Of a stretch of DNA of 64,000 nt, positions 1 through 64,000 are shown piece after piece. Source of the stretch: an uncultured Acetatifactor sp. (GTDB lineage: Bacteria; Bacillota; Clostridia; Lachnospirales; Lachnospiraceae); contig CAKRTS010000005.1 of NCBI GenBank assembly GCA_934402315.1, forward strand, positions 1 through 64,000, written 5' to 3'. A model generated the notes under the pieces. It searched no databases, was not told the DNA's origin, and saw only the letters and a list, made by a program, of their open reading frames with translations. Every line of letters begins with the position of its first letter. The first letter of the stretch is position 1. The position numbers and the translations under genes are program-made.

Positions 1-138
1 GCTGGCTTCTCTGGGTACTGGCTTACACTTTACACTTCCATACCCTCGCCCGCTGGCTTCTCTGGGTACTGGCTTACTTTTTTCGCTCTCATACCCTCGC
101 CTGCACCCTCCGCTGAGTACTGGTGCTCACTTTACACT
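1..138. repeat. short tandem repeat block beside an EIIA-like gene
   Basis: A 26-bp unit beginning GCTGGCTTCTCTGGGTACTG occurs at 1-26 and again identically at 52-77, a period of 51 bp. Each copy is followed by a variable part ending in CATACCCTCGCC. A degenerate third unit (GAGTACTGGTGCTCACTTTACACTTT) runs to the stop codon at 139. The array is cut by the window edge, so the copy number is unknown. It lies just downstream of a minus-strand gene. No terminator-like T-run is visible. Spacing and unit form do not fit a CRISPR array. Confidence 0.75.
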
Positions 139-705
139 TTAATTGTCCACCTTCAGCTTCAGCAGTTCCTCTCCCGTCCGCACACGGGCGCCGGAGGCCG
201 GCAGAATGTCCGCCCCGCTGATTCCGGTTTCGACGGAGACCTCCACACGGTCGGACACACCCTCCGAGGCGAGCCCCTGCCTGTCAAATTCGAGGAGAAG
301 CTTCCCCTTCCCGACGATCTCGTTCTGGACGATGCGCGGCCGGTAATATCCATCCAGAAGTTCATCCTCGGAATCACCCACACGGATATACAGCTCCGCC
401 CCAAATTCCGTGTCAAAGAGGAACGCATTCCCTCTTGGAAAGACCTTCCTTATCCTTCCACCCACAGGCGCATAGATCTTGTCTTCGCTCGGACGGATCA
501 CAACGACCGGTCTGCCGCCCTCCTGCAGATCCGACACTTCGCCGGACACCGGACTTCCGACGAGGAAGGACTCCTTCTCATCGTCCCCGTCCGCATGTTC
601 CTTCTCCTGAAATACGCCGTCCTCCTTGCTCAGTCTGCCGATGCAGACTCCGGCTGCAAGCGCTGCCAGAGCAATGGCAGCCAGCCACCAAAAGCTGATT
701 TCCAT
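139..705 (-). CDS. membrane-anchored EIIA(Glc)-like domain protein lacking active-site histidines
   Basis: 188 residues. A hydrophobic N-terminal segment (about residues 5-22) is followed by an acidic linker and a PTS EIIA type-1 domain from about residue 48: GSPVSGEV, then IYAPVGGRI, then GKLLLEFD near the end, in the usual EIIA order. In active EIIA proteins two histidines carry out phosphotransfer (the KHA and IHIG motifs). Here they read GNA (Asn93) and YIRVG (Arg108), so phosphotransfer looks impossible. I infer a regulatory or binding role at the membrane. The start at 705 follows AGAGGAAAT; the frame is open for 36 more codons but has no ribosome binding site there. It is divergent from the cold-shock gene. 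A 16-bp near-palindrome (GACAAATATTCTTGTC) lies at 753-768 upstream. Confidence 0.8.
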   Translation of the reverse strand: MEISFWWLAAIALAALAAGVCIGRLSKEDGVFQEKEHADGDDEKESFLVGSPVSGEVSDLQEGGRPVVVIRPSEDKIYAPVGGRIRKVFPRGNAFLFDTEFGAELYIRVGDSEDELLDGYYRPRIVQNEIVGKGKLLLEFDRQGLASEGVSDRVEVSVETGISGADILPASGARVRTGEELLKLKVDN

Positions 706-780
706 ATTCTTAATTTCCTCTCTTAAACATCCCTTATTTTCCCCAAAGAAACGACAAATATTCTTGTCAAAAAATAATTG

Positions 781-810
781 TTGACATTTCATAAAAAGTA
801 ATGCTATACT
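781..810 (+). promoter_or_regulatory. sigma-A promoter of the cold-shock gene
   Basis: TTGACA at 781-786 and TATACT at 805-810 with an 18-bp spacer. Transcription would begin near 817, giving a leader of about 138 nt before the ATG at 955. Such long leaders are typical of cold-shock genes. Confidence 0.8.
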
Positions 811-842
811 CAAGCTGTATTCTAAATGAAAGTCATTGAACT

Positions 843-947
843 CACATATTTTTGTAAGTCATTACGGCTTTGATGATGGTTTACAAAAATATGTGATTTT
901 TTTGTCCTACGTTTTAGAATCAACATATTTTTATATTTTTAAGGAGG
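843..947 (+). promoter_or_regulatory. leader of the cold-shock gene with mutually exclusive hairpins
   Basis: CACATATTTTTGTAA (843-857) and TTACAAAAATATGTG (881-895) form a perfect 15-bp AT-rich stem with a 23-nt loop, followed by seven Ts (897-903): a terminator-like hairpin between promoter and gene. ACATATTTTT recurs at 923-932, just before the Shine-Dalgarno AAGGAGG (941-947), so the 3' arm 881-895 can pair with either upstream copy. These repeats are seen directly. That they act as a temperature-sensitive attenuator or ribosome-access switch is inference, in line with known structured csp leaders. Confidence 0.6.
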
Positions 948-954
948 TACCACA

Positions 955-1170
955 ATGAATAACGGTACAGTTAAGTGGTTCAACGCACAGAAGGGTTATG
1001 GTTTCATCACCAACGATGCAACCGGCGAGGAAGTATTCGTACATTTCTCCGCAATCAACGCTGAGGGCTTCAAGTCTCTCGAGGAAGGTCAGAAGGTTAC
1101 TTTCGATACCGAGACCGATCCTCAGAACAGCAGCAAGACCCGCGCTACCAACGTTACTGTAGTAGCATAA
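955..1170 (+). CDS. cspA: cold-shock protein, CspA family
   Basis: 71 residues, the normal length for a single cold-shock domain. The protein begins [10 protein letters not shown] and carries both nucleic-acid-binding motifs, KGYGFIT (RNP1) and VFVHFS (RNP2), with the conserved aromatic residues. The family binds single-stranded RNA and DNA, melts RNA structure and helps translation in the cold. The start is fixed by AAGGAGG seven bases upstream. It is a single-gene unit between its own promoter and a strong terminator. Assignment to the family is certain; which paralogue cannot be told, so the symbol is generic. Confidence 0.95.
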
Positions 1171-1194
1171 TTGCTTCTGACTGACGACGAACAC

Positions 1195-1232
1195 AAAAAA
1201 GAACATCAGGCTTTGCCTGGTGTTCTTTTTTT
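1195..1232. terminator. bidirectional terminator between the cold-shock and MFS genes
   Basis: GAACATCAGG (1201-1210) pairs with CCTGGTGTTC (1216-1225), including one G-U pair, followed by a run of Ts to 1232. Six As (1195-1200) precede the stem, so it also works on the minus strand for the MFS gene ending at 1237. Confidence 0.9.
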
Positions 1233-1236
1233 CGTC

Positions 1237-2463
1237 TTACTTTATCTTCCGTCTTCCCGTCACCATGAAGAAAAGCACATAAAATACCGCGATTGCCACC
1301 GGAAAGATCAGACGGCACACTCCGAAGCCCGCCGATGTCACAAGACTGCCGAACATGGCGTTAAAGGCAATGTCAAACAGCGTACCGATACTGATGACCA
1401 TACCGGTCATTGCCGTAATCCTCTCCTTCGGGAACAGCTCCTGAAGAAGCAGCACCATGGTCGGATAGACGATCGAGAGGAAAATTCCGCTGATTCCCAG
1501 CAGCAAGACCCCCTTTGCCCCAAGCAAAACACCCGTCAGATACAGCAGGGTTCCGGCACCGCCCAAAATCAGGATGCTCCGTCTGCTTCCCAGCTTCTGT
1601 ACAACGGGCGCCATCAGAAGCCTGCCCGCCGTCATCGTGCCGAAAAACAGGGAGACGCTCGTGCTTGCCATGCCATTGTCCAGACCGAGCCCCTGACTGC
1701 AATACATTGACCACCAGTTCATGATCCCATGCTCTGCGACAAAGTAAAAGCCAAAGACCAGCCCCATCGCCAGAACCATGCCGCTCACGGCGGCCGTCCG
1801 CCGTGCTCCCGACTTTCCCTCTGTCCCGGACGCAGGACTCTGTGCCGGAACTGTTTTCCCGCCCGGTCGTTCTCCGCTGGGCTTTACACCTTCTCCCGCC
1901 TTCTCAAACCTCGTCCGGCTCAGGATGAGCAGGCTGACCACTCCCACGATCGCCATGCCGAGACAGAGCAGCCTGTACTGCGCGTAGCTGTCCGCCAGCG
2001 TGCCTGTGATCTTCTGGTTTCCGCTGGTGCCGATGCCCTGCACAAAGAACAGCACATTGACATACAGCCCTGCCATCGCCCCGAAGAAAAACGGTGACAG
2101 GATATTAATCATCGTGTTCATGAGCGTTGATGCGCCCATGCTGATGAACATTCCGACAAGGAGCCACAGATAATGATCCGTGCACGCAAACAGGATCTGC
2201 GCTGCCGTCCAGAGCCCCAGAATGCCCATACATGCCTTCTTCCGGTCCATCCGGTCGGCTATTTTCCCTCCGAACAGCATAAAGAGCAGATTCCCGACAT
2301 AGCTGACCGTCACGATCAACGAGAGCTGCGGCTTCGTCAGCCGGAGCTCCCGCTCAAAAATCGATGAAAAGACACCTCTGTTCGAGTCGCTGATGCCAAG
2401 CGCCACCATAATCAGCATAAATACAAGCAGCACAAGCACATTGTCTATTCGTTTCTTTTTCAC
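1237..2463 (-). CDS. major facilitator superfamily transporter
   Basis: 408 residues with about 12 hydrophobic segments and a basic central loop (about residues 185-225). A loop after the second helix reads GGKIADRMDRKK, the classic MFS loop 2-3 motif G-x3-D-R-x-G-R-(R/K). It starts at a GTG whose bases overlap the TGA of the upstream gene (GTGA). It is the last gene of the glycan locus and ends at a terminator. A role in taking up or exporting a mono- or disaccharide is inferred from context only. The sequence alone does not give the substrate. Confidence 0.8.
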   Translation of the reverse strand: MKKKRIDNVLVLLVFMLIMVALGISDSNRGVFSSIFERELRLTKPQLSLIVTVSYVGNLLFMLFGGKIADRMDRKKACMGILGLWTAAQILFACTDHYLWLLVGMFISMGASTLMNTMINILSPFFFGAMAGLYVNVLFFVQGIGTSGNQKITGTLADSYAQYRLLCLGMAIVGVVSLLILSRTRFEKAGEGVKPSGERPGGKTVPAQSPASGTEGKSGARRTAAVSGMVLAMGLVFGFYFVAEHGIMNWWSMYCSQGLGLDNGMASTSVSLFFGTMTAGRLLMAPVVQKLGSRRSILILGGAGTLLYLTGVLLGAKGVLLLGISGIFLSIVYPTMVLLLQELFPKERITAMTGMVISIGTLFDIAFNAMFGSLVTSAGFGVCRLIFPVAIAVFYVLFFMVTGRRKIK

Positions 2464-3131
2464 CCTTCCAAAGCCTCCTCAATCCTGCGCTTCCATCCGT
2501 CAATCCTGTCCACGATCAGCGCATCCAGCTTCTCCCACGGCATCAGCAGCTCCTCCGTGTCCACAGACTGCGGAAGAGCCTTTACAAATTCCCATGAGGG
2601 TGTGAAGCTGTGATGCTCCCTGATATAGCGCGCAACCTTTCTGTCAAAGGCATCATCCTTCGCAATTCTTCCCTCAAACATCGGCGCGATAAGCAGACCG
2701 TCACTGCCCGCAAGGCGGTTACAGACGGCATCCCTGTCCGGTGCAAGCCGGAAGTACTGCGGCGCAGGCATAAAGGCATGCTTCCCCGGCTGTACATACT
2801 CGACAACATGCCCGTCCTCAAAAGCCGTCTCCCCGGGAATCAGATTGTTCAGGAACTTTCCATGAAAGCTCCCCAGCACTCCCCTGACAGCCCCGTCCTC
2901 ACCGACGGTGACAAAGACATGCTCCAGATCATACAGATGCTGGATGTCAAAATCGTAGTAAAAGGCATATTCCAGCACCGCCTCCCCAGGCTCGACACGG
3001 ACCTGCAGGTTGCAGGACACGCTTTTCCCACTCTCACGGTAGACGGTATAACCGACCGCTGCGAGCGCATAGGGTTCACACCTGTCAAACCGCAGATGCG
3101 GGACATATTTTTTTACCAGTTCCTCTGTCAT
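2460..3131 (-). CDS. unknown protein of the glycan locus
   Basis: 223 residues with no signal peptide or membrane segment. I do not recognise a family with confidence. The central part has HLYDLEHVFVTV followed by a glycine turn and SFHGKF, which loosely recalls the aspartate/histidine-rich fold of NPP1/Vps62-like proteins. The N-terminus is a run of short predicted strands and the C-terminus is helical. The start overlaps the upstream stop (ATGA) and its own stop overlaps the MFS start, so it is translationally coupled in the locus. Accessory carbohydrate-binding or enzymatic function is possible but not shown. Confidence 0.7.
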   Translation of the reverse strand: MTEELVKKYVPHLRFDRCEPYALAAVGYTVYRESGKSVSCNLQVRVEPGEAVLEYAFYYDFDIQHLYDLEHVFVTVGEDGAVRGVLGSFHGKFLNNLIPGETAFEDGHVVEYVQPGKHAFMPAPQYFRLAPDRDAVCNRLAGSDGLLIAPMFEGRIAKDDAFDRKVARYIREHHSFTPSWEFVKALPQSVDTEELLMPWEKLDALIVDRIDGWKRRIEEALEG

Positions 3132-4795
3132 TTCTTTTCAAACAGGCTCCTCTTATCCCGAATTTCGATTGTGTGGTCAAATGCCGTGTAATCCGTCAGG
3201 TACAGTGTCGCAGCTCCGGCAGTTTTCGCCTCGCTGTCCTCCTTTCCCTCCATGAAATGATGCTCCCCGAAGCAGGGGCCGATCAGAAAAGCATCGCTTG
3301 CATTGCCCACCTCGGCATAGCCGTTTTTCACAACAATCGTCTCGCTTCCGTTCAGCGGCATATGAATGCCATCGCTCTCCAGATAGGAGACACCGGAGAA
3401 CGCAAGCTCTATCCTCCAGGGCGCTCCTTCCACGCCGGAGGTCTTCACACGGACATCCACGCCATGCTCCGCCTCTTTGACCCATACATTGATCTCCATA
3501 TCGGGGCCGAGCTTCTTCTCACGGGAGGCATTGTCCATCTTCCACCAGTCGCTCGTCCCGGGCTTCTCGGAAAAAGGCAGGTAGTACCAGCCCCGCATAA
3601 TCTGTTTTAAATGATATTCCTTCTCCGACAGTCTCTCCATGGTCTCGCTCTTAAACGCCCTGTGTTCGCAGAAGCTGCCCGCTACCTTCAATTCAAGCTT
3701 CATTGTGCCGTTGTGAAGATAAAAGAAGTTGGACTTTCCGTTCATGACCGTATAGGTCAATCTGCCCTGCTGTGCCCTTGCAATGCCAGATTCCTGATAG
3801 AAGCGCGAGAAGTCCGGACGGCAGTATTTTTCGTCATACTCGAATTTCCTGTACTCGGGATGCAGCATGAACCAGATCAGGAAGTCCGGGGAGGTAATCT
3901 GCTTTCTGTCAACGATGTCGAAGATCGTGTTGCACATCTGCAAAAACTCCGGTATTTCATACTTCATGCCCATCTTCAGGTATTCCATGTAATAATCCTT
4001 GGGATAGATAAGCCGATCCTTGTCAAAGCGCGTTGAATTGGCAGTGAATACGCTGCCGTCCGGCTCCCAGTAGGTCAGCATCATTCTTAGGTTGCGGATC
4101 GCATGCTGCTCATACGCCGCATCCCCCGTTGCCTCCGAGAGCATAATCATTGCGTCATTGTTGATACGGTTATAGTTGCCCGCCGACTTCTCCGCAAACT
4201 CTCCGTCCTCATTGCAGTCAATTCCCTCGTTCAGATATTGCATTGCCGCCTGTTCCAGCTCCTTCTCATCGAAGAGCCTGCTGCTGCACATCAGCACCGA
4301 AGCGATCGCCCAGCGGTGATTCGGTGTGTGGAAGCCGCCTTCCAGCAATCCAAAGGCGCCTGCGCGGACGATTTTTTCCATCTTCTCCAGAATCTTCTGT
4401 TCCCCATCCGGCAGGTCTTCCGTCTTTGCGCGCTCCGCCAGATACTGATAGACCGGAAGCAGCTTCTTGACGCAGAACGCCGTGTCCGGTGCGGAATAGA
4501 AATTGCAGGTGATGTAATCAAACAGCCCGTTTTCATGCTGCACACGGCGGATATAGTCCAGCCCGAGCAGCACCCGCTCCAGCACCTGTCCGTCGTGATA
4601 CCATACCGAGTCCTTGTTACAGTAGGTCGCCGTCATCGTTGCGACACGGTAAATGGAGAATTTCGCCTGTACAATTCCGTTTGCGTCCGCAAAGCCGCCA
4701 TACCGCGGACTCTTTTCATCCAGCACCTGAATCTGCAGGGACTTCGTGACCCTGTCCTCACTGTCCCGGAGAATCTTCTGATAATGTCTTTCCAT
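3128..4795 (-). CDS. putative alpha/alpha-toroid carbohydrate-active protein, possible polysaccharide lyase
   Basis: 555 residues, no signal peptide, so cytoplasmic. The first ~330 residues are repeated helical pairs with aromatic and glycine-rich turns (GGFHTPNHRWAIAS, AGNYNRINND), as in alpha/alpha-toroid enzymes. The rest is a strand-rich domain. This order matches heparinase II/III-like and related lyases, which use Asn/His and Tyr from the toroid; HTPNHRW and GNYNRIN could supply them. Family membership is inference. Intracellular lyases make unsaturated uronides, which the GH105 domain in the same operon would remove. The start follows GGAAGGACAGAGT. Alternatives are a GH88/GH105-like or unclassified toroid glycosidase. 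Confidence 0.6.
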   Translation of the reverse strand: MERHYQKILRDSEDRVTKSLQIQVLDEKSPRYGGFADANGIVQAKFSIYRVATMTATYCNKDSVWYHDGQVLERVLLGLDYIRRVQHENGLFDYITCNFYSAPDTAFCVKKLLPVYQYLAERAKTEDLPDGEQKILEKMEKIVRAGAFGLLEGGFHTPNHRWAIASVLMCSSRLFDEKELEQAAMQYLNEGIDCNEDGEFAEKSAGNYNRINNDAMIMLSEATGDAAYEQHAIRNLRMMLTYWEPDGSVFTANSTRFDKDRLIYPKDYYMEYLKMGMKYEIPEFLQMCNTIFDIVDRKQITSPDFLIWFMLHPEYRKFEYDEKYCRPDFSRFYQESGIARAQQGRLTYTVMNGKSNFFYLHNGTMKLELKVAGSFCEHRAFKSETMERLSEKEYHLKQIMRGWYYLPFSEKPGTSDWWKMDNASREKKLGPDMEINVWVKEAEHGVDVRVKTSGVEGAPWRIELAFSGVSYLESDGIHMPLNGSETIVVKNGYAEVGNASDAFLIGPCFGEHHFMEGKEDSEAKTAGAATLYLTDYTAFDHTIEIRDKRSLFEKK

Positions 4796-4819
4796 ACTCT
4801 GTCCTTCCTTCTCTTTCCG

Positions 4820-7800
4820 TCAGCCTTCCAGCATCAATGTCTTTATCTCAAACGCCCTGAACCGCAGCGCCACCCTGCCGTCCTGAACTGTTAATTCCTC
4901 CGCCGTCTCCTCCAGCATGTTGCAGGCATAGACATGCTGCACGTTGTCCGGCACAGTCAGCACCGTCGTTCCAGCGCAGCCCTTCGACTCGTAAAGTCTC
5001 AGCACAACTCCCTTTTCCCTGTCGAACGCGGGCTTACATGTCTCAAGCACGACATGACCGCCCTCCACCGCGAAGAACGACACGCGCTCCGCCTCCGGTA
5101 TCTGCGGCATCAAAGCTTCCCCCGAATCCGCCGACACAGTTACCTCGACATTACATTCATACGCCTCCTCCGTGACACGGCTCTGCGCAAACGCTCCGGA
5201 GAATGGCAGGATGGAATACGTAAATTTATGTACGCCCATGTCCGCCGTCATGTCGGGAATGACCGGCGCGCGCAGCAGCGTCAAGGAAAGCCTGCTGTCC
5301 TGCGCGGAAATTCCGTACTTGCAGTCGTTCAGCACCGCCAGCCCGTTCTCGCCGTCCGTCAGCGCCGCGTATTTATGATGACTCGTCTCATACAGATCTC
5401 TCTCGTACTGTCTCGACCGGTGCGTGGGACGCTTTATGTACCCGAACTGAATCTCCTCGAGAACCTCTTTTGTATAGACGGTTGTCGGGAAATCCACCTT
5501 TAAGACCCGGTGTCTCTCGTGCCAGTCGATCTCTGTCTCAAAGTCAATCCTCGGGCTCTCCGCCGAGAGATGAATCCGCTGAGTCGCCGTAAAATGGCGC
5601 TCCCTGCGGGTCACTGTGGCAACGATACCGCCGCCTGCCACCCGCTCCGCGAGAAACTCATGCGTTCCCTCCAGCTTCTCCGGCATCTCCTCATACATGC
5701 GCCCGAGCTCCCATGCATCATAGTCCACATTGACATCCCGGTACAGCTTCCACGCATTCAACGGCTCCGCCGCATACTCATAGCCGCTCTTCCGGTCCGT
5801 CAGGCTGACGATCTGCCCCAGACTGTCGATCTCCGCACGGTAAAAGTCATTGCTGAACACAATCCTGTCTCCGGGAATCGGATCGTAGGATGCCTGTTGT
5901 CCGTCCTGCGCCGGTACAGCTGCCTTCAGATAGCCGCACACCGGCAGCCTTAAGCCCTTCCAGCCCCGCTCCCAGCTCAGGGAATTAAAGACTGCATGCT
6001 CTCCCGCAAGCTGCCTCAGGAGCTCCCCGGCAAGCTGTCTGCCCTCACTGATGATCCGGTCAAGGATCTCTCTCGTCTCCTCGTTGACCCTCTGGATGGA
6101 GGTTCCGGGCAGGATATCATGAAACTCCTGCAGCAACAGCAGCTTCCATAATTCCTCCAGCTTTTTTAAGACGATTTTCTCATCCGATGGATTCTGATAG
6201 TCGCCTGCAAGGCGCATCAGTCCGGCGAGATACTCCGCCTCCCTGACCGCATATTCCGCCTTGCGCACACCCCGCTTAATCTCCGACTGCGCCGTGTAGG
6301 TTCCGCGGTGCCATGCCAGATAAAGCTCCCCATAATAGGTGTTGCGGACGTCCTTCTCCTCCAGCCTCTCAAAAAAGGCAGCCGGACTCTCCATCGTACA
6401 GCGCGGCGCTCCCTCGAGATCGGCACACCGCTCCGCCGTCTCTATCATGATCTCGGTCGGCCCGCCGCCTCCGTCCCCGTACCCAAAGGGGAACAGGAAG
6501 CTGTCGATCTCCTGCTTCTGGTTTCTGTCCTCCTCCCAGCGCGTTCTCAGCGCACCGGAATTGAAAACAGCATTATTCTTTTTATAGATATGGGACAAAA
6601 TCTTCGTTCCGTCGATGCCCTCCCACCAGAAGACATTGTAGGGGAACTGCTCACACTCTGGATCACAGCGCAGGAGCTTCTGTGTCGCAAAATAGGGCAC
6701 GCCGCAGCCTGCCATGATCTGGGGCATCGCTCCGGTAAAGCCGAAGGTGTCCGGCATCCATGCGAGTCTGCTGTCCGTGCCGAACTCCTCACGGAACCAT
6801 CTTTTCCCTATGATAAACTGGCGGATCAGGCTCTCCCCGCCCACCAGATTCGTATCGCTCTCCACATAGACAGCGCCTTCCGGCACAAACTGTCCGTTCT
6901 TTACCCTCTCCCTGACGTGTTCGTACAAGCCGGGGTAGTAGGTCTTTATATTTTCCAGCACCGGCGGTGAACAGAGGAGGAACTTATACTGCGGATACCG
7001 CTCCATCAGTCTGATCTGATTGGAATAAGTCCTCGCAGACTTCCGCTTCGTCTCCTCCATCGTCCAGAGCCATGCCAGATCAAGATGCGACTGTCCGAAA
7101 ATCGTATATTCCGGCACAGTGCCGCCATTTTTGCTCTCAAGCAGCGGCTTCAGCAGCTCGTCCGCCCGCAGGATGCTCCTGCTCCGTTCCGGCTCCTCTG
7201 CCTCAAAATCCGCTATATAGGTAAACTGTTGTAATGCTTCTCCGATCTTCATTGTGCGGAGCTCGCGGTCAGGCATGGTCTTCCACAGTTCATAGAGCGT
7301 GTGGTAATCCGCATAGCACTGAAAAATGTTCTCCCGCCAGACTCCGAAATGACTTTTCCCCACAATACATTGATATTTTGGCGGTTCCGGCACGGGAACG
7401 GTATCCCTCGCATAAAGTCCGCCGTTCTCCGGCCTGATCCCGTGTCCCGCGTAAACCTCCGCGAGAATGTCAAATTTTTCCCCGGGCACAGCCTCAGCCG
7501 TCAGTTCCACCATACTATGCTGCTTATCAATCGAGCCTCTTTCCTTCCCGTTGACAAAGACCAGCATCTCCGGCCCGGCTCCGAGATGCAGCATCAGTCT
7601 CTCTCCCGCCGCACTCTCCGGCACCGTCACCTGTGTCCTGAACCAGCCGTATTCCCATTTTGTCCCCCATGCCGTCCCCGCCGGGAACGGCTTTACAGCC
7701 TGCTTTGACGCCTGCTGCCACGTAAGCTGTGCCTTTGTGGTAAACCCGGAAAGGGAAAGCTCCCCCAGCTCTCTGTAAAGATTTTCTGCAAACGCTTCAT

Positions 7801-7843
7801 CCCATATTTTCAGACGTTCATCCCATTGTCTTCCCAGCTTCAT
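4820..7843 (-). CDS. alpha-mannosidase, glycoside hydrolase family 38
   Basis: 1007 residues, the usual length for bacterial GH38. It cleaves terminal alpha-linked mannose with retention and needs a divalent metal. Visible motifs: GQSHLDLAWLW with metal ligands His253 and Asp255, WMPDTFGF with the nucleophile Asp365, WHRGTYT, and FHDILPGTSI. A beta-rich C-terminal region follows. No signal peptide, so it acts on imported oligosaccharides. I chose the ATG at 7843 because GAGAGGGGAGAG precedes it; a start at 7867 would overlap the upstream gene and has no ribosome binding site. It sits between the HAD-GH105 and toroid genes in one operon. Confidence 0.93.
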   Translation of the reverse strand: MKLGRQWDERLKIWDEAFAENLYRELGELSLSGFTTKAQLTWQQASKQAVKPFPAGTAWGTKWEYGWFRTQVTVPESAAGERLMLHLGAGPEMLVFVNGKERGSIDKQHSMVELTAEAVPGEKFDILAEVYAGHGIRPENGGLYARDTVPVPEPPKYQCIVGKSHFGVWRENIFQCYADYHTLYELWKTMPDRELRTMKIGEALQQFTYIADFEAEEPERSRSILRADELLKPLLESKNGGTVPEYTIFGQSHLDLAWLWTMEETKRKSARTYSNQIRLMERYPQYKFLLCSPPVLENIKTYYPGLYEHVRERVKNGQFVPEGAVYVESDTNLVGGESLIRQFIIGKRWFREEFGTDSRLAWMPDTFGFTGAMPQIMAGCGVPYFATQKLLRCDPECEQFPYNVFWWEGIDGTKILSHIYKKNNAVFNSGALRTRWEEDRNQKQEIDSFLFPFGYGDGGGGPTEIMIETAERCADLEGAPRCTMESPAAFFERLEEKDVRNTYYGELYLAWHRGTYTAQSEIKRGVRKAEYAVREAEYLAGLMRLAGDYQNPSDEKIVLKKLEELWKLLLLQEFHDILPGTSIQRVNEETREILDRIISEGRQLAGELLRQLAGEHAVFNSLSWERGWKGLRLPVCGYLKAAVPAQDGQQASYDPIPGDRIVFSNDFYRAEIDSLGQIVSLTDRKSGYEYAAEPLNAWKLYRDVNVDYDAWELGRMYEEMPEKLEGTHEFLAERVAGGGIVATVTRRERHFTATQRIHLSAESPRIDFETEIDWHERHRVLKVDFPTTVYTKEVLEEIQFGYIKRPTHRSRQYERDLYETSHHKYAALTDGENGLAVLNDCKYGISAQDSRLSLTLLRAPVIPDMTADMGVHKFTYSILPFSGAFAQSRVTEEAYECNVEVTVSADSGEALMPQIPEAERVSFFAVEGGHVVLETCKPAFDREKGVVLRLYESKGCAGTTVLTVPDNVQHVYACNMLEETAEELTVQDGRVALRFRAFEIKTLMLEG

Positions 7844-7860
7844 GGTGCTCTCCCCTCTCC

Positions 7861-9483
7861 TTAACACATCGTCCGGTACTCCATCAGGAACAGGATTGCA
7901 AGCGCCTGTCCGTAAGGCATGGGTTTCAGTTCGATCTGTTTATAAAAATCTCTCGATGTACGTCCCATCGGCGTACCGTAGGAAACCTGATGTACAACGC
8001 CGCCCTCCGAAATACAGTCCATGATGGGACTGACGGCTCTCGCCGCCGTCTCCAGATAGGACTTATCCACAAGTCCATCCTTCACCGCTCTCAGGATTCC
8101 GTAGGCAAAGCCGCAAGTAGCGCTCGCCTCCACATAGGAATCCGCATCATCCACGAGCGTATGCCACATCCCGTTCTCCGCCTGCAGGGCGCGCAGGCTC
8201 TGCACCTGCTCCCGCAGTGTATTGACAAGAAGTCTCTTCACCGCCTCATTGCAGTCGCAGATTTCAAGGAACTCCGGTATCGCCATCGTGATCCAGCAGT
8301 TTCCTCTGCCCCAGAACGCTCCGGCAAAGTTATTTTTCTCCTTGAAGGTCCAGCCGTGATACCACAGCCCGCTTACCTTGTCACAGAGATATTTCTCGTG
8401 AATCAGGAACTGATACTGCGCTTCCTCAGTCATTGCCTGATTTTTCAGGATTCTGCCCATATTTGCAAGGAACAGAACCGTCATGTACAGTGTGTCGTCC
8501 CAAAGCTCCTGCTCGTTGACGGAATCCGAGGTCTTATGCTGGAAACCGCCCTCATCCGTTCTGGGGAACTCCGACATGATCTTTTCCGCAGCCTCGACAC
8601 ACGGGCGCAGATACTTTTCCTCTCCGGTGTACTCGGCGAGGAATGACATTGCCAGATACGGCGCCGCCGTGTTGACGTTCAGCGCGGGAAAGCCGATGCC
8701 GATCTGTCTGTCGTAGAAGCGTGTGAGCATCTCCAGATAGCTCTCCTTCTTCTCATAGCTGAACAGTTTCCACAGCCCGTAAAGTCCGACGCCCTGCGTC
8801 CACTCCCAATACTGGTAGCGGGAAATGTCATCTCCTGCAAGGTTGTGGCTCTTCATATTCTTCAGGAAGGTGTCATCCGGCTCGTAAAGGATGTCGGAGA
8901 AGGCGCTGACCATCTTATCCACCTTATCCGTGACCTCTCCGATCAGCTCACGCTTTGCGCAGCATTTTTTCTCCAATTTCTCAATCAGTGCCTTCAGTTC
9001 CTCCGGTGTCTTAACCGTGTAATCCGGCTGCCAGTCCGGCTCCTCCACTGTATGAAAATATCTCGGCGACCAGTCCAGCCAGACGGAGGTAATGCCGTAG
9101 CGGTTTGCCCCGGCGACATCCTTCTTTAAGTTGTTCCCGATCATGACGATAAAGGGTTTGTCGGCATCCGTAAGTCCCATCTTTTCCATCGCGGTATCAA
9201 ACATGGATCTCGCCGGCTTCTGCTCACCGACCACCTCGGAGACGATCCACTCTTCAAAGCAATACCCAAGACCGTTTTCGCGGTACACATTCTGAAAGGA
9301 TTCCCATGTTCCGTCCGCCACCAGTGCGATCCGGTATCCCTCGTCCTTAAGCTGCTTTAAGACCTCACCCGCCCCGGGAATAAAATCTGCCCGCAGCACA
9401 GTCTCCCGATCGTCATAGACCTGAGTGCTCTCGTCGATAATGGTGTCGCCGCTGTCCGTGAAAATAATTAAATTCTTCTTCAT
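7861..9483 (-). CDS. HAD-like domain fused to GH105 unsaturated glycuronyl hydrolase
   Basis: 540 residues. Residues 1-~175 form a HAD-superfamily domain: nucleophile motif at residues 8-14 (FTDSGDT), a later lysine, and IGNNLKKDV near 115. The usual DxD is changed, with Gly12 where the second Asp is expected and Asp13 beside it. Residues ~190-540 are an alpha/alpha-barrel of the GH105 type, with FWGRGNCW and paired helical repeats. GH105 enzymes hydrate and release unsaturated uronic acids left by lyases. The fusion is one uninterrupted frame. The HAD part might act on a sugar phosphate released next in the pathway, which is inference. Cytoplasmic; lies between oppF and the mannosidase. Confidence 0.85.
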   Translation of the reverse strand: MKKNLIIFTDSGDTIIDESTQVYDDRETVLRADFIPGAGEVLKQLKDEGYRIALVADGTWESFQNVYRENGLGYCFEEWIVSEVVGEQKPARSMFDTAMEKMGLTDADKPFIVMIGNNLKKDVAGANRYGITSVWLDWSPRYFHTVEEPDWQPDYTVKTPEELKALIEKLEKKCCAKRELIGEVTDKVDKMVSAFSDILYEPDDTFLKNMKSHNLAGDDISRYQYWEWTQGVGLYGLWKLFSYEKKESYLEMLTRFYDRQIGIGFPALNVNTAAPYLAMSFLAEYTGEEKYLRPCVEAAEKIMSEFPRTDEGGFQHKTSDSVNEQELWDDTLYMTVLFLANMGRILKNQAMTEEAQYQFLIHEKYLCDKVSGLWYHGWTFKEKNNFAGAFWGRGNCWITMAIPEFLEICDCNEAVKRLLVNTLREQVQSLRALQAENGMWHTLVDDADSYVEASATCGFAYGILRAVKDGLVDKSYLETAARAVSPIMDCISEGGVVHQVSYGTPMGRTSRDFYKQIELKPMPYGQALAILFLMEYRTMC

Positions 9484-9495
9484 GCTCTCAGCACC

Positions 9496-10539
9496 CTAAT
9501 CTTCTTTCTTTTTGTCTTTTACAGCATCTTCGTCGTAGCTGAATCCTCTTAACTTCAATTCCTCTGCATAATGGCAGGCAACATAGTGGCCCGGCTCCAC
9601 CTCGCGGTACTCCGGCGCACATTCCTTGCACTTTTCCTGACAATAGCGGCAGCGGGTATGGAAATAGCAGCCGCTGGGCGGATTCGCAGGGTTCGGAATC
9701 TCGCCTGTCAGAGGGATTCTGTCCATCTCGATCTCCGGGTCTGCGATCGGCACCGCAGACATCAGCGCCTCCGTATAAGGATGCTTCGGTCTGGAGAACA
9801 ACGCCTCCGTCTCCGCATACTCCACCATTTTTCCGAGATACATAACGCCGACCTTGTCGGATATATGTTCCACCACCGAAAGGTCATGGGAGATGAAAAT
9901 ATAGGTCAGATTCATCTCTCTCTGCAGATCCTTCAGCAGATTGATTACCTGTGCCTGAATCGACACGTCGAGCGCGGAAACCGCCTCGTCGCAGACGATG
10001 ACCCTCGGCTTGAGCACGAGCGCTCTGGCAATGCCGATACGCTGTCTCTGTCCGCCGGAAAAAGCATGGGGATAACGCTTGAGGTAGCTGACGTTCAGAC
10101 CTACCTTCGCCGCAATATCCATGACCTTCTCTTCCATCTCCGCCTTCGGCATCTTCGGGAAATTCGCCATCAGCGGCTCCTTGATAATATCCACAACCGT
10201 CATTCTGGGGTCCAGTGAGGAATAGGGATTCTGGAAAATCATCTGAATGTCCTTGCGCAGCACCTTCATCTGATTCTTGTCAATCGTCAGGAAGTTGACC
10301 GCGTCGCCTTCAACCGGATGATACAGAACCTCTCCGCTCGTTGCCTCGATCGCTCTCACAACGCAGCGTCCCATCGTCGTCTTTCCGCAGCCGGACTCAC
10401 CCACGATACCGATCGTCTCGCCCTCGTTTACCTCAAAGCTGACGTCGGATACCGCATGGACACATACCTTCTTGGAGGGGAAATCCTTGGAAAGATGCTT
10501 CACTTCCAGTATTTTCTTTGTCTTTTCGTTCTCAGCCAT
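9496..10539 (-). CDS. peptide/oligosaccharide ABC importer ATPase, OppF/DppF type
   Basis: 347 residues. Walker A GESGCGKTT, signature FSGGQRQRIGIARAL, Walker B VIVCDEAVSALD and the His switch SHDLSVVEH are all present, followed by the oligopeptide-transporter C-terminal domain with a Cys cluster (CYFHTRCRYCQEKC). It pairs with the OppD-like ATPase to power uptake. The ATG at 10539 overlaps the oppD stop by eight bases and follows GGAGAGGAAAAG; a longer open frame has no support. In Gram-positive and Thermotoga-type bacteria many Opp/Dpp-family systems carry oligosaccharides. The neighbouring hydrolases favour that here. Confidence 0.93.
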   Translation of the reverse strand: MAENEKTKKILEVKHLSKDFPSKKVCVHAVSDVSFEVNEGETIGIVGESGCGKTTMGRCVVRAIEATSGEVLYHPVEGDAVNFLTIDKNQMKVLRKDIQMIFQNPYSSLDPRMTVVDIIKEPLMANFPKMPKAEMEEKVMDIAAKVGLNVSYLKRYPHAFSGGQRQRIGIARALVLKPRVIVCDEAVSALDVSIQAQVINLLKDLQREMNLTYIFISHDLSVVEHISDKVGVMYLGKMVEYAETEALFSRPKHPYTEALMSAVPIADPEIEMDRIPLTGEIPNPANPPSGCYFHTRCRYCQEKCKECAPEYREVEPGHYVACHYAEELKLRGFSYDEDAVKDKKKED

Positions 10540-11620
10540 TCTTTTCCTCTCCCTTCTGACCCGCTGCGTCCTTTGCTGCGTTCTGTCCGCATCCCTTGCA
10601 GTTTCCGCTGCACGCGTGGCAGGCAACCATATGTCCGTCGCCCATCTCCACAAGCTCCGGCTCCGTCACATTGCAGACGCCCTCGATTCTCTGGTGGCAT
10701 CTCTCATAGAAACCGCATCCGGGCGGCAGATTCAGCGCGAGCGGCACGGTTCCCTCGATGGAAAACAGTCTGTCAGCCTTTCTTGTTCCGATCTTATGTA
10801 CCGATCCGATCAGTCCCTGCGTGTAGGGGTGCAGCGGTCTCGCATAAATATCCTTGACCGGCGCGATCTCAACGATCTTGCCGAGATACATAACCGCAAC
10901 TCTGTCACACATTGCCGCAACCGTTCCCAGATCGTGCGTGATGAACAGGATCGCCGTGTTCATATCCTTCTGTAATTCCTTCATCAACTCGAGAATCTGT
11001 GCCTGAATGGTAACATCCAGCGCGGTGGTCGGCTCGTCTGCAATCAGCAGCTTCGGGTTACATACCAGAGCCATGGCGATCAGCGCACGCTGCAGCATAC
11101 CGCCGGAAAACTCGTGCGGGTACTGGTCGTACCGCTTTTCCGCGTTCGCAATTCCCACCTTGCGCATCATCTCAAGGGAAATTTCCTTGGATTTCTTCTT
11201 ATCCTTTGTAATATGAAGCCTTGTGCATTCATTAATCTGATTGCCGATCGTATACAGCGGGGAAAAAGCTACCATGGGCTCCTGAAAGATCATGGAAATC
11301 TGCTTTCCTCTGACCTGTCTGATCTCCTTGCCTCTCGGCTTCAGATCGAGAAGGTTAATCATGCCCTGCTCGTTTGTATCGAATTTGATTTCACCTGTCG
11401 TCTTGCACCGCTTATCGTTGATCCCGAGGATCGCCTTGCTCGTCAGGCTCTTTCCGCAGCCGGACTCTCCTACAAGTCCCAGCGTCTCTCCCTTTTTCAG
11501 GTTAAAGTTCACGCCTCGCACAGCAGTCAGCGTACCTTCATCCAGCTCTATATTGATCCGCAGATCCCGGACATCCAGAACCATGTCCTGAGCGGTCTTA
11601 TTTTGCTTATTCTCTTCCAT
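10532..11620 (-). CDS. peptide/oligosaccharide ABC importer ATPase, OppD/DppD type
   Basis: 362 residues. Walker A GESGCGKS, signature FSGGMLQRALIAMAL, Walker B LLIADEPTTALD and ITHDLGTV are intact. The C-terminal oligopeptide-transporter domain contains PGCGFYERCH. It ends in an unusually Cys-rich tail (ACHACSGNCKGCG) followed by a charged end. OppD/F proteins can carry Fe-S or metal sites in this region, but the extra CxxC-like tail is longer than usual. The start follows GGGAGACGGAA. It is in the middle of the importer operon, 17 bases after the OppC-like permease. Confidence 0.93.
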   Translation of the reverse strand: MEENKQNKTAQDMVLDVRDLRINIELDEGTLTAVRGVNFNLKKGETLGLVGESGCGKSLTSKAILGINDKRCKTTGEIKFDTNEQGMINLLDLKPRGKEIRQVRGKQISMIFQEPMVAFSPLYTIGNQINECTRLHITKDKKKSKEISLEMMRKVGIANAEKRYDQYPHEFSGGMLQRALIAMALVCNPKLLIADEPTTALDVTIQAQILELMKELQKDMNTAILFITHDLGTVAAMCDRVAVMYLGKIVEIAPVKDIYARPLHPYTQGLIGSVHKIGTRKADRLFSIEGTVPLALNLPPGCGFYERCHQRIEGVCNVTEPELVEMGDGHMVACHACSGNCKGCGQNAAKDAAGQKGEEKNG

Positions 11621-11637
11621 TTCCGTCTCCCTTCCGC

Positions 11638-12765
11638 CTACTTATAAGGATCTGCCGCGTCGCGCATACCGTCACCGAGGAAGTTGAATGCCAATACCGT
11701 AACGATAACTGCGAGCAGCGGGATCAGTCTCCATGGATACTGCGCAATACTCGTGATATCCTGTGTCTCCTGAAGGAGAACGCCCCAGCTGGTCGCCGGT
11801 GCCTTCATGCCGAGTCCGAGGTAACTCATAGACGTCTCGCCGATAATCATTCCCGGGATGCCCAGCGTCAGGCTTACAATCAGGTAGCTCATAAATCCGG
11901 GAACCAGATGCTTTGTCATGATCTTCCATGTGCTGACTCCCGCAACCTGTGCCGCCATGACAAACTCCTCATTTCTCAGGGAAATGAACTTTCCTCTTAC
12001 GGTTCTCGCCAGTCCCGTCCATGAAATAAAGGAGATGATAACCGTTATGTACAGGTACATGCGCGGTACCGGAATGTCTGCCGGGATTGCCGCGGACAAC
12101 GCCATCCAGAGAGGAATTGTAGGCAGTGCAGTCAGCACCTCAATGATTCTCTGGATCACCGTGTCGACAACGCCTCCGAAGTAACCGGAGATGCCGCCGA
12201 GAATAATGCCCAGAACAAAGCTGATTAAGGTTCCCGCGAACGGAATTGTCAGCGAAATCTGGCTTCCGAACAGGATACGTGAGAACAGGTCACATCCGAG
12301 GCTGTCTCCGCCGAAGAGCATCACCTTCGCTCCCTCGCCGCCGTTCTCCCCGACAACACCGTACAGATGTCTGTCGCAGGGGATGAAGCCGAACAGCTTA
12401 TATTCGCCGCCCTTTGCAAAAAACTTGACAAAATACTTCTCGCTGGTGTCTTCCGCCCACTCACGCTTGAAGGTCTCTTTGTTGTTAATGTAGGTCATTT
12501 TATAGACATAAGGTCCGACAAATTTTCCGTCCTCGTCTACCCAGTGGATCGTCGTAGGCTTTGCATTCTTATAGGTACTGTCGAAATCGCTCAGTCCGTA
12601 AGGTGCGACAAAGGGTGCGAACAATGCCAGCGTATACAGGATCAGCAGCAGGATGATGCTCAGCTTTGCCAGCTTATGATGCATCAGCTTCTTGCGCATC
12701 AGCGTCCATTGGGAAGCAAGGTAGTAATCCTCGTCTGATTTTTTCTTTTTTCTAAATATACTCAT
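11638..12765 (-). CDS. ABC importer permease, OppC/DppC type
   Basis: 375 residues. There is a basic cytoplasmic N-terminus, one membrane helix (about residues 30-52), a large extracytoplasmic insertion of about 100 residues, then five helices. The EAA loop (SLRNEEFVMAAQVAGVS) contacts the ATPases. The length exceeds the usual ~300 residues because of the insertion, a feature seen in Dpp-like sugar systems. Start follows GGAGCTGACGT. It forms the membrane channel with the OppB-like protein, whose stop is three bases upstream. Confidence 0.92.
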   Translation of the reverse strand: MSIFRKKKKSDEDYYLASQWTLMRKKLMHHKLAKLSIILLLILYTLALFAPFVAPYGLSDFDSTYKNAKPTTIHWVDEDGKFVGPYVYKMTYINNKETFKREWAEDTSEKYFVKFFAKGGEYKLFGFIPCDRHLYGVVGENGGEGAKVMLFGGDSLGCDLFSRILFGSQISLTIPFAGTLISFVLGIILGGISGYFGGVVDTVIQRIIEVLTALPTIPLWMALSAAIPADIPVPRMYLYITVIISFISWTGLARTVRGKFISLRNEEFVMAAQVAGVSTWKIMTKHLVPGFMSYLIVSLTLGIPGMIIGETSMSYLGLGMKAPATSWGVLLQETQDITSIAQYPWRLIPLLAVIVTVLAFNFLGDGMRDAADPYK

Positions 12766-12768
12766 ACG

Positions 12769-13767
12769 TCAGCTCCTCTTCTTCTCAAAACGGATTCTCG
12801 GATCCAGCCATGCCAGCAGAATATCCGAAAGCAATGTACCTATGACAACCAGAACCGCCTGCGTCATAAGGATTGTACCTGCCAGATAAGTGTCCTGTGT
12901 TTTGAGTGCCTCGTAGAGCACCGGTCCCTGAATGGAGAGGTTCATTACGATCGCGGAGATCGTCGAACCGGAAAAGATGCTGGAGAGCGCTCCCGAGAGA
13001 CCGCTGACTACAGGGTTCAGAGCCGCCCGCAGACAGTATTTATAGGTAATCGTCGCCTCGGACACTCCCTTCGCCCTCGCCGTCAGAGCGTACTGCTTTG
13101 CCGTCTCATCAAGCATCTGGGCGCGGACGGTACGGATGACACCGCAGGTTCCCGAGGTACCGATAACAATCGTGGGAATGACCATTCTCTGAAGGAACTC
13201 ACCAAAGTTATACCAGTGCAGTCCGTTTTGCAGCATTTCCTTGGAGAACAGTCCGAGCAGCGGGTCTCCTGTCCATTTGAACGACAGATACATGAGCAGG
13301 ATCGCCAGCAGGAAGTTCGGCGTTGCCATTCCGAGGAAGCCGATTGCCGTAAATACATAGTCGCCGACGGAATACTGGTGCAGCGCACTGTAGATTCCGA
13401 TCGGAATGGAGACCAGATAGGTGAAAATCATGATAGTCAGGGACACCGCTATCGTCAGCCCCAGACGATCCATGATAACGCTCCAGACCGGTCTTCCGTA
13501 TGCGAAGGAATAACCGAAGTCACCCTTGCTTACAATCTTCCACACCCAGTCACAATACCGCAGCACCCAGTTCTTATCCAGTCCGTACTGATGTCTCAGC
13601 GCCTGAATGTCCGCCTCGGTGAACACCTCGCCTTCCGCCTGCATTCTGGCAACATAGCTCGATACATAGTCGCCCTTCGGCAGCTGCATCACGAAGAAGA
13701 TGACAAACGATATGATGATGATGGTGGGTATGAACATTAATATTCTCTTAGCAACATATTTCCACAT
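12769..13767 (-). CDS. ABC importer permease, OppB/DppB type
   Basis: 332 residues and about six membrane helices. The N-terminus MWKYVAKRIL and the EAA loop near TARAKGVSEATITYKYCLR are family hallmarks. I chose the ATG at 13767, preceded by AAAGGAG, over an upstream start at 13887 that would add 40 residues unlike the family and lie inside the preceding hairpin. It is the first gene after the binding-protein gene, separated by a hairpin that may reduce read-through. Confidence 0.92.
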   Translation of the reverse strand: MWKYVAKRILMFIPTIIIISFVIFFVMQLPKGDYVSSYVARMQAEGEVFTEADIQALRHQYGLDKNWVLRYCDWVWKIVSKGDFGYSFAYGRPVWSVIMDRLGLTIAVSLTIMIFTYLVSIPIGIYSALHQYSVGDYVFTAIGFLGMATPNFLLAILLMYLSFKWTGDPLLGLFSKEMLQNGLHWYNFGEFLQRMVIPTIVIGTSGTCGVIRTVRAQMLDETAKQYALTARAKGVSEATITYKYCLRAALNPVVSGLSGALSSIFSGSTISAIVMNLSIQGPVLYEALKTQDTYLAGTILMTQAVLVVIGTLLSDILLAWLDPRIRFEKKRS

Positions 13768-13859
13768 GAATTCATACTCTCCTTTTTCGAGTAAAAAAGT
13801 TCCGTTATCGTGAAAAACATTGCATATTTTGCTCACGTTTCCGGTACCTTTTTGAAAAG

Positions 13860-13883
13860 AAAGGCAGATTTGACTCTGCCTTT
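13860..13883 (-). terminator. attenuating hairpin between binding protein and permease genes
   Basis: AAAGGCAGA and TCTGCCTTT form a perfect 9-bp stem with a 6-nt loop, followed on the minus strand by CTTTTC. Partial terminators or 3'-end stabilisers at this point are common in ABC operons, giving more binding protein than permease. Strength here is inferred. Confidence 0.65.
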
Positions 13884-13923
13884 CCAAATCCTTGTTCTTT
13901 GATTCCGATTACTCTGTTACAGC

Positions 13924-15939
13924 TTACTGCTCTAACCAGCAGCAGTCGATGTGTGCGATTCCCAGTCCGCGGTACTCGTCGCAGAAGATCTCGGACTCAG
14001 GGAAGTTGTGAAGCTCATTGCGCACTACATACAGTGTGGGAGCGGACTCCATATAGCCCAGAACCCAAATGTTCTCCTCGTGGAGCTTATACATCTTGTC
14101 AACGATCTCCGCACGCTTTGCCTCGTCTACCTCTGTCTTCAGTTCGGTGTACAGGTTGCAGAGCTCAAGCAGATCTCCGGTAGGCTCTACGCCCTCTGTT
14201 CCGCCGGATGCATACCAGGTACCGATCTCACCGTACCACTCAGCGTAGTTTCTAACAGGAACCAGTGTATCAGGTCTTACGTCAAGACCAACCGTCTCAG
14301 CCGGAGCAACAGGGCTCAGAACTGCGTCGTACTCGTTTGCAATAATGTTGTTGTTCAGGGTATCCTTGTCCATATCCTTGAAGGTGCTCTTAATACCGAT
14401 TGCTTCCCAGTAAGTATTCAACACCTTATATGCCCCATCCGCGCCGGAGCCGGTGTAGCTGTTCAGGTTCAGTACAAAATCCTTGCCGCTCGGGCAGGCA
14501 TAGTAGCCGTCGCTGCCCTTTACCATGCCGAGACCCTCAAGCAGAGTCTTTGCGCCTTCTACATCATACTCTGTCCACTTCAACGCCCATGCTTCGTTGT
14601 AGCCCTGTGCGCCCTCTGCGGGAGATGCCTGTCTGCCGCTCTGCCAGCCGTCGGACATCAGCTTTGCAAACTCTTCTCTGTCAACCGCGATGGAGAGTGC
14701 CTGTCTGAACTCCTTGGTCTGGAACAGTGCTCTGTACTCCTCGTCGGGAGCAGTCTGGTTCAGCTCGAGCTGGGATGCCGCATCAGACCATCCGCTGTTC
14801 GGCCACTGTACGATATGATAGCCTACGGAATCGGAGTTCTCTACGAGTGTCTGGATGTCGGCCCATACGCCGCCGGCAATCGTATCCTCGCCGCCGAGGA
14901 TTCTTGTCAGGCTCTGGCTCTCGTCGGAGTTCTTCGTATACTCGATCTTATCCGTGTAAGGAAGCTGCTGTCCGTTCTGGTCAACCTTCCAGTAATAAGG
15001 GTTGCGGACATACTCATAGTAGTCGCCGGTGACATCGTTCTTTCCTGCTTCCGTAGACAGTACAAACGGATTCAGGGTAGGGATGCCGGAAACGTTCCAG
15101 AAATAATAACCTGTCTCCTTGCCCATTGCCGCAACATCGGAGAAGCCCATCTCCTCAGCCTTTGCCTGTGCTGCCTCGTCGCCGATGAACTCGGGAAGGA
15201 TTGTCTCCATGTAATGCTTCGGTGCGAAACACCACTTCGCGTTGATGCAGAGATCCTTGATGAAGGTAGGCTTGGATGTCTTGAAGCTTACCTTGAAGGT
15301 AGTTGCATCTACATAAGTAAAGGTACAAGGATCGCCGTTGCTGTCCTTAAAGCAGTCCCAGAGAGACTTTCCGAAGGTCTCGGGTACACACATATGATCG
15401 TAGAAGAATACACAATCCTCAGCCGTGAAATCCACGCCATCCGACCACTTCATTCCCTCGCGGAGATGAATGGTGTACTCTGTCGCATCTGCGTTCACGT
15501 CATAGCCCTTTGCAACGTTGGGCTCAACCTCGCCTGCACTGTTAAACCGGAACAGACCCTGCTCGATCGGCTTTCCTGTATTCCATCCTGCCTTGCCGTT
15601 GAGTGACATGGAAATCGCTCCGCCGTACTGACCAACTTCGTCAACAACCTCAACCATGACATCATCTGCTGTCGGAATTCTGTCTTCCACTGCGGGAAGT
15701 GCTCCGGATGCCACCTGATCTGCCAGCATGGGCGCTTCGCTGTAGGCACTCACATCTACCGGTGTTTCCTGGGATGCGCTGCTGCTCTCCTCCGTCTTGG
15801 AATCGCTTGCACTTGCCACTACATCCTGTGAACCGGAAGACTCCTGCGTTCCGCTATTTCCGCAGCCGGTCATCGCCGTCACGCACATCGCTGCGGAAAG
15901 GATCACTGCCGCGAGCTTCTTGCTTACATTTCTTTTCAT
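13924..15939 (-). CDS. solute-binding lipoprotein, SBP family 5 (Opp/Dpp type)
   Basis: 671 residues. A lipoprotein signal peptide (basic MKRNVSKK, hydrophobic core, lipobox AMTGC with Cys26) is followed by a Ser/Glu-rich linker and an extracellular family-5 binding domain (NVAKGYDVN, YTIHLREGMKWSDG, FTAEDCVFFY). It captures the substrate outside the membrane and hands it to the permeases. It is longer than typical peptide-binding members, as seen in relatives that bind oligosaccharides. The start follows AAGGAGGG. It is the first gene of the operon, opposite the AraC gene, and probably under its control. Confidence 0.93.
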   Translation of the reverse strand: MKRNVSKKLAAVILSAAMCVTAMTGCGNSGTQESSGSQDVVASASDSKTEESSSASQETPVDVSAYSEAPMLADQVASGALPAVEDRIPTADDVMVEVVDEVGQYGGAISMSLNGKAGWNTGKPIEQGLFRFNSAGEVEPNVAKGYDVNADATEYTIHLREGMKWSDGVDFTAEDCVFFYDHMCVPETFGKSLWDCFKDSNGDPCTFTYVDATTFKVSFKTSKPTFIKDLCINAKWCFAPKHYMETILPEFIGDEAAQAKAEEMGFSDVAAMGKETGYYFWNVSGIPTLNPFVLSTEAGKNDVTGDYYEYVRNPYYWKVDQNGQQLPYTDKIEYTKNSDESQSLTRILGGEDTIAGGVWADIQTLVENSDSVGYHIVQWPNSGWSDAASQLELNQTAPDEEYRALFQTKEFRQALSIAVDREEFAKLMSDGWQSGRQASPAEGAQGYNEAWALKWTEYDVEGAKTLLEGLGMVKGSDGYYACPSGKDFVLNLNSYTGSGADGAYKVLNTYWEAIGIKSTFKDMDKDTLNNNIIANEYDAVLSPVAPAETVGLDVRPDTLVPVRNYAEWYGEIGTWYASGGTEGVEPTGDLLELCNLYTELKTEVDEAKRAEIVDKMYKLHEENIWVLGYMESAPTLYVVRNELHNFPESEIFCDEYRGLGIAHIDCCWLEQ

Positions 15940-15993
15940 AAAACCCTCCTTGATTTGTCGCGCCGAAGCGCAATGATTTGGTTTCTTTTGTTT

Positions 15994-16040
15994 GGTTAGT
16001 TAGCGCTGTTAACCGGGATTTCACTCCCTTGATGGTTATA
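15994..16040 (-). promoter_or_regulatory. candidate regulated promoter of the importer operon
   Basis: On the minus strand TATAAC (16040-16035) could be a -10 box, with no good -35 box, as is usual for AraC-activated promoters. About 20 bases further, GGTTAACAGCGCTAACTAACC (16014-15994) is a partial inverted repeat containing AGCGCT, the core also seen in the operator at 20754-20775. It would lie just after the transcription start. Function is inferred. Confidence 0.35.
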
Positions 16041-16097
16041 GCGTACCAAAGGAATACCCCCATTTCCACGCATCTATTGTTTTTCTTGCCAAACATA

Positions 16098-16126
16098 TTG
16101 CATTTTTTGCTTTTTGATTTTATAAT
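16098..16126 (+). promoter_or_regulatory. promoter of the AraC-family regulator gene
   Basis: TTGCAT (16098-16103) and TATAAT (16121-16126) with a 17-bp spacer, giving a leader of about 105 nt. The AT-rich stretch around it resembles the sequence upstream of the permease gene near 13815-13835 (both contain AACAT, TTGCAT and TTTTGCT), which could be regulator half-sites. Confidence 0.55.
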
Positions 16127-16237
16127 TTACTTGTGTATTGCATAGTTTACACTAATTCAAAGTTTCATTTTTGTGCATTTTACACAATTCTTTCTTGTAA
16201 TTAACGCAAACTTTACATTTGTGACAGGAGAACCCCT

Positions 16238-17161
16238 ATGTTAATTGACAACACTCTGGTCTACACGCAGGAATATAAGATTGAGATCGGACGCCCCGGG
16301 AAAAATCTGTATTACTTTTTTGACTATGACGAGCGTTCCTACTCTATTAATATGGAATTCCAGCATTTCCACCAGTTCTATGAAATGTGCATCTTTCTGG
16401 ACGACAAGGCGGGACACCTGATTGACGGCGTCTGGTTCGACATGCGCTGCTGTGACATCGTCGCCCTGCGCCCCTCCCTGCTCCACAAGACCTTTTACCC
16501 CGAGGGACAGCCCTGCAAGCGCCTGATTATCCAGTTCTCGATTCCACCGATGATCTCCGCCTTTGAGAACTGCATGAAATCCGTCTACAGCATTTTCGAG
16601 GGAAGCTGCCCGATCTATCGCTTTGAAGATCCCTATAAAAAGGCTGTTCTGGAAAAGCTCAACGACATTTATTATCTGTCCCAGAATCCCAACGAGCTGA
16701 CGGATCTTGCCATCCACAACAAGTTTATCGAATTTTTAAGCCTGATCTATCTCTACCGGGATAAAAATGTCTACTCCAACCGCTCGGACTTTGACAACAT
16801 TACAAATAAAGTATACAGCATAACCGCGTATATACATAGTCATTTTACGGAGGATATTTCGTTGGAGTCCGTCTCCAAGGAATTTTTCATCAGCAGCTAC
16901 TATCTCTCCCATCAGTTTAAGCGGATCACCGGCTTTACGCTCACCGACTATGTCCAGCTTACCAGAGTGCGCAACGCCCAGACCCTGCTGCTCTCCACGG
17001 ACAAGCCCATCACAGACATTGCCTTCCTCTGTGGCTTTTCGAGCTTCTCCCAGTTCAACAGAGCCTTCAATAAATTTCTGCATCTGTCTCCCTCCGCTTT
17101 CAGAAAGGATGCAAAAATTCAGCAAACGCCATCTTTGTTGTTGACAAATTTTATCGACTAA
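16238..17161 (+). CDS. AraC-family transcriptional regulator with cupin-like sensor domain
   Basis: 307 residues. The N-terminal ~150 residues form a cupin-like ligand domain (FQHFHQFYEMCIFL, a metal-free His-rich strand pattern common in sugar-responsive AraC proteins). The C-terminal ~100 residues carry two helix-turn-helix motifs: SLESVSKEFFISSYYLSHQFK and PITDIAFLCGFSSFSQFNRAF, followed by SPSAFRK. It is transcribed away from the importer operon and most likely activates it when the glycan product is present. Start follows AGGAG seven bases upstream. No kinase or two-component partner is nearby, so direct ligand sensing is inferred. Confidence 0.92.
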   Translation: MLIDNTLVYTQEYKIEIGRPGKNLYYFFDYDERSYSINMEFQHFHQFYEMCIFLDDKAGHLIDGVWFDMRCCDIVALRPSLLHKTFYPEGQPCKRLIIQFSIPPMISAFENCMKSVYSIFEGSCPIYRFEDPYKKAVLEKLNDIYYLSQNPNELTDLAIHNKFIEFLSLIYLYRDKNVYSNRSDFDNITNKVYSITAYIHSHFTEDISLESVSKEFFISSYYLSHQFKRITGFTLTDYVQLTRVRNAQTLLLSTDKPITDIAFLCGFSSFSQFNRAFNKFLHLSPSAFRKDAKIQQTPSLLLTNFID

Positions 17162-17169
17162 GCTATGAT
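17141..17169 (+). promoter_or_regulatory. sigma-A promoter of mntP
   Basis: TTGACA (17141-17146) and TATGAT (17164-17169) with a 17-bp spacer, overlapping the last codons of the AraC gene. The transcript would begin near 17176 and carry the riboswitch in its leader. Confidence 0.8.
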
Positions 17170-17246
17170 ATACCTATTCGACGCCGAAAGCGGCAGTTAT
17201 CTGTTTTCCGGTTGGCGATGCAAACCCTACAACATTATATGGAATT

Positions 17247-17396
17247 CCTGTGAGGGAGTAGTTGACAGCTTTTCGCTGTGGTAATATCAACACAATGACG
17301 TACACCGTCTGGTATTACCGAAGCAATTCAGATTGCGATAATGAGACTCAGGGACAATTTATGAGGGATACCTTGTAGATTGCCCTGATTTTTTTT
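17247..17396 (+). promoter_or_regulatory. yybP-ykoY manganese riboswitch with terminator
   Basis: The leader holds the conserved GGGAGTAG loop (17254-17261), TCAACACA, a stem closed by GGTAATA/TATTACC, an ACCGAAG turn, and GAGACTCA closing the base stem (17247-17254 with 17347-17353). TCAGGGACAAT (17348-17358) pairs with ATTGCCCTGA (17379-17388) before eight Ts, forming a terminator. TCAGG is shared by the base stem and the terminator, so metal binding would keep the base stem closed and let transcription continue. The family is known to sense Mn2+ and to sit upstream of mntP; the alternative pairing is read from this sequence. Confidence 0.85.
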
Positions 17397-17446
17397 GCGG
17401 CTGACAGCAATTCCGGATACAGGAAAACCGCAGAATGGAGGACATT

Positions 17447-18022
17447 ATGAGTTTATTGACACTATTTATCACCGCCGTGGGATTGTCCATGGATGCCTTC
17501 GCCGTTGCGATCTGCAAGGGACTTGCAATGAAAAAGCTCTCGTGGAAAAAAGCCCTGATTATCGGACTTTGGTTCGGCGGCTTTCAGGCGTTAATGCCCA
17601 CAATCGGCTATCTTCTCGGAACGCGCTTCGAGAGCTACGTCACCGCCATCGACCACTGGATCGCTTTCGTGCTTCTGGCATTGATCGGTGCCAATATGGT
17701 AAAGGAATCCTTCTCCAAGGAGGAAGAGTCCTCGAATGATGCCGTCGATTTCAAGACAATGTTCCTCCTCGCCATCGCCACCAGCATTGATGCTCTCGCC
17801 GTCGGCGTTACCTATGCCTTCCTGCAAGTCCGCATCGTTCCCGCCGTGTCCTTCATCGGCGTCATTACGTTCACGCTCTCGATCGTCGGCGTCAAGATCG
17901 GAAATGTTTTTGGTCTGAAATACAAGTCCAAGGCAGAGCTTACCGGCGGCATCATCCTGATCGTCATGGGCATCAAGATCCTGCTGGAGCACCTCGGCCT
18001 GTTAAACTGGCTGTCCTTCTGA
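17447..18022 (+). CDS. mntP: manganese efflux pump MntP
   Basis: 191 residues, six membrane helices. The paired repeats [15 protein letters not shown] and [11 protein letters not shown] contain the conserved acidic residues of the DUF204/MntP family, which exports excess Mn2+. I chose the ATG at 17447, with GGAGG five bases before it; an ATG at 17435 overlaps this ribosome binding site and is unlikely. The manganese riboswitch upstream supports the assignment. It forms a single-gene unit with its own terminator. Confidence 0.95.
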
Positions 18023-18070
18023 GGATCATAGCAAGTGCTTAGGGAATTAAATGTGTCCTCTGAGGCAAGC

Positions 18071-18102
18071 AAAAATGCAACTATTTTTAGTTGCATTTTT
18101 TT
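18071..18102 (+). terminator. mntP terminator
   Basis: AAAAATGCAACTA (18071-18083) pairs perfectly with TAGTTGCATTTTT (18088-18100), with a TTTT loop and further Ts. The stem is AT-rich but 13 bp long. Confidence 0.85.
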
Positions 18103-18118
18103 AGTTACCGTGTATAAT
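18091..18118 (+). promoter_or_regulatory. candidate hicAB promoter overlapping the mntP terminator
   Basis: TTGCAT (18091-18096) lies in the 3' arm of the mntP terminator, and TATAAT is at 18113-18118 with a 16-bp spacer. Transcription would start about 15 bases before the hicA ATG, leaving room for GGGGGG as the ribosome binding site. Confidence 0.6.
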
Positions 18119-18140
18119 ATTAGTAACGGGGGGATATGCT

Positions 18141-18395
18141 ATGGGGCAAAAGGAAAAACTCATTCAGCGTCTTAAATCAAAACCCAAGGACTTTACTTTT
18201 AATGATGCTAAAACATTACTCAAATATTTAGATTACATCCGCTCAAACAAGGGAAAAACAAGCGGCTCCCGCGTCATGTTCGTAAACGATGAACACGGAA
18301 TCATATTGCTCCATAAACCACATCCGCAAAAGGAATTGAAAGACTATCAAGTCAAGCAGTTGCTAGAAATTTTGGAACAGGAGGGTCTCATATGA
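18141..18395 (+). CDS. hicA: HicA-family toxin (mRNA interferase)
   Basis: 84 residues, near the usual HicA size. The dsRBD-like fold is indicated by helix-strand pattern, GKTSGSRVMFV and HKPHPQKELKDYQVKQLLEIL. HicA toxins cleave mRNA during translation, using a histidine near the middle. Here the usual GSHH is GSRV, as in other HicA members, with His in LLHKPH. The gene precedes and overlaps hicB by four bases (ATGA), the normal toxin-first order. The AT-rich coding sequence differs from the GC-richer neighbours, which suggests acquisition by transfer. Confidence 0.85.
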   Translation: MGQKEKLIQRLKSKPKDFTFNDAKTLLKYLDYIRSNKGKTSGSRVMFVNDEHGIILLHKPHPQKELKDYQVKQLLEILEQEGLI

Positions 18396-18739
18396 ATAAC
18401 ACTATCCAATACAAAGGCTATGTCGGAAGCGTTGAATTTTCTGAAGAAGATGGCATCTTTTATGGCAAGGTTATGGGAATTCGCTCCCTGATTTCTTACG
18501 AAGGTGAAAACGCCAAAGAACTTCTGGATGATTTTCACGGCGCTGTTGACGATTATCTGGAAACCTGCAAGGCCGAAGGAAAAGAACCTGAGGTTGCCTT
18601 TAAAGGCAGTTTCAACATTCGACTTTCTCCCGACCTTCACAAAAAACTATTCATTTATACAACGGCCCACCAGATGTCTATGAACAAATATATCGAGGAC
18701 ACGTTGAAAGATTCCCCCGCAGCACAAATTATCGTCTAA
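18392..18739 (+). CDS. hicB: HicB-family antitoxin
   Basis: 115 residues. The N-terminal partially degraded RNase H-like fold (YVGSVEFSEEDGIFYGKVMGI) binds HicA, and the C-terminal ribbon-helix-helix (FNIRLSPDLHKKLFIYTT) binds DNA to repress the pair. Translationally coupled to hicA. Together they form a type II toxin-antitoxin module, probably self-regulated through the promoter at 18091-18118. Confidence 0.87.
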   Translation: MNNTIQYKGYVGSVEFSEEDGIFYGKVMGIRSLISYEGENAKELLDDFHGAVDDYLETCKAEGKEPEVAFKGSFNIRLSPDLHKKLFIYTTAHQMSMNKYIEDTLKDSPAAQIIV

Positions 18740-18748
18740 ACAATTTTC

Positions 18749-18776
18749 CCGCTCAGTCCATAATACGACTGAGCGG
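18749..18776 (+). terminator. hairpin after hicB
   Basis: CCGCTCAGTC (18749-18758) and GACTGAGCGG (18767-18776) form a perfect 10-bp stem with an 8-nt loop. There is no good T-run on either strand, so it may be a terminator helped by Rho or a 3' stabiliser shared with the convergent gene ending at 18800. Confidence 0.45.
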
Positions 18777-18799
18777 ATTCTCGGCAGTCCACTTGCTTT

Positions 18800-19471
18800 C
18801 TATCCCTTGATCGGGGATCCGGTAACCGTTTTCAATCGCTCCACCCTCTCCTGTATACTCCGCTCAAATTCTTCCTCCGTATATGACGGATCTTTTGTCC
18901 TTCTCCATATCTCGCAAGGAACATGCTCGCACTCTCCGCATCCCTGCAATCCTTTTTGATTTATTGAGCATTCATATATTGCACACGCTTTTCCTTCTGG
19001 TGCATGAAATACTCTTCCCAAACTTGCATTGCACCCCTTGCAGACGTTTCCGAAAAAGCTGCACTTGGAGCAATCCGTCCCACAACAGCTTATGTTATTT
19101 GCAGACTCACCCGCTCCCAATATTTCCTGCTGCTTTTTCTTACTGAATCCCTCAAGGACAAGCTGGTACGACTTATCCAGTAAGTCCTTCAACAGATCGT
19201 CCGGCACCTCTCCGTCCGGCTTGACGGAATTCCAATGCATTTTATTCATATAATATCCGGGAATAATATCCTTGTACTGCTGTCGGAGGAAATCGCCCTC
19301 TAAGGGTTCCAGCTTCAGTGTTATATAATACGGCTCATCGTCTTCGCCCAGACATACTGCCGCAAACATTTTCCCGCCTATCTGATAGCGAATCCAATTC
19401 CAGTCCTTCTGGAGATCTTTTGTCACTCCCGCTTTACTGAGTAAGTATTCGTCGATCCATGTATATCTCAT
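18800..19471 (-). CDS. YjbR/MmcQ-like domain plus Cys-rich DUF3795-like domain protein
   Basis: 223 residues. The N-terminal ~110 residues match the YjbR/CyaY-like fold (YLLSKAGVTKD, FAAVCLGEDDEPYYITLKLEP, HWNSVKPDGEVPDDLLKDLLDKSY). The C-terminal part is Cys-rich (CCGTDCSKCSFFGNVCKGC, then GCGECEHVPCEIWRR), as in DUF3795 proteins that probably bind metal. Function unknown. The ATG at 19471 is preceded by GGGAGG; an earlier start at 19516 has no site. Convergent with hicB. Confidence 0.75.
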   Translation of the reverse strand: MRYTWIDEYLLSKAGVTKDLQKDWNWIRYQIGGKMFAAVCLGEDDEPYYITLKLEPLEGDFLRQQYKDIIPGYYMNKMHWNSVKPDGEVPDDLLKDLLDKSYQLVLEGFSKKKQQEILGAGESANNISCCGTDCSKCSFFGNVCKGCNASLGRVFHAPEGKACAIYECSINQKGLQGCGECEHVPCEIWRRTKDPSYTEEEFERSIQERVERLKTVTGSPIKG

Positions 19472-19555
19472 GACTTTTTCCTCCCAAATAATTGTAATAT
19501 CCCCATGATACCCCACAAATCACGTCAGCTGTATGTCATGTTTTAAGTGCGGCGA

Positions 19556-19587
19556 CAAAAATGCGGAGCATCACGCCCCGCATCTTT
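19556..19587 (-). terminator. terminator of the second GH105 gene
   Basis: On the minus strand ATGCGGGG and CTCCGCAT form an 8-bp stem with one G-U pair and a 7-nt loop, followed by TTTTTG. Confidence 0.8.
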
Positions 19588-19596
19588 TCATGCTTC

Positions 19597-20736
19597 TTAT
19601 CCCAGTCTTCTGAGCTCCGTATACGCAAGCAACAGCGGGCCTACGCCCTTCGCATCGTTCTCCACCACTGGCTCCGACATATAGTAGTCAAAGCTGCCGT
19701 CGCGGCGCGGATTATCCGCAGGGCCAAGCCCTGCCACAAGGCAGATGCCGCCGAGATTCAGTCCGTTCTCCGTCTCCTTCAGGTAGCGGTCACAGATTCC
19801 GCGGAATGCCCGGATTCCGTACTCACGGTAGTTCTCCGGCAGAAATCCCAGACGCACTCCCTTCAACAGCGAATATGCCATGATGGCGCTCCCGCTCGTC
19901 TCAAGATAATTCGGCTTCCGTTCTCCCAGCGCCGGGAGCTGATACCACATGCCGCTCTCATCCTGCAGCTTAAGCATACTTTCCATCAGCTGTACGAAGG
20001 CATCGCGCAGCATATCATACTCCGCCCGGTACTCCTCCCCCGGTTCGCATTTGGCGAGTGTGTCGAGCAGCGCCATGGAATACCAGCCAAGCGCCCTCAG
20101 CCAGAAGTTCTCCGACAGCCCCGTCTCCTTATTGCACCAGAAGATCTCCCGGGATGCATCATAGCCGTGGTAGTAAAGCCCCGTCTTCTCATCCCGCATA
20201 TGCCGGATGACATTTGCGAACTGTCCGAAAATATCCTTATAATTCTGCCTGTCATGAAGTTTTGTCTCATATTCCATATAGAAAGGCTGCGCCATATACA
20301 TGCCGTCCAGCCATACCTGATTCGGATAAATCTTCTTGTGCCAGAAATTTCCCTCCGCCGTGCGCGGCTGGTTCTGTACCTGACTGTAGATCAGCTCTAT
20401 CGCGCGGCGGTACTTTTCCTTCCCATTCAGTCCGTATAAGAGAAACAAGGTCTTTCCCGCATTGATATTGTCAAGGTTATACTCCTCCACAGAATATCCG
20501 GCGATCGAACCATCCTCCCGCACGCGGTGGTCAATAAATGCATCGGCAAACTCATAATACTTCTTCTCGCCTGTGGCGGCATAGATTTCCAGAAGCGCGA
20601 GTATCATGCAGCCGTCAATGTAATTCCAGCCGACCGCTTTCCCCGCCTTTGCCTTCTCAATATTCCATGCAGGTATCTCCACCGTGCTCTTCTCAATCAA
20701 TTCATCAATGTATCTCTCAAAAACAGGCATCTGCAT
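19597..20736 (-). CDS. GH105 unsaturated rhamnogalacturonyl/glycuronyl hydrolase
   Basis: 379 residues, the normal length for single-domain GH105 enzymes such as YteR. The alpha/alpha-barrel motifs are clear: NLDNINAGK, NQVWLDGMYMAQPFYM with the catalytic Asp, FWLRALGWYSMAL and YLETSGSAIMAYSLLKG. The enzyme releases the unsaturated uronic acid from lyase products in the cytoplasm, as no signal peptide is present. It is alone between its promoter/operator and terminator, apart from the main glycan locus, so it may be induced by a different signal. Confidence 0.92.
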   Translation of the reverse strand: MQMPVFERYIDELIEKSTVEIPAWNIEKAKAGKAVGWNYIDGCMILALLEIYAATGEKKYYEFADAFIDHRVREDGSIAGYSVEEYNLDNINAGKTLFLLYGLNGKEKYRRAIELIYSQVQNQPRTAEGNFWHKKIYPNQVWLDGMYMAQPFYMEYETKLHDRQNYKDIFGQFANVIRHMRDEKTGLYYHGYDASREIFWCNKETGLSENFWLRALGWYSMALLDTLAKCEPGEEYRAEYDMLRDAFVQLMESMLKLQDESGMWYQLPALGERKPNYLETSGSAIMAYSLLKGVRLGFLPENYREYGIRAFRGICDRYLKETENGLNLGGICLVAGLGPADNPRRDGSFDYYMSEPVVENDAKGVGPLLLAYTELRRLG

Positions 20737-20753
20737 TTCTTTATTCCTCCCTC

Positions 20754-20805
20754 AAAATGTAAGCGCTTACATTTTGATTATACCCGTTTCCGCATTCTCC
20801 GTCAA
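20754..20805 (-). promoter_or_regulatory. strong promoter with cre/LacI-type palindromic operator
   Basis: On the minus strand TTGACG (20805-20800) and TATAAT (20782-20777) are 17 bp apart. A perfect 22-bp palindrome (20754-20775), centred on TGTAAGCGCTTACA, covers the expected transcription start, 18 bases before the GH105 ATG. It matches the CcpA catabolite-response consensus TGWAANCGNTNWCA and general LacI-family operators. Its position implies repression. Which regulator binds is unknown, since no LacI gene lies in this window. Confidence 0.85.
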
Positions 20806-22373
20806 GCCGTCTCCATCCTGTCAAAATTCAATGCCGCCACGATCATGAACACGAGGGTGAAGGCAACCAGTACAAAATCCATAATCAGATAAGCTCCGCT
20901 GATGCCGCCAAGCAGGCTTCCCAGATAAGCCCCGAGTGCGGCGACCGCTATGACAATTCCCTGAATCAGCATCTGAAACAGCTGCTTTCCGGTCACTCCG
21001 AGCACACCGCCGACCGCAATTTCCGCAACGGCAAGCGCGTACAGCTTGTTGGATGCCAACACTGTGTAAAACAGGACGCAAAAAACCGCCGTGACCGGCG
21101 ACATCTCCATAACAACCGCCCCGGGAAGCGTGATCAGAAGTCCATTGATGAAATTCTGGAGAAGCTGAAGCACCGTTGCATTCCAGAGCTTCGCAAAGGA
21201 AGACGCGGGAATCAGGTAAGTATAGGGAGCCTTTAATTCCTTCGCCCACTTTCCGTTTACCGTTGTAGAAATGAAAATCAGATACGCAGATACTCCCGGT
21301 ATCACAAAAGGCGTAAGTTCCTCAAAGCCTCCCTCTCTCACATACAGAATCGCGATGGCAATACCCGCAATCAGCGCAAAAAGCGTGCTGATGTCAAAGA
21401 TAAAGAACCGGCTCTTCTTATATTCCAGCAGTTGTCTGTAGAAAAGCGCTTTTGCACCGCTTCCCTGCCAGTGCACGCTCGCCTTTCCAAACTTCTCCTT
21501 CCTGCCGAGCCTCTTTGTCGTATTGCCCTGTCTGCGGCTCTCCTTCAATTCCTCATAATCTTCCGCGAACTTCACCGCGTCCTCGTAATAAGTTCCTGTG
21601 CACTTCATGCGGACAGCAGCGACCACAACCGTCAGGAAAAGAATCGCATACAGCGCAGTGCCGACAAGGTTCACCGTCGTCGCGCCCGTGAATAAAAGAT
21701 GAAGCACCGATACGTACCAGCCGATTACCGGTACCAGCTGCACCGCATCACTGTGCAGGAAATTCACCAGTGTGGCAAAGCTGAGCCCCTGCCGCACATA
21801 AAACACAACACCGATCACCGCCAGAACGATGAGCAACCCGTATGCCGCACGCATTATCCACGTTCTCTGCTCCTCCTTTAAGCGTTCACTCCCGTACAGC
21901 ATCATCATGGCAGATGCTTCCAGAACGTTTTCACCGAAGATTGCAAAGAGAAAATACACCAGCAGCTTCCAAAGCTCAACGCCGAAAATGACGCCGCCGC
22001 AGACAGTTACAAAAATATTGAGCAGAATCTGCATCGGTATTGTCCTGACGTGTGCATAGAGCAGCACTCTCTTAGGGCTGACCGGAGAAGGGAACAGAAA
22101 GTGCACATCACAGTTTCCGTATATCAGTCCCTTCCGCTTCGCATAGGCGATCAGGTTTCCCGGGATTATCCAGAAAGCAAACGCGGTCAGAACTCCCGCC
22201 ATTCCACCGGAGGACGCTGCTCCCACCTGCTCTGCCAGCATCTTAAGCGAATACGGCACCGCCGTCAGATAGACGAGAATAATGACAAGATATAAGTAGG
22301 TAACCGGCTTACGCAGCGCCGTGCGTATGCGGTTCTTCATGATTGTCCGATAAAGATATGCTATTGCTCCCAC
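20802..22373 (-). CDS. ABC-2-like exporter permease
   Basis: 523 residues with about 11-12 membrane helices in two groups separated by a charged loop (about residues 265-310). The pattern, including LFPSPVSPKRVLLYAHVR and a C-terminal aliphatic run, fits the putative ABC exporter family PF16962. Substrate unknown. It follows the ATPase gene by three bases and must form one transporter with it. The stop codon overlaps the -35 box of the next gene's promoter. Confidence 0.8.
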   Translation of the reverse strand: MGAIAYLYRTIMKNRIRTALRKPVTYLYLVIILVYLTAVPYSLKMLAEQVGAASSGGMAGVLTAFAFWIIPGNLIAYAKRKGLIYGNCDVHFLFPSPVSPKRVLLYAHVRTIPMQILLNIFVTVCGGVIFGVELWKLLVYFLFAIFGENVLEASAMMMLYGSERLKEEQRTWIMRAAYGLLIVLAVIGVVFYVRQGLSFATLVNFLHSDAVQLVPVIGWYVSVLHLLFTGATTVNLVGTALYAILFLTVVVAAVRMKCTGTYYEDAVKFAEDYEELKESRRQGNTTKRLGRKEKFGKASVHWQGSGAKALFYRQLLEYKKSRFFIFDISTLFALIAGIAIAILYVREGGFEELTPFVIPGVSAYLIFISTTVNGKWAKELKAPYTYLIPASSFAKLWNATVLQLLQNFINGLLITLPGAVVMEMSPVTAVFCVLFYTVLASNKLYALAVAEIAVGGVLGVTGKQLFQMLIQGIVIAVAALGAYLGSLLGGISGAYLIMDFVLVAFTLVFMIVAALNFDRMETA

Positions 22374-22376
22374 AAG

Positions 22377-23135
22377 CTACCTCCCGCCGCGTGCGGCATT
22401 GTCTGGGGCATGCTCCGCGACAGCTTCCTCAACGTCCTCCGTCTTCTGTCCGCCTGTCACCTTGAAGAACAGCTCCTCAAGATCCTCGTTCGCAAGCTCC
22501 TCGCGTGCATAGGTTCCCAGAATATGTCCCTTATCCATCACAAAGGTCACATCCCACAGCTCCTTCACCATCTCCAGCATGTGCGTGCTGATGAGGACGG
22601 TGCAACCTGCCTCACGCAGCTTTAAGATAACAGCCTTCAGCTCCTTGATCGCCGCAGGGTCAAGTCCGACCATCGGCTCATCCAGCAGGATTACCTTCGG
22701 CTTGATAACCAGTGCGCAGCAGATGCTGACCTTCTGCATCATACCCTTCGACAGCTCATTCCCGAGCTTATCCTGCTTATCGGCAAGCTCAAACTGCGTG
22801 AGCAGCTCATTGATCTCCTCGTCCGTCGCCGTGACGCCATAGGCCCTCTTGATAAATTCGATATGCTCCCGCACTGTCAACGCCTCATACATATAAGGTA
22901 TCTCCGGCACATAGGCGAAGCATTTCTTCGCCTCCAATTCCCTGGAATCATGCCCTTGAATGCGGATATGCCCCTCATAGCGCAGCAGTCCTGCAATGCT
23001 CTTGATGACGGTTGACTTTCCCGCACCGTTCGGTCCCAACAGAATCCCGACTCTGCCGTCGGGAACCGTGAAGCCGACACCGTCAACCGCCAGCGTCTTA
23101 CCATACTTCTTTGACAGATTGATAACCTCTAACAT
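22377..23135 (-). CDS. ABC exporter ATPase subunit
   Basis: 252 residues. Walker A GPNGAGKST, signature LSKGMMQKVSICCAL, Walker B VILLDEPMVGLD and the His switch STHMLE are present. The fold is of the DrrA/CcmA-like type used by drug, lipid and bacteriocin exporters. The ATG at 23135 follows GAGGGAGAAA. The longer open frame to 23240 runs into repeat copy A and is not coding. The acidic C-terminal tail (EDVEEAVAEHAPD) is unusual but its role is unknown. Confidence 0.9.
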   Translation of the reverse strand: MLEVINLSKKYGKTLAVDGVGFTVPDGRVGILLGPNGAGKSTVIKSIAGLLRYEGHIRIQGHDSRELEAKKCFAYVPEIPYMYEALTVREHIEFIKRAYGVTATDEEINELLTQFELADKQDKLGNELSKGMMQKVSICCALVIKPKVILLDEPMVGLDPAAIKELKAVILKLREAGCTVLISTHMLEMVKELWDVTFVMDKGHILGTYAREELANEDLEELFFKVTGGQKTEDVEEAVAEHAPDNAARGGR

Positions 23136-23162
23136 TTTCTCTCCCTCTCTATTAAGATAACT

Positions 23163-23340
23163 GCGAAACTCACCTATTTCAGATAACAGCTGCACAGGAT
23201 GCACCTGACCACAAGCAGTGCACTCTAGAGCCGCCGGCACTTACATGGCGTCTTTTGACATGTTATGTGCCGCTGCGAGCGGAAGGTAGCGAGAGCGTGC
23301 CTGCGGTGGTCTGTGCATCCTGCGCAGCGTCACTCGTCAC
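23163..23340 (+). repeat. structured 140-bp repeat, copy A
   Basis: Core 23189-23328. Outer helix: GCTGCACAGGATGCAC...GACCAC pairs with GTGGTC...TGCATCCTGCGCAGC. Inner hairpin: GGCAC/GTGCC and CATG/CATG. A hairpin GGTAGC-GAGA-GCGTGCC has a GNRA loop. Relative to copies B-D the end pair GTTG/CAAC is GCTG/CAGC, a compensatory change. It lies 54 bp upstream of the ABC ATPase start, on the opposite strand. No protein is likely to be encoded. Confidence 0.85.
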
Positions 23341-23353
23341 TTATTACCTACTT

Positions 23354-24418
23354 TTACACCGCCGGTATCCACCCCATCCCCATTGCAAGCGCCACCAGCC
23401 AGATCAGCAGCAGATGCACCGGATAGAATGCATAGAAGAAATACTTCATCTTCAGTCCCCGCTCGCCGTTGTACAACGCAATCGGAATCAGTGCGAAGAA
23501 TGCCGTGATCTCGCTCAGGCTCATGACATTCAGCGTAATACAGCCTGCCAGCATGGATAACACCTTATTTTTACGGAATGCATACATCATCGCAATCGTC
23601 AGGACACCCATTCCCGAGTAATCCGTCTTCAGGAAATCCGCCAACAGCATACCCGCAAACAGTACAAGCGCATAGCTGCCGAGCTTTCCGACCGTTACTG
23701 TCTTCCTGCCCACGCAGAAGATCAGCACAACGAGAAGAATCGCAACGACAGCAATAACTACGCCGATAATAGTCGCCGTGTAAATATCCGTCTCACCAAC
23801 GAGATCCACGCCGCCGCGGAAACCGCGCAGAACCGAAAGCACATAATCCCTCACGCCGCGTTCCATATAGAATACAGCCAATCCAAAGCCCGCCACTGCT
23901 GCAACCGCCTGAAGAACCTTGGAGAAATCCTTTTTGCTGAGGAAATCAATCGCCCAGAGCACAAGAAGCCCGATCAGCAATGTAAAATAAACATTCTGGT
24001 AAGCCCAATTCACGAAGCTTCCCGAAAAAGCAAGGTCAAACGGTATCTCCGAGATCAGACAGAACAGCGCCAGCCGGAAGGCATATTTCTTTACGTTCCG
24101 CGTCTTCTGAAAGCCCTCCACCAGCAGGAAACAGAAGATCGGGAAGCCGAGCCGCCCAATTAACCTCATGAGCTGCGTGCCATAGTACAGAAGCGCATTC
24201 CGTGACAGCCATGCTGCAATCTGCTCCATGTTTCCGCTCCAGATAACGCTGTAATAGTCCCCTGAAAGAATCATTCTGGTAAAGATTGCCGCCGCAACAT
24301 GATCGATCAGCATTGTCACAACCGCGATAATCTTGATAGTGCTCCCTGAAATTCCCTTTTTTTTCTTCTCCTGTGATGTTCCCCCATATGCGGGTTTCTG
24401 CATTGTCATACTATCCAT
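23354..24418 (-). CDS. TraX-family membrane protein
   Basis: 354 residues. A polar N-terminus of ~25 residues is followed by about nine membrane helices. The motif KIIAVVTMLIDHVAA, then LGFPIFCFLLVEGFQKTRNVKKY and SEIPFDLAF are characteristic of the TraX family. The F-plasmid member is linked to pilin N-acetylation; chromosomal Firmicute members have no settled role and may be acyltransferases acting on surface components. It is a single gene flanked by repeat copies A and B. Confidence 0.85.
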   Translation of the reverse strand: MDSMTMQKPAYGGTSQEKKKKGISGSTIKIIAVVTMLIDHVAAAIFTRMILSGDYYSVIWSGNMEQIAAWLSRNALLYYGTQLMRLIGRLGFPIFCFLLVEGFQKTRNVKKYAFRLALFCLISEIPFDLAFSGSFVNWAYQNVYFTLLIGLLVLWAIDFLSKKDFSKVLQAVAAVAGFGLAVFYMERGVRDYVLSVLRGFRGGVDLVGETDIYTATIIGVVIAVVAILLVVLIFCVGRKTVTVGKLGSYALVLFAGMLLADFLKTDYSGMGVLTIAMMYAFRKNKVLSMLAGCITLNVMSLSEITAFFALIPIALYNGERGLKMKYFFYAFYPVHLLLIWLVALAMGMGWIPAV

Positions 24419-24505
24419 TTCTCTCTCCTCATTTCTGTGAACGTTCTTTGCGTGTCAAGTACACGCAGCCACAAATCTCATGATTGAAAATCATGCTAGG
24501 CATTT

Positions 24506-24686
24506 GCGAAACTCACAACTTTCAACTAACAGTTGTGCAGGATGCACCTGACCACAAGCAGCGCACTCTGGAGCCGCCGGCGCTTAGTTCCCGTACTGTG
24601 GGAACTTATGCGTCCGCTGCGTGGAAGCAAAGCGAGAGCGTGCCTGCGGTGGTCTGTGCATCCTGTGCAACGTCACTTGCAAAAAC
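24506..24686 (+). repeat. structured 140-bp repeat, copy B
   Basis: Core 24532-24671. Outer helix: GTTGTGCAGGATGCAC...GACCAC with GTGGTC...TGCATCCTGTGCAAC. Inner hairpin arms are GGCGC/GCGTC and GTTCCC/GGGAAC around a GTACTGT-type loop. The GNRA hairpin is AGC-GAGA-GC. It occupies the 435-bp gap between the TraX gene and the response regulator, 113 bp upstream of the TraX start. The rest of that gap is AT-rich with the terminator at 24799-24839. Confidence 0.87.
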
Positions 24687-24798
24687 GTAAATTTCACAAT
24701 TACCTATTCCTTATTTTCTGTATTATTCAATTAATACAATAATTCATTTGACAATATTTGTCAATGCCCTTATCCGCACTTTATCAGAAATATCGTGC

Positions 24799-24839
24799 AA
24801 AAAAAAAGAACCACACAGACGTCGCCACCCGCATAGTTC
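24799..24839 (-). terminator. response regulator terminator
   Basis: On the minus strand GAACTATGCGGG (24839-24828) pairs with TCTGTGTGGTTC (24819-24808), with several G-U pairs and an 8-nt loop, then nine Ts (24807-24799). Confidence 0.88.
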
Positions 24840-24853
24840 CTTCTTCCCGTTTC

Positions 24854-25549
24854 CTAGCCCACCTTATATCCATTCCCCCAGACTGCCTTAAGGTATCTGG
24901 GCTCTCTCGGATTCTCCTCAATCTTCTCCCGGATATGCCTTACATGGACGGCAATGGTGTTGTCTGCGCCGATCGCCTGCATCTTCCAGATGCTCTCATA
25001 GATCTGGCTATTGGAAAACACCTTTCCTCGCTGCTGCACCAGAAGTCTCAATATCTTATACTCGATCGGAGTCAGCCGCACATTCCTACCATCCACCGTC
25101 ACCGTGCGCTGGGTATCGTCAATCACGAGTCCGTCGATCCGGTAGATTCTGTCTATGTTTTTGCAGACATTGACAAGCTGGGTATAGCGGCGTAGCTGCG
25201 ATTTCACTCTCGCCAGAAGCTCCAGCGGATTGCAGTCCGCCGTCACATAATCGTCCGCCCCCGCCTCAAGCGCCATGATCTTTGCCGTCTCCGCCGACTG
25301 CTTTGACACAACGATCAGCGGGATTGTGCTGGCATGGCGCAGCGCAGCGATCAGTTCAATTCCCTTATCCCAGCCCTTGTCATTCAATGCCACGTCCACC
25401 AACATCAGCTGTATGTCTCTATCCTCAAAGAACCGGCTGATCTCCTCAGCCTCTGCCGCCACGACCATCTCCATTCCCTCGCTGGCAAACAGCGGTTCCA
25501 TCTTCTCCACGATTCCTGTCTGATTATTGTATACCAGTATCTTTCCCAT
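24854..25549 (-). CDS. OmpR-family response regulator with degenerate receiver
   Basis: 231 residues: receiver domain (1-~120) and winged helix (~135-231, LTPIEYKILRLLVQQRGKVFSNSQIYESIW and the recognition helix DNTIAVHVRHIREKI). In the receiver the acidic pair that binds Mg2+ is Asn8-Asn9, and the conserved Lys after GADDYVT is Ala. The acceptor Asp52 remains (MLVDVAL). Phosphorylation by a standard mechanism is therefore doubtful, and it may be an atypical, constitutive or ligand-driven regulator. No histidine kinase is adjacent. It is a single gene with its own terminator, and repeat copy C lies 72 bp upstream. Confidence 0.9.
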   Translation of the reverse strand: MGKILVYNNQTGIVEKMEPLFASEGMEMVVAAEAEEISRFFEDRDIQLMLVDVALNDKGWDKGIELIAALRHASTIPLIVVSKQSAETAKIMALEAGADDYVTADCNPLELLARVKSQLRRYTQLVNVCKNIDRIYRIDGLVIDDTQRTVTVDGRNVRLTPIEYKILRLLVQQRGKVFSNSQIYESIWKMQAIGADNTIAVHVRHIREKIEENPREPRYLKAVWGNGYKVG

Positions 25550-25595
25550 GCCGTCACCCTTTCCTTTCCCTGCATCCTAACTCATCCAGATAATT

Positions 25596-25776
25596 ATGAA
25601 ACTCATTGTTTTCCCGCAACAGTTGTGCAGAATGCACCTGACCACAAGCAGCGCACTCTGGAGCCGCCGGCGTTTAGATGCCGTCCTATGGCATCTTACG
25701 CGCCGTTGCGAGCGGAAGGTAGCGCAAGCGTGCCTGCGGTGGTCTGTGCATTTTGCGCAACGTCACTTGTAAAAAC
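25596..25776 (+). repeat. structured 140-bp repeat, copy C
   Basis: Core 25622-25761. Outer helix keeps pairing though bases differ: GCAGAATGCA with TGCATTTTGC, where copy B has GCAGGATGCA with TGCATCCTGT. Inner hairpin GATGCC/GGCATC, and GGCG/CGCC. The GNRA loop is GCAA. It sits in the 391-bp gap upstream of the response regulator. The rest of the gap holds a short hairpin at 25853-25869 and a terminator at 25886-25907. Confidence 0.87.
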
Positions 25777-25885
25777 CCTAATTTCAATTTAAACAGCTAT
25801 CTCTATTTCTACACTGCCATTGTATCAAAGTTGTATTTTCCATCGAAGCGTGTGCCCTCGGCGCACGCAATAAACACAATAAAAT

Positions 25886-25907
25886 AGAGAGTGATTCAAC
25901 ACTCTCT
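25886..25907 (-). terminator. terminator of the AI-2E family gene
   Basis: AGAGAGTG and CACTCTCT form a perfect 8-bp stem with a 6-nt loop, followed on the minus strand by ATTTTATTG. Confidence 0.7.
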
Positions 25908-25940
25908 ACTTATTTAGACTACTTTTCCCCATGAAAAGTT

Positions 25941-27209
25941 TCAGCCCCGTTTCGTTTTTTTCATTTTTTTGCTGCTATTTTTGCGTTCCCGCTCTTCCAG
26001 CTTTTTCTGTTCAGCTTCCCTGCGCTGCTTTTCTACCGCCTTTGCCGCCTCCTCATTCTGCATCTCCATCTCCTCTACCTCAAACATATCCTCTTTTCCG
26101 AGGTGTCTGAAACGGTTGATACCCGCAACTAAGATCATCACACTGTTCTTTGTCGTCTCGAAAGCGCCCTCCTGGTACATGGAATACACTAACAGCCCCA
26201 GAGGCACGGCGATAATCATACCGATAACGCTTCCAAACTTATAGCCGATGAACAAGAGGAAAAGCGTCGGCAGCGGAGGCACACCCATGGAGTCACCCAC
26301 AATCTTCGGCTGGATCAGCTGTCTTGCCAGCTGTCCGCCGCCCCAGATAATCAGAAGCCCGATCGCCAGCTTGTAATCCGCTGTCAGAATCTTAATGATC
26401 GCCCATGGCACAAGCACGGTTCCCGTACCCAGAAACGGCAGAAAATCCAAAAAGGCAACACCGAGTGCAATGAGTGCAAAGTAGTTCACACGAAGCACGC
26501 CAAGTCCGACCAGAAGCAGCAGATACATCCACACCTCAATTTTCAGCTGCGCCTTGAAGTATCCGCCGACCGAGCGAACCAGACTGTTCCGCATCGTCGC
26601 ATAGCGGAGCTGGATAGATGCCGGTGTATGTTTGCGGAACCATTCGTTGATCAGTCCCCTCTCTGCGACAAAGAAGTATGAGGAGAGAAGCGCCATGATG
26701 ATACCGATGAATATGGACGGAAGCTGCTTTGCCAGATTTCCCGCTGCCGCGATGGTCGGTGTTCCGATCTTGCCCATAAACTCGCCGACGTAACTGCCGA
26801 TCTGCGCCGCAAAGTCATTGACCTTCAGCTGTGCTTCTCCCGGAAGCTTTGCCAGCAATACATTCAGGGACTTCCCGATCTCCGCAAGATCCGCCTCCAT
26901 GCTCTTCCACATTCCGGGAAGGGAACCGATCAGTCCGATAACCTGCTCCACCAGCTGCGATATGACAAGATATCCCAGCAGGACGATCAGTGCAATAACC
27001 ACCACGATGACAAAAGCGCTGCCGATCTTACGCTTGATCTTTACCTTCTCCTCAAAGAAACGCACCAGCGGGCTGGCAATCAGTGCAATGATCCAGCCTG
27101 CCACGAACGGCGCAAAGAAAACAATCACCTTCGGCAGAAGGATGACTGCCGCCAGAAGCAGCACGATTGCAACCGCAATATTGACTAAGGCTTTACTGTA
27201 CTTCTTCAT
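25941..27209 (-). CDS. AI-2E/PerM family membrane protein
   Basis: 422 residues. Two N-terminal membrane helices, a central cytoplasmic region (about 60-210) and a cluster of C-terminal helices (about 230-345) follow the AI-2E transporter family pattern, as do LDFLPFLGTG and QPKIVGDSMGVPPL. The family includes sporulation protein YtvI and ion or autoinducer exporters, so the substrate is open. A highly charged tail (residues ~375-422, rich in Lys and Glu) extends beyond the family. The ATG at 27209 has GGAGGGGAAC before it and overlaps the ysxC stop by 17 bases, implying coupling. Confidence 0.85.
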   Translation of the reverse strand: MKKYSKALVNIAVAIVLLLAAVILLPKVIVFFAPFVAGWIIALIASPLVRFFEEKVKIKRKIGSAFVIVVVIALIVLLGYLVISQLVEQVIGLIGSLPGMWKSMEADLAEIGKSLNVLLAKLPGEAQLKVNDFAAQIGSYVGEFMGKIGTPTIAAAGNLAKQLPSIFIGIIMALLSSYFFVAERGLINEWFRKHTPASIQLRYATMRNSLVRSVGGYFKAQLKIEVWMYLLLLVGLGVLRVNYFALIALGVAFLDFLPFLGTGTVLVPWAIIKILTADYKLAIGLLIIWGGGQLARQLIQPKIVGDSMGVPPLPTLFLLFIGYKFGSVIGMIIAVPLGLLVYSMYQEGAFETTKNSVMILVAGINRFRHLGKEDMFEVEEMEMQNEEAAKAVEKQRREAEQKKLEERERKNSSKKMKKTKRG

Positions 27210-27810
27210 GTTCCCCTCCCTGTTCCTCCTCCAGAATGCCATCCAGTATCTCGTAGATCTCCTCACGCCCCTGCTTGCTCTCCGCCGAAAAAGGAATCAG
27301 CACGGCTCCCTCTTCGGTGTGGAGCGTCGTCCGGATCAGCTTCAGCTGCTTCTGGATCTGGCTCCTGTTGATTTTATCCAACTTTGTCGCTATGATGATC
27401 GGGTGATAGCCGTTGCTTAAGATCCAGTCGTACATGGTTCTGTCATTCTCCGACGGCGCATGGCGGATGTCCACAAGAAGGAACACCGCCTTCAACTGCC
27501 GTGACTTGTGCAGGTACCTCTCGATCATCTTTCCCCACTGAACCTTGACCGACTCACTCACCTTTGCAAAGCCATAGCCCGGCAGATCGACGAAATAAAT
27601 CGCATCGTTGACATTATAGTAGTTGATCGTCTGCGTCTTTCCCGGCTGGGCACTGGTTCTCGCAAGCGATTTGCGGTTCATCAGCGCATTGATCAGCGAA
27701 GATTTTCCGACATTGCTCTTTCCGGCAAAAGCCACCTCCGGCAGCGAATTATCCGGCAGCTTGCTCGTAATGCCGCACACCGTCTCCAGACTCACATTCT
27801 TAATGATCAT
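27193..27810 (-). CDS. ysxC: ribosome biogenesis GTPase YsxC (EngB)
   Basis: 205 residues. G1 GKSNVGKSSL, G3 DLPGYGFA and G4 TKLDK are in place, and the N-terminus and total length match the family. YsxC/EngB is an essential GTPase of large-subunit assembly. It follows clpX, the usual order clpP-clpX-(lon)-ysxC in Firmicutes; lon is not present here. Confidence 0.95.
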   Translation of the reverse strand: MIIKNVSLETVCGITSKLPDNSLPEVAFAGKSNVGKSSLINALMNRKSLARTSAQPGKTQTINYYNVNDAIYFVDLPGYGFAKVSESVKVQWGKMIERYLHKSRQLKAVFLLVDIRHAPSENDRTMYDWILSNGYHPIIIATKLDKINRSQIQKQLKLIRTTLHTEEGAVLIPFSAESKQGREEIYEILDGILEEEQGGEHEEVQ

Positions 27811-27831
27811 ACTTTTCCCTTTCTGTCAAAG

Positions 27832-27856
27832 AGAGCGCCGCATAAAACGGCGCTCT
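27832..27856 (-). terminator. hairpin between clpX and ysxC
   Basis: AGAGCGCCG and CGGCGCTCT form a perfect 9-bp GC-rich stem with a 7-nt loop, followed by only TTTGAC on the minus strand. It may be a weak terminator that lets some transcription reach ysxC. Confidence 0.55.
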
Positions 27857-27879
27857 ATTAACACAGGCTTCCACCTGAG

Positions 27880-29154
27880 CTAAATTGCAGTATCCAGCTT
27901 TTTCCTGCCCTCGCCCCTATGAATGACCACCGGTTCACATTCCTCGTCCACGACAGCCTTCGTAATGATGCATTCCTCGATCGACTCATCCGAGGGGATT
28001 CTGTACATGATGTCCATCAGCACGCTTTCCATGATGGAACGCAGACCTCTCGCACCGGTCTTTCTCTCGAACGCCTTGTCGGCAATCGCCTCCACCGCAT
28101 CAGCCTCAAAGGTCAGTTCCACATTGTCCATGTCAAACAGCTTCTTATACTGCTTGATCAGTGCATTCTTGGGCTCCTTTAAGATACGGATCAGCGCTTC
28201 TCTGTCCAGTCCGCGCAGCGTGACACTGATCGGCACACGTCCCACAAATTCGGGAATCAGTCCGAACTTGACAAGATCCTGCGGAGTCACCTCCTGCAGA
28301 AGGTCGCTGATCTCCTTGTTGGTCTTCTGGGAGACCTCCGTGTTAAAGCCGATCGCCTTGCGGTCAAGACGCGCCTCCACGATCTTCTCCAGTCCGTCAA
28401 ACGCTCCGCCACAGATGAACAGGATGTTTGACGTGTCAATGTTAATCAGTTCCTGATGGGGATGCTTTCTTCCACCCTGGGGCGGAACACTCGCAATGGT
28501 TCCCTCGACGATCTTCAACAGCGCCTGCTGAACGCCCTCGCCGGAAACATCTCTTGTAATTGAGACATTTTCTCCCTTTTTCGTAATCTTATCGATCTCG
28601 TCAATATAGATGATGCCATACTGGGCACGCTCGACATCATAGTCCGCCGCCTGAATCAGCTTCAGCAGAATATTTTCCACATCCTCGCCGACATAGCCTG
28701 CCTCTGTCAGTGTCGTCGCATCCGCGATTGCAAAAGGCACGTTGATGATCTTCGCCAGCGTCTGCGCCAGATAGGTCTTACCGGACCCAGTCGGTCCGAC
28801 CATAATGATATTGCTCTTCTGCAGCTCCACCTCATCGAGATCCTTCGGCGCCGTAACGCGCTTATAGTGGTTATACACTGCTACCGACAATACCTTCTTT
28901 GCCTCGTCCTGTCCAACGACATACTCATCCAGAAAATTCTTGATCTGCATAGGCTTTAACAGATTGATCTCCGCCTGAGTAGTCTCCTGAACTGCGTCAT
29001 CCTCAAGTTCCTCCTCCAGAATGTCCGCACAAATATCAATACATTCATCACAGATATACACTCCGGCGGGACCCGCGATCAGCTTGCGAACCTGACTCTG
29101 GGTCTTATTGCAGAAGGAACATCTTATTTCATTGCCGTTCATTTTCGATGCCAT
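27880..29154 (-). CDS. clpX: ATP-dependent Clp protease ATP-binding subunit ClpX
   Basis: 424 residues. An N-terminal zinc-binding domain (Cys12, Cys15, Cys35, Cys38) is followed by an AAA+ module with Walker A GPTGSGKT, the pore loop GYVGED and Walker [11 protein letters not shown]. The ClpP-binding IGF-type loop (KAIGFNTE) is present. ClpX unfolds proteins and feeds them to ClpP. It lies 17 bases after clpP. Confidence 0.98.
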
Positions 29155-29171
29155 TCTTTAACTCCTAAAAA

Positions 29172-29762
29172 TTATTTTGTGTCGTGAGAGCTGATAACCT
29201 TGTCGATCAGGCCGTATGCCATTGCCTCGTCAGCGCTCATCCAGTTGTCACGCTCTGTGTCTGCGCATACTGTCTCGTAATCCTTGCCGGAATTTTCAGC
29301 GATCATACGATTCAGTTTTTCCTTGGTCTTCAAAATATGTCTTGCTGCAATCTCAATTTCCGTAGCCTGTCCCTGAGTTCCGCCAAGAGGCTGATGGATC
29401 ATGATTTCCGCATTGGGCAGAGCATATCTCTTTCCCTTTGCGCCACCGTTCAACAGGAAAGCGCCCATGCTGGCAGCCATTCCGATACATACGGTAGACA
29501 CATCGCATTTAATATACTGCATGGTATCATAAATTGCAAGACCCGCCGTCACAGAACCTCCCGGGCTGTTAATGTAGAGATGGATGTCCTTCTCCGGGTC
29601 CTCCGCCTCAAGGAAGAGCAGCTGGGCAACCACAATGCTTGCAGAAGTATCCGTCACCTCTTCTCCCAGGAAAATAATTCTGTCCTTCAAAAGTCTGGAA
29701 TAAATATCGTAAGATCTTTCACCTTTGCTTGTCTGTTCAATGACGTAAGGCACTAAACTCAT
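29172..29762 (-). CDS. clpP: ATP-dependent Clp protease proteolytic subunit ClpP
   Basis: 196 residues. Catalytic triad Ser98 (GMAASMGA), His123 (MIHQPLGG) and Asp172. Full length with the processing-region N-terminus. Forms the tetradecameric chamber served by ClpX. It has its own promoter, separated from tig by a terminator, and is first in a clpP-clpX transcript. Confidence 0.98.
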
Positions 29763-29811
29763 ATCAGAATCCTCCGTTCTGTCCTTTATTCTGTAAAAAT
29801 ATACCTTTCTT

Positions 29812-29840
29812 ATATTATCCTACCGGAACACGTTTTTCAA
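29812..29840 (-). promoter_or_regulatory. candidate clpP promoter
   Basis: TTGAAA (29840-29835) and TAATAT (29817-29812) with a 17-bp spacer on the minus strand, about 50 bases before the clpP start. No CtsR heptad repeat is evident. Confidence 0.55.
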
Positions 29841-29881
29841 TGCATTCGGTACGAATTAATAAAAATTTAAACTCTGTTATC

Positions 29882-29918
29882 AAAAACGGCTGCGCTCCTT
29901 TGTTCCGGAGTGCAGCCG
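29882..29918 (-). terminator. tig terminator
   Basis: On the minus strand CGGCTGCACTCC and GGAGCGCAGCCG form a 12-bp stem with one G-U pair and an 8-nt loop, followed by TTTTTG. Confidence 0.9.
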
Positions 29919-29939
29919 CTCATATTATCCTGAAGTATT

Positions 29940-31310
29940 TTATGCTTCCTCGCTGTTCTCCTCAGCAGGAGCCTCATCCTTTGCCTTCCTGGTGGTCTTC
30001 TTTGCAGCAGTCTTCTTAGGCTTGTCTTCCTTTGCATTCTCCACAACGAACTCAACCGCCTTCTTGATGCAGAGGTCGTCCATAACCTGCTTCTTGCCGT
30101 TCTCTCCGAGAAGCTCCTTAACCTTGTCAGCCTCCATCTGGTAAACCTCAGCCATGGTCTTAACTTCCTCTTCAAACTCTTCCTCGGAAGCAACCATCTT
30201 CTCAGCAGCGGCAACTGCCTCGAGAACCAGTCTGGACTGGATTCTCTTCAATGCCTGGGGCTTTAACTGCTCCATCAGCGCCTGGGAGGTCATGCCGGTA
30301 AACTGCATGTACTGCTCCATGCTGATGCCCTGGGACTGCATTCTCTGTGCATAGTCCTGAAGCATCTGTCTCTGCTGGGTCTCAACCATCGCATCGGGAA
30401 TATCCATCTTCGCGTCCTCGATGATTGCATCGATAACTGCGTCTTCCTTCTTATTCTTTGCCTCAGTTTCCTTTCTGCCGGCGAGCTTCTTTCTGATCTC
30501 TTCCTTATACTCGTCAACAGTATCGCTCTCCTCGGAAACCTCGCCGACGAAATCCTCGTCCAGCTCAGGGAGCTGCTTCTCCTGAAGCTTCTTTACTGTG
30601 CACTTGAACACAGCAGCCTTTCCTGCAAGCTCTGCCGCCTGATAATCCTCAGGGAAGGTAACGTTTACTTCTGTCTCCTTGCCTGTCTCGGCGCCGATCA
30701 GCGCGTCCTCAAAGCCGGGAATGAATGCGCCGGAACCGATTGTCAGAGGATAGTCTGTTCCCTTGCCGCCCTCAAAGGCAACTCCGTCCACAAAGCCCTC
30801 GAAATCAATTGTTGCAATATCACCGGACTGTACTGCTCTGTCTGTAATATCAACAGTTCTGGAGTTCTTCTCTCTCTCCTTGTCAACCTCTGCGTTAATC
30901 TCATCATCCGTAACGGTGGTGTCAGCCGCTTCCACCTTGACACCCTTATACTTTCCAAGAGTAACCTCCGGCTTCAGAGCGACCTCAGCCGTGAAAATGA
31001 AAGGCTTTCCTGCCTCAACCTGTGTAACCTCAACCTTGGGAGAGGATACGATGTCCTCTGTGCACTCCTCCAGAGCCTTCTCATAAGCGTCCGGAATCAG
31101 ATCGTTTACGGCATCCTCGTAGAATACTTCCTTGCCGTACATCTGCTCGATCATCTTTCTGGGAGCCTTGCCCTTGCGGAAGCCGGGGATGTTGATCTTA
31201 TTCTTGTTCTTCTGGTAAGCGCCTTCGATAGCCTTTTCCAGCTCCTCAGCAGGGACCTCAATGGTCAGCTTCGCCATATTGTTCTCTAATTTTTCTACCT
31301 GTAAACTCAT
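29940..31310 (-). CDS. tig: trigger factor (ribosome-associated chaperone and prolyl isomerase)
   Basis: 456 residues. The ribosome-binding signature GFRKGKAPRKMIEQ lies near residue 45, the FKBP-type PPIase domain follows (VQSGDIATIDFEGFVDGVAFEGGKG), then the helical C-terminal domain. A lysine- and glutamate-rich tail of about 30 residues extends past the usual end. The ATG at 31310 follows GGAGG; a start 17 codons earlier has no site. Has its own promoter and terminator, upstream of clpP as in many Firmicutes. Confidence 0.97.
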   Translation of the reverse strand: MSLQVEKLENNMAKLTIEVPAEELEKAIEGAYQKNKNKINIPGFRKGKAPRKMIEQMYGKEVFYEDAVNDLIPDAYEKALEECTEDIVSSPKVEVTQVEAGKPFIFTAEVALKPEVTLGKYKGVKVEAADTTVTDDEINAEVDKEREKNSRTVDITDRAVQSGDIATIDFEGFVDGVAFEGGKGTDYPLTIGSGAFIPGFEDALIGAETGKETEVNVTFPEDYQAAELAGKAAVFKCTVKKLQEKQLPELDEDFVGEVSEESDTVDEYKEEIRKKLAGRKETEAKNKKEDAVIDAIIEDAKMDIPDAMVETQQRQMLQDYAQRMQSQGISMEQYMQFTGMTSQALMEQLKPQALKRIQSRLVLEAVAAAEKMVASEEEFEEEVKTMAEVYQMEADKVKELLGENGKKQVMDDLCIKKAVEFVVENAKEDKPKKTAAKKTTRKAKDEAPAEENSEEA

Positions 31311-31417
31311 TGTTACATTTCCTCCTTCAAGTTGCTGTGCTTCGTTCCTTCGCTTCTCCATCGCCGCAAGTCTGCACCCAAAGACCGCATTTCACACACA
31401 GCCACAGTCATTTTAAG

Positions 31418-31447
31418 ATTATAGCACGAAAACCTTTGTTTTGTCAA
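31418..31447 (-). promoter_or_regulatory. tig promoter
   Basis: TTGACA (31447-31442) and TATAAT (31423-31418), an 18-bp spacer, both boxes perfect. The -35 box overlaps the stop codon of the preceding transporter gene. Confidence 0.88.
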
Positions 31448-32733
31448 ATATGTGTTGCAATAACAATGACTCTTTCCCGCTGTCTGAGACGGATATAGGC
31501 TTCTGCCCTCTCTCTGGTTCCGGCATCCATGCCCGTATAGGGTTCATCCAGCAGCACAATTCCCGCCTGCGCCTCCATGGCACGCACCAGCGCAACCCTG
31601 CGCTTCATGCCGCCGCTCAGCTCCGCGCACGGTCTGTCAAGCTCCTCTTCCCCGAGCACCTGCCGCAGCGCCCTCCGCGCCGCCGCGGCATCTCCCGTCA
31701 CCAGCTCCACATTCTTTACCGCACTGCACGTCTCGCAGAGTCTGTCCTCCTGAAACAGCATACTGCATTCTCCCGTCCTTCTGATCTCCCCGGCATCCGG
31801 CTTCACCAGTCCGGCAATCAGGCGCAGCAGGGTCGTCTTTCCGCTGCCGGAGGGCGAGGTCAGATAATAGATCTGTCCCGGAAGATAGGCAGCACTGAAC
31901 TGCTCCAGCACCTGCCTGTCGCCATACCGCTTCGACACTCCCTCCAGCACGGCCTCTCCCCCTTCGGCGCGCCGCACCGCGCCACGGCACGGCGGCTGCC
32001 ACGAGAAGAATCTCTCCGTCAGCCATAATACGCCCTTCTCAAACAGGAAGCTCAGCAAAATTACCACTGCCGTCCACGCAAAAACTGCTGCCGTATTCAG
32101 ATAGAGCTTCGACAGATATATCTGCTCTCCGATCGAGAAGGCGGGTGTTCCGATGATCTCCGCCGCCACTCCCGACTTCCAGCTCATGCCCAGAGCAATA
32201 CTCATACTGCTGCTGAGAAAAGGCTTCAAAGCCGGGCAATAAATATAGAAGAAACGATCCCGCCCGGACAGGCGAAAAACCCATGCCATCTCCGTCATGT
32301 TACGGCCGACGTTCTTCAGGCCCTCAAGCGTACTGATGTAGATATTCGGCAGAACAACAAGAAAACAGACCGCCACCGCCAGAAAAGACGAGCCCCACCA
32401 GATCAGCAGCAGCACGACAAAGGATGCCACCGGTATCGCTTTCATCAGGCACATGAGCGGTGCAAGCAGTTCCTCCACGATCCGGAAACGCTTGCTCAGC
32501 GCCGCAAGCAGCACCGCCGCAGCAAAGCCCGTTACAAAGCCAGCCGCGATCCGCAGCAGCGATCCCGCCACCACACGGTAAAAGCGCCCGTCCGTCAGCA
32601 GAGTCAGCAGTTCTTTCAGCGTCTGCAGCGGCGTCACCATCAATATCTTATTGTTTACTGCCAATGCAAGCAGGAACCACACTGCCAGCCAGAACAGAAT
32701 AATCCCCGCCTGCTTCACGATCTTTCTTCCCAA
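31444..32733 (-). CDS. NitT/TauT-type ABC transporter, permease and ATPase fused
   Basis: 429 residues in one frame. Residues 1-~250 are a six-helix SsuC/TauC-type permease with the EAA-like loop (AWVFRLSGRDRFFYIYCPAL). Residues ~265-429 are an ATPase with Walker A SPSGSGKTT, signature LSGGMKRRVAL, Walker B IVLLDEPYTGMD and a terminal IATHI. The ATPase stops just after the switch His, about 50-70 residues shorter than SsuB-type subunits. These proteins are normally separate. It starts at TTG with GAGGG six bases before. The substrate (sulfonate, nitrate, thiamine precursor or similar) cannot be told. It follows the binding-protein gene. Confidence 0.85.
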   Translation of the reverse strand: MGRKIVKQAGIILFWLAVWFLLALAVNNKILMVTPLQTLKELLTLLTDGRFYRVVAGSLLRIAAGFVTGFAAAVLLAALSKRFRIVEELLAPLMCLMKAIPVASFVVLLLIWWGSSFLAVAVCFLVVLPNIYISTLEGLKNVGRNMTEMAWVFRLSGRDRFFYIYCPALKPFLSSSMSIALGMSWKSGVAAEIIGTPAFSIGEQIYLSKLYLNTAAVFAWTAVVILLSFLFEKGVLWLTERFFSWQPPCRGAVRRAEGGEAVLEGVSKRYGDRQVLEQFSAAYLPGQIYYLTSPSGSGKTTLLRLIAGLVKPDAGEIRRTGECSMLFQEDRLCETCSAVKNVELVTGDAAAARRALRQVLGEEELDRPCAELSGGMKRRVALVRAMEAQAGIVLLDEPYTGMDAGTRERAEAYIRLRQRERVIVIATHI

Positions 32734-32749
32734 AACGTACCCTCTTTAC

Positions 32750-33742
32750 TTACTCATTATAATAAAAATCATCCCCCGGAAGCTGTCCGCCCACAAGCTC
32801 CGCATTAAACTCCGCAAGCACCTCAAGATATGCAGACAACGCCGACTTCATATCCTTTCCGGTAACACACACGATATTGCAGTTCGGAATCGCCTTTGCT
32901 GCAATGGGCTCCTTCGCCACAATTCCCGCCTCGACAGCCATTGCAGTTGCTTCTTCCACATTCGTATTTACACTGTCCGCACTTTCCGCATGCTCCTTCA
33001 GGAAATTCTTAACTGCCTGCGGGTGCTCCTCAAGAAATGCCTTTCTCACAACGGTCACACCGGTAACCATACCGTCACCCCCGGCAGCCTTCTTCCACTC
33101 CTCGTTTACATCCAGCGCAATATGCAGACTGTCGTTCTGCATGAGCGCCGCCGTCACAAAGGGCTGGGGCAGAAGGCCGATGGCATCCGGGTTCTCCGCC
33201 AGCACAGCGGCAACCTCCGTCGCCTCCGATTTGAACTCCAGTGTATAGTCATTCTCTCCGAGTCCGTTCTTCTCAAGAAGATACCGCAGAGAAGCCTCGG
33301 GTGTCGTCCCCTTGCCGGTCAGGCAGATTGTTTTTCCTTTCAGATCGGCGACACTGTTCAGCTCGGCGGTTCCGGTCACAAGAGAAAGAACTCCCAGCGT
33401 ATTGACATCAATGACGGCAATACCGCCGTCTGTCTTCTGATAGAGAACCGCTGCAACGTTAGCGGGCACCAGCGCAATGTCGAGCTCCCCCTTTACAACC
33501 AGCGGAAGAAGCTCGCCCGCTCCCGTCGCCATCTGAAATTCATATGTATTCTCCGTCCCGCCCTTGTCCGCCTTGTCCATCAGGCTTAAAAGTCCCAGAG
33601 ATGTCGGCCCCTTCAATGAGCCGACACGGATCGTTGTATCGTCGGCCTTCTCCGCTTTGCCGCAGCCCGGCAGAATGCCGGCCAGCATGACAATAAGCAA
33701 TGCCATAATCAAATTTTTCACTGTTTTCCTATGTTTTTTCAT
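32750..33742 (-). CDS. NitT/TauT-type solute-binding lipoprotein
   Basis: 330 residues. Lipoprotein signal (MKKHRKTVK, hydrophobic core, lipobox ILPGC) then a two-lobed binding domain of the ABC NitT/TauT family (IRVGSLKGPTSLGLL, GELDIALVPANVAAVLY, LKGKTICLTGKGTTPE). It delivers substrate to the fused permease-ATPase, 17 bases downstream. The ATG at 33742 is preceded by GAGGAGAAT; the open frame extends 39 codons upstream without a site. Confidence 0.9.
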   Translation of the reverse strand: MKKHRKTVKNLIMALLIVMLAGILPGCGKAEKADDTTIRVGSLKGPTSLGLLSLMDKADKGGTENTYEFQMATGAGELLPLVVKGELDIALVPANVAAVLYQKTDGGIAVIDVNTLGVLSLVTGTAELNSVADLKGKTICLTGKGTTPEASLRYLLEKNGLGENDYTLEFKSEATEVAAVLAENPDAIGLLPQPFVTAALMQNDSLHIALDVNEEWKKAAGGDGMVTGVTVVRKAFLEEHPQAVKNFLKEHAESADSVNTNVEEATAMAVEAGIVAKEPIAAKAIPNCNIVCVTGKDMKSALSAYLEVLAEFNAELVGGQLPGDDFYYNE

Positions 33743-33790
33743 ATTCTCCTCATTTCCGCCGACCGTTTTTCCGGCTCTTTTTCTGCGCAC

Positions 33791-33819
33791 ATTATAGCAC
33801 ACGGCCTTTCTCTTGCCAA
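33791..33819 (-). promoter_or_regulatory. promoter of the NitT/TauT-type transporter operon
   Basis: TTGGCA (33819-33814) and TATAAT (33796-33791) with a 17-bp spacer on the minus strand. No riboswitch fits in the short leader (about 45 nt). Confidence 0.75.
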
Positions 33820-33843
33820 CGATAGAAATTATCACCTTGCAAA

Positions 33844-33876
33844 GAGGCGGCACAGTCATAACGACTGCACCGCCTC
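33844..33876 (-). terminator. terminator of the spore protein gene
   Basis: GAGGCGGTGCAGTC and GACTGTGCCGCCTC form a 14-bp stem with a 5-nt loop, followed by TTT on the minus strand. Stem strong, T-run weak. Confidence 0.65.
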
Positions 33877-33898
33877 CAATGTCTTTCCTCAGGGAGCC

Positions 33899-34099
33899 TT
33901 ACTTCATCTGCTCTTCCTGCTTCTTAATCATACGACGAACCATCTCGCCACCGATAGAACCAGCCTCACGGGATGTCAGATCACCGTTGTAGCCTTCCTT
34001 CAGGTTTACACCAAGCTCAGATGCAACCTCAGTTTTAAAACGATCCATTGCTGCCTTTGCTTCAGGCACTTCTACTCTATTACTTCTGTTTCCGGACAT
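33899..34099 (-). CDS. sspA: alpha/beta-type small acid-soluble spore protein
   Basis: 66 residues, full length. The GPR protease site (FKTEVASELGV) and the conserved C-terminal DNA-binding helix (SREAGSIGGEMVRRMIKK) identify it. These proteins coat and protect spore DNA and are degraded at germination. The ATG at 34099 follows TGGAGGTGACAAG. Symbol is generic, since several paralogues are usual. Expression from sigma-G in the forespore is expected from the family. Confidence 0.95.
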   Translation of the reverse strand: MSGNRSNRVEVPEAKAAMDRFKTEVASELGVNLKEGYNGDLTSREAGSIGGEMVRRMIKKQEEQMK

Positions 34100-34219
34100 T
34101 CTTGTCACCTCCATAAAATGTGTTTTGGTTTCCTTCTCTATCTTCAAGATAAGTGCTGCTTTCACTTATCCTGAAGCCTTCGGTTCAAGTTAAGTTCTTG
34201 CTGCGACTTATCTTGGTCT

Positions 34220-34248
34220 TAGTATGACCTGTCGGGAAGAAAATATGT
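34220..34248 (-). promoter_or_regulatory. possible sigma-G promoter of the spore protein gene
   Basis: CATACTA (34226-34220) resembles the sigma-G -10 element and ACATA (34248-34244) a weak -35, 17 bp apart. The leader would be about 110 nt and includes the hairpin ATAAGTG/CACTTAT. Family knowledge favours a sigma-G promoter here; this exact site is tentative. Confidence 0.35.
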
Positions 34249-34278
34249 TGGAAATGTCTGGAAACAAAGTTTTAATTA

Positions 34279-34932
34279 TTATTCGCCGAATACAGCCCTG
34301 TAATCTGCCTGGAACTTAGCGATTCCCGCATCTGTCAGAGGATGCTTTACCATCTGCTCGATAACAGCGTAAGGAACTGTTGCGATGTCAGCGCCTGCAA
34401 GTGCGCAGTCCGTAACATGGATAGGATTACGAACACTCGCTGCAATGATCTGTGTATCCAGATCGGTTACTGCAAAAATATCAGAAATCTCACGGATGAG
34501 ATCAACACCTCTCTGGCTGATGTCATCCAGACGTCCCAGGAAAGGAGATACATAAGTAGCGCCAGCGCGTGCTGCAAGCAGTGCCTGGTTTGCGCTGAAG
34601 ATCAGTGTCACATTGGTCTTGATTCCCTCGGAGGAAAGAACCTTACAAGCCTTCAGTCCTTCAACTGTCATAGGAATCTTTACTACCATATTGGGATGGA
34701 TCTTTGCAATCTCACGGCCTTCCTTGATCATACCCTCAGCATCTACGGTTGTAGCCTTTACCTCACCGCTGATCGGTCCGTCAACGATGGAAGCGATCTC
34801 TGCGATAACCTCCTCAAATACTCTGCCTTCCTTTGCGATCAGGGAAGGGTTTGTGGTAACGCCACAGATTACGCCCATGTCGTTTGCCTTCTTAATGTCC
34901 TCAACCTTAGCAGTGTCAATGAAAAAACGCAT
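34279..34932 (-). CDS. tal: transaldolase / fructose-6-phosphate aldolase family (TalC type)
   Basis: 217 residues, the short TalC/FSA subfamily. [17 protein letters not shown], the Schiff-base lysine in MVVKIPMT and [29 protein letters not shown] are diagnostic. It transfers dihydroxyacetone units in the pentose phosphate pathway, or acts as a fructose-6-phosphate aldolase; sequence alone does not separate the two. Single gene with its own promoter. Confidence 0.93.
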
Positions 34933-34990
34933 AGCTCAAATCTCCTTTTTGTTTTTTAATATATGCCCGCATACTGTGCTGATGCGCATT

Positions 34991-35048
34991 GTGCCCGGGC
35001 ACATTAGTTCTCTCACTTTAGTATACTAGGGTATGGGACAAAACTCAA
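34991..35048 (-). promoter_or_regulatory. transaldolase promoter with palindrome after the start site
   Basis: TTGAGT (35048-35043) and TATACT (35025-35020), 17-bp spacer. A perfect 12-bp palindrome GTGCCCGGGCAC (34991-35002) lies about 12-20 bases after the expected transcription start. It may be an operator or an RNA hairpin. Confidence 0.6.
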
Positions 35049-35062
35049 GCCCTTTTGACGAC

Positions 35063-35830
35063 CTAATAACAAATATTTTTTATCAGCCTGAGGTCTCCCT
35101 TTAACACTGCCCTCTGCCGCCCGGACAGAGAATGCCCGCCATCCCCCGCAAGACTGTGCAGCATTCCGGCGAGCTCCCGCATATCCCCGAGCCTGTCCTC
35201 CGGTCTCTCCTCTGTACAGCGCCGGATGATCCTTCTCAGGATTCCGCGCTCTCCCGCCTCCAGCAGCTTCTCCAGCGTCCTTCCCAGCCCATACACATCC
35301 GCCGCAGCCGTCTGCACGCTGTCTGTCACAAACTGCTCCGGCGCTCCAAAGCCCGGGCTTCCGGCTATATCAGCGCTTTTTCCAGCCAGGCAGGCACAGC
35401 CGAAGTCCAGCAGTCTCACCGCGCCGTCCTTCGCAAGCATCACGTTTTCCGGTTTGATATCCCGGAAAATGACCGGCTCCGGCAGCCGGTGGAGGTAACA
35501 AAGCCCTTCTGCAAGCTGCGCCCCCATCTCCGCCGTCTGCCGTGCCGCAAAGCCTCCCCGCACCTCCATCGTTTTTTTCAGATTCTCTCCCCCAATGTAT
35601 TCCATCAGAAGATATGCCTTCCCGCCTTGTTTCCAAAAATCAATGAATTTCGGAAAAAGCGGATGGCAGATGCGCCGGTGGCACGCCGCCTCCCTCTCCA
35701 ACAGCTCCGCATGCCCACTGATCTTGCAGGCATAGTGCCTTCCCTCGCCGTCTTTCACGAGATACACCTCGGAAAAAGCTCCGGCACCGAGCAGTCTGAC
35801 CATTTTTAAAGTACTTCCCCATTCTCCCAT
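35063..35830 (-). CDS. Hanks-type Ser/Thr protein kinase
   Basis: 255 residues, a bare kinase domain without membrane segment or PASTA repeats. Glycine loop GAGAFSEVYLV, ATP lysine Lys36 (YACKI), catalytic loop FRDIKPENVML with Asp124, and DFG at Asp142-Gly144. The HRD histidine is Phe122. APEQ follows. It is probably active and soluble. It follows the PP2C-like gene by five bases, at the end of the pyrH-rseP gene row. Substrates unknown; the pairing with a phosphatase-like protein suggests a regulated phosphorylation switch. Confidence 0.9.
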   Translation of the reverse strand: MGEWGSTLKMVRLLGAGAFSEVYLVKDGEGRHYACKISGHAELLEREAACHRRICHPLFPKFIDFWKQGGKAYLLMEYIGGENLKKTMEVRGGFAARQTAEMGAQLAEGLCYLHRLPEPVIFRDIKPENVMLAKDGAVRLLDFGCACLAGKSADIAGSPGFGAPEQFVTDSVQTAAADVYGLGRTLEKLLEAGERGILRRIIRRCTEERPEDRLGDMRELAGMLHSLAGDGGHSLSGRQRAVLKGDLRLIKNICY

Positions 35831-35835
35831 AACAA

Positions 35836-36438
35836 TTACCGTGCCTTTCCGATCAGCAGGACAGCCATGCTCTCCCGGCAGCCGTCTGCCTGCCCCCTGC
35901 TTCCGCAGCTGCCCTCTCTCTTCCGCCCTGCCAGCTCCTCCAGCCTCCTGTGCGCCTGTTCTGCGGTTCTGATCTCGGCGATTTTCAGCGTCTCTCCAAG
36001 CATTTGCTCGTCATTTGTCCCTAAAAATGAATCGGTCGCCAGCAGGATGCCCGCCCCCTCCTCAAGCACTGCCCGGAATTGTCCCGGAAGCGGCGAAAGC
36101 CTTCCCCTCCCGAAGGAGGTGTTCAGCAGGCAGGCATTGCCTCCCTCTCCCATCACAAGGATCTCCCTTCCGATACCGATGAGCAGCTTACATTTCCGAT
36201 AGCCGCCAAGAAGCTCTTCCAGCTCCTCTTCCGCCCGCGGAAGCCATCTTCCGGAGCGTTTTGCCGCTTTGTGCCACGCAAAAGTACCCGCCCATTCCAG
36301 CAGCTTGTCCTTTTTGCCGCTCTGCTCCCCGTCAATGCACGCAAAGCACACCGGCGTCTGCCGGCATTGATACTGCTGCAGCAGCAGGAAGCCTCCGCTT
36401 CCCGCCCGCTGCCTGTAACAGCTTGTCAGATATTCCAT
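35836..36438 (-). CDS. degenerate PP2C-like protein partnered with the kinase
   Basis: 200 residues, shorter than catalytic PP2C (~240). The second half follows the PP2C pattern: NTSFGRG, then GILLATDSFLG (normally a TDGL motif with metal-binding Asp), a helical stretch, and AVLLIGK as the last strand. The usual N-terminal metal motifs (RxxNED, DGxGG) are missing and ACIDGEQSGKKDKL is only a trace. It may be an inactive or highly divergent phosphatase acting as kinase partner, which is inferred. The ATG at 36438 has GGGGA five bases before it; the one at 36450 has no site. Confidence 0.6.
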   Translation of the reverse strand: MEYLTSCYRQRAGSGGFLLLQQYQCRQTPVCFACIDGEQSGKKDKLLEWAGTFAWHKAAKRSGRWLPRAEEELEELLGGYRKCKLLIGIGREILVMGEGGNACLLNTSFGRGRLSPLPGQFRAVLEEGAGILLATDSFLGTNDEQMLGETLKIAEIRTAEQAHRRLEELAGRKREGSCGSRGQADGCRESMAVLLIGKAR

Positions 36439-36467
36439 AGAATTCCCCATTCTGAATCTTTGAATGA

Positions 36468-37553
36468 TTATTTCATAAAGATGTTTGCAAGATCGTTAAA
36501 GAATACAAATACCATGAGTATCATGAAAAAGACCAATCCGATAAAATGCACGATTCCCTCTTTGTCCGGCGGAACCGGCTTCCCCCTGATGACCTCCACA
36601 AGCAGGAACACCAGCCGCCCGCCGTCGAGCGCCGGTATCGGGAGCAGATTCAATATTCCCAGATTCACCGAGAGCATCAGCGTGATATTCAGCATCGTCA
36701 CAAGGACACTCTGCCAGCCGTAGTCCTTGGATGCCTCATACGCCGCACCCACAACATTCACGGCAATGCCGACCGGCCCCGCGACATCCTTTCTCGAAAC
36801 CTGTCCTCTGAACAGCATTCCAAGGCTCATATAGGTTGCCTTCACGGAGTAGCGCATCTCATACCATGCGTATTTCAAGGTCTCGATTCCATGCGGCTCC
36901 ACAAATTCCTGATTGCTGATTCCGAGAAGATAATATCCGTACTGCTCCTCGTACTGCGGAGTCAGCAGGGTCGTGTATTTCTGTCCGTCCCGCTCATAGA
37001 CGACCTCCAGCTCTCCGCCGCGGTAAGCCGCCTGCATGTACAGGGATATTTCCTGATAGAGCTTTACCTTGCTTCCGTTCAGCGAAATGATCTTATCGCC
37101 GTCCTGCATGCCTGCAGCCTCCGCGCCGCTTCCTTCCACGACCTGACTCGCCACAGGCTCGCGGATCGCTATTATGCCCGTCATGTTCACCATGATAAAC
37201 GCTACGACAAACGCCAGAATAAAATTAAAGAACGGCCCCGCGACAACGGTCGCTATCCGGCTCCAGACATTCGCCTTCAGGAAAGAGCCGGGGCCGGGCT
37301 CCTTTTCCTGCCCTGTCTCCTCGTCCTTTTCCACCAGTCCGTCCTCGCCCTCAAACATACAGGCGCCGCCGATCGGAAACAGCTTGAGCGAATATTTCGT
37401 GCCGCCCTTCTTAAACGAGAAGATATTCGGGCCCATGCCGACCGCAAACTCGACCACATGGATGCCGTTTGCTTTCGCTATCAGGAAATGCCCGAATTCG
37501 TGGGCGATCACGACCACCCCGAAAATAACGATAAACCAAATCAAAGTTCCCAT
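36468..37553 (-). CDS. rseP: site-2 intramembrane zinc metalloprotease RseP/RasP
   Basis: 361 residues. The HEFGH zinc motif is in the first membrane helix, NLLPIPALDGGRL supplies the third ligand near the C-terminus, and a PDZ domain (about 150-230) lies between. It cleaves anti-sigma factors and signal peptide remnants in the membrane. Directly follows dxr with no gap, the standard Firmicute order. Confidence 0.96.
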   Translation of the reverse strand: MGTLIWFIVIFGVVVIAHEFGHFLIAKANGIHVVEFAVGMGPNIFSFKKGGTKYSLKLFPIGGACMFEGEDGLVEKDEETGQEKEPGPGSFLKANVWSRIATVVAGPFFNFILAFVVAFIMVNMTGIIAIREPVASQVVEGSGAEAAGMQDGDKIISLNGSKVKLYQEISLYMQAAYRGGELEVVYERDGQKYTTLLTPQYEEQYGYYLLGISNQEFVEPHGIETLKYAWYEMRYSVKATYMSLGMLFRGQVSRKDVAGPVGIAVNVVGAAYEASKDYGWQSVLVTMLNITLMLSVNLGILNLLPIPALDGGRLVFLLVEVIRGKPVPPDKEGIVHFIGLVFFMILMVFVFFNDLANIFMK

Positions 37554-38702
37554 CTATTGTCTGATCCTTCCTGCTATATACTCATAGGTCTCCGCCTCTG
37601 CCGCCAGAATCTCCTCCACGCCGGGGTTCTGTACCGTCCGGTGATGCTCCATCGCCTCTCCGATCAGCTCCGGAATCTGTAAATAAGAAATTTTCCTCTC
37701 GAGGAAAAGTGCAACCGCCTTCTCATTTGCCGCATTGTACACCGTCGGCAGACTGCCGCCGGTTCTCGCAGCGCGGTATGCCAGCGCAAGTCCCGTAAAG
37801 GTATCGGTATCCGGCTTTTCAAAGGTAAGGCTTCCCAGTTCAAAGAAATCGACCCGCTTTCCCGCCATCGGTCTTCTGTCGGGATAGAACAGCGCATACT
37901 GGATCGGCAGCTTCATGTCCGGCGTGCCGAGCTGCGCAATGATCGCTCCATCCACATACTGTACCGCAGAATGGATAATGCTCTGCGGATGCACCACGAC
38001 CTGTATCTGCTCCAGCTCCACACCGAACAGCCACTTCGCCTCCATGACCTCCAGCCCCTTATTGACCAGTGTGGAGGAATCAATCGTGATCTTACGTCCC
38101 ATCGACCAGTTCGGATGCTTCAACGCATCCTCCACCTGTACCTTTTCGAGCTGCTGTCTCGTCTTCCCGCGGAAGGGCCCGCCGGATGCCGTGAGCAGGA
38201 TCTTTTCGATCCGCCCCGCCGGTTCTCCGTTGAGCGACTGGAAGATCGCGCTGTGCTCACTGTCCACGGGCAGAATCGCCACTCCGTATTCCTTCGCCAG
38301 CGGCATGATGATATGTCCCGCCGTCACCAGCGTCTCCTTGTTGGCAAGCGCAATATCCTTCCCCGCCCTGATCGCTGCGATCGTCGGTCTGATACCAATC
38401 ATTCCCACAATCGCCGTCACTAATACCTGACTTTCCGGCAGACAGGCTATTTCCAGCAGTCCATCCATCCCCACGACGACACGCACATCCATATCCTTTA
38501 CTCTGCCGCGCAGATCGGCTGCCGCCTGCTCCGTCCACATTCCGACGACCAGAGGCTTAAACTCCCTGATCTGCTGCTCCATCTTCTCAACACTGCTGTT
38601 CGCCGCAAGCGCGACAACCCGAAGCTCGGGATTATTCCTCACGACCTCCAACGTCTGCGTCCCGATCGAGCCCGTTGATCCCAGTATCGCAATCTGTTTC
38701 AT
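37554..38702 (-). CDS. dxr: 1-deoxy-D-xylulose-5-phosphate reductoisomerase
   Basis: 382 residues. NADPH-binding GSTGSIGTQTLEV at the N-terminus, then LANKETLVTAG, LLTASGGPFRG and the metal-binding PVDSEHSA. Makes methylerythritol phosphate for isoprenoids, which supply UppS downstream in metabolism. The ATG at 38702 is preceded by GAGGATTAGG; a GTG at 38714 is less likely. Confidence 0.97.
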   Translation of the reverse strand: MKQIAILGSTGSIGTQTLEVVRNNPELRVVALAANSSVEKMEQQIREFKPLVVGMWTEQAAADLRGRVKDMDVRVVVGMDGLLEIACLPESQVLVTAIVGMIGIRPTIAAIRAGKDIALANKETLVTAGHIIMPLAKEYGVAILPVDSEHSAIFQSLNGEPAGRIEKILLTASGGPFRGKTRQQLEKVQVEDALKHPNWSMGRKITIDSSTLVNKGLEVMEAKWLFGVELEQIQVVVHPQSIIHSAVQYVDGAIIAQLGTPDMKLPIQYALFYPDRRPMAGKRVDFFELGSLTFEKPDTDTFTGLALAYRAARTGGSLPTVYNAANEKAVALFLERKISYLQIPELIGEAMEHHRTVQNPGVEEILAAEAETYEYIAGRIRQ

Positions 38703-38790
38703 CCTAATCCTCACTTCCGCGCAGCCTCATTCCCATCTGCGCTTCCATTTTCCAAATCACAGCCGACGGCTCCGCAAAACATATCCGCCA

Positions 38791-39630
38791 TCACATTCCC
38801 AACAGCAGGACGACCATAAAATATGTCAGCGGGGCAGTCACGATCACACTGTCAAAACGATCCATGATTCCGCCATGCCCCGGAATCAGCTTTCCGTAAT
38901 CCTTGATTCCCTTGTTCCTCTTAATTGCGGAGGCAGCCAGATCTCCCAGCATGCTCACCGCGCCGCCAAACGCGCAGATGACAGCGATCAGGCATAAGGT
39001 CTTCGGATCCCTCGTCCCGAGACATGCGACATAGATGACACCAATCAGCGCAGCACCGAGCACTCCGCCGATACAGCCCTCCAGAGACTTTTTCGGACTC
39101 AGAACCGGAAAAATCTTTTTCTTTCCGATCAGCTTGCCGACACAGTAGGCGCAGGTGTCACAGCCCCATGAACTGATGAGAATCAGCCAGACCAGACGTT
39201 TCCCGTCGGAATGCATCCTTGTCATATCGATAAACGAGAGCATTACCGGCGCATACAGGAACGCAAAGACAGCTGCGATCACCGGCTCCGCCTGATATTT
39301 CGGGAACCGTATCACATAGACAAAGAGCTCTGCGAGAAACATAAGCGCAATGCCGAGAAGACAATAGAAAAATTTGTCTCCTTTCAGGATTTCCATGTCA
39401 CAGAGCAGCAACAGCGCGTAGTAGACCGCCGCGGCAGCCAGCCCGACAACCTCCGGTGCGCAGAGCTTCCCACTTGCCTTCTCCCTGACACCAAGCGCCT
39501 TCGTCAGTTCCAGATAGCCGACAGCCGAAACCAAAAACAGCACGACAGGAAGGAGCGGCGCTCCGACCCAGAAGGACGCAAAAGCAATGAGCAGCAGAAC
39601 CGCCCCACTCAACAATCTGGTCAAAAACAT
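38791..39630 (-). CDS. cdsA: phosphatidate cytidylyltransferase
   Basis: 279 residues, about eight membrane helices. The signature SAIKRNKGIKDYGKLIPGHG, continuing IMDRFDS, is near the C-terminus. Makes CDP-diacylglycerol for phospholipids. A gap of 88 bases to dxr contains no clear site. Start follows GGAGGAGTAGACAG. Confidence 0.96.
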   Translation of the reverse strand: MFLTRLLSGAVLLLIAFASFWVGAPLLPVVLFLVSAVGYLELTKALGVREKASGKLCAPEVVGLAAAAVYYALLLLCDMEILKGDKFFYCLLGIALMFLAELFVYVIRFPKYQAEPVIAAVFAFLYAPVMLSFIDMTRMHSDGKRLVWLILISSWGCDTCAYCVGKLIGKKKIFPVLSPKKSLEGCIGGVLGAALIGVIYVACLGTRDPKTLCLIAVICAFGGAVSMLGDLAASAIKRNKGIKDYGKLIPGHGGIMDRFDSVIVTAPLTYFMVVLLLGM

Positions 39631-39634
39631 CTGT

Positions 39635-40351
39635 CTACTCCTCCTTCAATCCGCCAAATCTTCTGTCTCTATGATTATATGCCTCCACAGCCTTCCTCAA
39701 TTCTTCCTTTGTGAAATCGGGCCATGCAACCGGCGTGAAATACAGCTCCGTGTAGGCAAGCTGCCACAGCAGGAAGTTCGAGATACGCTGCTCGTTGCAG
39801 GTGCGGATCAGCAGATCCGGTGCCGGGATTCCAGCCGTATCCAGCGATTCCTCCACCAGCTCCTCCGTGATCTCACCGGCGGACAGCTCTCCGTTCTCCA
39901 CCCGCTGCGCCAGCTTTCTCGCGGCGCGGACAATCTCATCCCTGCCACCGTAGTTGATCGCTATCTGAAAATGCAGTCCGTCGTTGTCCCTTGTCGCCGT
40001 CTCCAGCTCCTCGATCCTTGTGCGGATGTCCTCGTCAAGCCGGGATTTTTCCCCCAGCACTCTGACGCACATGCGGTTCTTCTTCGCCGTCTGCAGGCAG
40101 GTCTTCATATAATTGCGCAGCAGCTTCATCAGCGCATCCACCTCATCCTTGGGGCGGTTCCAGTTCTCCGTCGAAAAGGCATAGACCGTCAGATACTGGA
40201 TTCCCATCTTGTAGGCATCCTCACAGATCGTCTCCACTGTCTTTGCGCCCTGAACATGCCCATAGTTTCTGGGCATTCCCTTTGCCTTTGCCCATCTTCC
40301 GTTTCCGTCCAGAATAATCGCCACATGCTGCGGCATCTTCAATTCTTCCAT
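39635..40351 (-). CDS. uppS: isoprenyl transferase (undecaprenyl diphosphate synthase)
   Basis: 238 residues. HVAIILDGNGRWAKAKG carries the catalytic Asp and the phosphate-binding arginine; YAFSTENWNR and LLIRTCNEQRISNFLLWQ follow. Builds the C55 lipid carrier of cell-wall synthesis. The ATG at 40351 follows GAGGATGGAT; earlier starts lie in or before a GC-rich hairpin. cdsA begins four bases after. Confidence 0.96.
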   Translation of the reverse strand: MEELKMPQHVAIILDGNGRWAKAKGMPRNYGHVQGAKTVETICEDAYKMGIQYLTVYAFSTENWNRPKDEVDALMKLLRNYMKTCLQTAKKNRMCVRVLGEKSRLDEDIRTRIEELETATRDNDGLHFQIAINYGGRDEIVRAARKLAQRVENGELSAGEITEELVEESLDTAGIPAPDLLIRTCNEQRISNFLLWQLAYTELYFTPVAWPDFTKEELRKAVEAYNHRDRRFGGLKEE

Positions 40352-40378
40352 ATCCATCCTCTTGTCGCCCATGCACAA

Positions 40379-40409
40379 CGGGGGAGCGGAATTTTCTCCC
40401 ACTCCCCCG
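40379..40409 (-). other. GC-rich hairpin between frr and uppS
   Basis: CGGGGGAGTGG and CCGCTCCCCCG form an 11-bp stem with one G-U pair and a 9-nt loop. No T-run follows, so it is probably not a terminator. It could be an RNA processing or stabilising element, inferred from position only. Confidence 0.6.
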
Positions 40410-40428
40410 CTGCTGGACTGTCTTTTAT

Positions 40429-40980
40429 TTATACGGTCATAATTTCCTTTGACTTCGTCTCCATCAAAGCATCCACGTTCCTGATAAACTTGTCTGTGAG
40501 CTTCTGCAGTTCATCCTCAAGCTGCTTTACCTCGTCCTCTGAAACCTCTGCCTTTGCAAGCTTCTTGAAAGCATCATTTCCGTCGCGGCGGATATTTCTG
40601 ATGGCAACCTTGCTCTCCTCAGCCTTCTTCTTTACATCCTTTACCAGATCTTTTCTGCGCTCCTCTGTCAGTTCAGGGAAAACAAGGCGGATCACGGAAC
40701 CGTCGTTTGTCGGATTGATTCCGATGTCGGATGTGAGAATCGCCTTTTCGATCTCCTTGAGCAGAGACTTCTCCCACGGTGCGATCTGGATGATACGCGC
40801 CTCGGGAACCGTCACATTTCCGACCTGCTGGATCGGGGTAGGCGTTCCGTAATAATCCACGCGGAGCTTATCCAGCACATGCGGATTTGCACGTCCTGCA
40901 CGGATGGCCGCATAATCACTCTCCAAAAATTCAAATGCCTTCTTCATCTTATCTTCGTACTGCTGTAATCTGGAATCCAT
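40429..40980 (-). CDS. frr: ribosome recycling factor
   Basis: 183 residues, normal length. AIRAGRANPHVLDKL, YGTPTPIQQVGNVTVPEARIIQI and the helical ends are diagnostic. It splits post-termination ribosomes with EF-G. The ATG at 40980 follows AAAGGAAG; a TTG two codons earlier is an alternative. Sits between pyrH and uppS as usual. Confidence 0.97.
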   Translation of the reverse strand: MDSRLQQYEDKMKKAFEFLESDYAAIRAGRANPHVLDKLRVDYYGTPTPIQQVGNVTVPEARIIQIAPWEKSLLKEIEKAILTSDIGINPTNDGSVIRLVFPELTEERRKDLVKDVKKKAEESKVAIRNIRRDGNDAFKKLAKAEVSEDEVKQLEDELQKLTDKFIRNVDALMETKSKEIMTV

Positions 40981-41039
40981 ATTCAACTTCCTTTCCTGCT
41001 GTTTTCGTCTTTTTATTCTGCGGGCATCCTGCCGCTTTC

Positions 41040-41735
41040 CTATACCAGTACCTTTGTTCCGTTAAACTTTCCCTTCACGGTATTGACGATACTGTTTTCC
41101 TCATTCAGTCCGAACACCCACATGGGCATCTTGTTATCTCTCGCAAGAATTGAAGCCGTCATATCGACAACCTGCAGGTTCTTTGCGATGACCTCATCGA
41201 TCGTCACCTCGTCATATTTCTTCGCGTCCGGATTCTTGTTGGGGTCGTCATCGTATACGCCGTCGATCGACTTTGCAAGCAGGATCACCTCTGCCTCCAC
41301 CTCGATTGCACGCAGGACGACACCGGTATCCGTCGAGAAATAGGGATGCCCTGTTCCGCCTGCGAAAAACACCACCTGTCCCTGCCCAAAATACTTATTT
41401 GCGCGATCCTTGGAAAACAGCTTTGTAAAGGAACCGCACTCAAAGGGCGTCAGGATATTCGTCCTCATTCCCACCGAGCGGAAGATTTCCGAGACATAGA
41501 TACAGTTCATGACCGTCGCCAGCATTCCGATCTGGTCTGCCTTCGTGCGGTCAATATTCTCGCTGGTTCTTCCTCTCCAGAAGTTGCCGCCGCCGGTAAC
41601 GATTCCGACCTGAATGCCGTCATCCACCAGCTGCTTCACCTGAAGTGCAACCTTTCTGACTGTCTCCTCGTCAAATCCTGTCTTCTTATCTCCTGCAAGT
41701 GCTTCGCCGCTGAGCTTTAATAAGATTCTCCGCAT
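41040..41735 (-). CDS. pyrH: UMP kinase
   Basis: 231 residues. LLKLSGEALAGDK, GIVTGGGNFWRGR, TDTGVVLRAIEVEAEVILLAK and DDDPNKNPDAKKY show the bacterial amino-acid-kinase-type UMP kinase. Phosphorylates UMP to UDP. Starts at an ATG after AAGGAG. First of the conserved pyrH-frr-uppS-cdsA-dxr-rseP row. Confidence 0.97.
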   Translation of the reverse strand: MRRILLKLSGEALAGDKKTGFDEETVRKVALQVKQLVDDGIQVGIVTGGGNFWRGRTSENIDRTKADQIGMLATVMNCIYVSEIFRSVGMRTNILTPFECGSFTKLFSKDRANKYFGQGQVVFFAGGTGHPYFSTDTGVVLRAIEVEAEVILLAKSIDGVYDDDPNKNPDAKKYDEVTIDEVIAKNLQVVDMTASILARDNKMPMWVFGLNEENSIVNTVKGKFNGTKVLV

Positions 41736-41748
41736 CTCTCAAATCTCC

Positions 41749-42651
41749 TTATTTTGATTTTGCCTTATGCACCACATCGGGCTTATAATCGTCAAAGAAT
41801 ATGGTCGGGCTGACCTCCGCATAGCACTGCGAGCACATACCTTCAATGACAGCGCCGTTGTTGATCTGTACCGACTTCGACTTGATATTTCCCATAACAA
41901 TAGCGGACGCATCCAGAATCACCGGCCCCTTGACATCAATATCTCCCTTGACAGCACCGGCAATGGCTGCGCTTGTCGCAGAGATGTTTCCGATGATGAC
42001 AGAGCTTGCTCCGATCTTGACCGCTCCCTCGCTGACTACCTCTCCGTTGATCTTTGCGCTCTCCGCATAGATCTCTGCAGCTTTGGAATTACCGTTGACA
42101 TGTCCTGTAATGTTCAGCTTTCCAAGTGCATCAATGTTTCCGTTCACAGTGCCGACAACGTCGATAGATCCCTGTGTCATAATATCGCCTGTGATTGCCA
42201 TTCCCTCTGTGATGACAGATGTCTCATCCGTTGCCACTCTGTTATTTTCAAACTCCATCTTTTCCTCTGCTCCTTTGTTCTCTTCATCCGCTGTTTCTTT
42301 TCGTATGTCTTCCTGAGGCTCACTGTCAGGGCTCTCCTCCAGCATCTTTGCCAGCAGCTTCTCCATATCCTCATCGGAATGAGCCGTCTCCGGCACGGTG
42401 TCGTTACCGCCCTCCGGCAGAGCTTCCTCCGCCGCTCCCGCTTCACTGCCGCTCTCAGGCTGTTTTTCTTCCGCCTGCTCTGCGTTCTCTCCCTCGGGGA
42501 GCCGGACATCATCAATATTCTTCAGCATCTCATCCAGAGAAACCGACGGCTCCTGAGCTGTCTCCTCTCCCGTCCTGATCTTCTCGTCCTCAGGTATCAG
42601 CTCATTGACAGCCTGTGATAAGTCTTCCTTTAAATCCGAGAAAAAACCCAT
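41749..42651 (-). CDS. bactofilin-family polymer-forming protein with long acidic N-terminus
   Basis: 300 residues. Residues ~140-280 show the six-residue-period beta-helix pattern of bactofilins (GDIMTQGSIDVVGTVNGNIDALGKLNITG and onward). The first ~130 residues are unusually acidic and probably disordered, far longer than the short tails of typical bactofilins. Bactofilins form cytoskeletal filaments tied to membrane or wall sites. A CxxC (MCSQCY) lies after the helix. It is 13 bases before pyrH. Confidence 0.87.
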   Translation of the reverse strand: MGFFSDLKEDLSQAVNELIPEDEKIRTGEETAQEPSVSLDEMLKNIDDVRLPEGENAEQAEEKQPESGSEAGAAEEALPEGGNDTVPETAHSDEDMEKLLAKMLEESPDSEPQEDIRKETADEENKGAEEKMEFENNRVATDETSVITEGMAITGDIMTQGSIDVVGTVNGNIDALGKLNITGHVNGNSKAAEIYAESAKINGEVVSEGAVKIGASSVIIGNISATSAAIAGAVKGDIDVKGPVILDASAIVMGNIKSKSVQINNGAVIEGMCSQCYAEVSPTIFFDDYKPDVVHKAKSK

Positions 42652-42693
42652 CTTAACTCAAACCCTCCATTCTTTGGTCTCTTAAATACTTTC

Positions 42694-43716
42694 TCACCAA
42701 TGTATATGTTGAACCGGCTCCGTATCATCCGTGATCGACAGGATCACCGTGTCGTCCAGAGCCAAAATGTTCTCAATGATCGTCGGCAGCGCCTCCACCG
42801 TTGTCGGCTTGTCCGCCGAATCGTGCATCAGTATGATCGCCGTCTCGCGCTGTTCAATATGGGAGGTCACGTTTTCTACCAGTTCATCCACCGAAAGCAG
42901 TACCCTGCCCCCATCGCCGGAAGAAACATTCCAGTCAAAAAACCTGACGCCCTGTGTATCCAGATACTCCGCGAAATCACTCATGTCAATTCTGCTGATC
43001 GTGTTGGAGCTTCCTCCCGGGAAACGGTAGACGGTACTCTCCACACCAGTCGTATCGTACAGAAGATCGTGTATCTTTGTGAAATCCTCCTCAAAGCTCT
43101 CCATGGAGGCGTAGACCTCCGTGTACTTATGACTGTAGGAATGCATGCCCAGCGTATGTCCTCTGGCGACAATTTCCTTCATTGCCTCCGCCGCTGTCTC
43201 TGTCTCCTTCCCCACCACAAAGAACGTTGCCTTCACGTCATACTCATCCAGAATATCCAATATTTGATCCGTATAAATACTGGGGCCGTCATCAAAAGTC
43301 AGATATACCTTGTGCGCCGCGGTGATTCCGGCTTCCGTCCCTGTCCGGGCTTCTGTTTCCGTATCGGAAGCTGTCTCTCCGGTCTGCCCCGGATGCTCGT
43401 CCGGCTCTGCCGTGTCACCTTTTGCAAGGTCAGAATCTGCTGTGCCGCCTTCCGCGGAACCCGAAACCGCTACAATGCCTTCGGCGGCAAGTCTCTCCAG
43501 TTCCTGCCCCTGCGCCGCAGCCATTTCAGACAGCTCCTGCGTCCTCGCCTCCAGCTCCGTCAGGATTCCATTGATCCTGTGAACCTTCACCATCAGCACA
43601 ATGCACAGGACAAACGGGATCAGAATCGACAGCATCAGCGTCAGTATGATATATTTCTTCAGCCGCTTCACACGCTTTTGTCTGGCATCGGCAGCCCGAT
43701 TCCTCTCATCTGCCAT
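42694..43716 (-). CDS. membrane-anchored polysaccharide deacetylase (NodB domain)
   Basis: 340 residues. One N-terminal helix (about residues 22-45), a coiled-coil segment, a low-complexity Thr/Gly/Glu linker, then a NodB domain from ~145: TFDDGPSIYTD (catalytic Asp and metal Asp), HSYSHKY metal histidines, RFPGGSSN and ILMHDS. Predicted extracellular. Likely deacetylates peptidoglycan or a surface polysaccharide; which one is unknown. The ATG at 43716 has GGAAAG before it; a GTG at 43728 is possible. Confidence 0.9.
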   Translation of the reverse strand: MADERNRAADARQKRVKRLKKYIILTLMLSILIPFVLCIVLMVKVHRINGILTELEARTQELSEMAAAQGQELERLAAEGIVAVSGSAEGGTADSDLAKGDTAEPDEHPGQTGETASDTETEARTGTEAGITAAHKVYLTFDDGPSIYTDQILDILDEYDVKATFFVVGKETETAAEAMKEIVARGHTLGMHSYSHKYTEVYASMESFEEDFTKIHDLLYDTTGVESTVYRFPGGSSNTISRIDMSDFAEYLDTQGVRFFDWNVSSGDGGRVLLSVDELVENVTSHIEQRETAIILMHDSADKPTTVEALPTIIENILALDDTVILSITDDTEPVQHIHW

Positions 43717-43850
43717 AGTTCTTTCCACTCTTTTTTTGCTCTCAGATTCAAGTATAGCATATTCCCTTTTTTTCGGGAAGATATAATTTTATTTTTTAAT
43801 ATAACAAAAGACCCCCGAAGGAGCCTTCTGTAAATTCAATCGCTATTTTC

Positions 43851-45788
43851 TTACGCCAGCGCCGTGTTTCCCGTGTAGAGCTGGTAATACTTGCCCTTCT
43901 GTTCGATGAGCTGGTCGTGGGTGCCTCGCTCGATGATGCGTCCCTGCTCAAGGACGATGATGCAGTCACTGTTTCTGACGGTCGAAAGCCTGTGGGCAAT
44001 GACGAAGTTGGTACGCCCCTTCATCAGTGCGTCCATGCCCTGCTGTACGAGCTTCTCTGTTCTGGTATCGATGGAGCTGGTCGCCTCATCCAGAATCAGC
44101 ACCGGCGGATCGGCGATTGCCGCCCTTGCGATGGCGAGTAGCTGTCTCTGCCCCTGGCTCAGGTTCGCCCCGTCGCCGTGGAGCATCGTGTTATAGCCGT
44201 CCGGCAATCTGCGGATGAAGCCGTCCGCATTGGCGAGCTTCGCGGCTCTGATAACCTCCTCATCCGTCGCATCCAGCTTGCCGTAACGGATATTCTCCAT
44301 AACATTGCCCGTAAACAGGTGGGTATCCTGCAAAACGATTCCGAGGGATCTTCTCAGATCATCCTTTTTGATCTTATTAATATTGATTCCGTCATAGCGG
44401 ATCTTTCCGTCCTGAATGTCGTAGAAACGGTTGATCAGGTTCGTGATCGTCGTCTTGCCCGCGCCGGTCGCACCGACAAAGGCAATCTTCTGTCCGGGCT
44501 TTGCATACAGTTCAATGTCGTGCAGGATCATCTTGTCATCGTTATAACCGAAATCGACATGATCGAAAACCACATCGCCCATCAGCTGTCTGTAGGTCGT
44601 GGTGTCGGTGTCCTTATGATAATGCTTCCATGCCCAGAGACCGGTTCTCTCGCTGCTCTCCGTCAGCTCGCCGCGTGCATCCTGCTTTGCATTCACCAGC
44701 TCGACATAGCCTTCATCTACCTCCGGCTTCTCGTCCATGAGTCCGAAGATTCTCTCCGCTCCGGCAAGCGCCATGATGATGCTGTTCAGCTGCATACTGA
44801 TTTGGTTGATTGGCATGCTGAAGGACTTATTCAGGTTCAGGAAGCTCGCCAGTCCGCCGAGTGACAGCCCGGAGATTCCGGTCAGCGTCAGAAGCGCGCC
44901 GGAAACCGTGCAGACCACATAGCTCAAATTGCCGAGCTGTGCATTGACAGGCCCCATAATATTCGCAAACTTGTTCGCCGAATTTGAACTCTCATACAGG
45001 GCGTCATTCAATTCGTTGAACTGCTCGATGCTCTCCTGCTCATGACAGAATACCTTGACGACCTTCTGTCCCGTCATTCCCTCCTCGATACAGCCGTTCA
45101 GCTTTCCGAGGTCACGCTGCTGCGCAAGGAAGAACTTACTGCTCTGGGAGCCGATCTTCTTTGCGGCAACGATCATGATTGCAACCATCGCAAGGGTGAT
45201 GAAGGTCAGCGGAATATCCAGAATGAACATGGAAAACAGCGTGCCGACAACCGTAATCAGGCTGTTGATGAACTGCGGTATGCTCTGGCTTATCATCTGC
45301 CGCATGGTATCAATATCGTTTGTGTAAATTGACATGATGTCGCCGTGCGCATGGGTGTCAAAATATTTGATCGGCAGCTTCTCCATCTTTTCAAACAGGT
45401 CATCGCGCAGCCGCTTCATCGTGCCCTGCGTCACGTAGATCATCAGTCTCGACTGTGCAAATGCGGCAAAAACACCCAAGCCGTAAAAGCACGCCACCCT
45501 GCCGATTGCGCCGGCAAGAGGGCCGAAATCCGGGTTCCGGTTTCCCAGAAGCGGAACGATATAGTCATCGATCAGGGTACGCATGAACATGGTTCCCTGC
45601 AGGGATGCAAACACATTGACAAAAATACAGATCACAACGATGATCCAGTGGATCGCATAATCCTTAAAGGTATATCCGAGCATTCTCTTTAACAGCTTTC
45701 CCGGATTTTCAATCTTCGGTCTGGGGCCTCTCGCGCCTCTCGGTCCGCCCGGTCCCTGATTCACCTTCGGCTTTCTCTCTTCCGCCAT
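43851..45788 (-). CDS. ABC exporter half-transporter with canonical ATPase site
   Basis: 645 residues. A Gly/Pro/Arg-rich N-terminus, six membrane helices, then the ATPase: Walker A GATGAGKTT, signature LSQGQRQLLAIARA, Walker B VLILDEATSS with catalytic Glu, His switch AHRLST. The transmembrane-nucleotide linker holds an insertion of about 60 residues (around 370-425). It pairs with the preceding half-transporter to form a heterodimeric multidrug or lipid exporter of the BmrCD/TM287-288 type. Two bases separate the genes. MarR control is likely. Confidence 0.92.
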   Translation of the reverse strand: MAEERKPKVNQGPGGPRGARGPRPKIENPGKLLKRMLGYTFKDYAIHWIIVVICIFVNVFASLQGTMFMRTLIDDYIVPLLGNRNPDFGPLAGAIGRVACFYGLGVFAAFAQSRLMIYVTQGTMKRLRDDLFEKMEKLPIKYFDTHAHGDIMSIYTNDIDTMRQMISQSIPQFINSLITVVGTLFSMFILDIPLTFITLAMVAIMIVAAKKIGSQSSKFFLAQQRDLGKLNGCIEEGMTGQKVVKVFCHEQESIEQFNELNDALYESSNSANKFANIMGPVNAQLGNLSYVVCTVSGALLTLTGISGLSLGGLASFLNLNKSFSMPINQISMQLNSIIMALAGAERIFGLMDEKPEVDEGYVELVNAKQDARGELTESSERTGLWAWKHYHKDTDTTTYRQLMGDVVFDHVDFGYNDDKMILHDIELYAKPGQKIAFVGATGAGKTTITNLINRFYDIQDGKIRYDGININKIKKDDLRRSLGIVLQDTHLFTGNVMENIRYGKLDATDEEVIRAAKLANADGFIRRLPDGYNTMLHGDGANLSQGQRQLLAIARAAIADPPVLILDEATSSIDTRTEKLVQQGMDALMKGRTNFVIAHRLSTVRNSDCIIVLEQGRIIERGTHDQLIEQKGKYYQLYTGNTALA

Positions 45789-45790
45789 GA

Positions 45791-47539
45791 TTACATACCT
45801 CCCTTCTCGTCGAAGTCACCGTTGCCGCTGGTCTGCGACTCATATACTTCACGGTAGATTTCGTTTCCTGCGAGCAGCTCCTCATGTGTTCCGAAGCCGT
45901 CGATCTGTCCTTCGTTCAGGACGATAATCCTGTCGGCATGCTCCACACTGGAAATACGCTGCGCAATAATGAGCTTTGTCGTCCCGGGAATTTCCTCCGC
46001 AAAGGCCTTTCTGATCTTTGCGTCCGTCGCCGTATCGACTGCGCTCGTCGAGTCATCGAGGATCAGTATCTTCGGCTTTTTCAGCAGCGCCCTCGCAATA
46101 CAGAGCCTCTGTTTCTGACCGCCGGAAACGTTCGTGCCGCCCTGCTCGATATAGGTCTCATAGCCGTCCGGCATCTTCCGGATGAACTCATCCGCGCAGG
46201 CGAGTTCACATGCCTTCCTGCACTCTTCCTCTGTCGCGTTCTTGTCACCCCAGCGCAGATTCTCCAGAATCGTTCCCGAAAACAGCACATTATTCTGGAG
46301 CACAACCGCCACCTGGTTTCTCAGAACCTCCATATCGTAGTCTCGCACATCCACGCCGCCCACGAGCAGTCTGCCGTCCGTCACATCATACAGTCTGCTG
46401 ATCAGATTGACGAGACTGGACTTCGCGCTTCCCGTTCCGCCGACAATACCGATGGTCTCGCCGGACTTAATTTCCAGATTGATGTCCTTCAGCACGGGTG
46501 TGTCCGCATTTTTCTTATAGCTGAAATTGACATGGTCAAAGCAGATACTGCCGTCCTTTACTTCAAATAGGGGCTTTTCGGGATTTGCCAGCTCCGGCTT
46601 CTCCTCCAGCACCTCGCAGACACGTCTTGCGCTTGCGACAGACATCGTAATCATGACGAAGATCATGGACAGCATCATCAGATTCATCAATATCGTCATG
46701 CAGTAGGTCAGCAGGCTCATCAGCTGTCCTGTCGTCAGCTGATCCTGTACGATCATATGGGCGCCGATCCATGAGATCAGTATGATGCAGGCATATACGG
46801 CAAGGCTCATCACCGGGCTGTTCCATGCGACAATTCCCTCCGCCTTGCAGAAGATTTTGTAGATATTTTCGCTTGCCTTTTTAAACTTCTTGTTCTCGTA
46901 ATCCTCGCGGACATAAGCCTTGACAACGCGGATCGCGGAAACATTCTCCTGGACACTCTCGTTCAGGTCATCATACTTTGGAAACGCCTGATTGAAATGC
47001 CTGGTTGCATTTCCGACGATGATTGCCAGAACCACGCCAAGAAGCAGCACGGCGATCAGATAGATGCTTGCAAGTCTCGGGCTGATATAAAAGGACATGA
47101 GCATCGCAAAGATCAGGCTGAACGGCGCTCTCATCGCCATTCTCAACATCATCTGATAAGCGTTCTGGATGTTGGTCACATCCGTTGTCAGTCTTGTCAC
47201 AAGACCGGAGGTACTGAACTTATCAATGTTGGAAAAGCTGAAGGTCTGTATGTTTTCATACATCGCCTTCCGCAGATTTCTGGCAAAGCCCGTCGATGCC
47301 TTTGCACCGAACACGCCTCCGCCGATCCCGAACATCAGGCTGCACACTGCCGTCAGCAGCATCAGCCCGCCCGCAAGGTAAATATTCTTCATATCACCCT
47401 TATTGACACCTTCGTCGATAATGAATGCCATCAGCATCGGAATAATCATCTCCATGATGACCTCACCGATCATAAACAGCGGTGTCGCAATGGAAGCCTT
47501 CTTAAATTCCTTTATCTGGGCTCCAAGTGTTTTCAGCAT
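45791..47539 (-). CDS. ABC exporter half-transporter with degenerate ATPase site
   Basis: 582 residues. Six membrane helices, then Walker A GGTGSAKSS (Gly to Ala), signature VSGGQKQRLCIARA, Walker B ILILDDSTSA, with Asp in place of the catalytic Glu, and AQRIS in place of the His switch. One degenerate and one canonical site is the hallmark of heterodimeric exporters, the partner being the next gene. The start overlaps the marR stop by seven bases. Confidence 0.92.
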   Translation of the reverse strand: MLKTLGAQIKEFKKASIATPLFMIGEVIMEMIIPMLMAFIIDEGVNKGDMKNIYLAGGLMLLTAVCSLMFGIGGGVFGAKASTGFARNLRKAMYENIQTFSFSNIDKFSTSGLVTRLTTDVTNIQNAYQMMLRMAMRAPFSLIFAMLMSFYISPRLASIYLIAVLLLGVVLAIIVGNATRHFNQAFPKYDDLNESVQENVSAIRVVKAYVREDYENKKFKKASENIYKIFCKAEGIVAWNSPVMSLAVYACIILISWIGAHMIVQDQLTTGQLMSLLTYCMTILMNLMMLSMIFVMITMSVASARRVCEVLEEKPELANPEKPLFEVKDGSICFDHVNFSYKKNADTPVLKDINLEIKSGETIGIVGGTGSAKSSLVNLISRLYDVTDGRLLVGGVDVRDYDMEVLRNQVAVVLQNNVLFSGTILENLRWGDKNATEEECRKACELACADEFIRKMPDGYETYIEQGGTNVSGGQKQRLCIARALLKKPKILILDDSTSAVDTATDAKIRKAFAEEIPGTTKLIIAQRISSVEHADRIIVLNEGQIDGFGTHEELLAGNEIYREVYESQTSGNGDFDEKGGM

Positions 47540-48054
47540 TTGTCACACTCCCTTTCTCTTTCTTCCTCTCCGTCCTGCTCCGGATGGGAACTACGTTCTT
47601 CCAGTTCCTCCTGGAATTCCTCCAGATTCTGAAAAACCACATCCAGCAGCCGATGCAGTTCCTCCACCTCGCCGTCGCTTAAGCCCTCTGTCATGCGGCG
47701 GTCAAGCATATCCATATGCTCCTCGATCTTCTTATGCCCCTGCATTGCCTCCTCTGTCATTTGTATGCGCTTCAGTCTCGCGTCACGATCGACAGCCTTG
47801 CGGACAATCAGCCCGTTTTTTTCCATGACCTGAAGGGTGTTTGTCGCCGTTGCCCGGGAAATGCGGAATTCCTTCTCAATATCTCTCTGGTACACCGGTT
47901 GATCCTGATGATGGTACAGATAGCCAAGAATGCCGCCCTGCAGCTGGGACTGCGGCGCCTTTTCAAAATGAGGAGCGCTTCTATGGATGATGCACTTGAT
48001 CTGGTTATGGAGAACTCTCAGCTTGAATGCAAGCCGCCTGTCTTTCTGCTCCAT
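47533..48054 (-). CDS. MarR-family transcriptional regulator
   Basis: 173 residues. A winged-helix DNA-binding domain: QRDIEKEFRISRATATNTLQVMEKNGLIVRKAVDRDARLKR includes recognition helix and wing. Ends in an acidic tail. It precedes and overlaps the two exporter genes, and two palindromic sites lie just upstream, so it most likely represses the operon until a drug or metabolite binds. Confidence 0.93.
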   Translation of the reverse strand: MEQKDRRLAFKLRVLHNQIKCIIHRSAPHFEKAPQSQLQGGILGYLYHHQDQPVYQRDIEKEFRISRATATNTLQVMEKNGLIVRKAVDRDARLKRIQMTEEAMQGHKKIEEHMDMLDRRMTEGLSDGEVEELHRLLDVVFQNLEEFQEELEERSSHPEQDGEEERERECDKC

Positions 48055-48081
48055 AATCTCCTCCTTTTTTGCTCCAAAAAA

Positions 48082-48145
48082 ATGTTAGTGCGCTAACCTT
48101 TATTGTTAGCACACTAACATTATCACTTTGACTTTCCTTTGTCAA
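48082..48145 (-). promoter_or_regulatory. marR-exporter promoter with paired palindromic operators
   Basis: TTGACA (48145-48140) and TAATGT (48122-48117), spacer 17 bp. GTTAGCACACTAAC (48105-48118) overlaps the -10 box and GTTAGTGCGCTAAC (48084-48097) lies in the leader. Each is a palindrome, and together 48082-48097 and 48105-48120 are an inverted repeat with one mismatch. Strong candidate sites for the MarR protein. Confidence 0.85.
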
Positions 48146-48156
48146 CACCCTATTTT

Positions 48157-49317
48157 CTATTCCCACAGCGGTGCAAAGCTGATGTCGAGATCGACATCCG
48201 TGGAAATTCCGGCAACCCTTCCCTTATCCGAATACTGCCAGATTTTATACTCATATGGGTAAAACATCTGGTCACTGTAGCTGGCATACCACTTGTCGTA
48301 ATCCTCCAGTGCTGCGACATCAATCATCAGTGCCCCCATCTCCGTGTTGTGGTAGATCATGGGTTTATATCCCGCCGCCTGTATCGTCTGGCAGAACAGT
48401 GCCGTCAGCTGTGTTCTCTCCTCCACCGAAATGTTGTTCATCCGGCCGTCCTTGCTGGTCTTCTCCACATCATAGACCACAGGGCATTCAATTTTGTAAG
48501 GGGCAATCTTCTCAAGCACCAGATTTGCCTCCTCCATCAGTTCCTCCGTTGTGATCGCCTGACTGAAAAAGTAAACTCCGACCTTGATGCCTGCTGCGGA
48601 TGCTCCTTTGATATTGTCCTCAAACTTCGTGTCCTCGACCAGCTTTCCCTCGCTGCCGTAGCCGCGGTAACCGAGGCGGATGATGGCAAATTCCACACCG
48701 TCCTGCGCAACCTGCTTCCAGTCGATGTCGCCCTGATGGCTGGAGACGTCAATCCCCTTGTGTGAGGTCACCTGTCCGTCCGTCAGATACTGATATTCAC
48801 CGTTCTCCAATATGTTCAGATTTGCCACATCCAGCTGATTCAGCTTCAGTTCCCTGTTTATGGGTACAAAATGGAACCTTCCGCCGCTGACCACCACAAT
48901 ATCGTCCGGGTAATAGGGGCGCAGCGTCTCAACCGTTGTCGTCCCACCGGAAAGCGCCTCCTTTATCCCATCCAGAATCCGGTCTGCCTCCGCGTCCTGC
49001 GCCTGCGTGACCGCCTGACTGATCATCTCGTCCAGTTCTGCCTGCGAATAGACCACTGCGCCGGAAATTGCCTCCACGGAATCCTGCCCCGCCTCACCAT
49101 CACCCGTGACAGCTGCCGGTCCGGCATTCCCGTCGTGTTGCGTCATTCTTTCATATAGCGTCATTCCACCGTACATGACCGCAACGAGAAACACCAGACA
49201 TCCGAGCATGGCTAAGCCAACGCCGATTACGGAAGTCCGCCGTCTGTTTTTTCTCGCCCTGCGAAGCCTCTCTTCTCTCTCTCTGTTCCCGCTGTTCCTG
49301 ATATCGTCTGTCTGCAT
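48157..49317 (-). CDS. membrane-anchored GH25 muramidase-like protein
   Basis: 386 residues. A basic N-terminus, one membrane helix (about 30-52), a stalk, and a GH25 domain from ~185: GIDVSSHQGDIDW, the acidic pair VYDVEKT, and WQYSDKGRVAGISTDVDLDIS. GH25 enzymes cut peptidoglycan between MurNAc and GlcNAc. Likely extracellular, acting on the cell's own wall. It is a single gene; a TATATT-like -10 lies near 49360 but no clear -35. Confidence 0.9.
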   Translation of the reverse strand: MQTDDIRNSGNREREERLRRARKNRRRTSVIGVGLAMLGCLVFLVAVMYGGMTLYERMTQHDGNAGPAAVTGDGEAGQDSVEAISGAVVYSQAELDEMISQAVTQAQDAEADRILDGIKEALSGGTTTVETLRPYYPDDIVVVSGGRFHFVPINRELKLNQLDVANLNILENGEYQYLTDGQVTSHKGIDVSSHQGDIDWKQVAQDGVEFAIIRLGYRGYGSEGKLVEDTKFEDNIKGASAAGIKVGVYFFSQAITTEELMEEANLVLEKIAPYKIECPVVYDVEKTSKDGRMNNISVEERTQLTALFCQTIQAAGYKPMIYHNTEMGALMIDVAALEDYDKWYASYSDQMFYPYEYKIWQYSDKGRVAGISTDVDLDISFAPLWE

Positions 49318-49507
49318 ATGTCTCTCCCATCTGACTGCCGGATTAAAACTATATTAATATAACTATTCAGAGCCCACATTCGCAAAAACGCCTCTGCGAG
49401 ACTTTCTTTTTGCTCATGTGCCTTTCGCCATATGAATAATTACATCTTAACCGATATTGTCCGATAGGAAAAGCGGAAATAAATAGTTTTTATAAAATCT
49501 TAAGGCT

Positions 49508-50275
49508 TCAGCCTCCTGCGCGTTCTCTCAGCCGCAGCAGGATCTTCTTTTCCAGTCTGCTGACCTGAACCTGACTGATCCCGAGAATCGACGCGATCTC
49601 CATCTGTGTCTTGTTCTGGAAATAGCGCATGGAGATCAGTTCCCGCTCTGACGGGTTCAGCGTATCCAACAGCTGGGTCAGGAGCAGATGATTCAACAGC
49701 TCCTCCTTCTCGGTATCTTCCCCGCCGATGCTTCCAGCCATGCTGCTGCCCACGCTGCCGTTCACTCCGCGCACTACCCTGTCCACCAGATAGACCTCGC
49801 TGCCGTCATCCTGATAGACAGCGCTGTAGATAGACTCCACCTCTATGGATGCCTCCATGGCGACGACGACATCCTCCTTCGTCAGCCCCGTCGCCTCAGT
49901 GATCTCCTGCAGGGTTGGCTCTCTGCCCTCCGCCGCCTGCAGCTTCTGTCTGGCAAGCTTGACCTTCAGCCCGTTTTCCTTGATTGTCCTCGACACCTTC
50001 ACCGGACCGTCGTCTCTCAGGAACCGCTTGATCTCACCTGTGATCATCGGTACGGCATAGGTGGAAAACTGCAGTCCCAGCTCCAGATTAAATTTATCGA
50101 TCGCCTTCATCAGACCGATCGTGCCGATCTGAAAGAGATCCTCCTGCTCATATCCCCTTCCTGCAAAGCGCCTTACAATATGGTGGACAAGTCCGAGATT
50201 TTTTTCTATCAGTACTTCTCTTGCATCCTTTTCTCCTGCCTGTGACCTTGCGATCAGTACTGACGTCTCCTCCAT
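49508..50275 (-). CDS. sigF: sporulation sigma factor SigF (SpoIIAC)
   Basis: 255 residues, standard. Region 2 (YEQEDLFQIGTIGLMKAIDKF, FSTYAVPMITGEIKRFLRD), region 3 and a region 4 helix-turn-helix (KTQMEIASILGISQVQVSRLEKKIL) are intact. Controls early forespore transcription. It is two bases after spoIIAB. A Ser/Gly-rich insertion (about residues 173-188) sits between regions 3 and 4. Confidence 0.97.
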   Translation of the reverse strand: MEETSVLIARSQAGEKDAREVLIEKNLGLVHHIVRRFAGRGYEQEDLFQIGTIGLMKAIDKFNLELGLQFSTYAVPMITGEIKRFLRDDGPVKVSRTIKENGLKVKLARQKLQAAEGREPTLQEITEATGLTKEDVVVAMEASIEVESIYSAVYQDDGSEVYLVDRVVRGVNGSVGSSMAGSIGGEDTEKEELLNHLLLTQLLDTLNPSERELISMRYFQNKTQMEIASILGISQVQVSRLEKKILLRLRERAGG

Positions 50276-50277
50276 GC

Positions 50278-50772
50278 CTAATCCTCTCTGTCTATCCAGT
50301 CACCGACCCCTATTTTCTTTTTCATGCGCACTGTCGTTCCCTTCCCCGGTTCGCTCTCCACCTCAAGATCATCCATGAAGGCTTCCATGAAGGCGAAGCC
50401 CATGCCCGACCGCTCCAGCTCCGGCTTCGTCGTGAACAGCGGCTCCATCGCCTGTTCGAGATTACTGATCCCCTTGCCGGTGTCAGTGACCTCAATATGT
50501 AGCACCTCCCCCTCCATCCGGCAGAACACTCTGACCTTGCCGGGATTGATATGTGCCTTGTCCGCAGGCTGTCCCTTCACGCCGCCGTAACCGTACAGAT
50601 TCTCATAGCCGTGTATGATGGAATTTGTCACCGCCTCGGACACCGCGGTCTTCACATCCGCCAGCTCCTCAAGCGTCGGGTTCGCGCCTGCGGCAAATGC
50701 CGATACCGCCACCCGGGCTAAGCCCTCGTTATCAGAAACCGCGTCAAACAGAAGCTCCATTTCGTTATTCAT
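50278..50772 (-). CDS. spoIIAB: anti-sigma F factor SpoIIAB
   Basis: 164 residues. GHKL ATPase/kinase fold: [18 protein letters not shown] (N box), [21 protein letters not shown] (G1 box) and [14 protein letters not shown] (G2 box). Holds sigma F and phosphorylates SpoIIAA. About 20 residues longer at the C-terminus than the B. subtilis protein. The start overlaps the spoIIAA stop (ATGA). Confidence 0.97.
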
Positions 50773-51092
50773 GACTCCAGTACCTCCACAATTCTTTCTA
50801 AACCGGATATTGTAAGTATCCTTCTGATCTGCCTGTCTGCGTGGATCACATAGATATGCCCGCCAAAGCAGGATATTTTCCGATGCCGTCCCATAATGAT
50901 CCCGATTCCCGAGGAATCCATAAACCTCGTGTTCTCGAAGTCAAAGACCACGTTGCTGACATCATCGCGGCATAGCAGCCTGTCCGCATTCTCACAGATG
51001 AATCCCGCCCTGTGGTGATCCACCTCCTCCGGTAGCCGTATCATCAGGCAGTTATCGATCACCTGAAAATCCTCGGTCGTAATCTGTTCCAT
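50769..51092 (-). CDS. spoIIAA: anti-sigma F factor antagonist SpoIIAA
   Basis: 107 residues, a STAS domain. [20 protein letters not shown] contains the serine phosphorylated by SpoIIAB. Releases sigma F when unphosphorylated. The ATG at 51092 follows GGAGAAGGG; the frame continues 31 codons into repeat copy D without support. First gene of the spoIIA operon; a sigma-H promoter is expected but I could not fix one. Confidence 0.96.
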
Positions 51093-51135
51093 ACACTCAC
51101 CCTTCTCCTCTCCAATTTTAGCGATTATAAAAAAC

Positions 51136-51316
51136 AGGAAATCCATCAATTTCAGGAAACAGTTGTACAAGATGCACCTGACCACAAGCAGTGCACTCTG
51201 GAGCCGCCGGTGCTTAGCTGACGTACTTTGGCAGCTTACGCACCGTTGCGTGCGGAAGGTAGCGAAAGCGTGCCTGCGGTGGTCTGTGCATCCTGTGCAA
51301 CGTCACTTGCAGAAAC
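51136..51316 (+). repeat. structured 140-bp repeat, copy D
   Basis: Core 51162-51301. Outer helix GTTGTACAAGATGCAC...GACCAC with GTGGTC...TGCATCCTGTGCAAC, with one A-C mismatch. Inner hairpin GGTGC/GCACC and GCTG/CAGC. The GNRA loop is GAAA. It fills most of the 308-bp gap between spoIIAA and the TPR gene, 69 bp upstream of the spoIIAA start, about 25 kb from the other copies. Confidence 0.87.
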
Positions 51317-51345
51317 ACCATCTCTTACCTAACTGTTTCCACAAT

Positions 51346-51378
51346 AAAAGAACCCATAGTCTTCCTACAGGTTCTTTT
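51346..51378 (-). terminator. terminator of the folC-TPR operon
   Basis: AAAAGAACC (51370-51378 read on the minus strand) pairs with GGTTCTTTT across a 15-nt loop, followed by ATTG. The T-run is part of the stem. Confidence 0.65.
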
Positions 51379-51400
51379 CTTTCGTATCTCTTCGATTGTT

Positions 51401-52813
51401 TTACTCTGTTGTCACCCCAAGCTCCTTCAGATACTGCTTTGCATCCTTTACCCGGGTGGAATCAGGGAAGAGCTCGATCACCTTCTGGTAATTCTCGATC
51501 GCCTTCTCATTATCGCCGTTCCTGTGATAGGAACGTGCGAGGAAATACAGGGCATCCGTATTGGCGGGATCGTAGTAGACAGCCCTTGTGAAGCTCTCTA
51601 TCGCCGCCGGATACTCGTCATGCCGGAAAAAGTCATATGCCTCGTTGTAATAGGTCGCCGCAAGCTCCGGCCCGATGACTCCTAACAGTGTCTGGTACAA
51701 GGTCTGGAAGCCCTCCGAGGTCTCCTCCAGATTGACTGACTGCGCAATATTTTCAAGGTCTGCCGCCGTCGCCACATTGTCTCCGTTTTTCAGGTAATCC
51801 GATGCCGCAGTCAGAAGACTGTCAAAGGTCTGCATCGTGCCGCCGTTTCCGACAAAGCCCTCAACATCCGCCTCAAGCTCCGCAATCTGGCTCTGCAGCT
51901 TGTCCCTCTCGCCCTCAAGCTCCTGGATGCGCGCTGTCTTTGCATCAGACTGGCTGCTGATCTCTGTGATCGTCTTCTGCGCCTCCGCCTTCGCGTTGGA
52001 CTGTGCCGCCGGAACCATGAGCCAGTATGCCACGGCAATGCCGATGACGAGCCCGATGCCGATATTGATCAGGGTGGAGACGCCGCTGTTCTTAGGCTCT
52101 TTGACGTTCAGCGGCTGTATGATCATCTCATTGTCGCTGACATATCTTACGGCATCTTCCTTTTTGCGCTTACTGCCCTGCTTCACGGACTCATCCGGGA
52201 CAAGCATCAGCTCGACTTCCTTCAGATACCGCAGGGTCTGCGTATTGTTCCTGTCGATATCCATGCACTTGCGCAGCTCTCTCTCGGCGCGCTCCCACTG
52301 CTCGCTGTCCATGTATAAAAGCGCCAGCAGCTGATGCGCGCGGACGAACCTTGGATTCAGGGAAAGCACCTTTTTCAGCTGGATCACGGCGAGATCCTTG
52401 CTGTCCTGATAGCAGTAGGTCAGCGCCTGATTATATTTCTTGATCGTCTGGTTAATGGAATCCAGTCTGGCGGCATTCGACTGCAAGCGCTCGATATAGT
52501 CGTCCGCAACATTTTTCTCCGGCCGGAGATTCTTGCTGATGACCCACTCGCTGAGCGCTGCCACGACCTCACCCATCTCAAAATAGACAAGTCCAAGCAG
52601 ATTTCTCGCTTCGATATTATTTTTATTAAATTTCAGACTCTGTCGCAGACTGTTGATCGCACCGGTCAGGTCTCTGACACCGGCCTTCTCAAGTCCATCG
52701 TTGTAATACATGTTGGAAACGAACATAATCTTCTTATATACCGATACGTCCGCTCCGCAGGCGGTGCAAAAATCATGCTCCGACAGATGACATCCGCAGT
52801 TATAGCAAAACAT
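51401..52813 (-). CDS. zinc-ribbon, TPR-repeat membrane protein
   Basis: 470 residues. An N-terminal four-Cys zinc ribbon (CYNCG and CTACG), TPR repeats (about 40-200), a membrane helix (about 250-270), a coiled coil (about 280-320) and C-terminal TPR repeats (AIESFTRAVYYDPANTDALYFLARSYHRNGDNEKAIENY). One membrane span with TPRs on both sides is unusual and suggests a scaffold linking cytoplasm and outer face. Function unknown. It starts four bases after the small-protein stop in the folC operon. Confidence 0.87.
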   Translation of the reverse strand: MFCYNCGCHLSEHDFCTACGADVSVYKKIMFVSNMYYNDGLEKAGVRDLTGAINSLRQSLKFNKNNIEARNLLGLVYFEMGEVVAALSEWVISKNLRPEKNVADDYIERLQSNAARLDSINQTIKKYNQALTYCYQDSKDLAVIQLKKVLSLNPRFVRAHQLLALLYMDSEQWERAERELRKCMDIDRNNTQTLRYLKEVELMLVPDESVKQGSKRKKEDAVRYVSDNEMIIQPLNVKEPKNSGVSTLINIGIGLVIGIAVAYWLMVPAAQSNAKAEAQKTITEISSQSDAKTARIQELEGERDKLQSQIAELEADVEGFVGNGGTMQTFDSLLTAASDYLKNGDNVATAADLENIAQSVNLEETSEGFQTLYQTLLGVIGPELAATYYNEAYDFFRHDEYPAAIESFTRAVYYDPANTDALYFLARSYHRNGDNEKAIENYQKVIELFPDSTRVKDAKQYLKELGVTTE

Positions 52814-52814
52814 T

Positions 52815-52970
52815 TTACACCTCTTTTGACTCTTTCTCCTCAGATTCCTTTATCATTTTCACCAGCAGATCAGCCATATCCGTCAGATCCTGATTGTATA
52901 TGGCATCCTCCGCATCCTCGACCTCGAGACTGGGATGAAATTTTTTCAGTTCCTCTTCAAAATTTATCAT
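52815..52970 (-). CDS. 51-residue acidic small protein, unknown
   Basis: An uninterrupted frame beginning MINFEEELKKFHPSLEVEDA and ending in a charged ESEEKESKEV. The ATG overlaps the folC 3' end by 14 bases, with GGAG ten bases upstream, and its stop is one base before the TPR gene start. The spacing on both sides shows translational coupling, which is why I call it coding. It is strongly acidic with one amphipathic helix (TDMADLLVKMIK) and no membrane segment. I know of no family. Confidence 0.7.
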   Translation of the reverse strand: MINFEEELKKFHPSLEVEDAEDAIYNQDLTDMADLLVKMIKESEEKESKEV

Positions 52971-54282
52971 CTCTAAGCAGCTCCTTTATCTCACCGACCA
53001 GATACAGGCTTCCAGCGACATAGATCCGCTCGCCCGGCATCCGGCTACGCAACAGCTCACGAAAAGCCGTCTCCACACTATCGTACCTCTGATAAACACA
53101 TCGGGGATATTTCCGGAACAGTTCATCCAGCGCATCCAGCATCAGCGCTCTCCCCGTCTGCATATGTGCAATGAATATACGGTCAAAGAGACCGGAACCC
53201 ACCAGCTCCCCGACCATGCTTTCATAGTCCTTGTCCTTTACCACGCTGAACAGAAGCGCCCTCGAACCGGTATGCCCGTCTCCGGCAACCGTCTCCAGAA
53301 ATGCCCGGATGCCGTCTTCATTGTGGGCACCGTCCACATACGTCTCGGGAAGCACCTCTTCCATTCTGCCCGCCCAGAAGCAATCCGATACACCCTTTCT
53401 GATCGCCTCCGCGCTGATCGTCGCACCCTTGTCGAGCACCTCGACCGCCCTGACCGCAAGAGCCGCATTTTCCATCTGATAAGCAGCGATCGTATGCAGA
53501 TTAAGACTAATATAATTATAATACTCAGTGCCTACAGAAAAATCAATGCTTTTATTTTCAAAGCGCAGAAAACGATAGTCCTTTTTCGACACCGGGTACG
53601 CCTTTACACCAAGTTCCGCCGCTTTCTCCGAAAATACCCGGCTTGTGGACGCGCAGGTGTCCCAGAAAACGACAGGCGCACCGGCATGAATGATCCCCGC
53701 CTTCTCTCCCGCAATCTTCTCAACCGTATCTCCCAGATACTCCACATGATCCAGACTGATGTGCGTGATCACCGCCAGCTCTTTAGTGGAAACCGCGTTC
53801 GTCGCATCCAGCCTCCCGCCCAGCCCCGTCTCAAGAATACAGAAATCGGGTCTGCTCTCCGGAAAAAATTCCATTGCTATGAAAAAGAGGTATTCAAAGT
53901 AAGTCGGGTGATAGGCACGCTCTCCGCGCTCGAGCCTTTCCCAGTCCAGCATCTCATAAATGGTCAGAAAAGCACGAAGAAACGCCTCCTCGGAAATCAT
54001 TCTTCCCTCCACAAGAAACCGCTCCCTGATGTCGACCAGATGCGGCGAGGTAAACAGAGCGACCCGATACCCCGCTGCTTCCAGAATATAACGCATATAG
54101 GCACAAACGGAGCCTTTTCCGTTTGTGCCTGCCACATGAATGATCCGCATACCCCGGTCCGGATCACCAAGCCGGTGGAGGAACGCCTTCGTGTCCTCCA
54201 TCGTGTTCTTGGTCGTAAACCGCGGGGTTGCGTTAATATAATTTACCGCCTCTTCAAAAGAGGTAATATTTTGTTTTTTCAA
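52957..54282 (-). CDS. folC: folylpolyglutamate synthase / dihydrofolate synthase
   Basis: 441 residues. ATP loop VAGTNGKGSVCAYM, then FTSPHLVDIRERF, LETGLGGRLDATNAV, ISLDHVEYLGDTVEKIAGEKAGII and the C-terminal DGAHNEDGI follow the Mur-ligase family order. Adds glutamates to folates. It appears to start at TTG, with AAGGTG seven bases before. First gene of an operon with the small protein and TPR genes. Confidence 0.94.
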   Translation of the reverse strand: MKKQNITSFEEAVNYINATPRFTTKNTMEDTKAFLHRLGDPDRGMRIIHVAGTNGKGSVCAYMRYILEAAGYRVALFTSPHLVDIRERFLVEGRMISEEAFLRAFLTIYEMLDWERLERGERAYHPTYFEYLFFIAMEFFPESRPDFCILETGLGGRLDATNAVSTKELAVITHISLDHVEYLGDTVEKIAGEKAGIIHAGAPVVFWDTCASTSRVFSEKAAELGVKAYPVSKKDYRFLRFENKSIDFSVGTEYYNYISLNLHTIAAYQMENAALAVRAVEVLDKGATISAEAIRKGVSDCFWAGRMEEVLPETYVDGAHNEDGIRAFLETVAGDGHTGSRALLFSVVKDKDYESMVGELVGSGLFDRIFIAHMQTGRALMLDALDELFRKYPRCVYQRYDSVETAFRELLRSRMPGERIYVAGSLYLVGEIKELLRDDKF

Positions 54283-54317
54283 GCTAGAACACCTTGCCTT
54301 TTCATCCTTGTAAAAGC

Positions 54318-56012
54318 TCAGTTTCCCTGAGCTGTCACGACATAATATGCGCCGAAGTCCTCAAATTCAAAAAGTCCGCTGTCAAAATACTGTAATTCAT
54401 CAGCGGTCACAACATATAACGCTGATTCTGCGGCATCCGGTACAAGGTCACACATTCTGGTATAAATAAATTTCTGTGAGTACGGCAATTCACCCTCCGG
54501 TGTACTGATCCCCTGATAATATTCCGCATCGATCCCCAGCCAGAACAGCGTCATTATCTCACTGTTCATTGACAATCCACCAAATCCATCCGTAGTGATA
54601 TAGAATTTTTCCTGTTTATCATCCTTCAGGGAGGATACCGCATCGCCAAAATCCTTGTTGAACTGACCTGTCATCTGATCGGCATAGGAAGTGAAATAGT
54701 TTCTGGAAAACAGCAGAAACATCGCCAGAAACGCAGCCGCCACCCCGAAAGGAAGCTTCGGGACTGCACACCAGCCTGCCACCTCATAGATTCCAAGCCC
54801 GATCAGGATAATGACCGGATAGAAAATACAATTTACCCTGTTGATATTTGTCTGGTTCGTCGCAACGCCGCACCACACTCCTGCCATCAGGAAGAACAGA
54901 ATCAGCCCGGAGCCGGCTTTATCCTTCAAGCTTCTGCACAGGCTGATGAATCCCACTGCTGCAAAGGGCATGGCAAACAAATACATACTGCCGAACTTCT
55001 CCATGTCATTCCACGGCAGATCCTTTTCCTGCATCACAACAACACGTGTCAGCGTCAATGCATTCTCAAAAAACTGTTTCAAAATATGGTCGGAAAAGAA
55101 AACAATGTCATTGGCACGGATGCTCTCGGCAAAATAAGGAATTGTAAAAAAAGGAGTCTCAATGGTTTCCCAGTGGAAAAAGTTGACCATCATTGTCAGC
55201 AGGAACGGCCATGACACCAGCAGCCATACGGCAAGTGCAAGCAGAGCCTCTCTGAACCTGATCCGCTTTGTAACCAGCAGCCAGATGCATGCCGCCAGAA
55301 GAAGGAGCGGTACGGTGAAGAGTGCAACCCCGTAGCAGTACATGCATAGTCCGAACGCTATCATGGAAAAAATCAGATTTGCCGTCTTCCTCTTTCCCAT
55401 TGCCGCACGGTTCAGGAAATACATACCAAATATCAAAAAGTGCGGAAACAGATTACAGTCCAGCGCCCATCGGCTCTGCATGATATGCCATGGATTGATC
55501 GCCGCAAAAAGCCCAATAAAGAGAGCACAGTTTTTCCCAAAGACATCCTTGACAAACAGGAACAGGCATACAAGTCCGGCCAGACTGATGAAAAGCTGAG
55601 GAAGCCTCACTGTCGTCACCGAAAAGCCAAACAGCTTGATAAACGGCACCATCAGATAGGATAGCAGACAGCTCATCTGGCCGTACTTCCACGCTGTCAG
55701 ATGTACCGGAAATCTCATTCCGTACCGGTCCGTTCCATAATCTGCAAGTGCCTTTGCATCCACTGCCGCCATCGCGCCGTCCTGATTCATTCCTCCCGGT
55801 ACTATTCCAAACCGGTATGCTCTGACAAAAATGGCAACGGCAAACCCGACACCGATTAAAATCCAGTAAGCTCTGTCAGGAATGGTAAGCTCCCGTCTCC
55901 TGACAGAGTCTATTTTCCTTGACAGGAACATGTTGTGGACAGATATGACGCACAGAATAACCGCTGTCCAGAACAGCAGCTTATTCATTATGACAATCTG
56001 AATACCTCCCAT
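54318..56012 (-). CDS. PMT/GT39-like integral membrane glycosyltransferase
   Basis: 564 residues with about 11-12 membrane helices and a C-terminal extracytoplasmic domain (about 475-564). The first loop carries GMNQDGAMAAVDAKALADYG, where acidic residues follow the first helix as in GT-C enzymes, and GLFAAINPWHIMQSRWALDCN matches the PMT/ArnT pattern. Such enzymes move a sugar from a lipid-linked donor to protein, lipid or polymer outside the membrane. Acceptor unknown. The ATG at 56012 has GGGAG five bases before. It lies between valS and folC. Confidence 0.8.
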   Translation of the reverse strand: MGGIQIVIMNKLLFWTAVILCVISVHNMFLSRKIDSVRRRELTIPDRAYWILIGVGFAVAIFVRAYRFGIVPGGMNQDGAMAAVDAKALADYGTDRYGMRFPVHLTAWKYGQMSCLLSYLMVPFIKLFGFSVTTVRLPQLFISLAGLVCLFLFVKDVFGKNCALFIGLFAAINPWHIMQSRWALDCNLFPHFLIFGMYFLNRAAMGKRKTANLIFSMIAFGLCMYCYGVALFTVPLLLLAACIWLLVTKRIRFREALLALAVWLLVSWPFLLTMMVNFFHWETIETPFFTIPYFAESIRANDIVFFSDHILKQFFENALTLTRVVVMQEKDLPWNDMEKFGSMYLFAMPFAAVGFISLCRSLKDKAGSGLILFFLMAGVWCGVATNQTNINRVNCIFYPVIILIGLGIYEVAGWCAVPKLPFGVAAAFLAMFLLFSRNYFTSYADQMTGQFNKDFGDAVSSLKDDKQEKFYITTDGFGGLSMNSEIMTLFWLGIDAEYYQGISTPEGELPYSQKFIYTRMCDLVPDAAESALYVVTADELQYFDSGLFEFEDFGAYYVVTAQGN

Positions 56013-56026
56013 AACTACTCCCTTCG

Positions 56027-58690
<2,664 letters not shown>

Positions 58691-58716
58691 AGCTACCTCC
58701 TTATTGTCTGCGTAAA

Positions 58717-58999
58717 ACAAAAGCCCTCTGCCGGCTTTCGTCAGCAAAGGGCGTATATACGCGGTACCACCTTTGTTCGCAGTGTCCTCACGGTCACTGC
58801 CTCAGCGACTTCTTACAAAGTCCTATCCGGTAACGGGGATAAAACGTGAAATCCTACTCGCCTTTCGGATTTCCGGCTCGGAAGCTACCTTCCGCATTTC
58901 TTCCTTTAAGCAGCCTCCCAGCGTCCTCACGGACAGCCGCTCTCTCTATCAAGGGAAAATGCCTACTCCTCTTCGTCACAGCCTTTTCAATTCATCAGA
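58717..58999 (-). promoter_or_regulatory. valS T-box riboswitch and terminator
   Basis: On the minus strand the leader has the stem I start GACGAAGAGGAGTAG (near 58978), AGAGAG, a stem III region with CCGTTACCGGAT and the T-box GGTGGTACCGCG (58771-58760). The terminator is GCCCTTTGCTG with CGGCAGAGGGC (58752-58723), with G-U pairs, then TTTTGTTTT. By the AGTA/GAA loop-E pattern the specifier is probably GTA (58888-58886), a Val codon, which fits the gene. Uncharged tRNA-Val would favour antitermination. Confidence 0.92.
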
Positions 59000-59006
59000 T
59001 AAGGAA

Positions 59007-59035
59007 AATATAGTCTATCCTGCGCCGTTTGTCAA
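59007..59035 (-). promoter_or_regulatory. valS promoter
   Basis: TTGACA (59035-59030) and TATATT (59012-59007), spacer 17 bp. Transcription starts near 59000, at the 5' end of the T-box leader. Confidence 0.85.
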
Positions 59036-59073
59036 GACAGGATTTGAGCTTTTTCTGCTTCCGCAAGCCACCG

Positions 59074-60024
59074 CTAGTTCATCAATGCGCGGCATATCTC
59101 CTCGACAGGATATTCCGGCGCATACTGCTCTGCGATCCGACAGATCTTCTGTATATTTTCCACCGGCTCCTCCAACGCATCCGCGATCTCCCCCGGCTTC
59201 TTCCCCTTTTTTAATTTGCGGCAAACCTGCTCTGTCAATATCTGAAGGCGCCCCTGCCCAACGCCACGCTCGATTCCCTGTGCAATCCCCTGCTCCACGC
59301 CATCTTCAAATTCCTCTTTCCGGATCATCTGCTCCCGCTTCTCCCATGTGTAATCCAGATGCGTCATCTTCTTCACCTCATCCTTCCTGTCCCTGAAAAA
59401 GTCCTCCAGCACATGATTTTCAATACAATCCTCTATTGCACGATCCACCGCTTCTTCCAGCCCCATATTCCCCTTCCGGTAAGTTCTCACCTTCTCCACG
59501 AAATAGGTATAGCCCTCCAGCACGGCGGATCTCTCCTTCAATGACCGGTTGTTGTCCGGGTTGATGTTATAGACCCTGCACCTTACCTCGATCCCCGGCT
59601 CGTCCGTCTTATGGCAGAACGCTTCGGACAGTCTCATTTCCTCATACTCCGGTCTCTTTTCCGTCCCGTTATAAAATACCACAAAATGCGGCGTAGGAAG
59701 CTGTATCCGCTTTCTGCCGAACAAGTCCAGATTCTTCCATTTCAACCAGTCTTCCAGCGTATTTACATAATAGATCATACTTCTGAGCGGCATGTTGGGA
59801 TTGTAAGTAGACTGGTGTTCGTAGAAGCTCATGTTCATATCAATCAGAAACGAAGCGTCATTCCGTATCGACAGGGAAATTCCCCGCTCTAACCGGATGA
59901 TCTCCACCTCCTCCGGATTTTTGTAATCCGAATGGTTCAGCGCATTGTAGACCTCCAGCGCATAGCTTTTGTTCTCCATCAGCATAGAAAACACATCACT
60001 TTTGTACTCCCTGTTCTCGTTCAT
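59074..60024 (-). CDS. Rpn-family recombination-promoting nuclease-like protein, copy 1
   Basis: 316 residues. The N-terminal half has the PD-(D/E)XK-type nuclease pattern of Rpn/YhgA-like proteins: ASFLIDMNMSFYEHQSTYN (Asp then Glu-His-Gln on adjacent strands) and PTPHFVVFYNG. The C-terminal half is helical, with a Gly-rich repeat stretch EQGIAQGIERGVGQGR. Family members promote RecA-independent recombination, and some have been linked to phage defence. It is a tandem paralogue of the gene at 60265-61179. The C-terminal repeat is about 12 residues longer than in copy 2, a usual hot spot of variation. Confidence 0.85.
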   Translation of the reverse strand: MNENREYKSDVFSMLMENKSYALEVYNALNHSDYKNPEEVEIIRLERGISLSIRNDASFLIDMNMSFYEHQSTYNPNMPLRSMIYYVNTLEDWLKWKNLDLFGRKRIQLPTPHFVVFYNGTEKRPEYEEMRLSEAFCHKTDEPGIEVRCRVYNINPDNNRSLKERSAVLEGYTYFVEKVRTYRKGNMGLEEAVDRAIEDCIENHVLEDFFRDRKDEVKKMTHLDYTWEKREQMIRKEEFEDGVEQGIAQGIERGVGQGRLQILTEQVCRKLKKGKKPGEIADALEEPVENIQKICRIAEQYAPEYPVEEICRALMN

Positions 60025-60174
60025 AGATTTCTCCTTTCATAAGTTGGAAACCTATAAAGAACAGACTGTCCGGCATCTGCCACATCTTTACTCCAAGGTC
60101 TCCTGCTGTCAATGGGTATTCGTTGAAAAGCATAGATTCCTTCAGATGTTTCAGATTCGCTTCAGACACACATT
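60025..60174. repeat. duplicated upstream block, copy 1
   Basis: These 150 bp match 61180-61329 essentially base for base. The block has a short leader with CTTTCAT and AAGTTGG just before the Rpn gene and would hold its promoter or 5' untranslated region. A small frame with similar N-terminal residues runs through both blocks but I do not call it a gene. The 90 bp from 60175 to 60264 are unique and show no gene. Confidence 0.9.
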
Positions 60175-60264
60175 TTTTCAACTGTTTTATTCTATTTGGG
60201 CAAAGCTTAAGTTTCCGCAGCTTTATCCACCGCAGCGCGCTATAGCAGCTATGAGGCTCCCTCG

Positions 60265-61179
60265 CTAATCCATCAATGCGCGGCATACATCCTCAGCAGG
60301 ATATTCCGGCGCATACCGTTCTGCGATCCGGCAAATCTTCTGTATATTTTCTACCGGCTCCTCCAGAGCATCCGCGATCTCCTCCGGCGTCTTTCCCTTT
60401 TTCAATTTGCTGCAAACCAACTCCGCCAATATCTGGACACGTCCCTGCTCCATGCCCTCTTCAAACTCCTCCTTCCGGATCATCTGCTCCCGCTTCTCCC
60501 ATGTGTAATCCAGATGTGTCATTTTCTTCACCTCATCCTTCCTGTCTCTGAAAAAATCCTCCAGCACATGATTTTCAATACAGTCCTCTATCGCACGATC
60601 CACTGCTTCTTCCAGCCCCATATTCCCCTTCCGGTAGGTTCTCACCTTCTCCACGAAATAGGTATAGCCCTCCAGCACGGCGGATCTTTCCTTCAATGAC
60701 CGGTTGTTGTCCGGGTTGATGTTATAGACCCTGCACCTTACCTCGATCCCCGGCTCGTCCGTCTTATGGCAGAACGCCTCGGACAGCCTCATTTCCTCGT
60801 ATTCCGGTCTCTTTTCCGTTCCATTGTAAAATACCACAAAATGCGGCGTGGGAACCTGTATTCTCCTTCTGCTGAACAAGTCTAAGTTCTTCTTTCTCAG
60901 CCAGTCCTCCAGGGTATTTACATAATAAATTGCACTTCTGAGCGGCATGTTGGGATTGTAGGTAGACTGGTGTTCATAGAAGCTCATGTTCATATCAATC
61001 AGAAATGAAGCATCATTCCGTATCGACAGGGAAATCCCCCGCTCCAGACGGATGATCTCCACCTCCTCCGGATTTTTGTAATCCGAATGGTTCAGCGCAT
61101 TGTAGACCTCCAGCGCATAGCTTTTGTTCTCCATCAGCATAGAAAACACATCACTTTTGTACTCCCTGTTCTCGTTCAT
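60265..61179 (-). CDS. Rpn-family recombination-promoting nuclease-like protein, copy 2
   Basis: 304 residues, with the same architecture and motifs as copy 1 (FLIDMNMSFYEHQSTYN, PTPHFVVFYNG). The first ~80 residues are identical to copy 1 except one residue; later parts differ at scattered positions and in the Gly-rich repeat (EEGMEQGRVQ here). The near-identical start and upstream block point to a recent duplication of about 1.1 kb, followed by change in the C-terminal repeat. Both copies look intact. Not a transposon itself. Confidence 0.85.
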   Translation of the reverse strand: MNENREYKSDVFSMLMENKSYALEVYNALNHSDYKNPEEVEIIRLERGISLSIRNDASFLIDMNMSFYEHQSTYNPNMPLRSAIYYVNTLEDWLRKKNLDLFSRRRIQVPTPHFVVFYNGTEKRPEYEEMRLSEAFCHKTDEPGIEVRCRVYNINPDNNRSLKERSAVLEGYTYFVEKVRTYRKGNMGLEEAVDRAIEDCIENHVLEDFFRDRKDEVKKMTHLDYTWEKREQMIRKEEFEEGMEQGRVQILAELVCSKLKKGKTPEEIADALEEPVENIQKICRIAERYAPEYPAEDVCRALMD

Positions 61180-61329
61180 AGATTTCTCCTTTCATAAGTT
61201 GGAAACCTATAAAGAACAGACTGTCCGGCATCTGCCACATCTTTACTCCAAGGTCTCCTGCTGTCAATGGGTATTCGTTGAAAAGCATAGATTCCTTCAG
61301 ATGTTTCAGATTCGCTTCAGACACACATT
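61180..61329. repeat. duplicated upstream block, copy 2
   Basis: Second copy of the 150-bp block at 60025-60174. Similarity stops at 61329, just before a terminator hairpin, and the unique sequence beyond marks the duplication edge. Confidence 0.9.
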
Positions 61330-61338
61330 GTGTAAAAG

Positions 61339-61383
61339 AAAAAATGCTTCCAAGGAAAGTGTAACATCCCCGAAGCATTTTTT
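61339..61383. terminator. bidirectional terminator upstream of the Rpn genes
   Basis: AAAAAATGCTTC (61339-61350) pairs perfectly with GAAGCATTTTTT (61372-61383) across a 21-nt loop. A-runs and T-runs on both sides suit termination on either strand, probably of the ABC exporter transcript. Confidence 0.75.
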
Positions 61384-61445
61384 CAACTATTTTTTATACA
61401 CCTGCTTTATTTTTATTACAATTGCTTCACCTGCAGTTCTTCCGC

Positions 61446-61484
61446 CCGTAACAGTTCCGCCCTCCGTCCGTAACAGTTCCGCCC
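61446..61484. repeat. two-unit 22-bp tandem repeat
   Basis: CCGTAACAGTTCCGCCC occurs at 61446-61462 and 61468-61484, period 22 bp. No gene is seen in 61384-61638. The remainder is GC-rich with repeated GCTCCGC and the hairpin at 61567-61629. Confidence 0.85.
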
Positions 61485-61566
61485 CGGATCATTCATAAAA
61501 GCGTCCGCTCCGCAGACGGCGCCGCTCCGCGGCTCATCTTTTATTTCATGATTCGGGCGCTCCGCT

Positions 61567-61629
61567 CATAGAACGCCAGAAACGGCGCTTTGTGTGCAAG
61601 CACCCACGCGCCGTTTCTGGTGTTCTATG
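61567..61629. repeat. long 22-bp-stem hairpin after the ABC exporter operon
   Basis: CATAGAACGCCAGAAACGGC (61567-61586, continuing to 61588) and its complement at 61608-61629 form a 22-bp stem, with one G-U pair and a 19-nt loop. No T-run. It may be a REP-like element or a 3' stabiliser of the exporter transcript ending at 61639. Confidence 0.8.
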
Positions 61630-61638
61630 GCTGAACTG

Positions 61639-63444
61639 TTACTGTTCAAACTGACTATTATACAGATCGGCATAGAAGCCGTTTAATTTCAGCAGTTCCT
61701 CATGGGTGCCCTGCTCGATAATGTCGCCGTCCTTCAGCACGAGTATCAGATCGGCATTTCGGATCGTTGAAAGTCTGTGTGCAATGACAAAGCTGGTTCT
61801 GTTCTGCATCAGGCGATCCATTGCCTTCTGGGTGATCGCCTCCGTTCTGGTATCCACGGAGGAAGTCGCCTCGTCCAGAATCAGCATCGGGCGGTTCTGT
61901 ATCATGGCACGCGCGATGGTGAACAACTGCTTCTGCCCCGCGGAGATCGTCACATTTTCCCCGAGCACCGTATCAAAGCCCTCCAGCAGCGCCTCCACAA
62001 AATGATAGATTCCACATGCCTTGCAGGCTCTGATTAACACTTCATCCGGCACATTCTCGTTATTGTAGACAAGGTTTTCCCTGACCGTTCCCTCAAACAT
62101 CCATGTGTCCTGCAGCACCATACTGAACATATCATGGATGGCGGAACGCTTTATCTCCGTCGTAGGCACGCCGTCTATTTTAATGCAGCCGCTGTTGATC
62201 TCGAAGAAACGCATCAGCAGATTGACCATCGTAGTCTTTCCGGCACCGGTAGGTCCGACGATTGCCACCTTCTGCCCGGGCTCCACATGGGCGGAAAAAT
62301 CCTTGATAATAACTCTCTCTGGATGGTCTGGATAGGCAAAGCGCACATGTTCAAACTCCACCTCTCCCCTGACTGTCTCCGACCCGTCCTTTTTGCCCGA
62401 CTCATCGGACAGCTCTTCCTGCTGCAGAAAGTCAAAGACTCTGTCTCCCGCCGCTGCCGCCGTCTGCATGTTGGTCATGCCCTGGGCAAGCGTGCTGAGC
62501 GGAGACGTAAAGAGCCGCACATACATGATAAAACCGACAATGACACCGAAGCTGATCTGTCCGTCCAGTGCCAGCGCGGAGCCGACCACGCAGACCGCGA
62601 CATAGCCGAGGTTGCCGATGACATTCATCAGCGGCTGCATCACGCCTGACAAAAACTGGCTCTTCCAGTTTGCCTCATACACTGCCTTATTCATCTCGGA
62701 GAAATTTTTCTTTACAAGCTTGTTTGCGCGGGATATGCGAACCACATCATGTCCCGAATACATTTCCTCGATATAGCCGTTGAGCTTTCCGAGGCTCTGC
62801 TGTCTTGCGACGAAATGCTTCTGCGATCTGGAGATAATGATTCCCATGATGCCGAAGCCCAGAATCGTCACCAGCACTGCCGATGCCGCCATCCGCCACT
62901 CCGTTGCAAACATCATAATCAGGCAGCCCACAAGCTGAACGACCGCTGTCATCATGCCCGGAAGGCTGTTTGCCAGCGCCTGCTGCAATGTGGAAACATC
63001 ATTGGTCACACAGCTTAAAATGTCTCCGTGTGTCGTCGTGTTGAAATACTTCATGGGAACACGGTTGATTTTCTCGGACAAGGCGCGGCGCAGTCCTTTT
63101 GAAAGGTCAAGTGTGACAGTCGCCATAATAAAATGTTCAATATAGGTAAACAGGGCACTGAAGCCGTAGATCGCCAAAAGGATACAGCCGATCCTTGAGA
63201 TCGCCGCAAGATCAATCTCCCCGAACAATGCTTCTGAAATGAGGTCTGTCATCCGGCTCAGCTGATCCGGACCGATAATCGTCAACACGGTTCCGGCGAT
63301 CGCAAGAAGCAGCGCCGCGGCCATCGGCAGCTTCATCTTCGGTGAAAAGGCAAAGAGCTCCCGCAGGATTCCGGCAATGCCTCTCTTGCTCTTCTCCGCC
63401 ACATTCATCCCCGCTCCGGGGCCGTGCATACGATTTGCGCTCAT
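61639..63444 (-). CDS. ABC exporter half-transporter with canonical ATPase site
   Basis: 601 residues. Six membrane helices and an ATPase with Walker A GPTGAGKTT, a changed signature ISAGQKQLFTIARA, Walker B LILDEATSS (catalytic Glu) and AHRLST. It pairs with the partner that ends at 63441, whose ATPase is degenerate. Start follows GGAGGGAAGAGGC and overlaps the upstream stop (ATGA). A drug, peptide or lipid exporter; substrate unknown. Confidence 0.92.
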   Translation of the reverse strand: MSANRMHGPGAGMNVAEKSKRGIAGILRELFAFSPKMKLPMAAALLLAIAGTVLTIIGPDQLSRMTDLISEALFGEIDLAAISRIGCILLAIYGFSALFTYIEHFIMATVTLDLSKGLRRALSEKINRVPMKYFNTTTHGDILSCVTNDVSTLQQALANSLPGMMTAVVQLVGCLIMMFATEWRMAASAVLVTILGFGIMGIIISRSQKHFVARQQSLGKLNGYIEEMYSGHDVVRISRANKLVKKNFSEMNKAVYEANWKSQFLSGVMQPLMNVIGNLGYVAVCVVGSALALDGQISFGVIVGFIMYVRLFTSPLSTLAQGMTNMQTAAAAGDRVFDFLQQEELSDESGKKDGSETVRGEVEFEHVRFAYPDHPERVIIKDFSAHVEPGQKVAIVGPTGAGKTTMVNLLMRFFEINSGCIKIDGVPTTEIKRSAIHDMFSMVLQDTWMFEGTVRENLVYNNENVPDEVLIRACKACGIYHFVEALLEGFDTVLGENVTISAGQKQLFTIARAMIQNRPMLILDEATSSVDTRTEAITQKAMDRLMQNRTSFVIAHRLSTIRNADLILVLKDGDIIEQGTHEELLKLNGFYADLYNSQFEQ

Positions 63445-64000
63445 GCCTCTTCCCTCCTTTCTGCGTCAACAGTTGCTTTTTCCGCTGATTGATGTGCCAT
63501 GTCTCTCTCAAGTTCCTCCGGCGACAGCTGGGACTCCGCAATCTCCCGGTAGATGCCGCAATTCTGCAGCAGCTCCCTGTGCGTTCCCATTCCTGCCACC
63601 CGTCCCTCATCAAGCACCACAATCAGGTCGGCATGACGTATCGTACCGATGCGCTGGGCAACGATGAGACAGGTCGTTTCACCGAGCTCCCGCGCCAGTC
63701 CCTCCCTCAGACAGGCATCCGTCTTGTAATCCAGTGCTGAGAAGGAGTCATCAAAAATCAGAATCTCCGGCTTTCTCGCCAGTGCCCTTGCAATGGATAA
63801 CCGCTGCTTCTGTCCGCCCGACACATTGGAACCGCTCTGCGCGATCTGGGCATTTTCGCCTCCGTCCATCTTTTCCACAAATTCTTCCGCCATGGACAGC
63901 CGCAGCGCCTGACGCACCGTCTCCTCATCCTTCGGCGCACCGCTCTCTCCGAAAAGTACGTTCTCCCTGCCATCGCCGGCAAATAAAACCGCCTTCTGTG
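63441..64000 (-). CDS. ABC exporter half-transporter with degenerate ATPase site, partial
   Basis: The last ~186 residues are present and the start lies beyond the window. The visible part begins QKAVLFAGDGREN, with a Q-loop, then VSGGQKQRLSIARAL, ILIFDDSFSALD (Asp in place of the catalytic Glu) and AQRIGTI in place of the His switch. It is the degenerate partner of the next gene in a heterodimeric exporter. Ends in a short charged tail. Confidence 0.9.
   Translation of the reverse strand, partial: QKAVLFAGDGRENVLFGESGAPKDEETVRQALRLSMAEEFVEKMDGGENAQIAQSGSNVSGGQKQRLSIARALARKPEILIFDDSFSALDYKTDACLREGLARELGETTCLIVAQRIGTIRHADLIVVLDEGRVAGMGTHRELLQNCGIYREIAESQLSPEELERDMAHQSAEKATVDAERREEA

Follow-up and report, generated by a model that had tools for sequence, protein, structure and literature searches.

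The window (the whole 64,000-nucleotide stretch analyzed, from contig CAKRTS010000005.1 of an uncultured Acetatifactor sp. in the Lachnospiraceae) contains four copies of a hairpin-forming repeat, designated A to D and interspersed with genes on the minus strand. Four further matches to the covariance model are the same sites on the opposite strand. Hairpin scores below are those of model R2; the limits of the complete elements were set by eye.

22377..23240, minus strand: ABC transporter ATPase gene (PF00005, 99.6 bits), 3′ of copy A on the minus strand; true start probably near 23137
23153..23350, plus strand: copy A including degenerate terminal inverted repeats TAAGATAACTGCGAAACTCAC ... 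TTATTACCTA, placed by comparison with the ends of relatives
23189..23328, plus strand: copy A hairpin, 140 bp, outer helix and conserved core; GNRA mini-hairpin 23289-23296 with GAGA loop; 68.7 bits
23354..24418, minus strand: TraX-family gene (PF05857, 147.5 bits), between copies A and B
24497..24706, plus strand: copy B including terminal inverted repeats TAGGCATTTGCGAAACTCAC ... AATTTCACAATTACCTA, 210 bp
24532..24671, plus strand: copy B hairpin, 140 bp; GNRA mini-hairpin 24632-24639 with GAGA loop; 60.2 bits
24854..25549, minus strand: response regulator gene (PF00486 and PF00072), between copies B and C
25587..25795, plus strand: copy C including strongly degenerate ends CAGATAATTATGAAACTCAT ... 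AATTTCAATTTAAACA; right limit approximate
25622..25761, plus strand: copy C hairpin, 140 bp; GNRA mini-hairpin 25722-25729 with GCAA loop; 69.0 bits
50769..51185, minus strand: STAS-domain gene (PF01740, 55.9 bits), downstream of copy D
51118..51332, plus strand: copy D including degenerate ends TTAGCGATTATAAAAAAC ... ATCTCTTACCTAA
51162..51301, plus strand: copy D hairpin, 140 bp; GNRA mini-hairpin 51262-51269 with GAAA loop; 72.3 bits

The STAS-domain gene is taken, from its neighborhood, to be SpoIIAA-like; its listed start falls within copy D and is probably too early. By eye, the window elements extend beyond the 140-bp hairpins to ∼200-215 bp with degenerate terminal inverted repeats, and the sequence CGTC directly follows the arm in all four. 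Copy B has the best kept ends, and its 210 bp resembles the 206-227 bp of elements elsewhere. No target duplication was seen at any window copy, copy B included.

A preliminary description had reported four 140-bp hairpins, and this was borne out: each copy, taken as 140 nt, has complementary ends. When 146-nt pieces of the four plus strands were folded, z values ranged from −4.9 to −7.2, with none of 200 shuffles equally stable for any copy. Copies A, B and C were also recovered as a single direct-repeat family. The pairing GTTG/CAAC in B, C and D is replaced by GCTG/CAGC in A, as described. Opposite TTTT in copy C, the segment GCAGAATGCA was said to be compensated; one pair is fully so (G-C to A-T), but its neighbor is a one-sided G.T wobble, so compensation there is partial. 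The outer 20 pairs in the six copy pairs show 7 mirrored changes against 2 uncompensated double and 11 one-sided changes. For this reason, the four copies alone are weak evidence.

The family was also described as unrecognized, and no Rfam match at the gathering threshold lies over the copies; the only Rfam match in the window is a T-box elsewhere. At E≤10, the sole weak match overlapping copies A to C scores 17 bits, where the gathering score is 70. None of the four matches at E≤1 among 15 related loci is credible (one is a T-box outside the element and three are far under their gathering scores). Neither Rfam 15 nor searches of the main texts of open-license papers yielded a description of the hairpin family.

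Many copies in Lachnospiraceae had been named as support, and the covariance model indeed finds a dispersed family in 123 of 299 sampled genomes (∼41%), with dozens of copies in some; such a repeat would rank as a major non-coding feature of widespread gut bacteria. One genus accounts for 45 positive genomes out of 61, and one of its genomes has at least 66 matches. Across the class, 7 of 291 genomes were positive at E≤1e-6, a stricter threshold than that of the Lachnospiraceae survey. The copies are short, non-coding, numerous and dispersed, as MITEs are. Most are intergenic, with 21 of 104 overlapping an ORF of at least 90 codons as called by a naive ORF caller. Many lie at contig ends, and therefore they probably break genome assemblies. 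Narrower searches returned little: a pattern drawn from the window arms had no matches in genome contigs or viral contigs because arms are lineage-specific, one exact form of the core pattern had none in viral contigs, and copy B had no blastn match in plasmids or phages. The four copies gave a best E of 0.2 by blastn against 80 EngB loci, and copy L401 of genome G618 had no match among 20 relatives.

Read on the plus strand, the conserved core of ∼76 nt combines a junction that carries a GC(GNRA)GC mini-hairpin with a helix bulged by 2 nt (YU), an internal U.U loop and an apical stem whose loop is mostly the 7-nt GTNYTNT. Covariation, likewise named as support, surpasses both the shuffled and the slid controls in four of the five measures. 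Paired cells reach 88.2% versus 29.9-42.4% for slid partners, and covariation is 0.544 versus 0.186 in controls (0 of 500 shuffles); the measure of further standard pair types is not above shuffles (61 versus 66.4; 486/500). Across 117 aligned matches, the GNRA loop has G in 115, R in 117 and A in 117, and UU is present in every one. One helix pair is C-G in 55 and T-A in 46 of 101 copies, with no third state, and shows a single mismatch among 117 in the larger alignment. Seven same-locus comparisons, three of which share one locus, yielded 5 changes in the ∼76-nt core where flanks differ by 0.9-8.3%. Note that this small set omits the first L463 copy versus L472 (2 mirrored changes): L463 holds two copies, and the other matches the locus. 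At resident loci, purifying selection seems to act on the core.

Wobble pairs bear on the strand that folds. Near the core, G.T exceeds A.C by 67 to 16 (summed over P1, P1b, P3 and P4); helix P2 is reversed (35 A.C and 16 G.T), in part at two pairs whose alignment seems to be out of register. The plus strand is more stable in 117 of 141 copies with RNA parameters and in 97 of 141, with 4 ties, with DNA parameters. The putative active form of the core is most likely a folded RNA from the plus strand, at slightly better than even odds in our judgment; single-stranded DNA has perhaps half that chance, and a double-stranded protein site appears a little less probable still. Copies are not locked to a replication strand, GC skew being positive in 63 of 141.

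The two arms pair almost perfectly as inverted repeats, and where copies differ in them, the differences are largely mirrored. In 21 within-genome pairs whose cores differ by at most 2, there are 96 mirrored, 22 one-sided and 11 uncompensated changes, and a longer arm at locus L337 is likewise mirrored. Mirrored rewriting also marks L467/L428, two copies at the same locus (right flank 90.7%), and a single mirrored change appears, at short distance, in one of the seven close same-locus comparisons; given these two cases, mirrored change only on copying is unproven. Derivation of the arms from the target site was considered and set aside, as constant motifs flank the variable arms on both sides and all left arms in genome G011 are, by eye, G-rich. 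The preliminary description took compensatory change to indicate selection on structure. This stands for the core, but mirrored arm changes may also arise by template switching, and the two wobble types are almost equally common in the distant arms (181 G.T versus 151 A.C). It is the core that carries the argument for selection. The arms resemble template-switch-maintained hairpins in their mirrored, multi-base compensatory stem changes (PMC8794818, in the part consulted), which differ in being a mutation mechanism reported for RNA genes, with no repeat family.

A match to an insertion-element family had been named as evidence against a new family. Such a match exists for the ends of the window copies and not for the core. 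Window-type copies sit within degenerate MITE-like ends, TAGG..TTGCGAAAC, common to an IS1182-like insertion sequence. This 1.74-kb insertion sequence, in genome G020, encodes a 501-aa DUF772 transposase, which scores under the IS1182 cut-off (82.1 of 270 bits). The shared terminal inverted repeats were recognized in G008, G015, G078, G172, G618 and G640 and are degenerate in the window and G020; TAGG-type ends were not recognized in the core-bearing copies of G003, G004, G005, G011, G021 and G289. A perfect 10-bp target duplication flanks locus L255, and two core-less relatives with the same ends have clear duplications of 10 and 12 bp. Duplications of at least 80% identity occur in three of nine core-bearing copies (shuffled null mean 0.48, maximum 3), where two of the nine ends tested look spurious. 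Sites in G657 and G658 that look empty turned out to be deletion derivatives, and a composite transposon between two identical L410 core copies was rejected, as the intervening ORFs look by eye like ordinary chromosomal ones.

Like the bacterial MITEs reviewed in PMC10969869, the family is short, non-coding and dispersed, with terminal inverted repeats, stably folding predicted transcripts and, in fresh relatives, target duplications near 10 bp; it differs in having a complex conserved core common to elements with differing outer sequences. The passages of that review that were found do not mention Clostridia, Lachnospiraceae or IS1182. We consider the window copies to be members of a large dispersed, non-autonomous palindromic (REP/MITE-like) element family that is mobilized in trans, with a selected core and recopied arms, and assign this reading a probability of about 0.58. 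Window-type copies would be MITEs whose TAGG..TTGCGAAAC ends are acted on in trans by an IS1182-like DDE transposase, and lineages without these ends would use some other means. The core would act as a folded single strand from the plus strand, most likely RNA, and would be held by purifying selection at resident loci. Replication template switching would rewrite one arm from the other, with added selection for pairing, and therefore the arms would change over time as mirror images. As to function, we would guess first at a REP-like hairpin that, within transcripts, curbs read-through or decay near the insertion.

Three other explanations were weighed. Each of the four window copies is located 5′ of a minus-strand gene, as would be a cis-acting, riboswitch-like leader of downstream genes, but relative to those genes it is the antisense strand that is structured, and no conserved sense position precedes one gene class. 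Moreover, the neighboring genes belong to no recurrent family (of 163 loci, only 6, from 6 genomes, group together in the largest cross-genome cluster), and flanking genes of 104 copies are of mixed orientation by a simple ORF caller (35 −/−, 33 +/+, 21 +/−, 12 −/+ and 3 incomplete). A leader, already disfavored, is thus highly improbable. An insulator or terminator-like element, domesticated to limit read-through at gene ends, would fit genome G011, where 18 of 20 copies follow a plus-strand gene and 10 of the 20 have convergent genes on either side; by eye, many copies also lie just beyond terminator-like hairpins with T tracts. The hairpin itself, however, is as a rule without a trailing T tract, and the preferred orientation varies by genome (9 of 13 copies are −/− in G008, as are all four in the window, and 8 of 13 are +/+ in G005), which leaves this explanation unlikely. 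An element of the REP/REPIN type, mobilized by a RAYT tyrosine (Y1) transposase, would likewise be palindromic, extragenic and present in many copies. Close copy pairs are divergent in 13 of 14 cases (one is tandem), and CGTC is the commonest 4-mer at the right arm foot (29 of 121 copies, 10 of 25 genomes). The partly consulted PMC3733652 describes GTAG and CGTC superfamilies that share opposite-orientation pairs with the hairpin family, the CGTC repeats being without a dedicated transposase. Yet Y1_Tnp (PF01797) occurs in 7 of 15 element-rich versus 10 of 15 element-free genomes, some from incomplete assemblies. REPs in that paper are 20-40 bp, and its CGTC repeats have stems of 8-9 bp and loops of 4-5 bp, whereas the hairpin family is ∼140 bp or more and has a junction with a GNRA side hairpin. 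The species listed there for CGTC repeats come from five other phyla, and the text as seen is without “Firmicutes” or “Clostridi”. We regard this origin as improbable, ahead only of the leader.

If the copies were dead MITEs with a functionless core, their palindromes upheld by template switching alone, then mirrored changes, indels included, and the balance of G.T and A.C in the arms would be as observed. Specific unpaired core bases are nevertheless kept over at least 26 genomes, which template switching cannot enforce, and the core changes little at shared loci; this account therefore appears rather unlikely, slightly more so than the insulator. A more ambitious version of the preferred element-family reading, which we hold tentatively and consider doubtful, is that the ∼76-nt core is a selected, family-specific module (probably RNA) present in tens of copies per Lachnospiraceae genome, joined to several unrelated element ends and kept under purifying selection at each locus, with arms rewritten as exact mirrors. 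If true, bacterial repeats would gain a new architectural class, and the family would document in nature how compensatory evolution proceeds via template switching. The family bears on the open question of how long stems keep perfect pairing, and equal-core copies with mirrored arms, together with same-locus copies in related species, let selection be told from template switching.

Note that PMC8040213, in the portion seen, reports candidate structured RNAs from the human microbiome, 250 of 3161 being palindromic. The hairpin family could be among these; the main text is without “Lachnospir”. Note also that a putative 5′ domain in the G289 lineage is actually a second, unrelated palindromic repeat beside only some of the copies.

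The 140-bp hairpin is a new variety of MITE- and REP-like dispersed palindromes. The preliminary description had reported four copies of 140 bp in the window, and direct reading confirmed each of them in place and in length, end to end. All four are intergenic, and the flanking genes are on the - strand.

23189, 24532, 25622 and 51162, + strand, starts of hairpin copies A, B, C and D
Around these copies, - strand, ABC ATPase, TraX-family, response regulator, AI-2E transporter, STAS-domain and TPR genes

Fold z-scores of the four + strands ranged from -4.9 to -7.2. The comparison with Rfam that had been proposed matched no family to the window copies (Rfam 15), and relaxed thresholds gave weak or unrelated matches only.

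On the window + strand, the core (a conserved center of ∼76 nt) begins with the arm end, P1, followed by P1b (CC/GG) and then by helix P2, which ends CG-Y-CGG / CCG-YU-R-CG with YU unpaired. Beyond P2, a step of three pairs and a U.U internal loop lead to the apical stem P4, which is unconstrained in sequence, usually has a 7-nt loop (GTNYTNT) and is longer in certain genomes (G008 and G011 among them). On the 3' side, P2 and P1 are separated by side hairpin P3 (GC-GNRA-GC). Among 117 aligned matches, taken from 100 selected sources, the GNRA loop carried G in 115, any nucleotide at N, and R and A in 117 each, and T37 and T38 of the core were present in all 117. One P2 pair was either C-G (55) or T-A (46) and had no other state in the 101 of 104 copies parsable by pattern. 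Pairing and covariation were calculated for 32 sequences; note that the structure was derived from these same sequences, which favors it. Paired cells amounted to 88.2% versus 29.9-42.4% with slid partners, double changes occurred at 30 of 36 pairs, and covariation was 0.544 versus 0.186, with none of 500 shuffles as high. Only “further pair types” failed to exceed shuffles in this set (61 versus 66.4). The repeat family and its structure are firmly established.

The genomes first searched came from EngB relatives (the best 80 of at least 502 confirmed); among the matches listed, the closest were at most 84% identical and were mostly titled Lachnospiraceae or Acetatifactor. Covariance model R1, built from the four window copies, gave matches (E≤0.01) in 15 of the 21 genomes tried, which were those behind 21 of the 80 loci, and 100 copies were then extracted with flanks. 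Model R2 was built from 32 core sequences, including the four window copies. The covariance-model search of Lachnospiraceae suggested by the preliminary description was run with R2 on genomes from the family of Acetatifactor muris (G004), by inference Lachnospiraceae, and many matched: 123 of 299 sampled (E≤0.001, with scoring of 13 candidates in each genome). Matches were also obtained in 45 of 61 genomes from the genus of G011, one of which had at least 66 (all 66 candidates scored). At class level, 7 of 291 genomes matched (E≤1e-6), and five of these were also in the family sample, the other two being G496 and G537; the element is therefore firmly concentrated in Lachnospiraceae and may be confined to it. 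Copies are found at extreme contig ends in G649 (C38, C50, C52, C61, C72), G127 (C13, C50) and G618 (C7, C21, C35), so short-read assemblies are probably interrupted at the repeat, making copy counts underestimates. Tandem arrays with a spacing of ∼187-189 bp occur at G131:C21:12429-12903 (L329) and G644:C107:14034-14324.

Strand choice from GNRA loops and G-U pairs has a precedent in PMC2864571. Here the GNRA loop is present on the + strand only. Counts of G.T/A.C over the 117 aligned matches were 44/13 in P1, 6/0 in P1b, 2/1 in P3 and 15/2 in P4, with P2 opposite (16/35); in the outer arms of 104 copies they were 181/151. The + strand was the stabler as RNA in 117 of 141 copies, and with DNA parameters in 97 of 141 (4 ties). 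GNRA loops on GC stems are stable in DNA too. RNA is favored as the folded form of the + strand.

In most of 104 copies the arms are inverted repeats of 25 to at least 60 bp, varying in sequence between copies. For 21 within-genome pairs from 141 copies, with cores differing at no more than two positions, 96 arm changes were mirrored, 22 one-sided and 11 uncompensated; pairs from G003, G008, G127 and G131 gave 8 one-sided and 0 mirrored. Among 5772 arm pairs in the G289 lineage, changes were mirrored at 1127, one-sided at 285 and uncompensated at 45; the 222 comparisons used overlap (and so are not independent), were not recognized as same-locus and had cores within one change. Seven same-locus comparisons, three sharing a locus, had flank divergence of 0.9-8.3% and 5 core changes; 176 of 182 arm pairs were unchanged, 1 was mirrored and 5 were one-sided. 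The arms of a more diverged same-locus pair, L467/L428, were rewritten in mirror fashion. From these counts and this pair, arm mutation seems to be one-sided in the short term and mirrored in the longer term. Template switching, described in PMC8794818 as a source of mirrored stem changes, would together with selection explain both. Arm-to-arm copying is favored by those changes in arm length that are mirrored; at L337 the arms are much longer on both sides.

In G008, G015, G078, G172, G618 and G640 the hairpin is enclosed by ends resembling TAGGNNNTTGCGAAAC, a degenerate form of which bounds the window copies and those of G020. Allowing one mismatch, the end pattern was found 35 times in G008 and 21 times in G020 (backward control 1 in each), 5 times in G015 (control 4) and once each in G001 (control 0) and G004 (control 1). 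Core-less elements with the same ends exist, and one of these in G020, L252, has a 10-bp duplication. Ends of this kind, one lying where a contig stops, also bound a 1.74-kb element in G020, whose 501-aa product scored 53.7 bits with PF05598 and 82.1 with an IS1182 model, below the cut-off of 270. Target duplications of at least 80% were found for 3 of 9 core-bearing copies (null mean 0.48, maximum 3), that of L255 being perfect over 10 bp. Window-type copies likely spread MITE-fashion. Elsewhere the same core sits in other surroundings, often with ACAG at the left foot and CGTC at the right foot (the latter in 29 of 121 copies). Seven G020 loci (L227, L229, L237, L243, L244, L251, L252) are core-less 142-bp elements with TAGG..TTGCGAAAC ends and a long palindrome with a different center.

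No recurrent neighbor gene family was found around copies across genomes. Flanking gene orientation was mixed overall and biased within single genomes; of 14 close copy pairs, 13 were divergent and one was tandem. In G011, 10 of 20 copies lie between convergent genes. Many G011 copies (L151-L170) are just beyond terminator-like hairpins with T tracts, and left arms were G-rich in the copies inspected. Beside some G289-lineage copies (L334, L474, L438, L429), a second palindromic repeat with long arms and its own apparently conserved center, ..TCGTCCCATAGCGCC.., lies upstream of the hairpin.

Elsewhere in the window, a T-box leader lies directly 5' of a synthetase gene.

58744-58988, - strand, T-box leader (RF00230, 96.7 bits)
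56027-58747, - strand, valyl-tRNA synthetase gene (PF00133, PF10458)

Adjoining - strand ORFs at 59074-60024 and 60265-61179 had no Pfam match. They are 90% identical over 316 aa and represent a recent tandem duplication.
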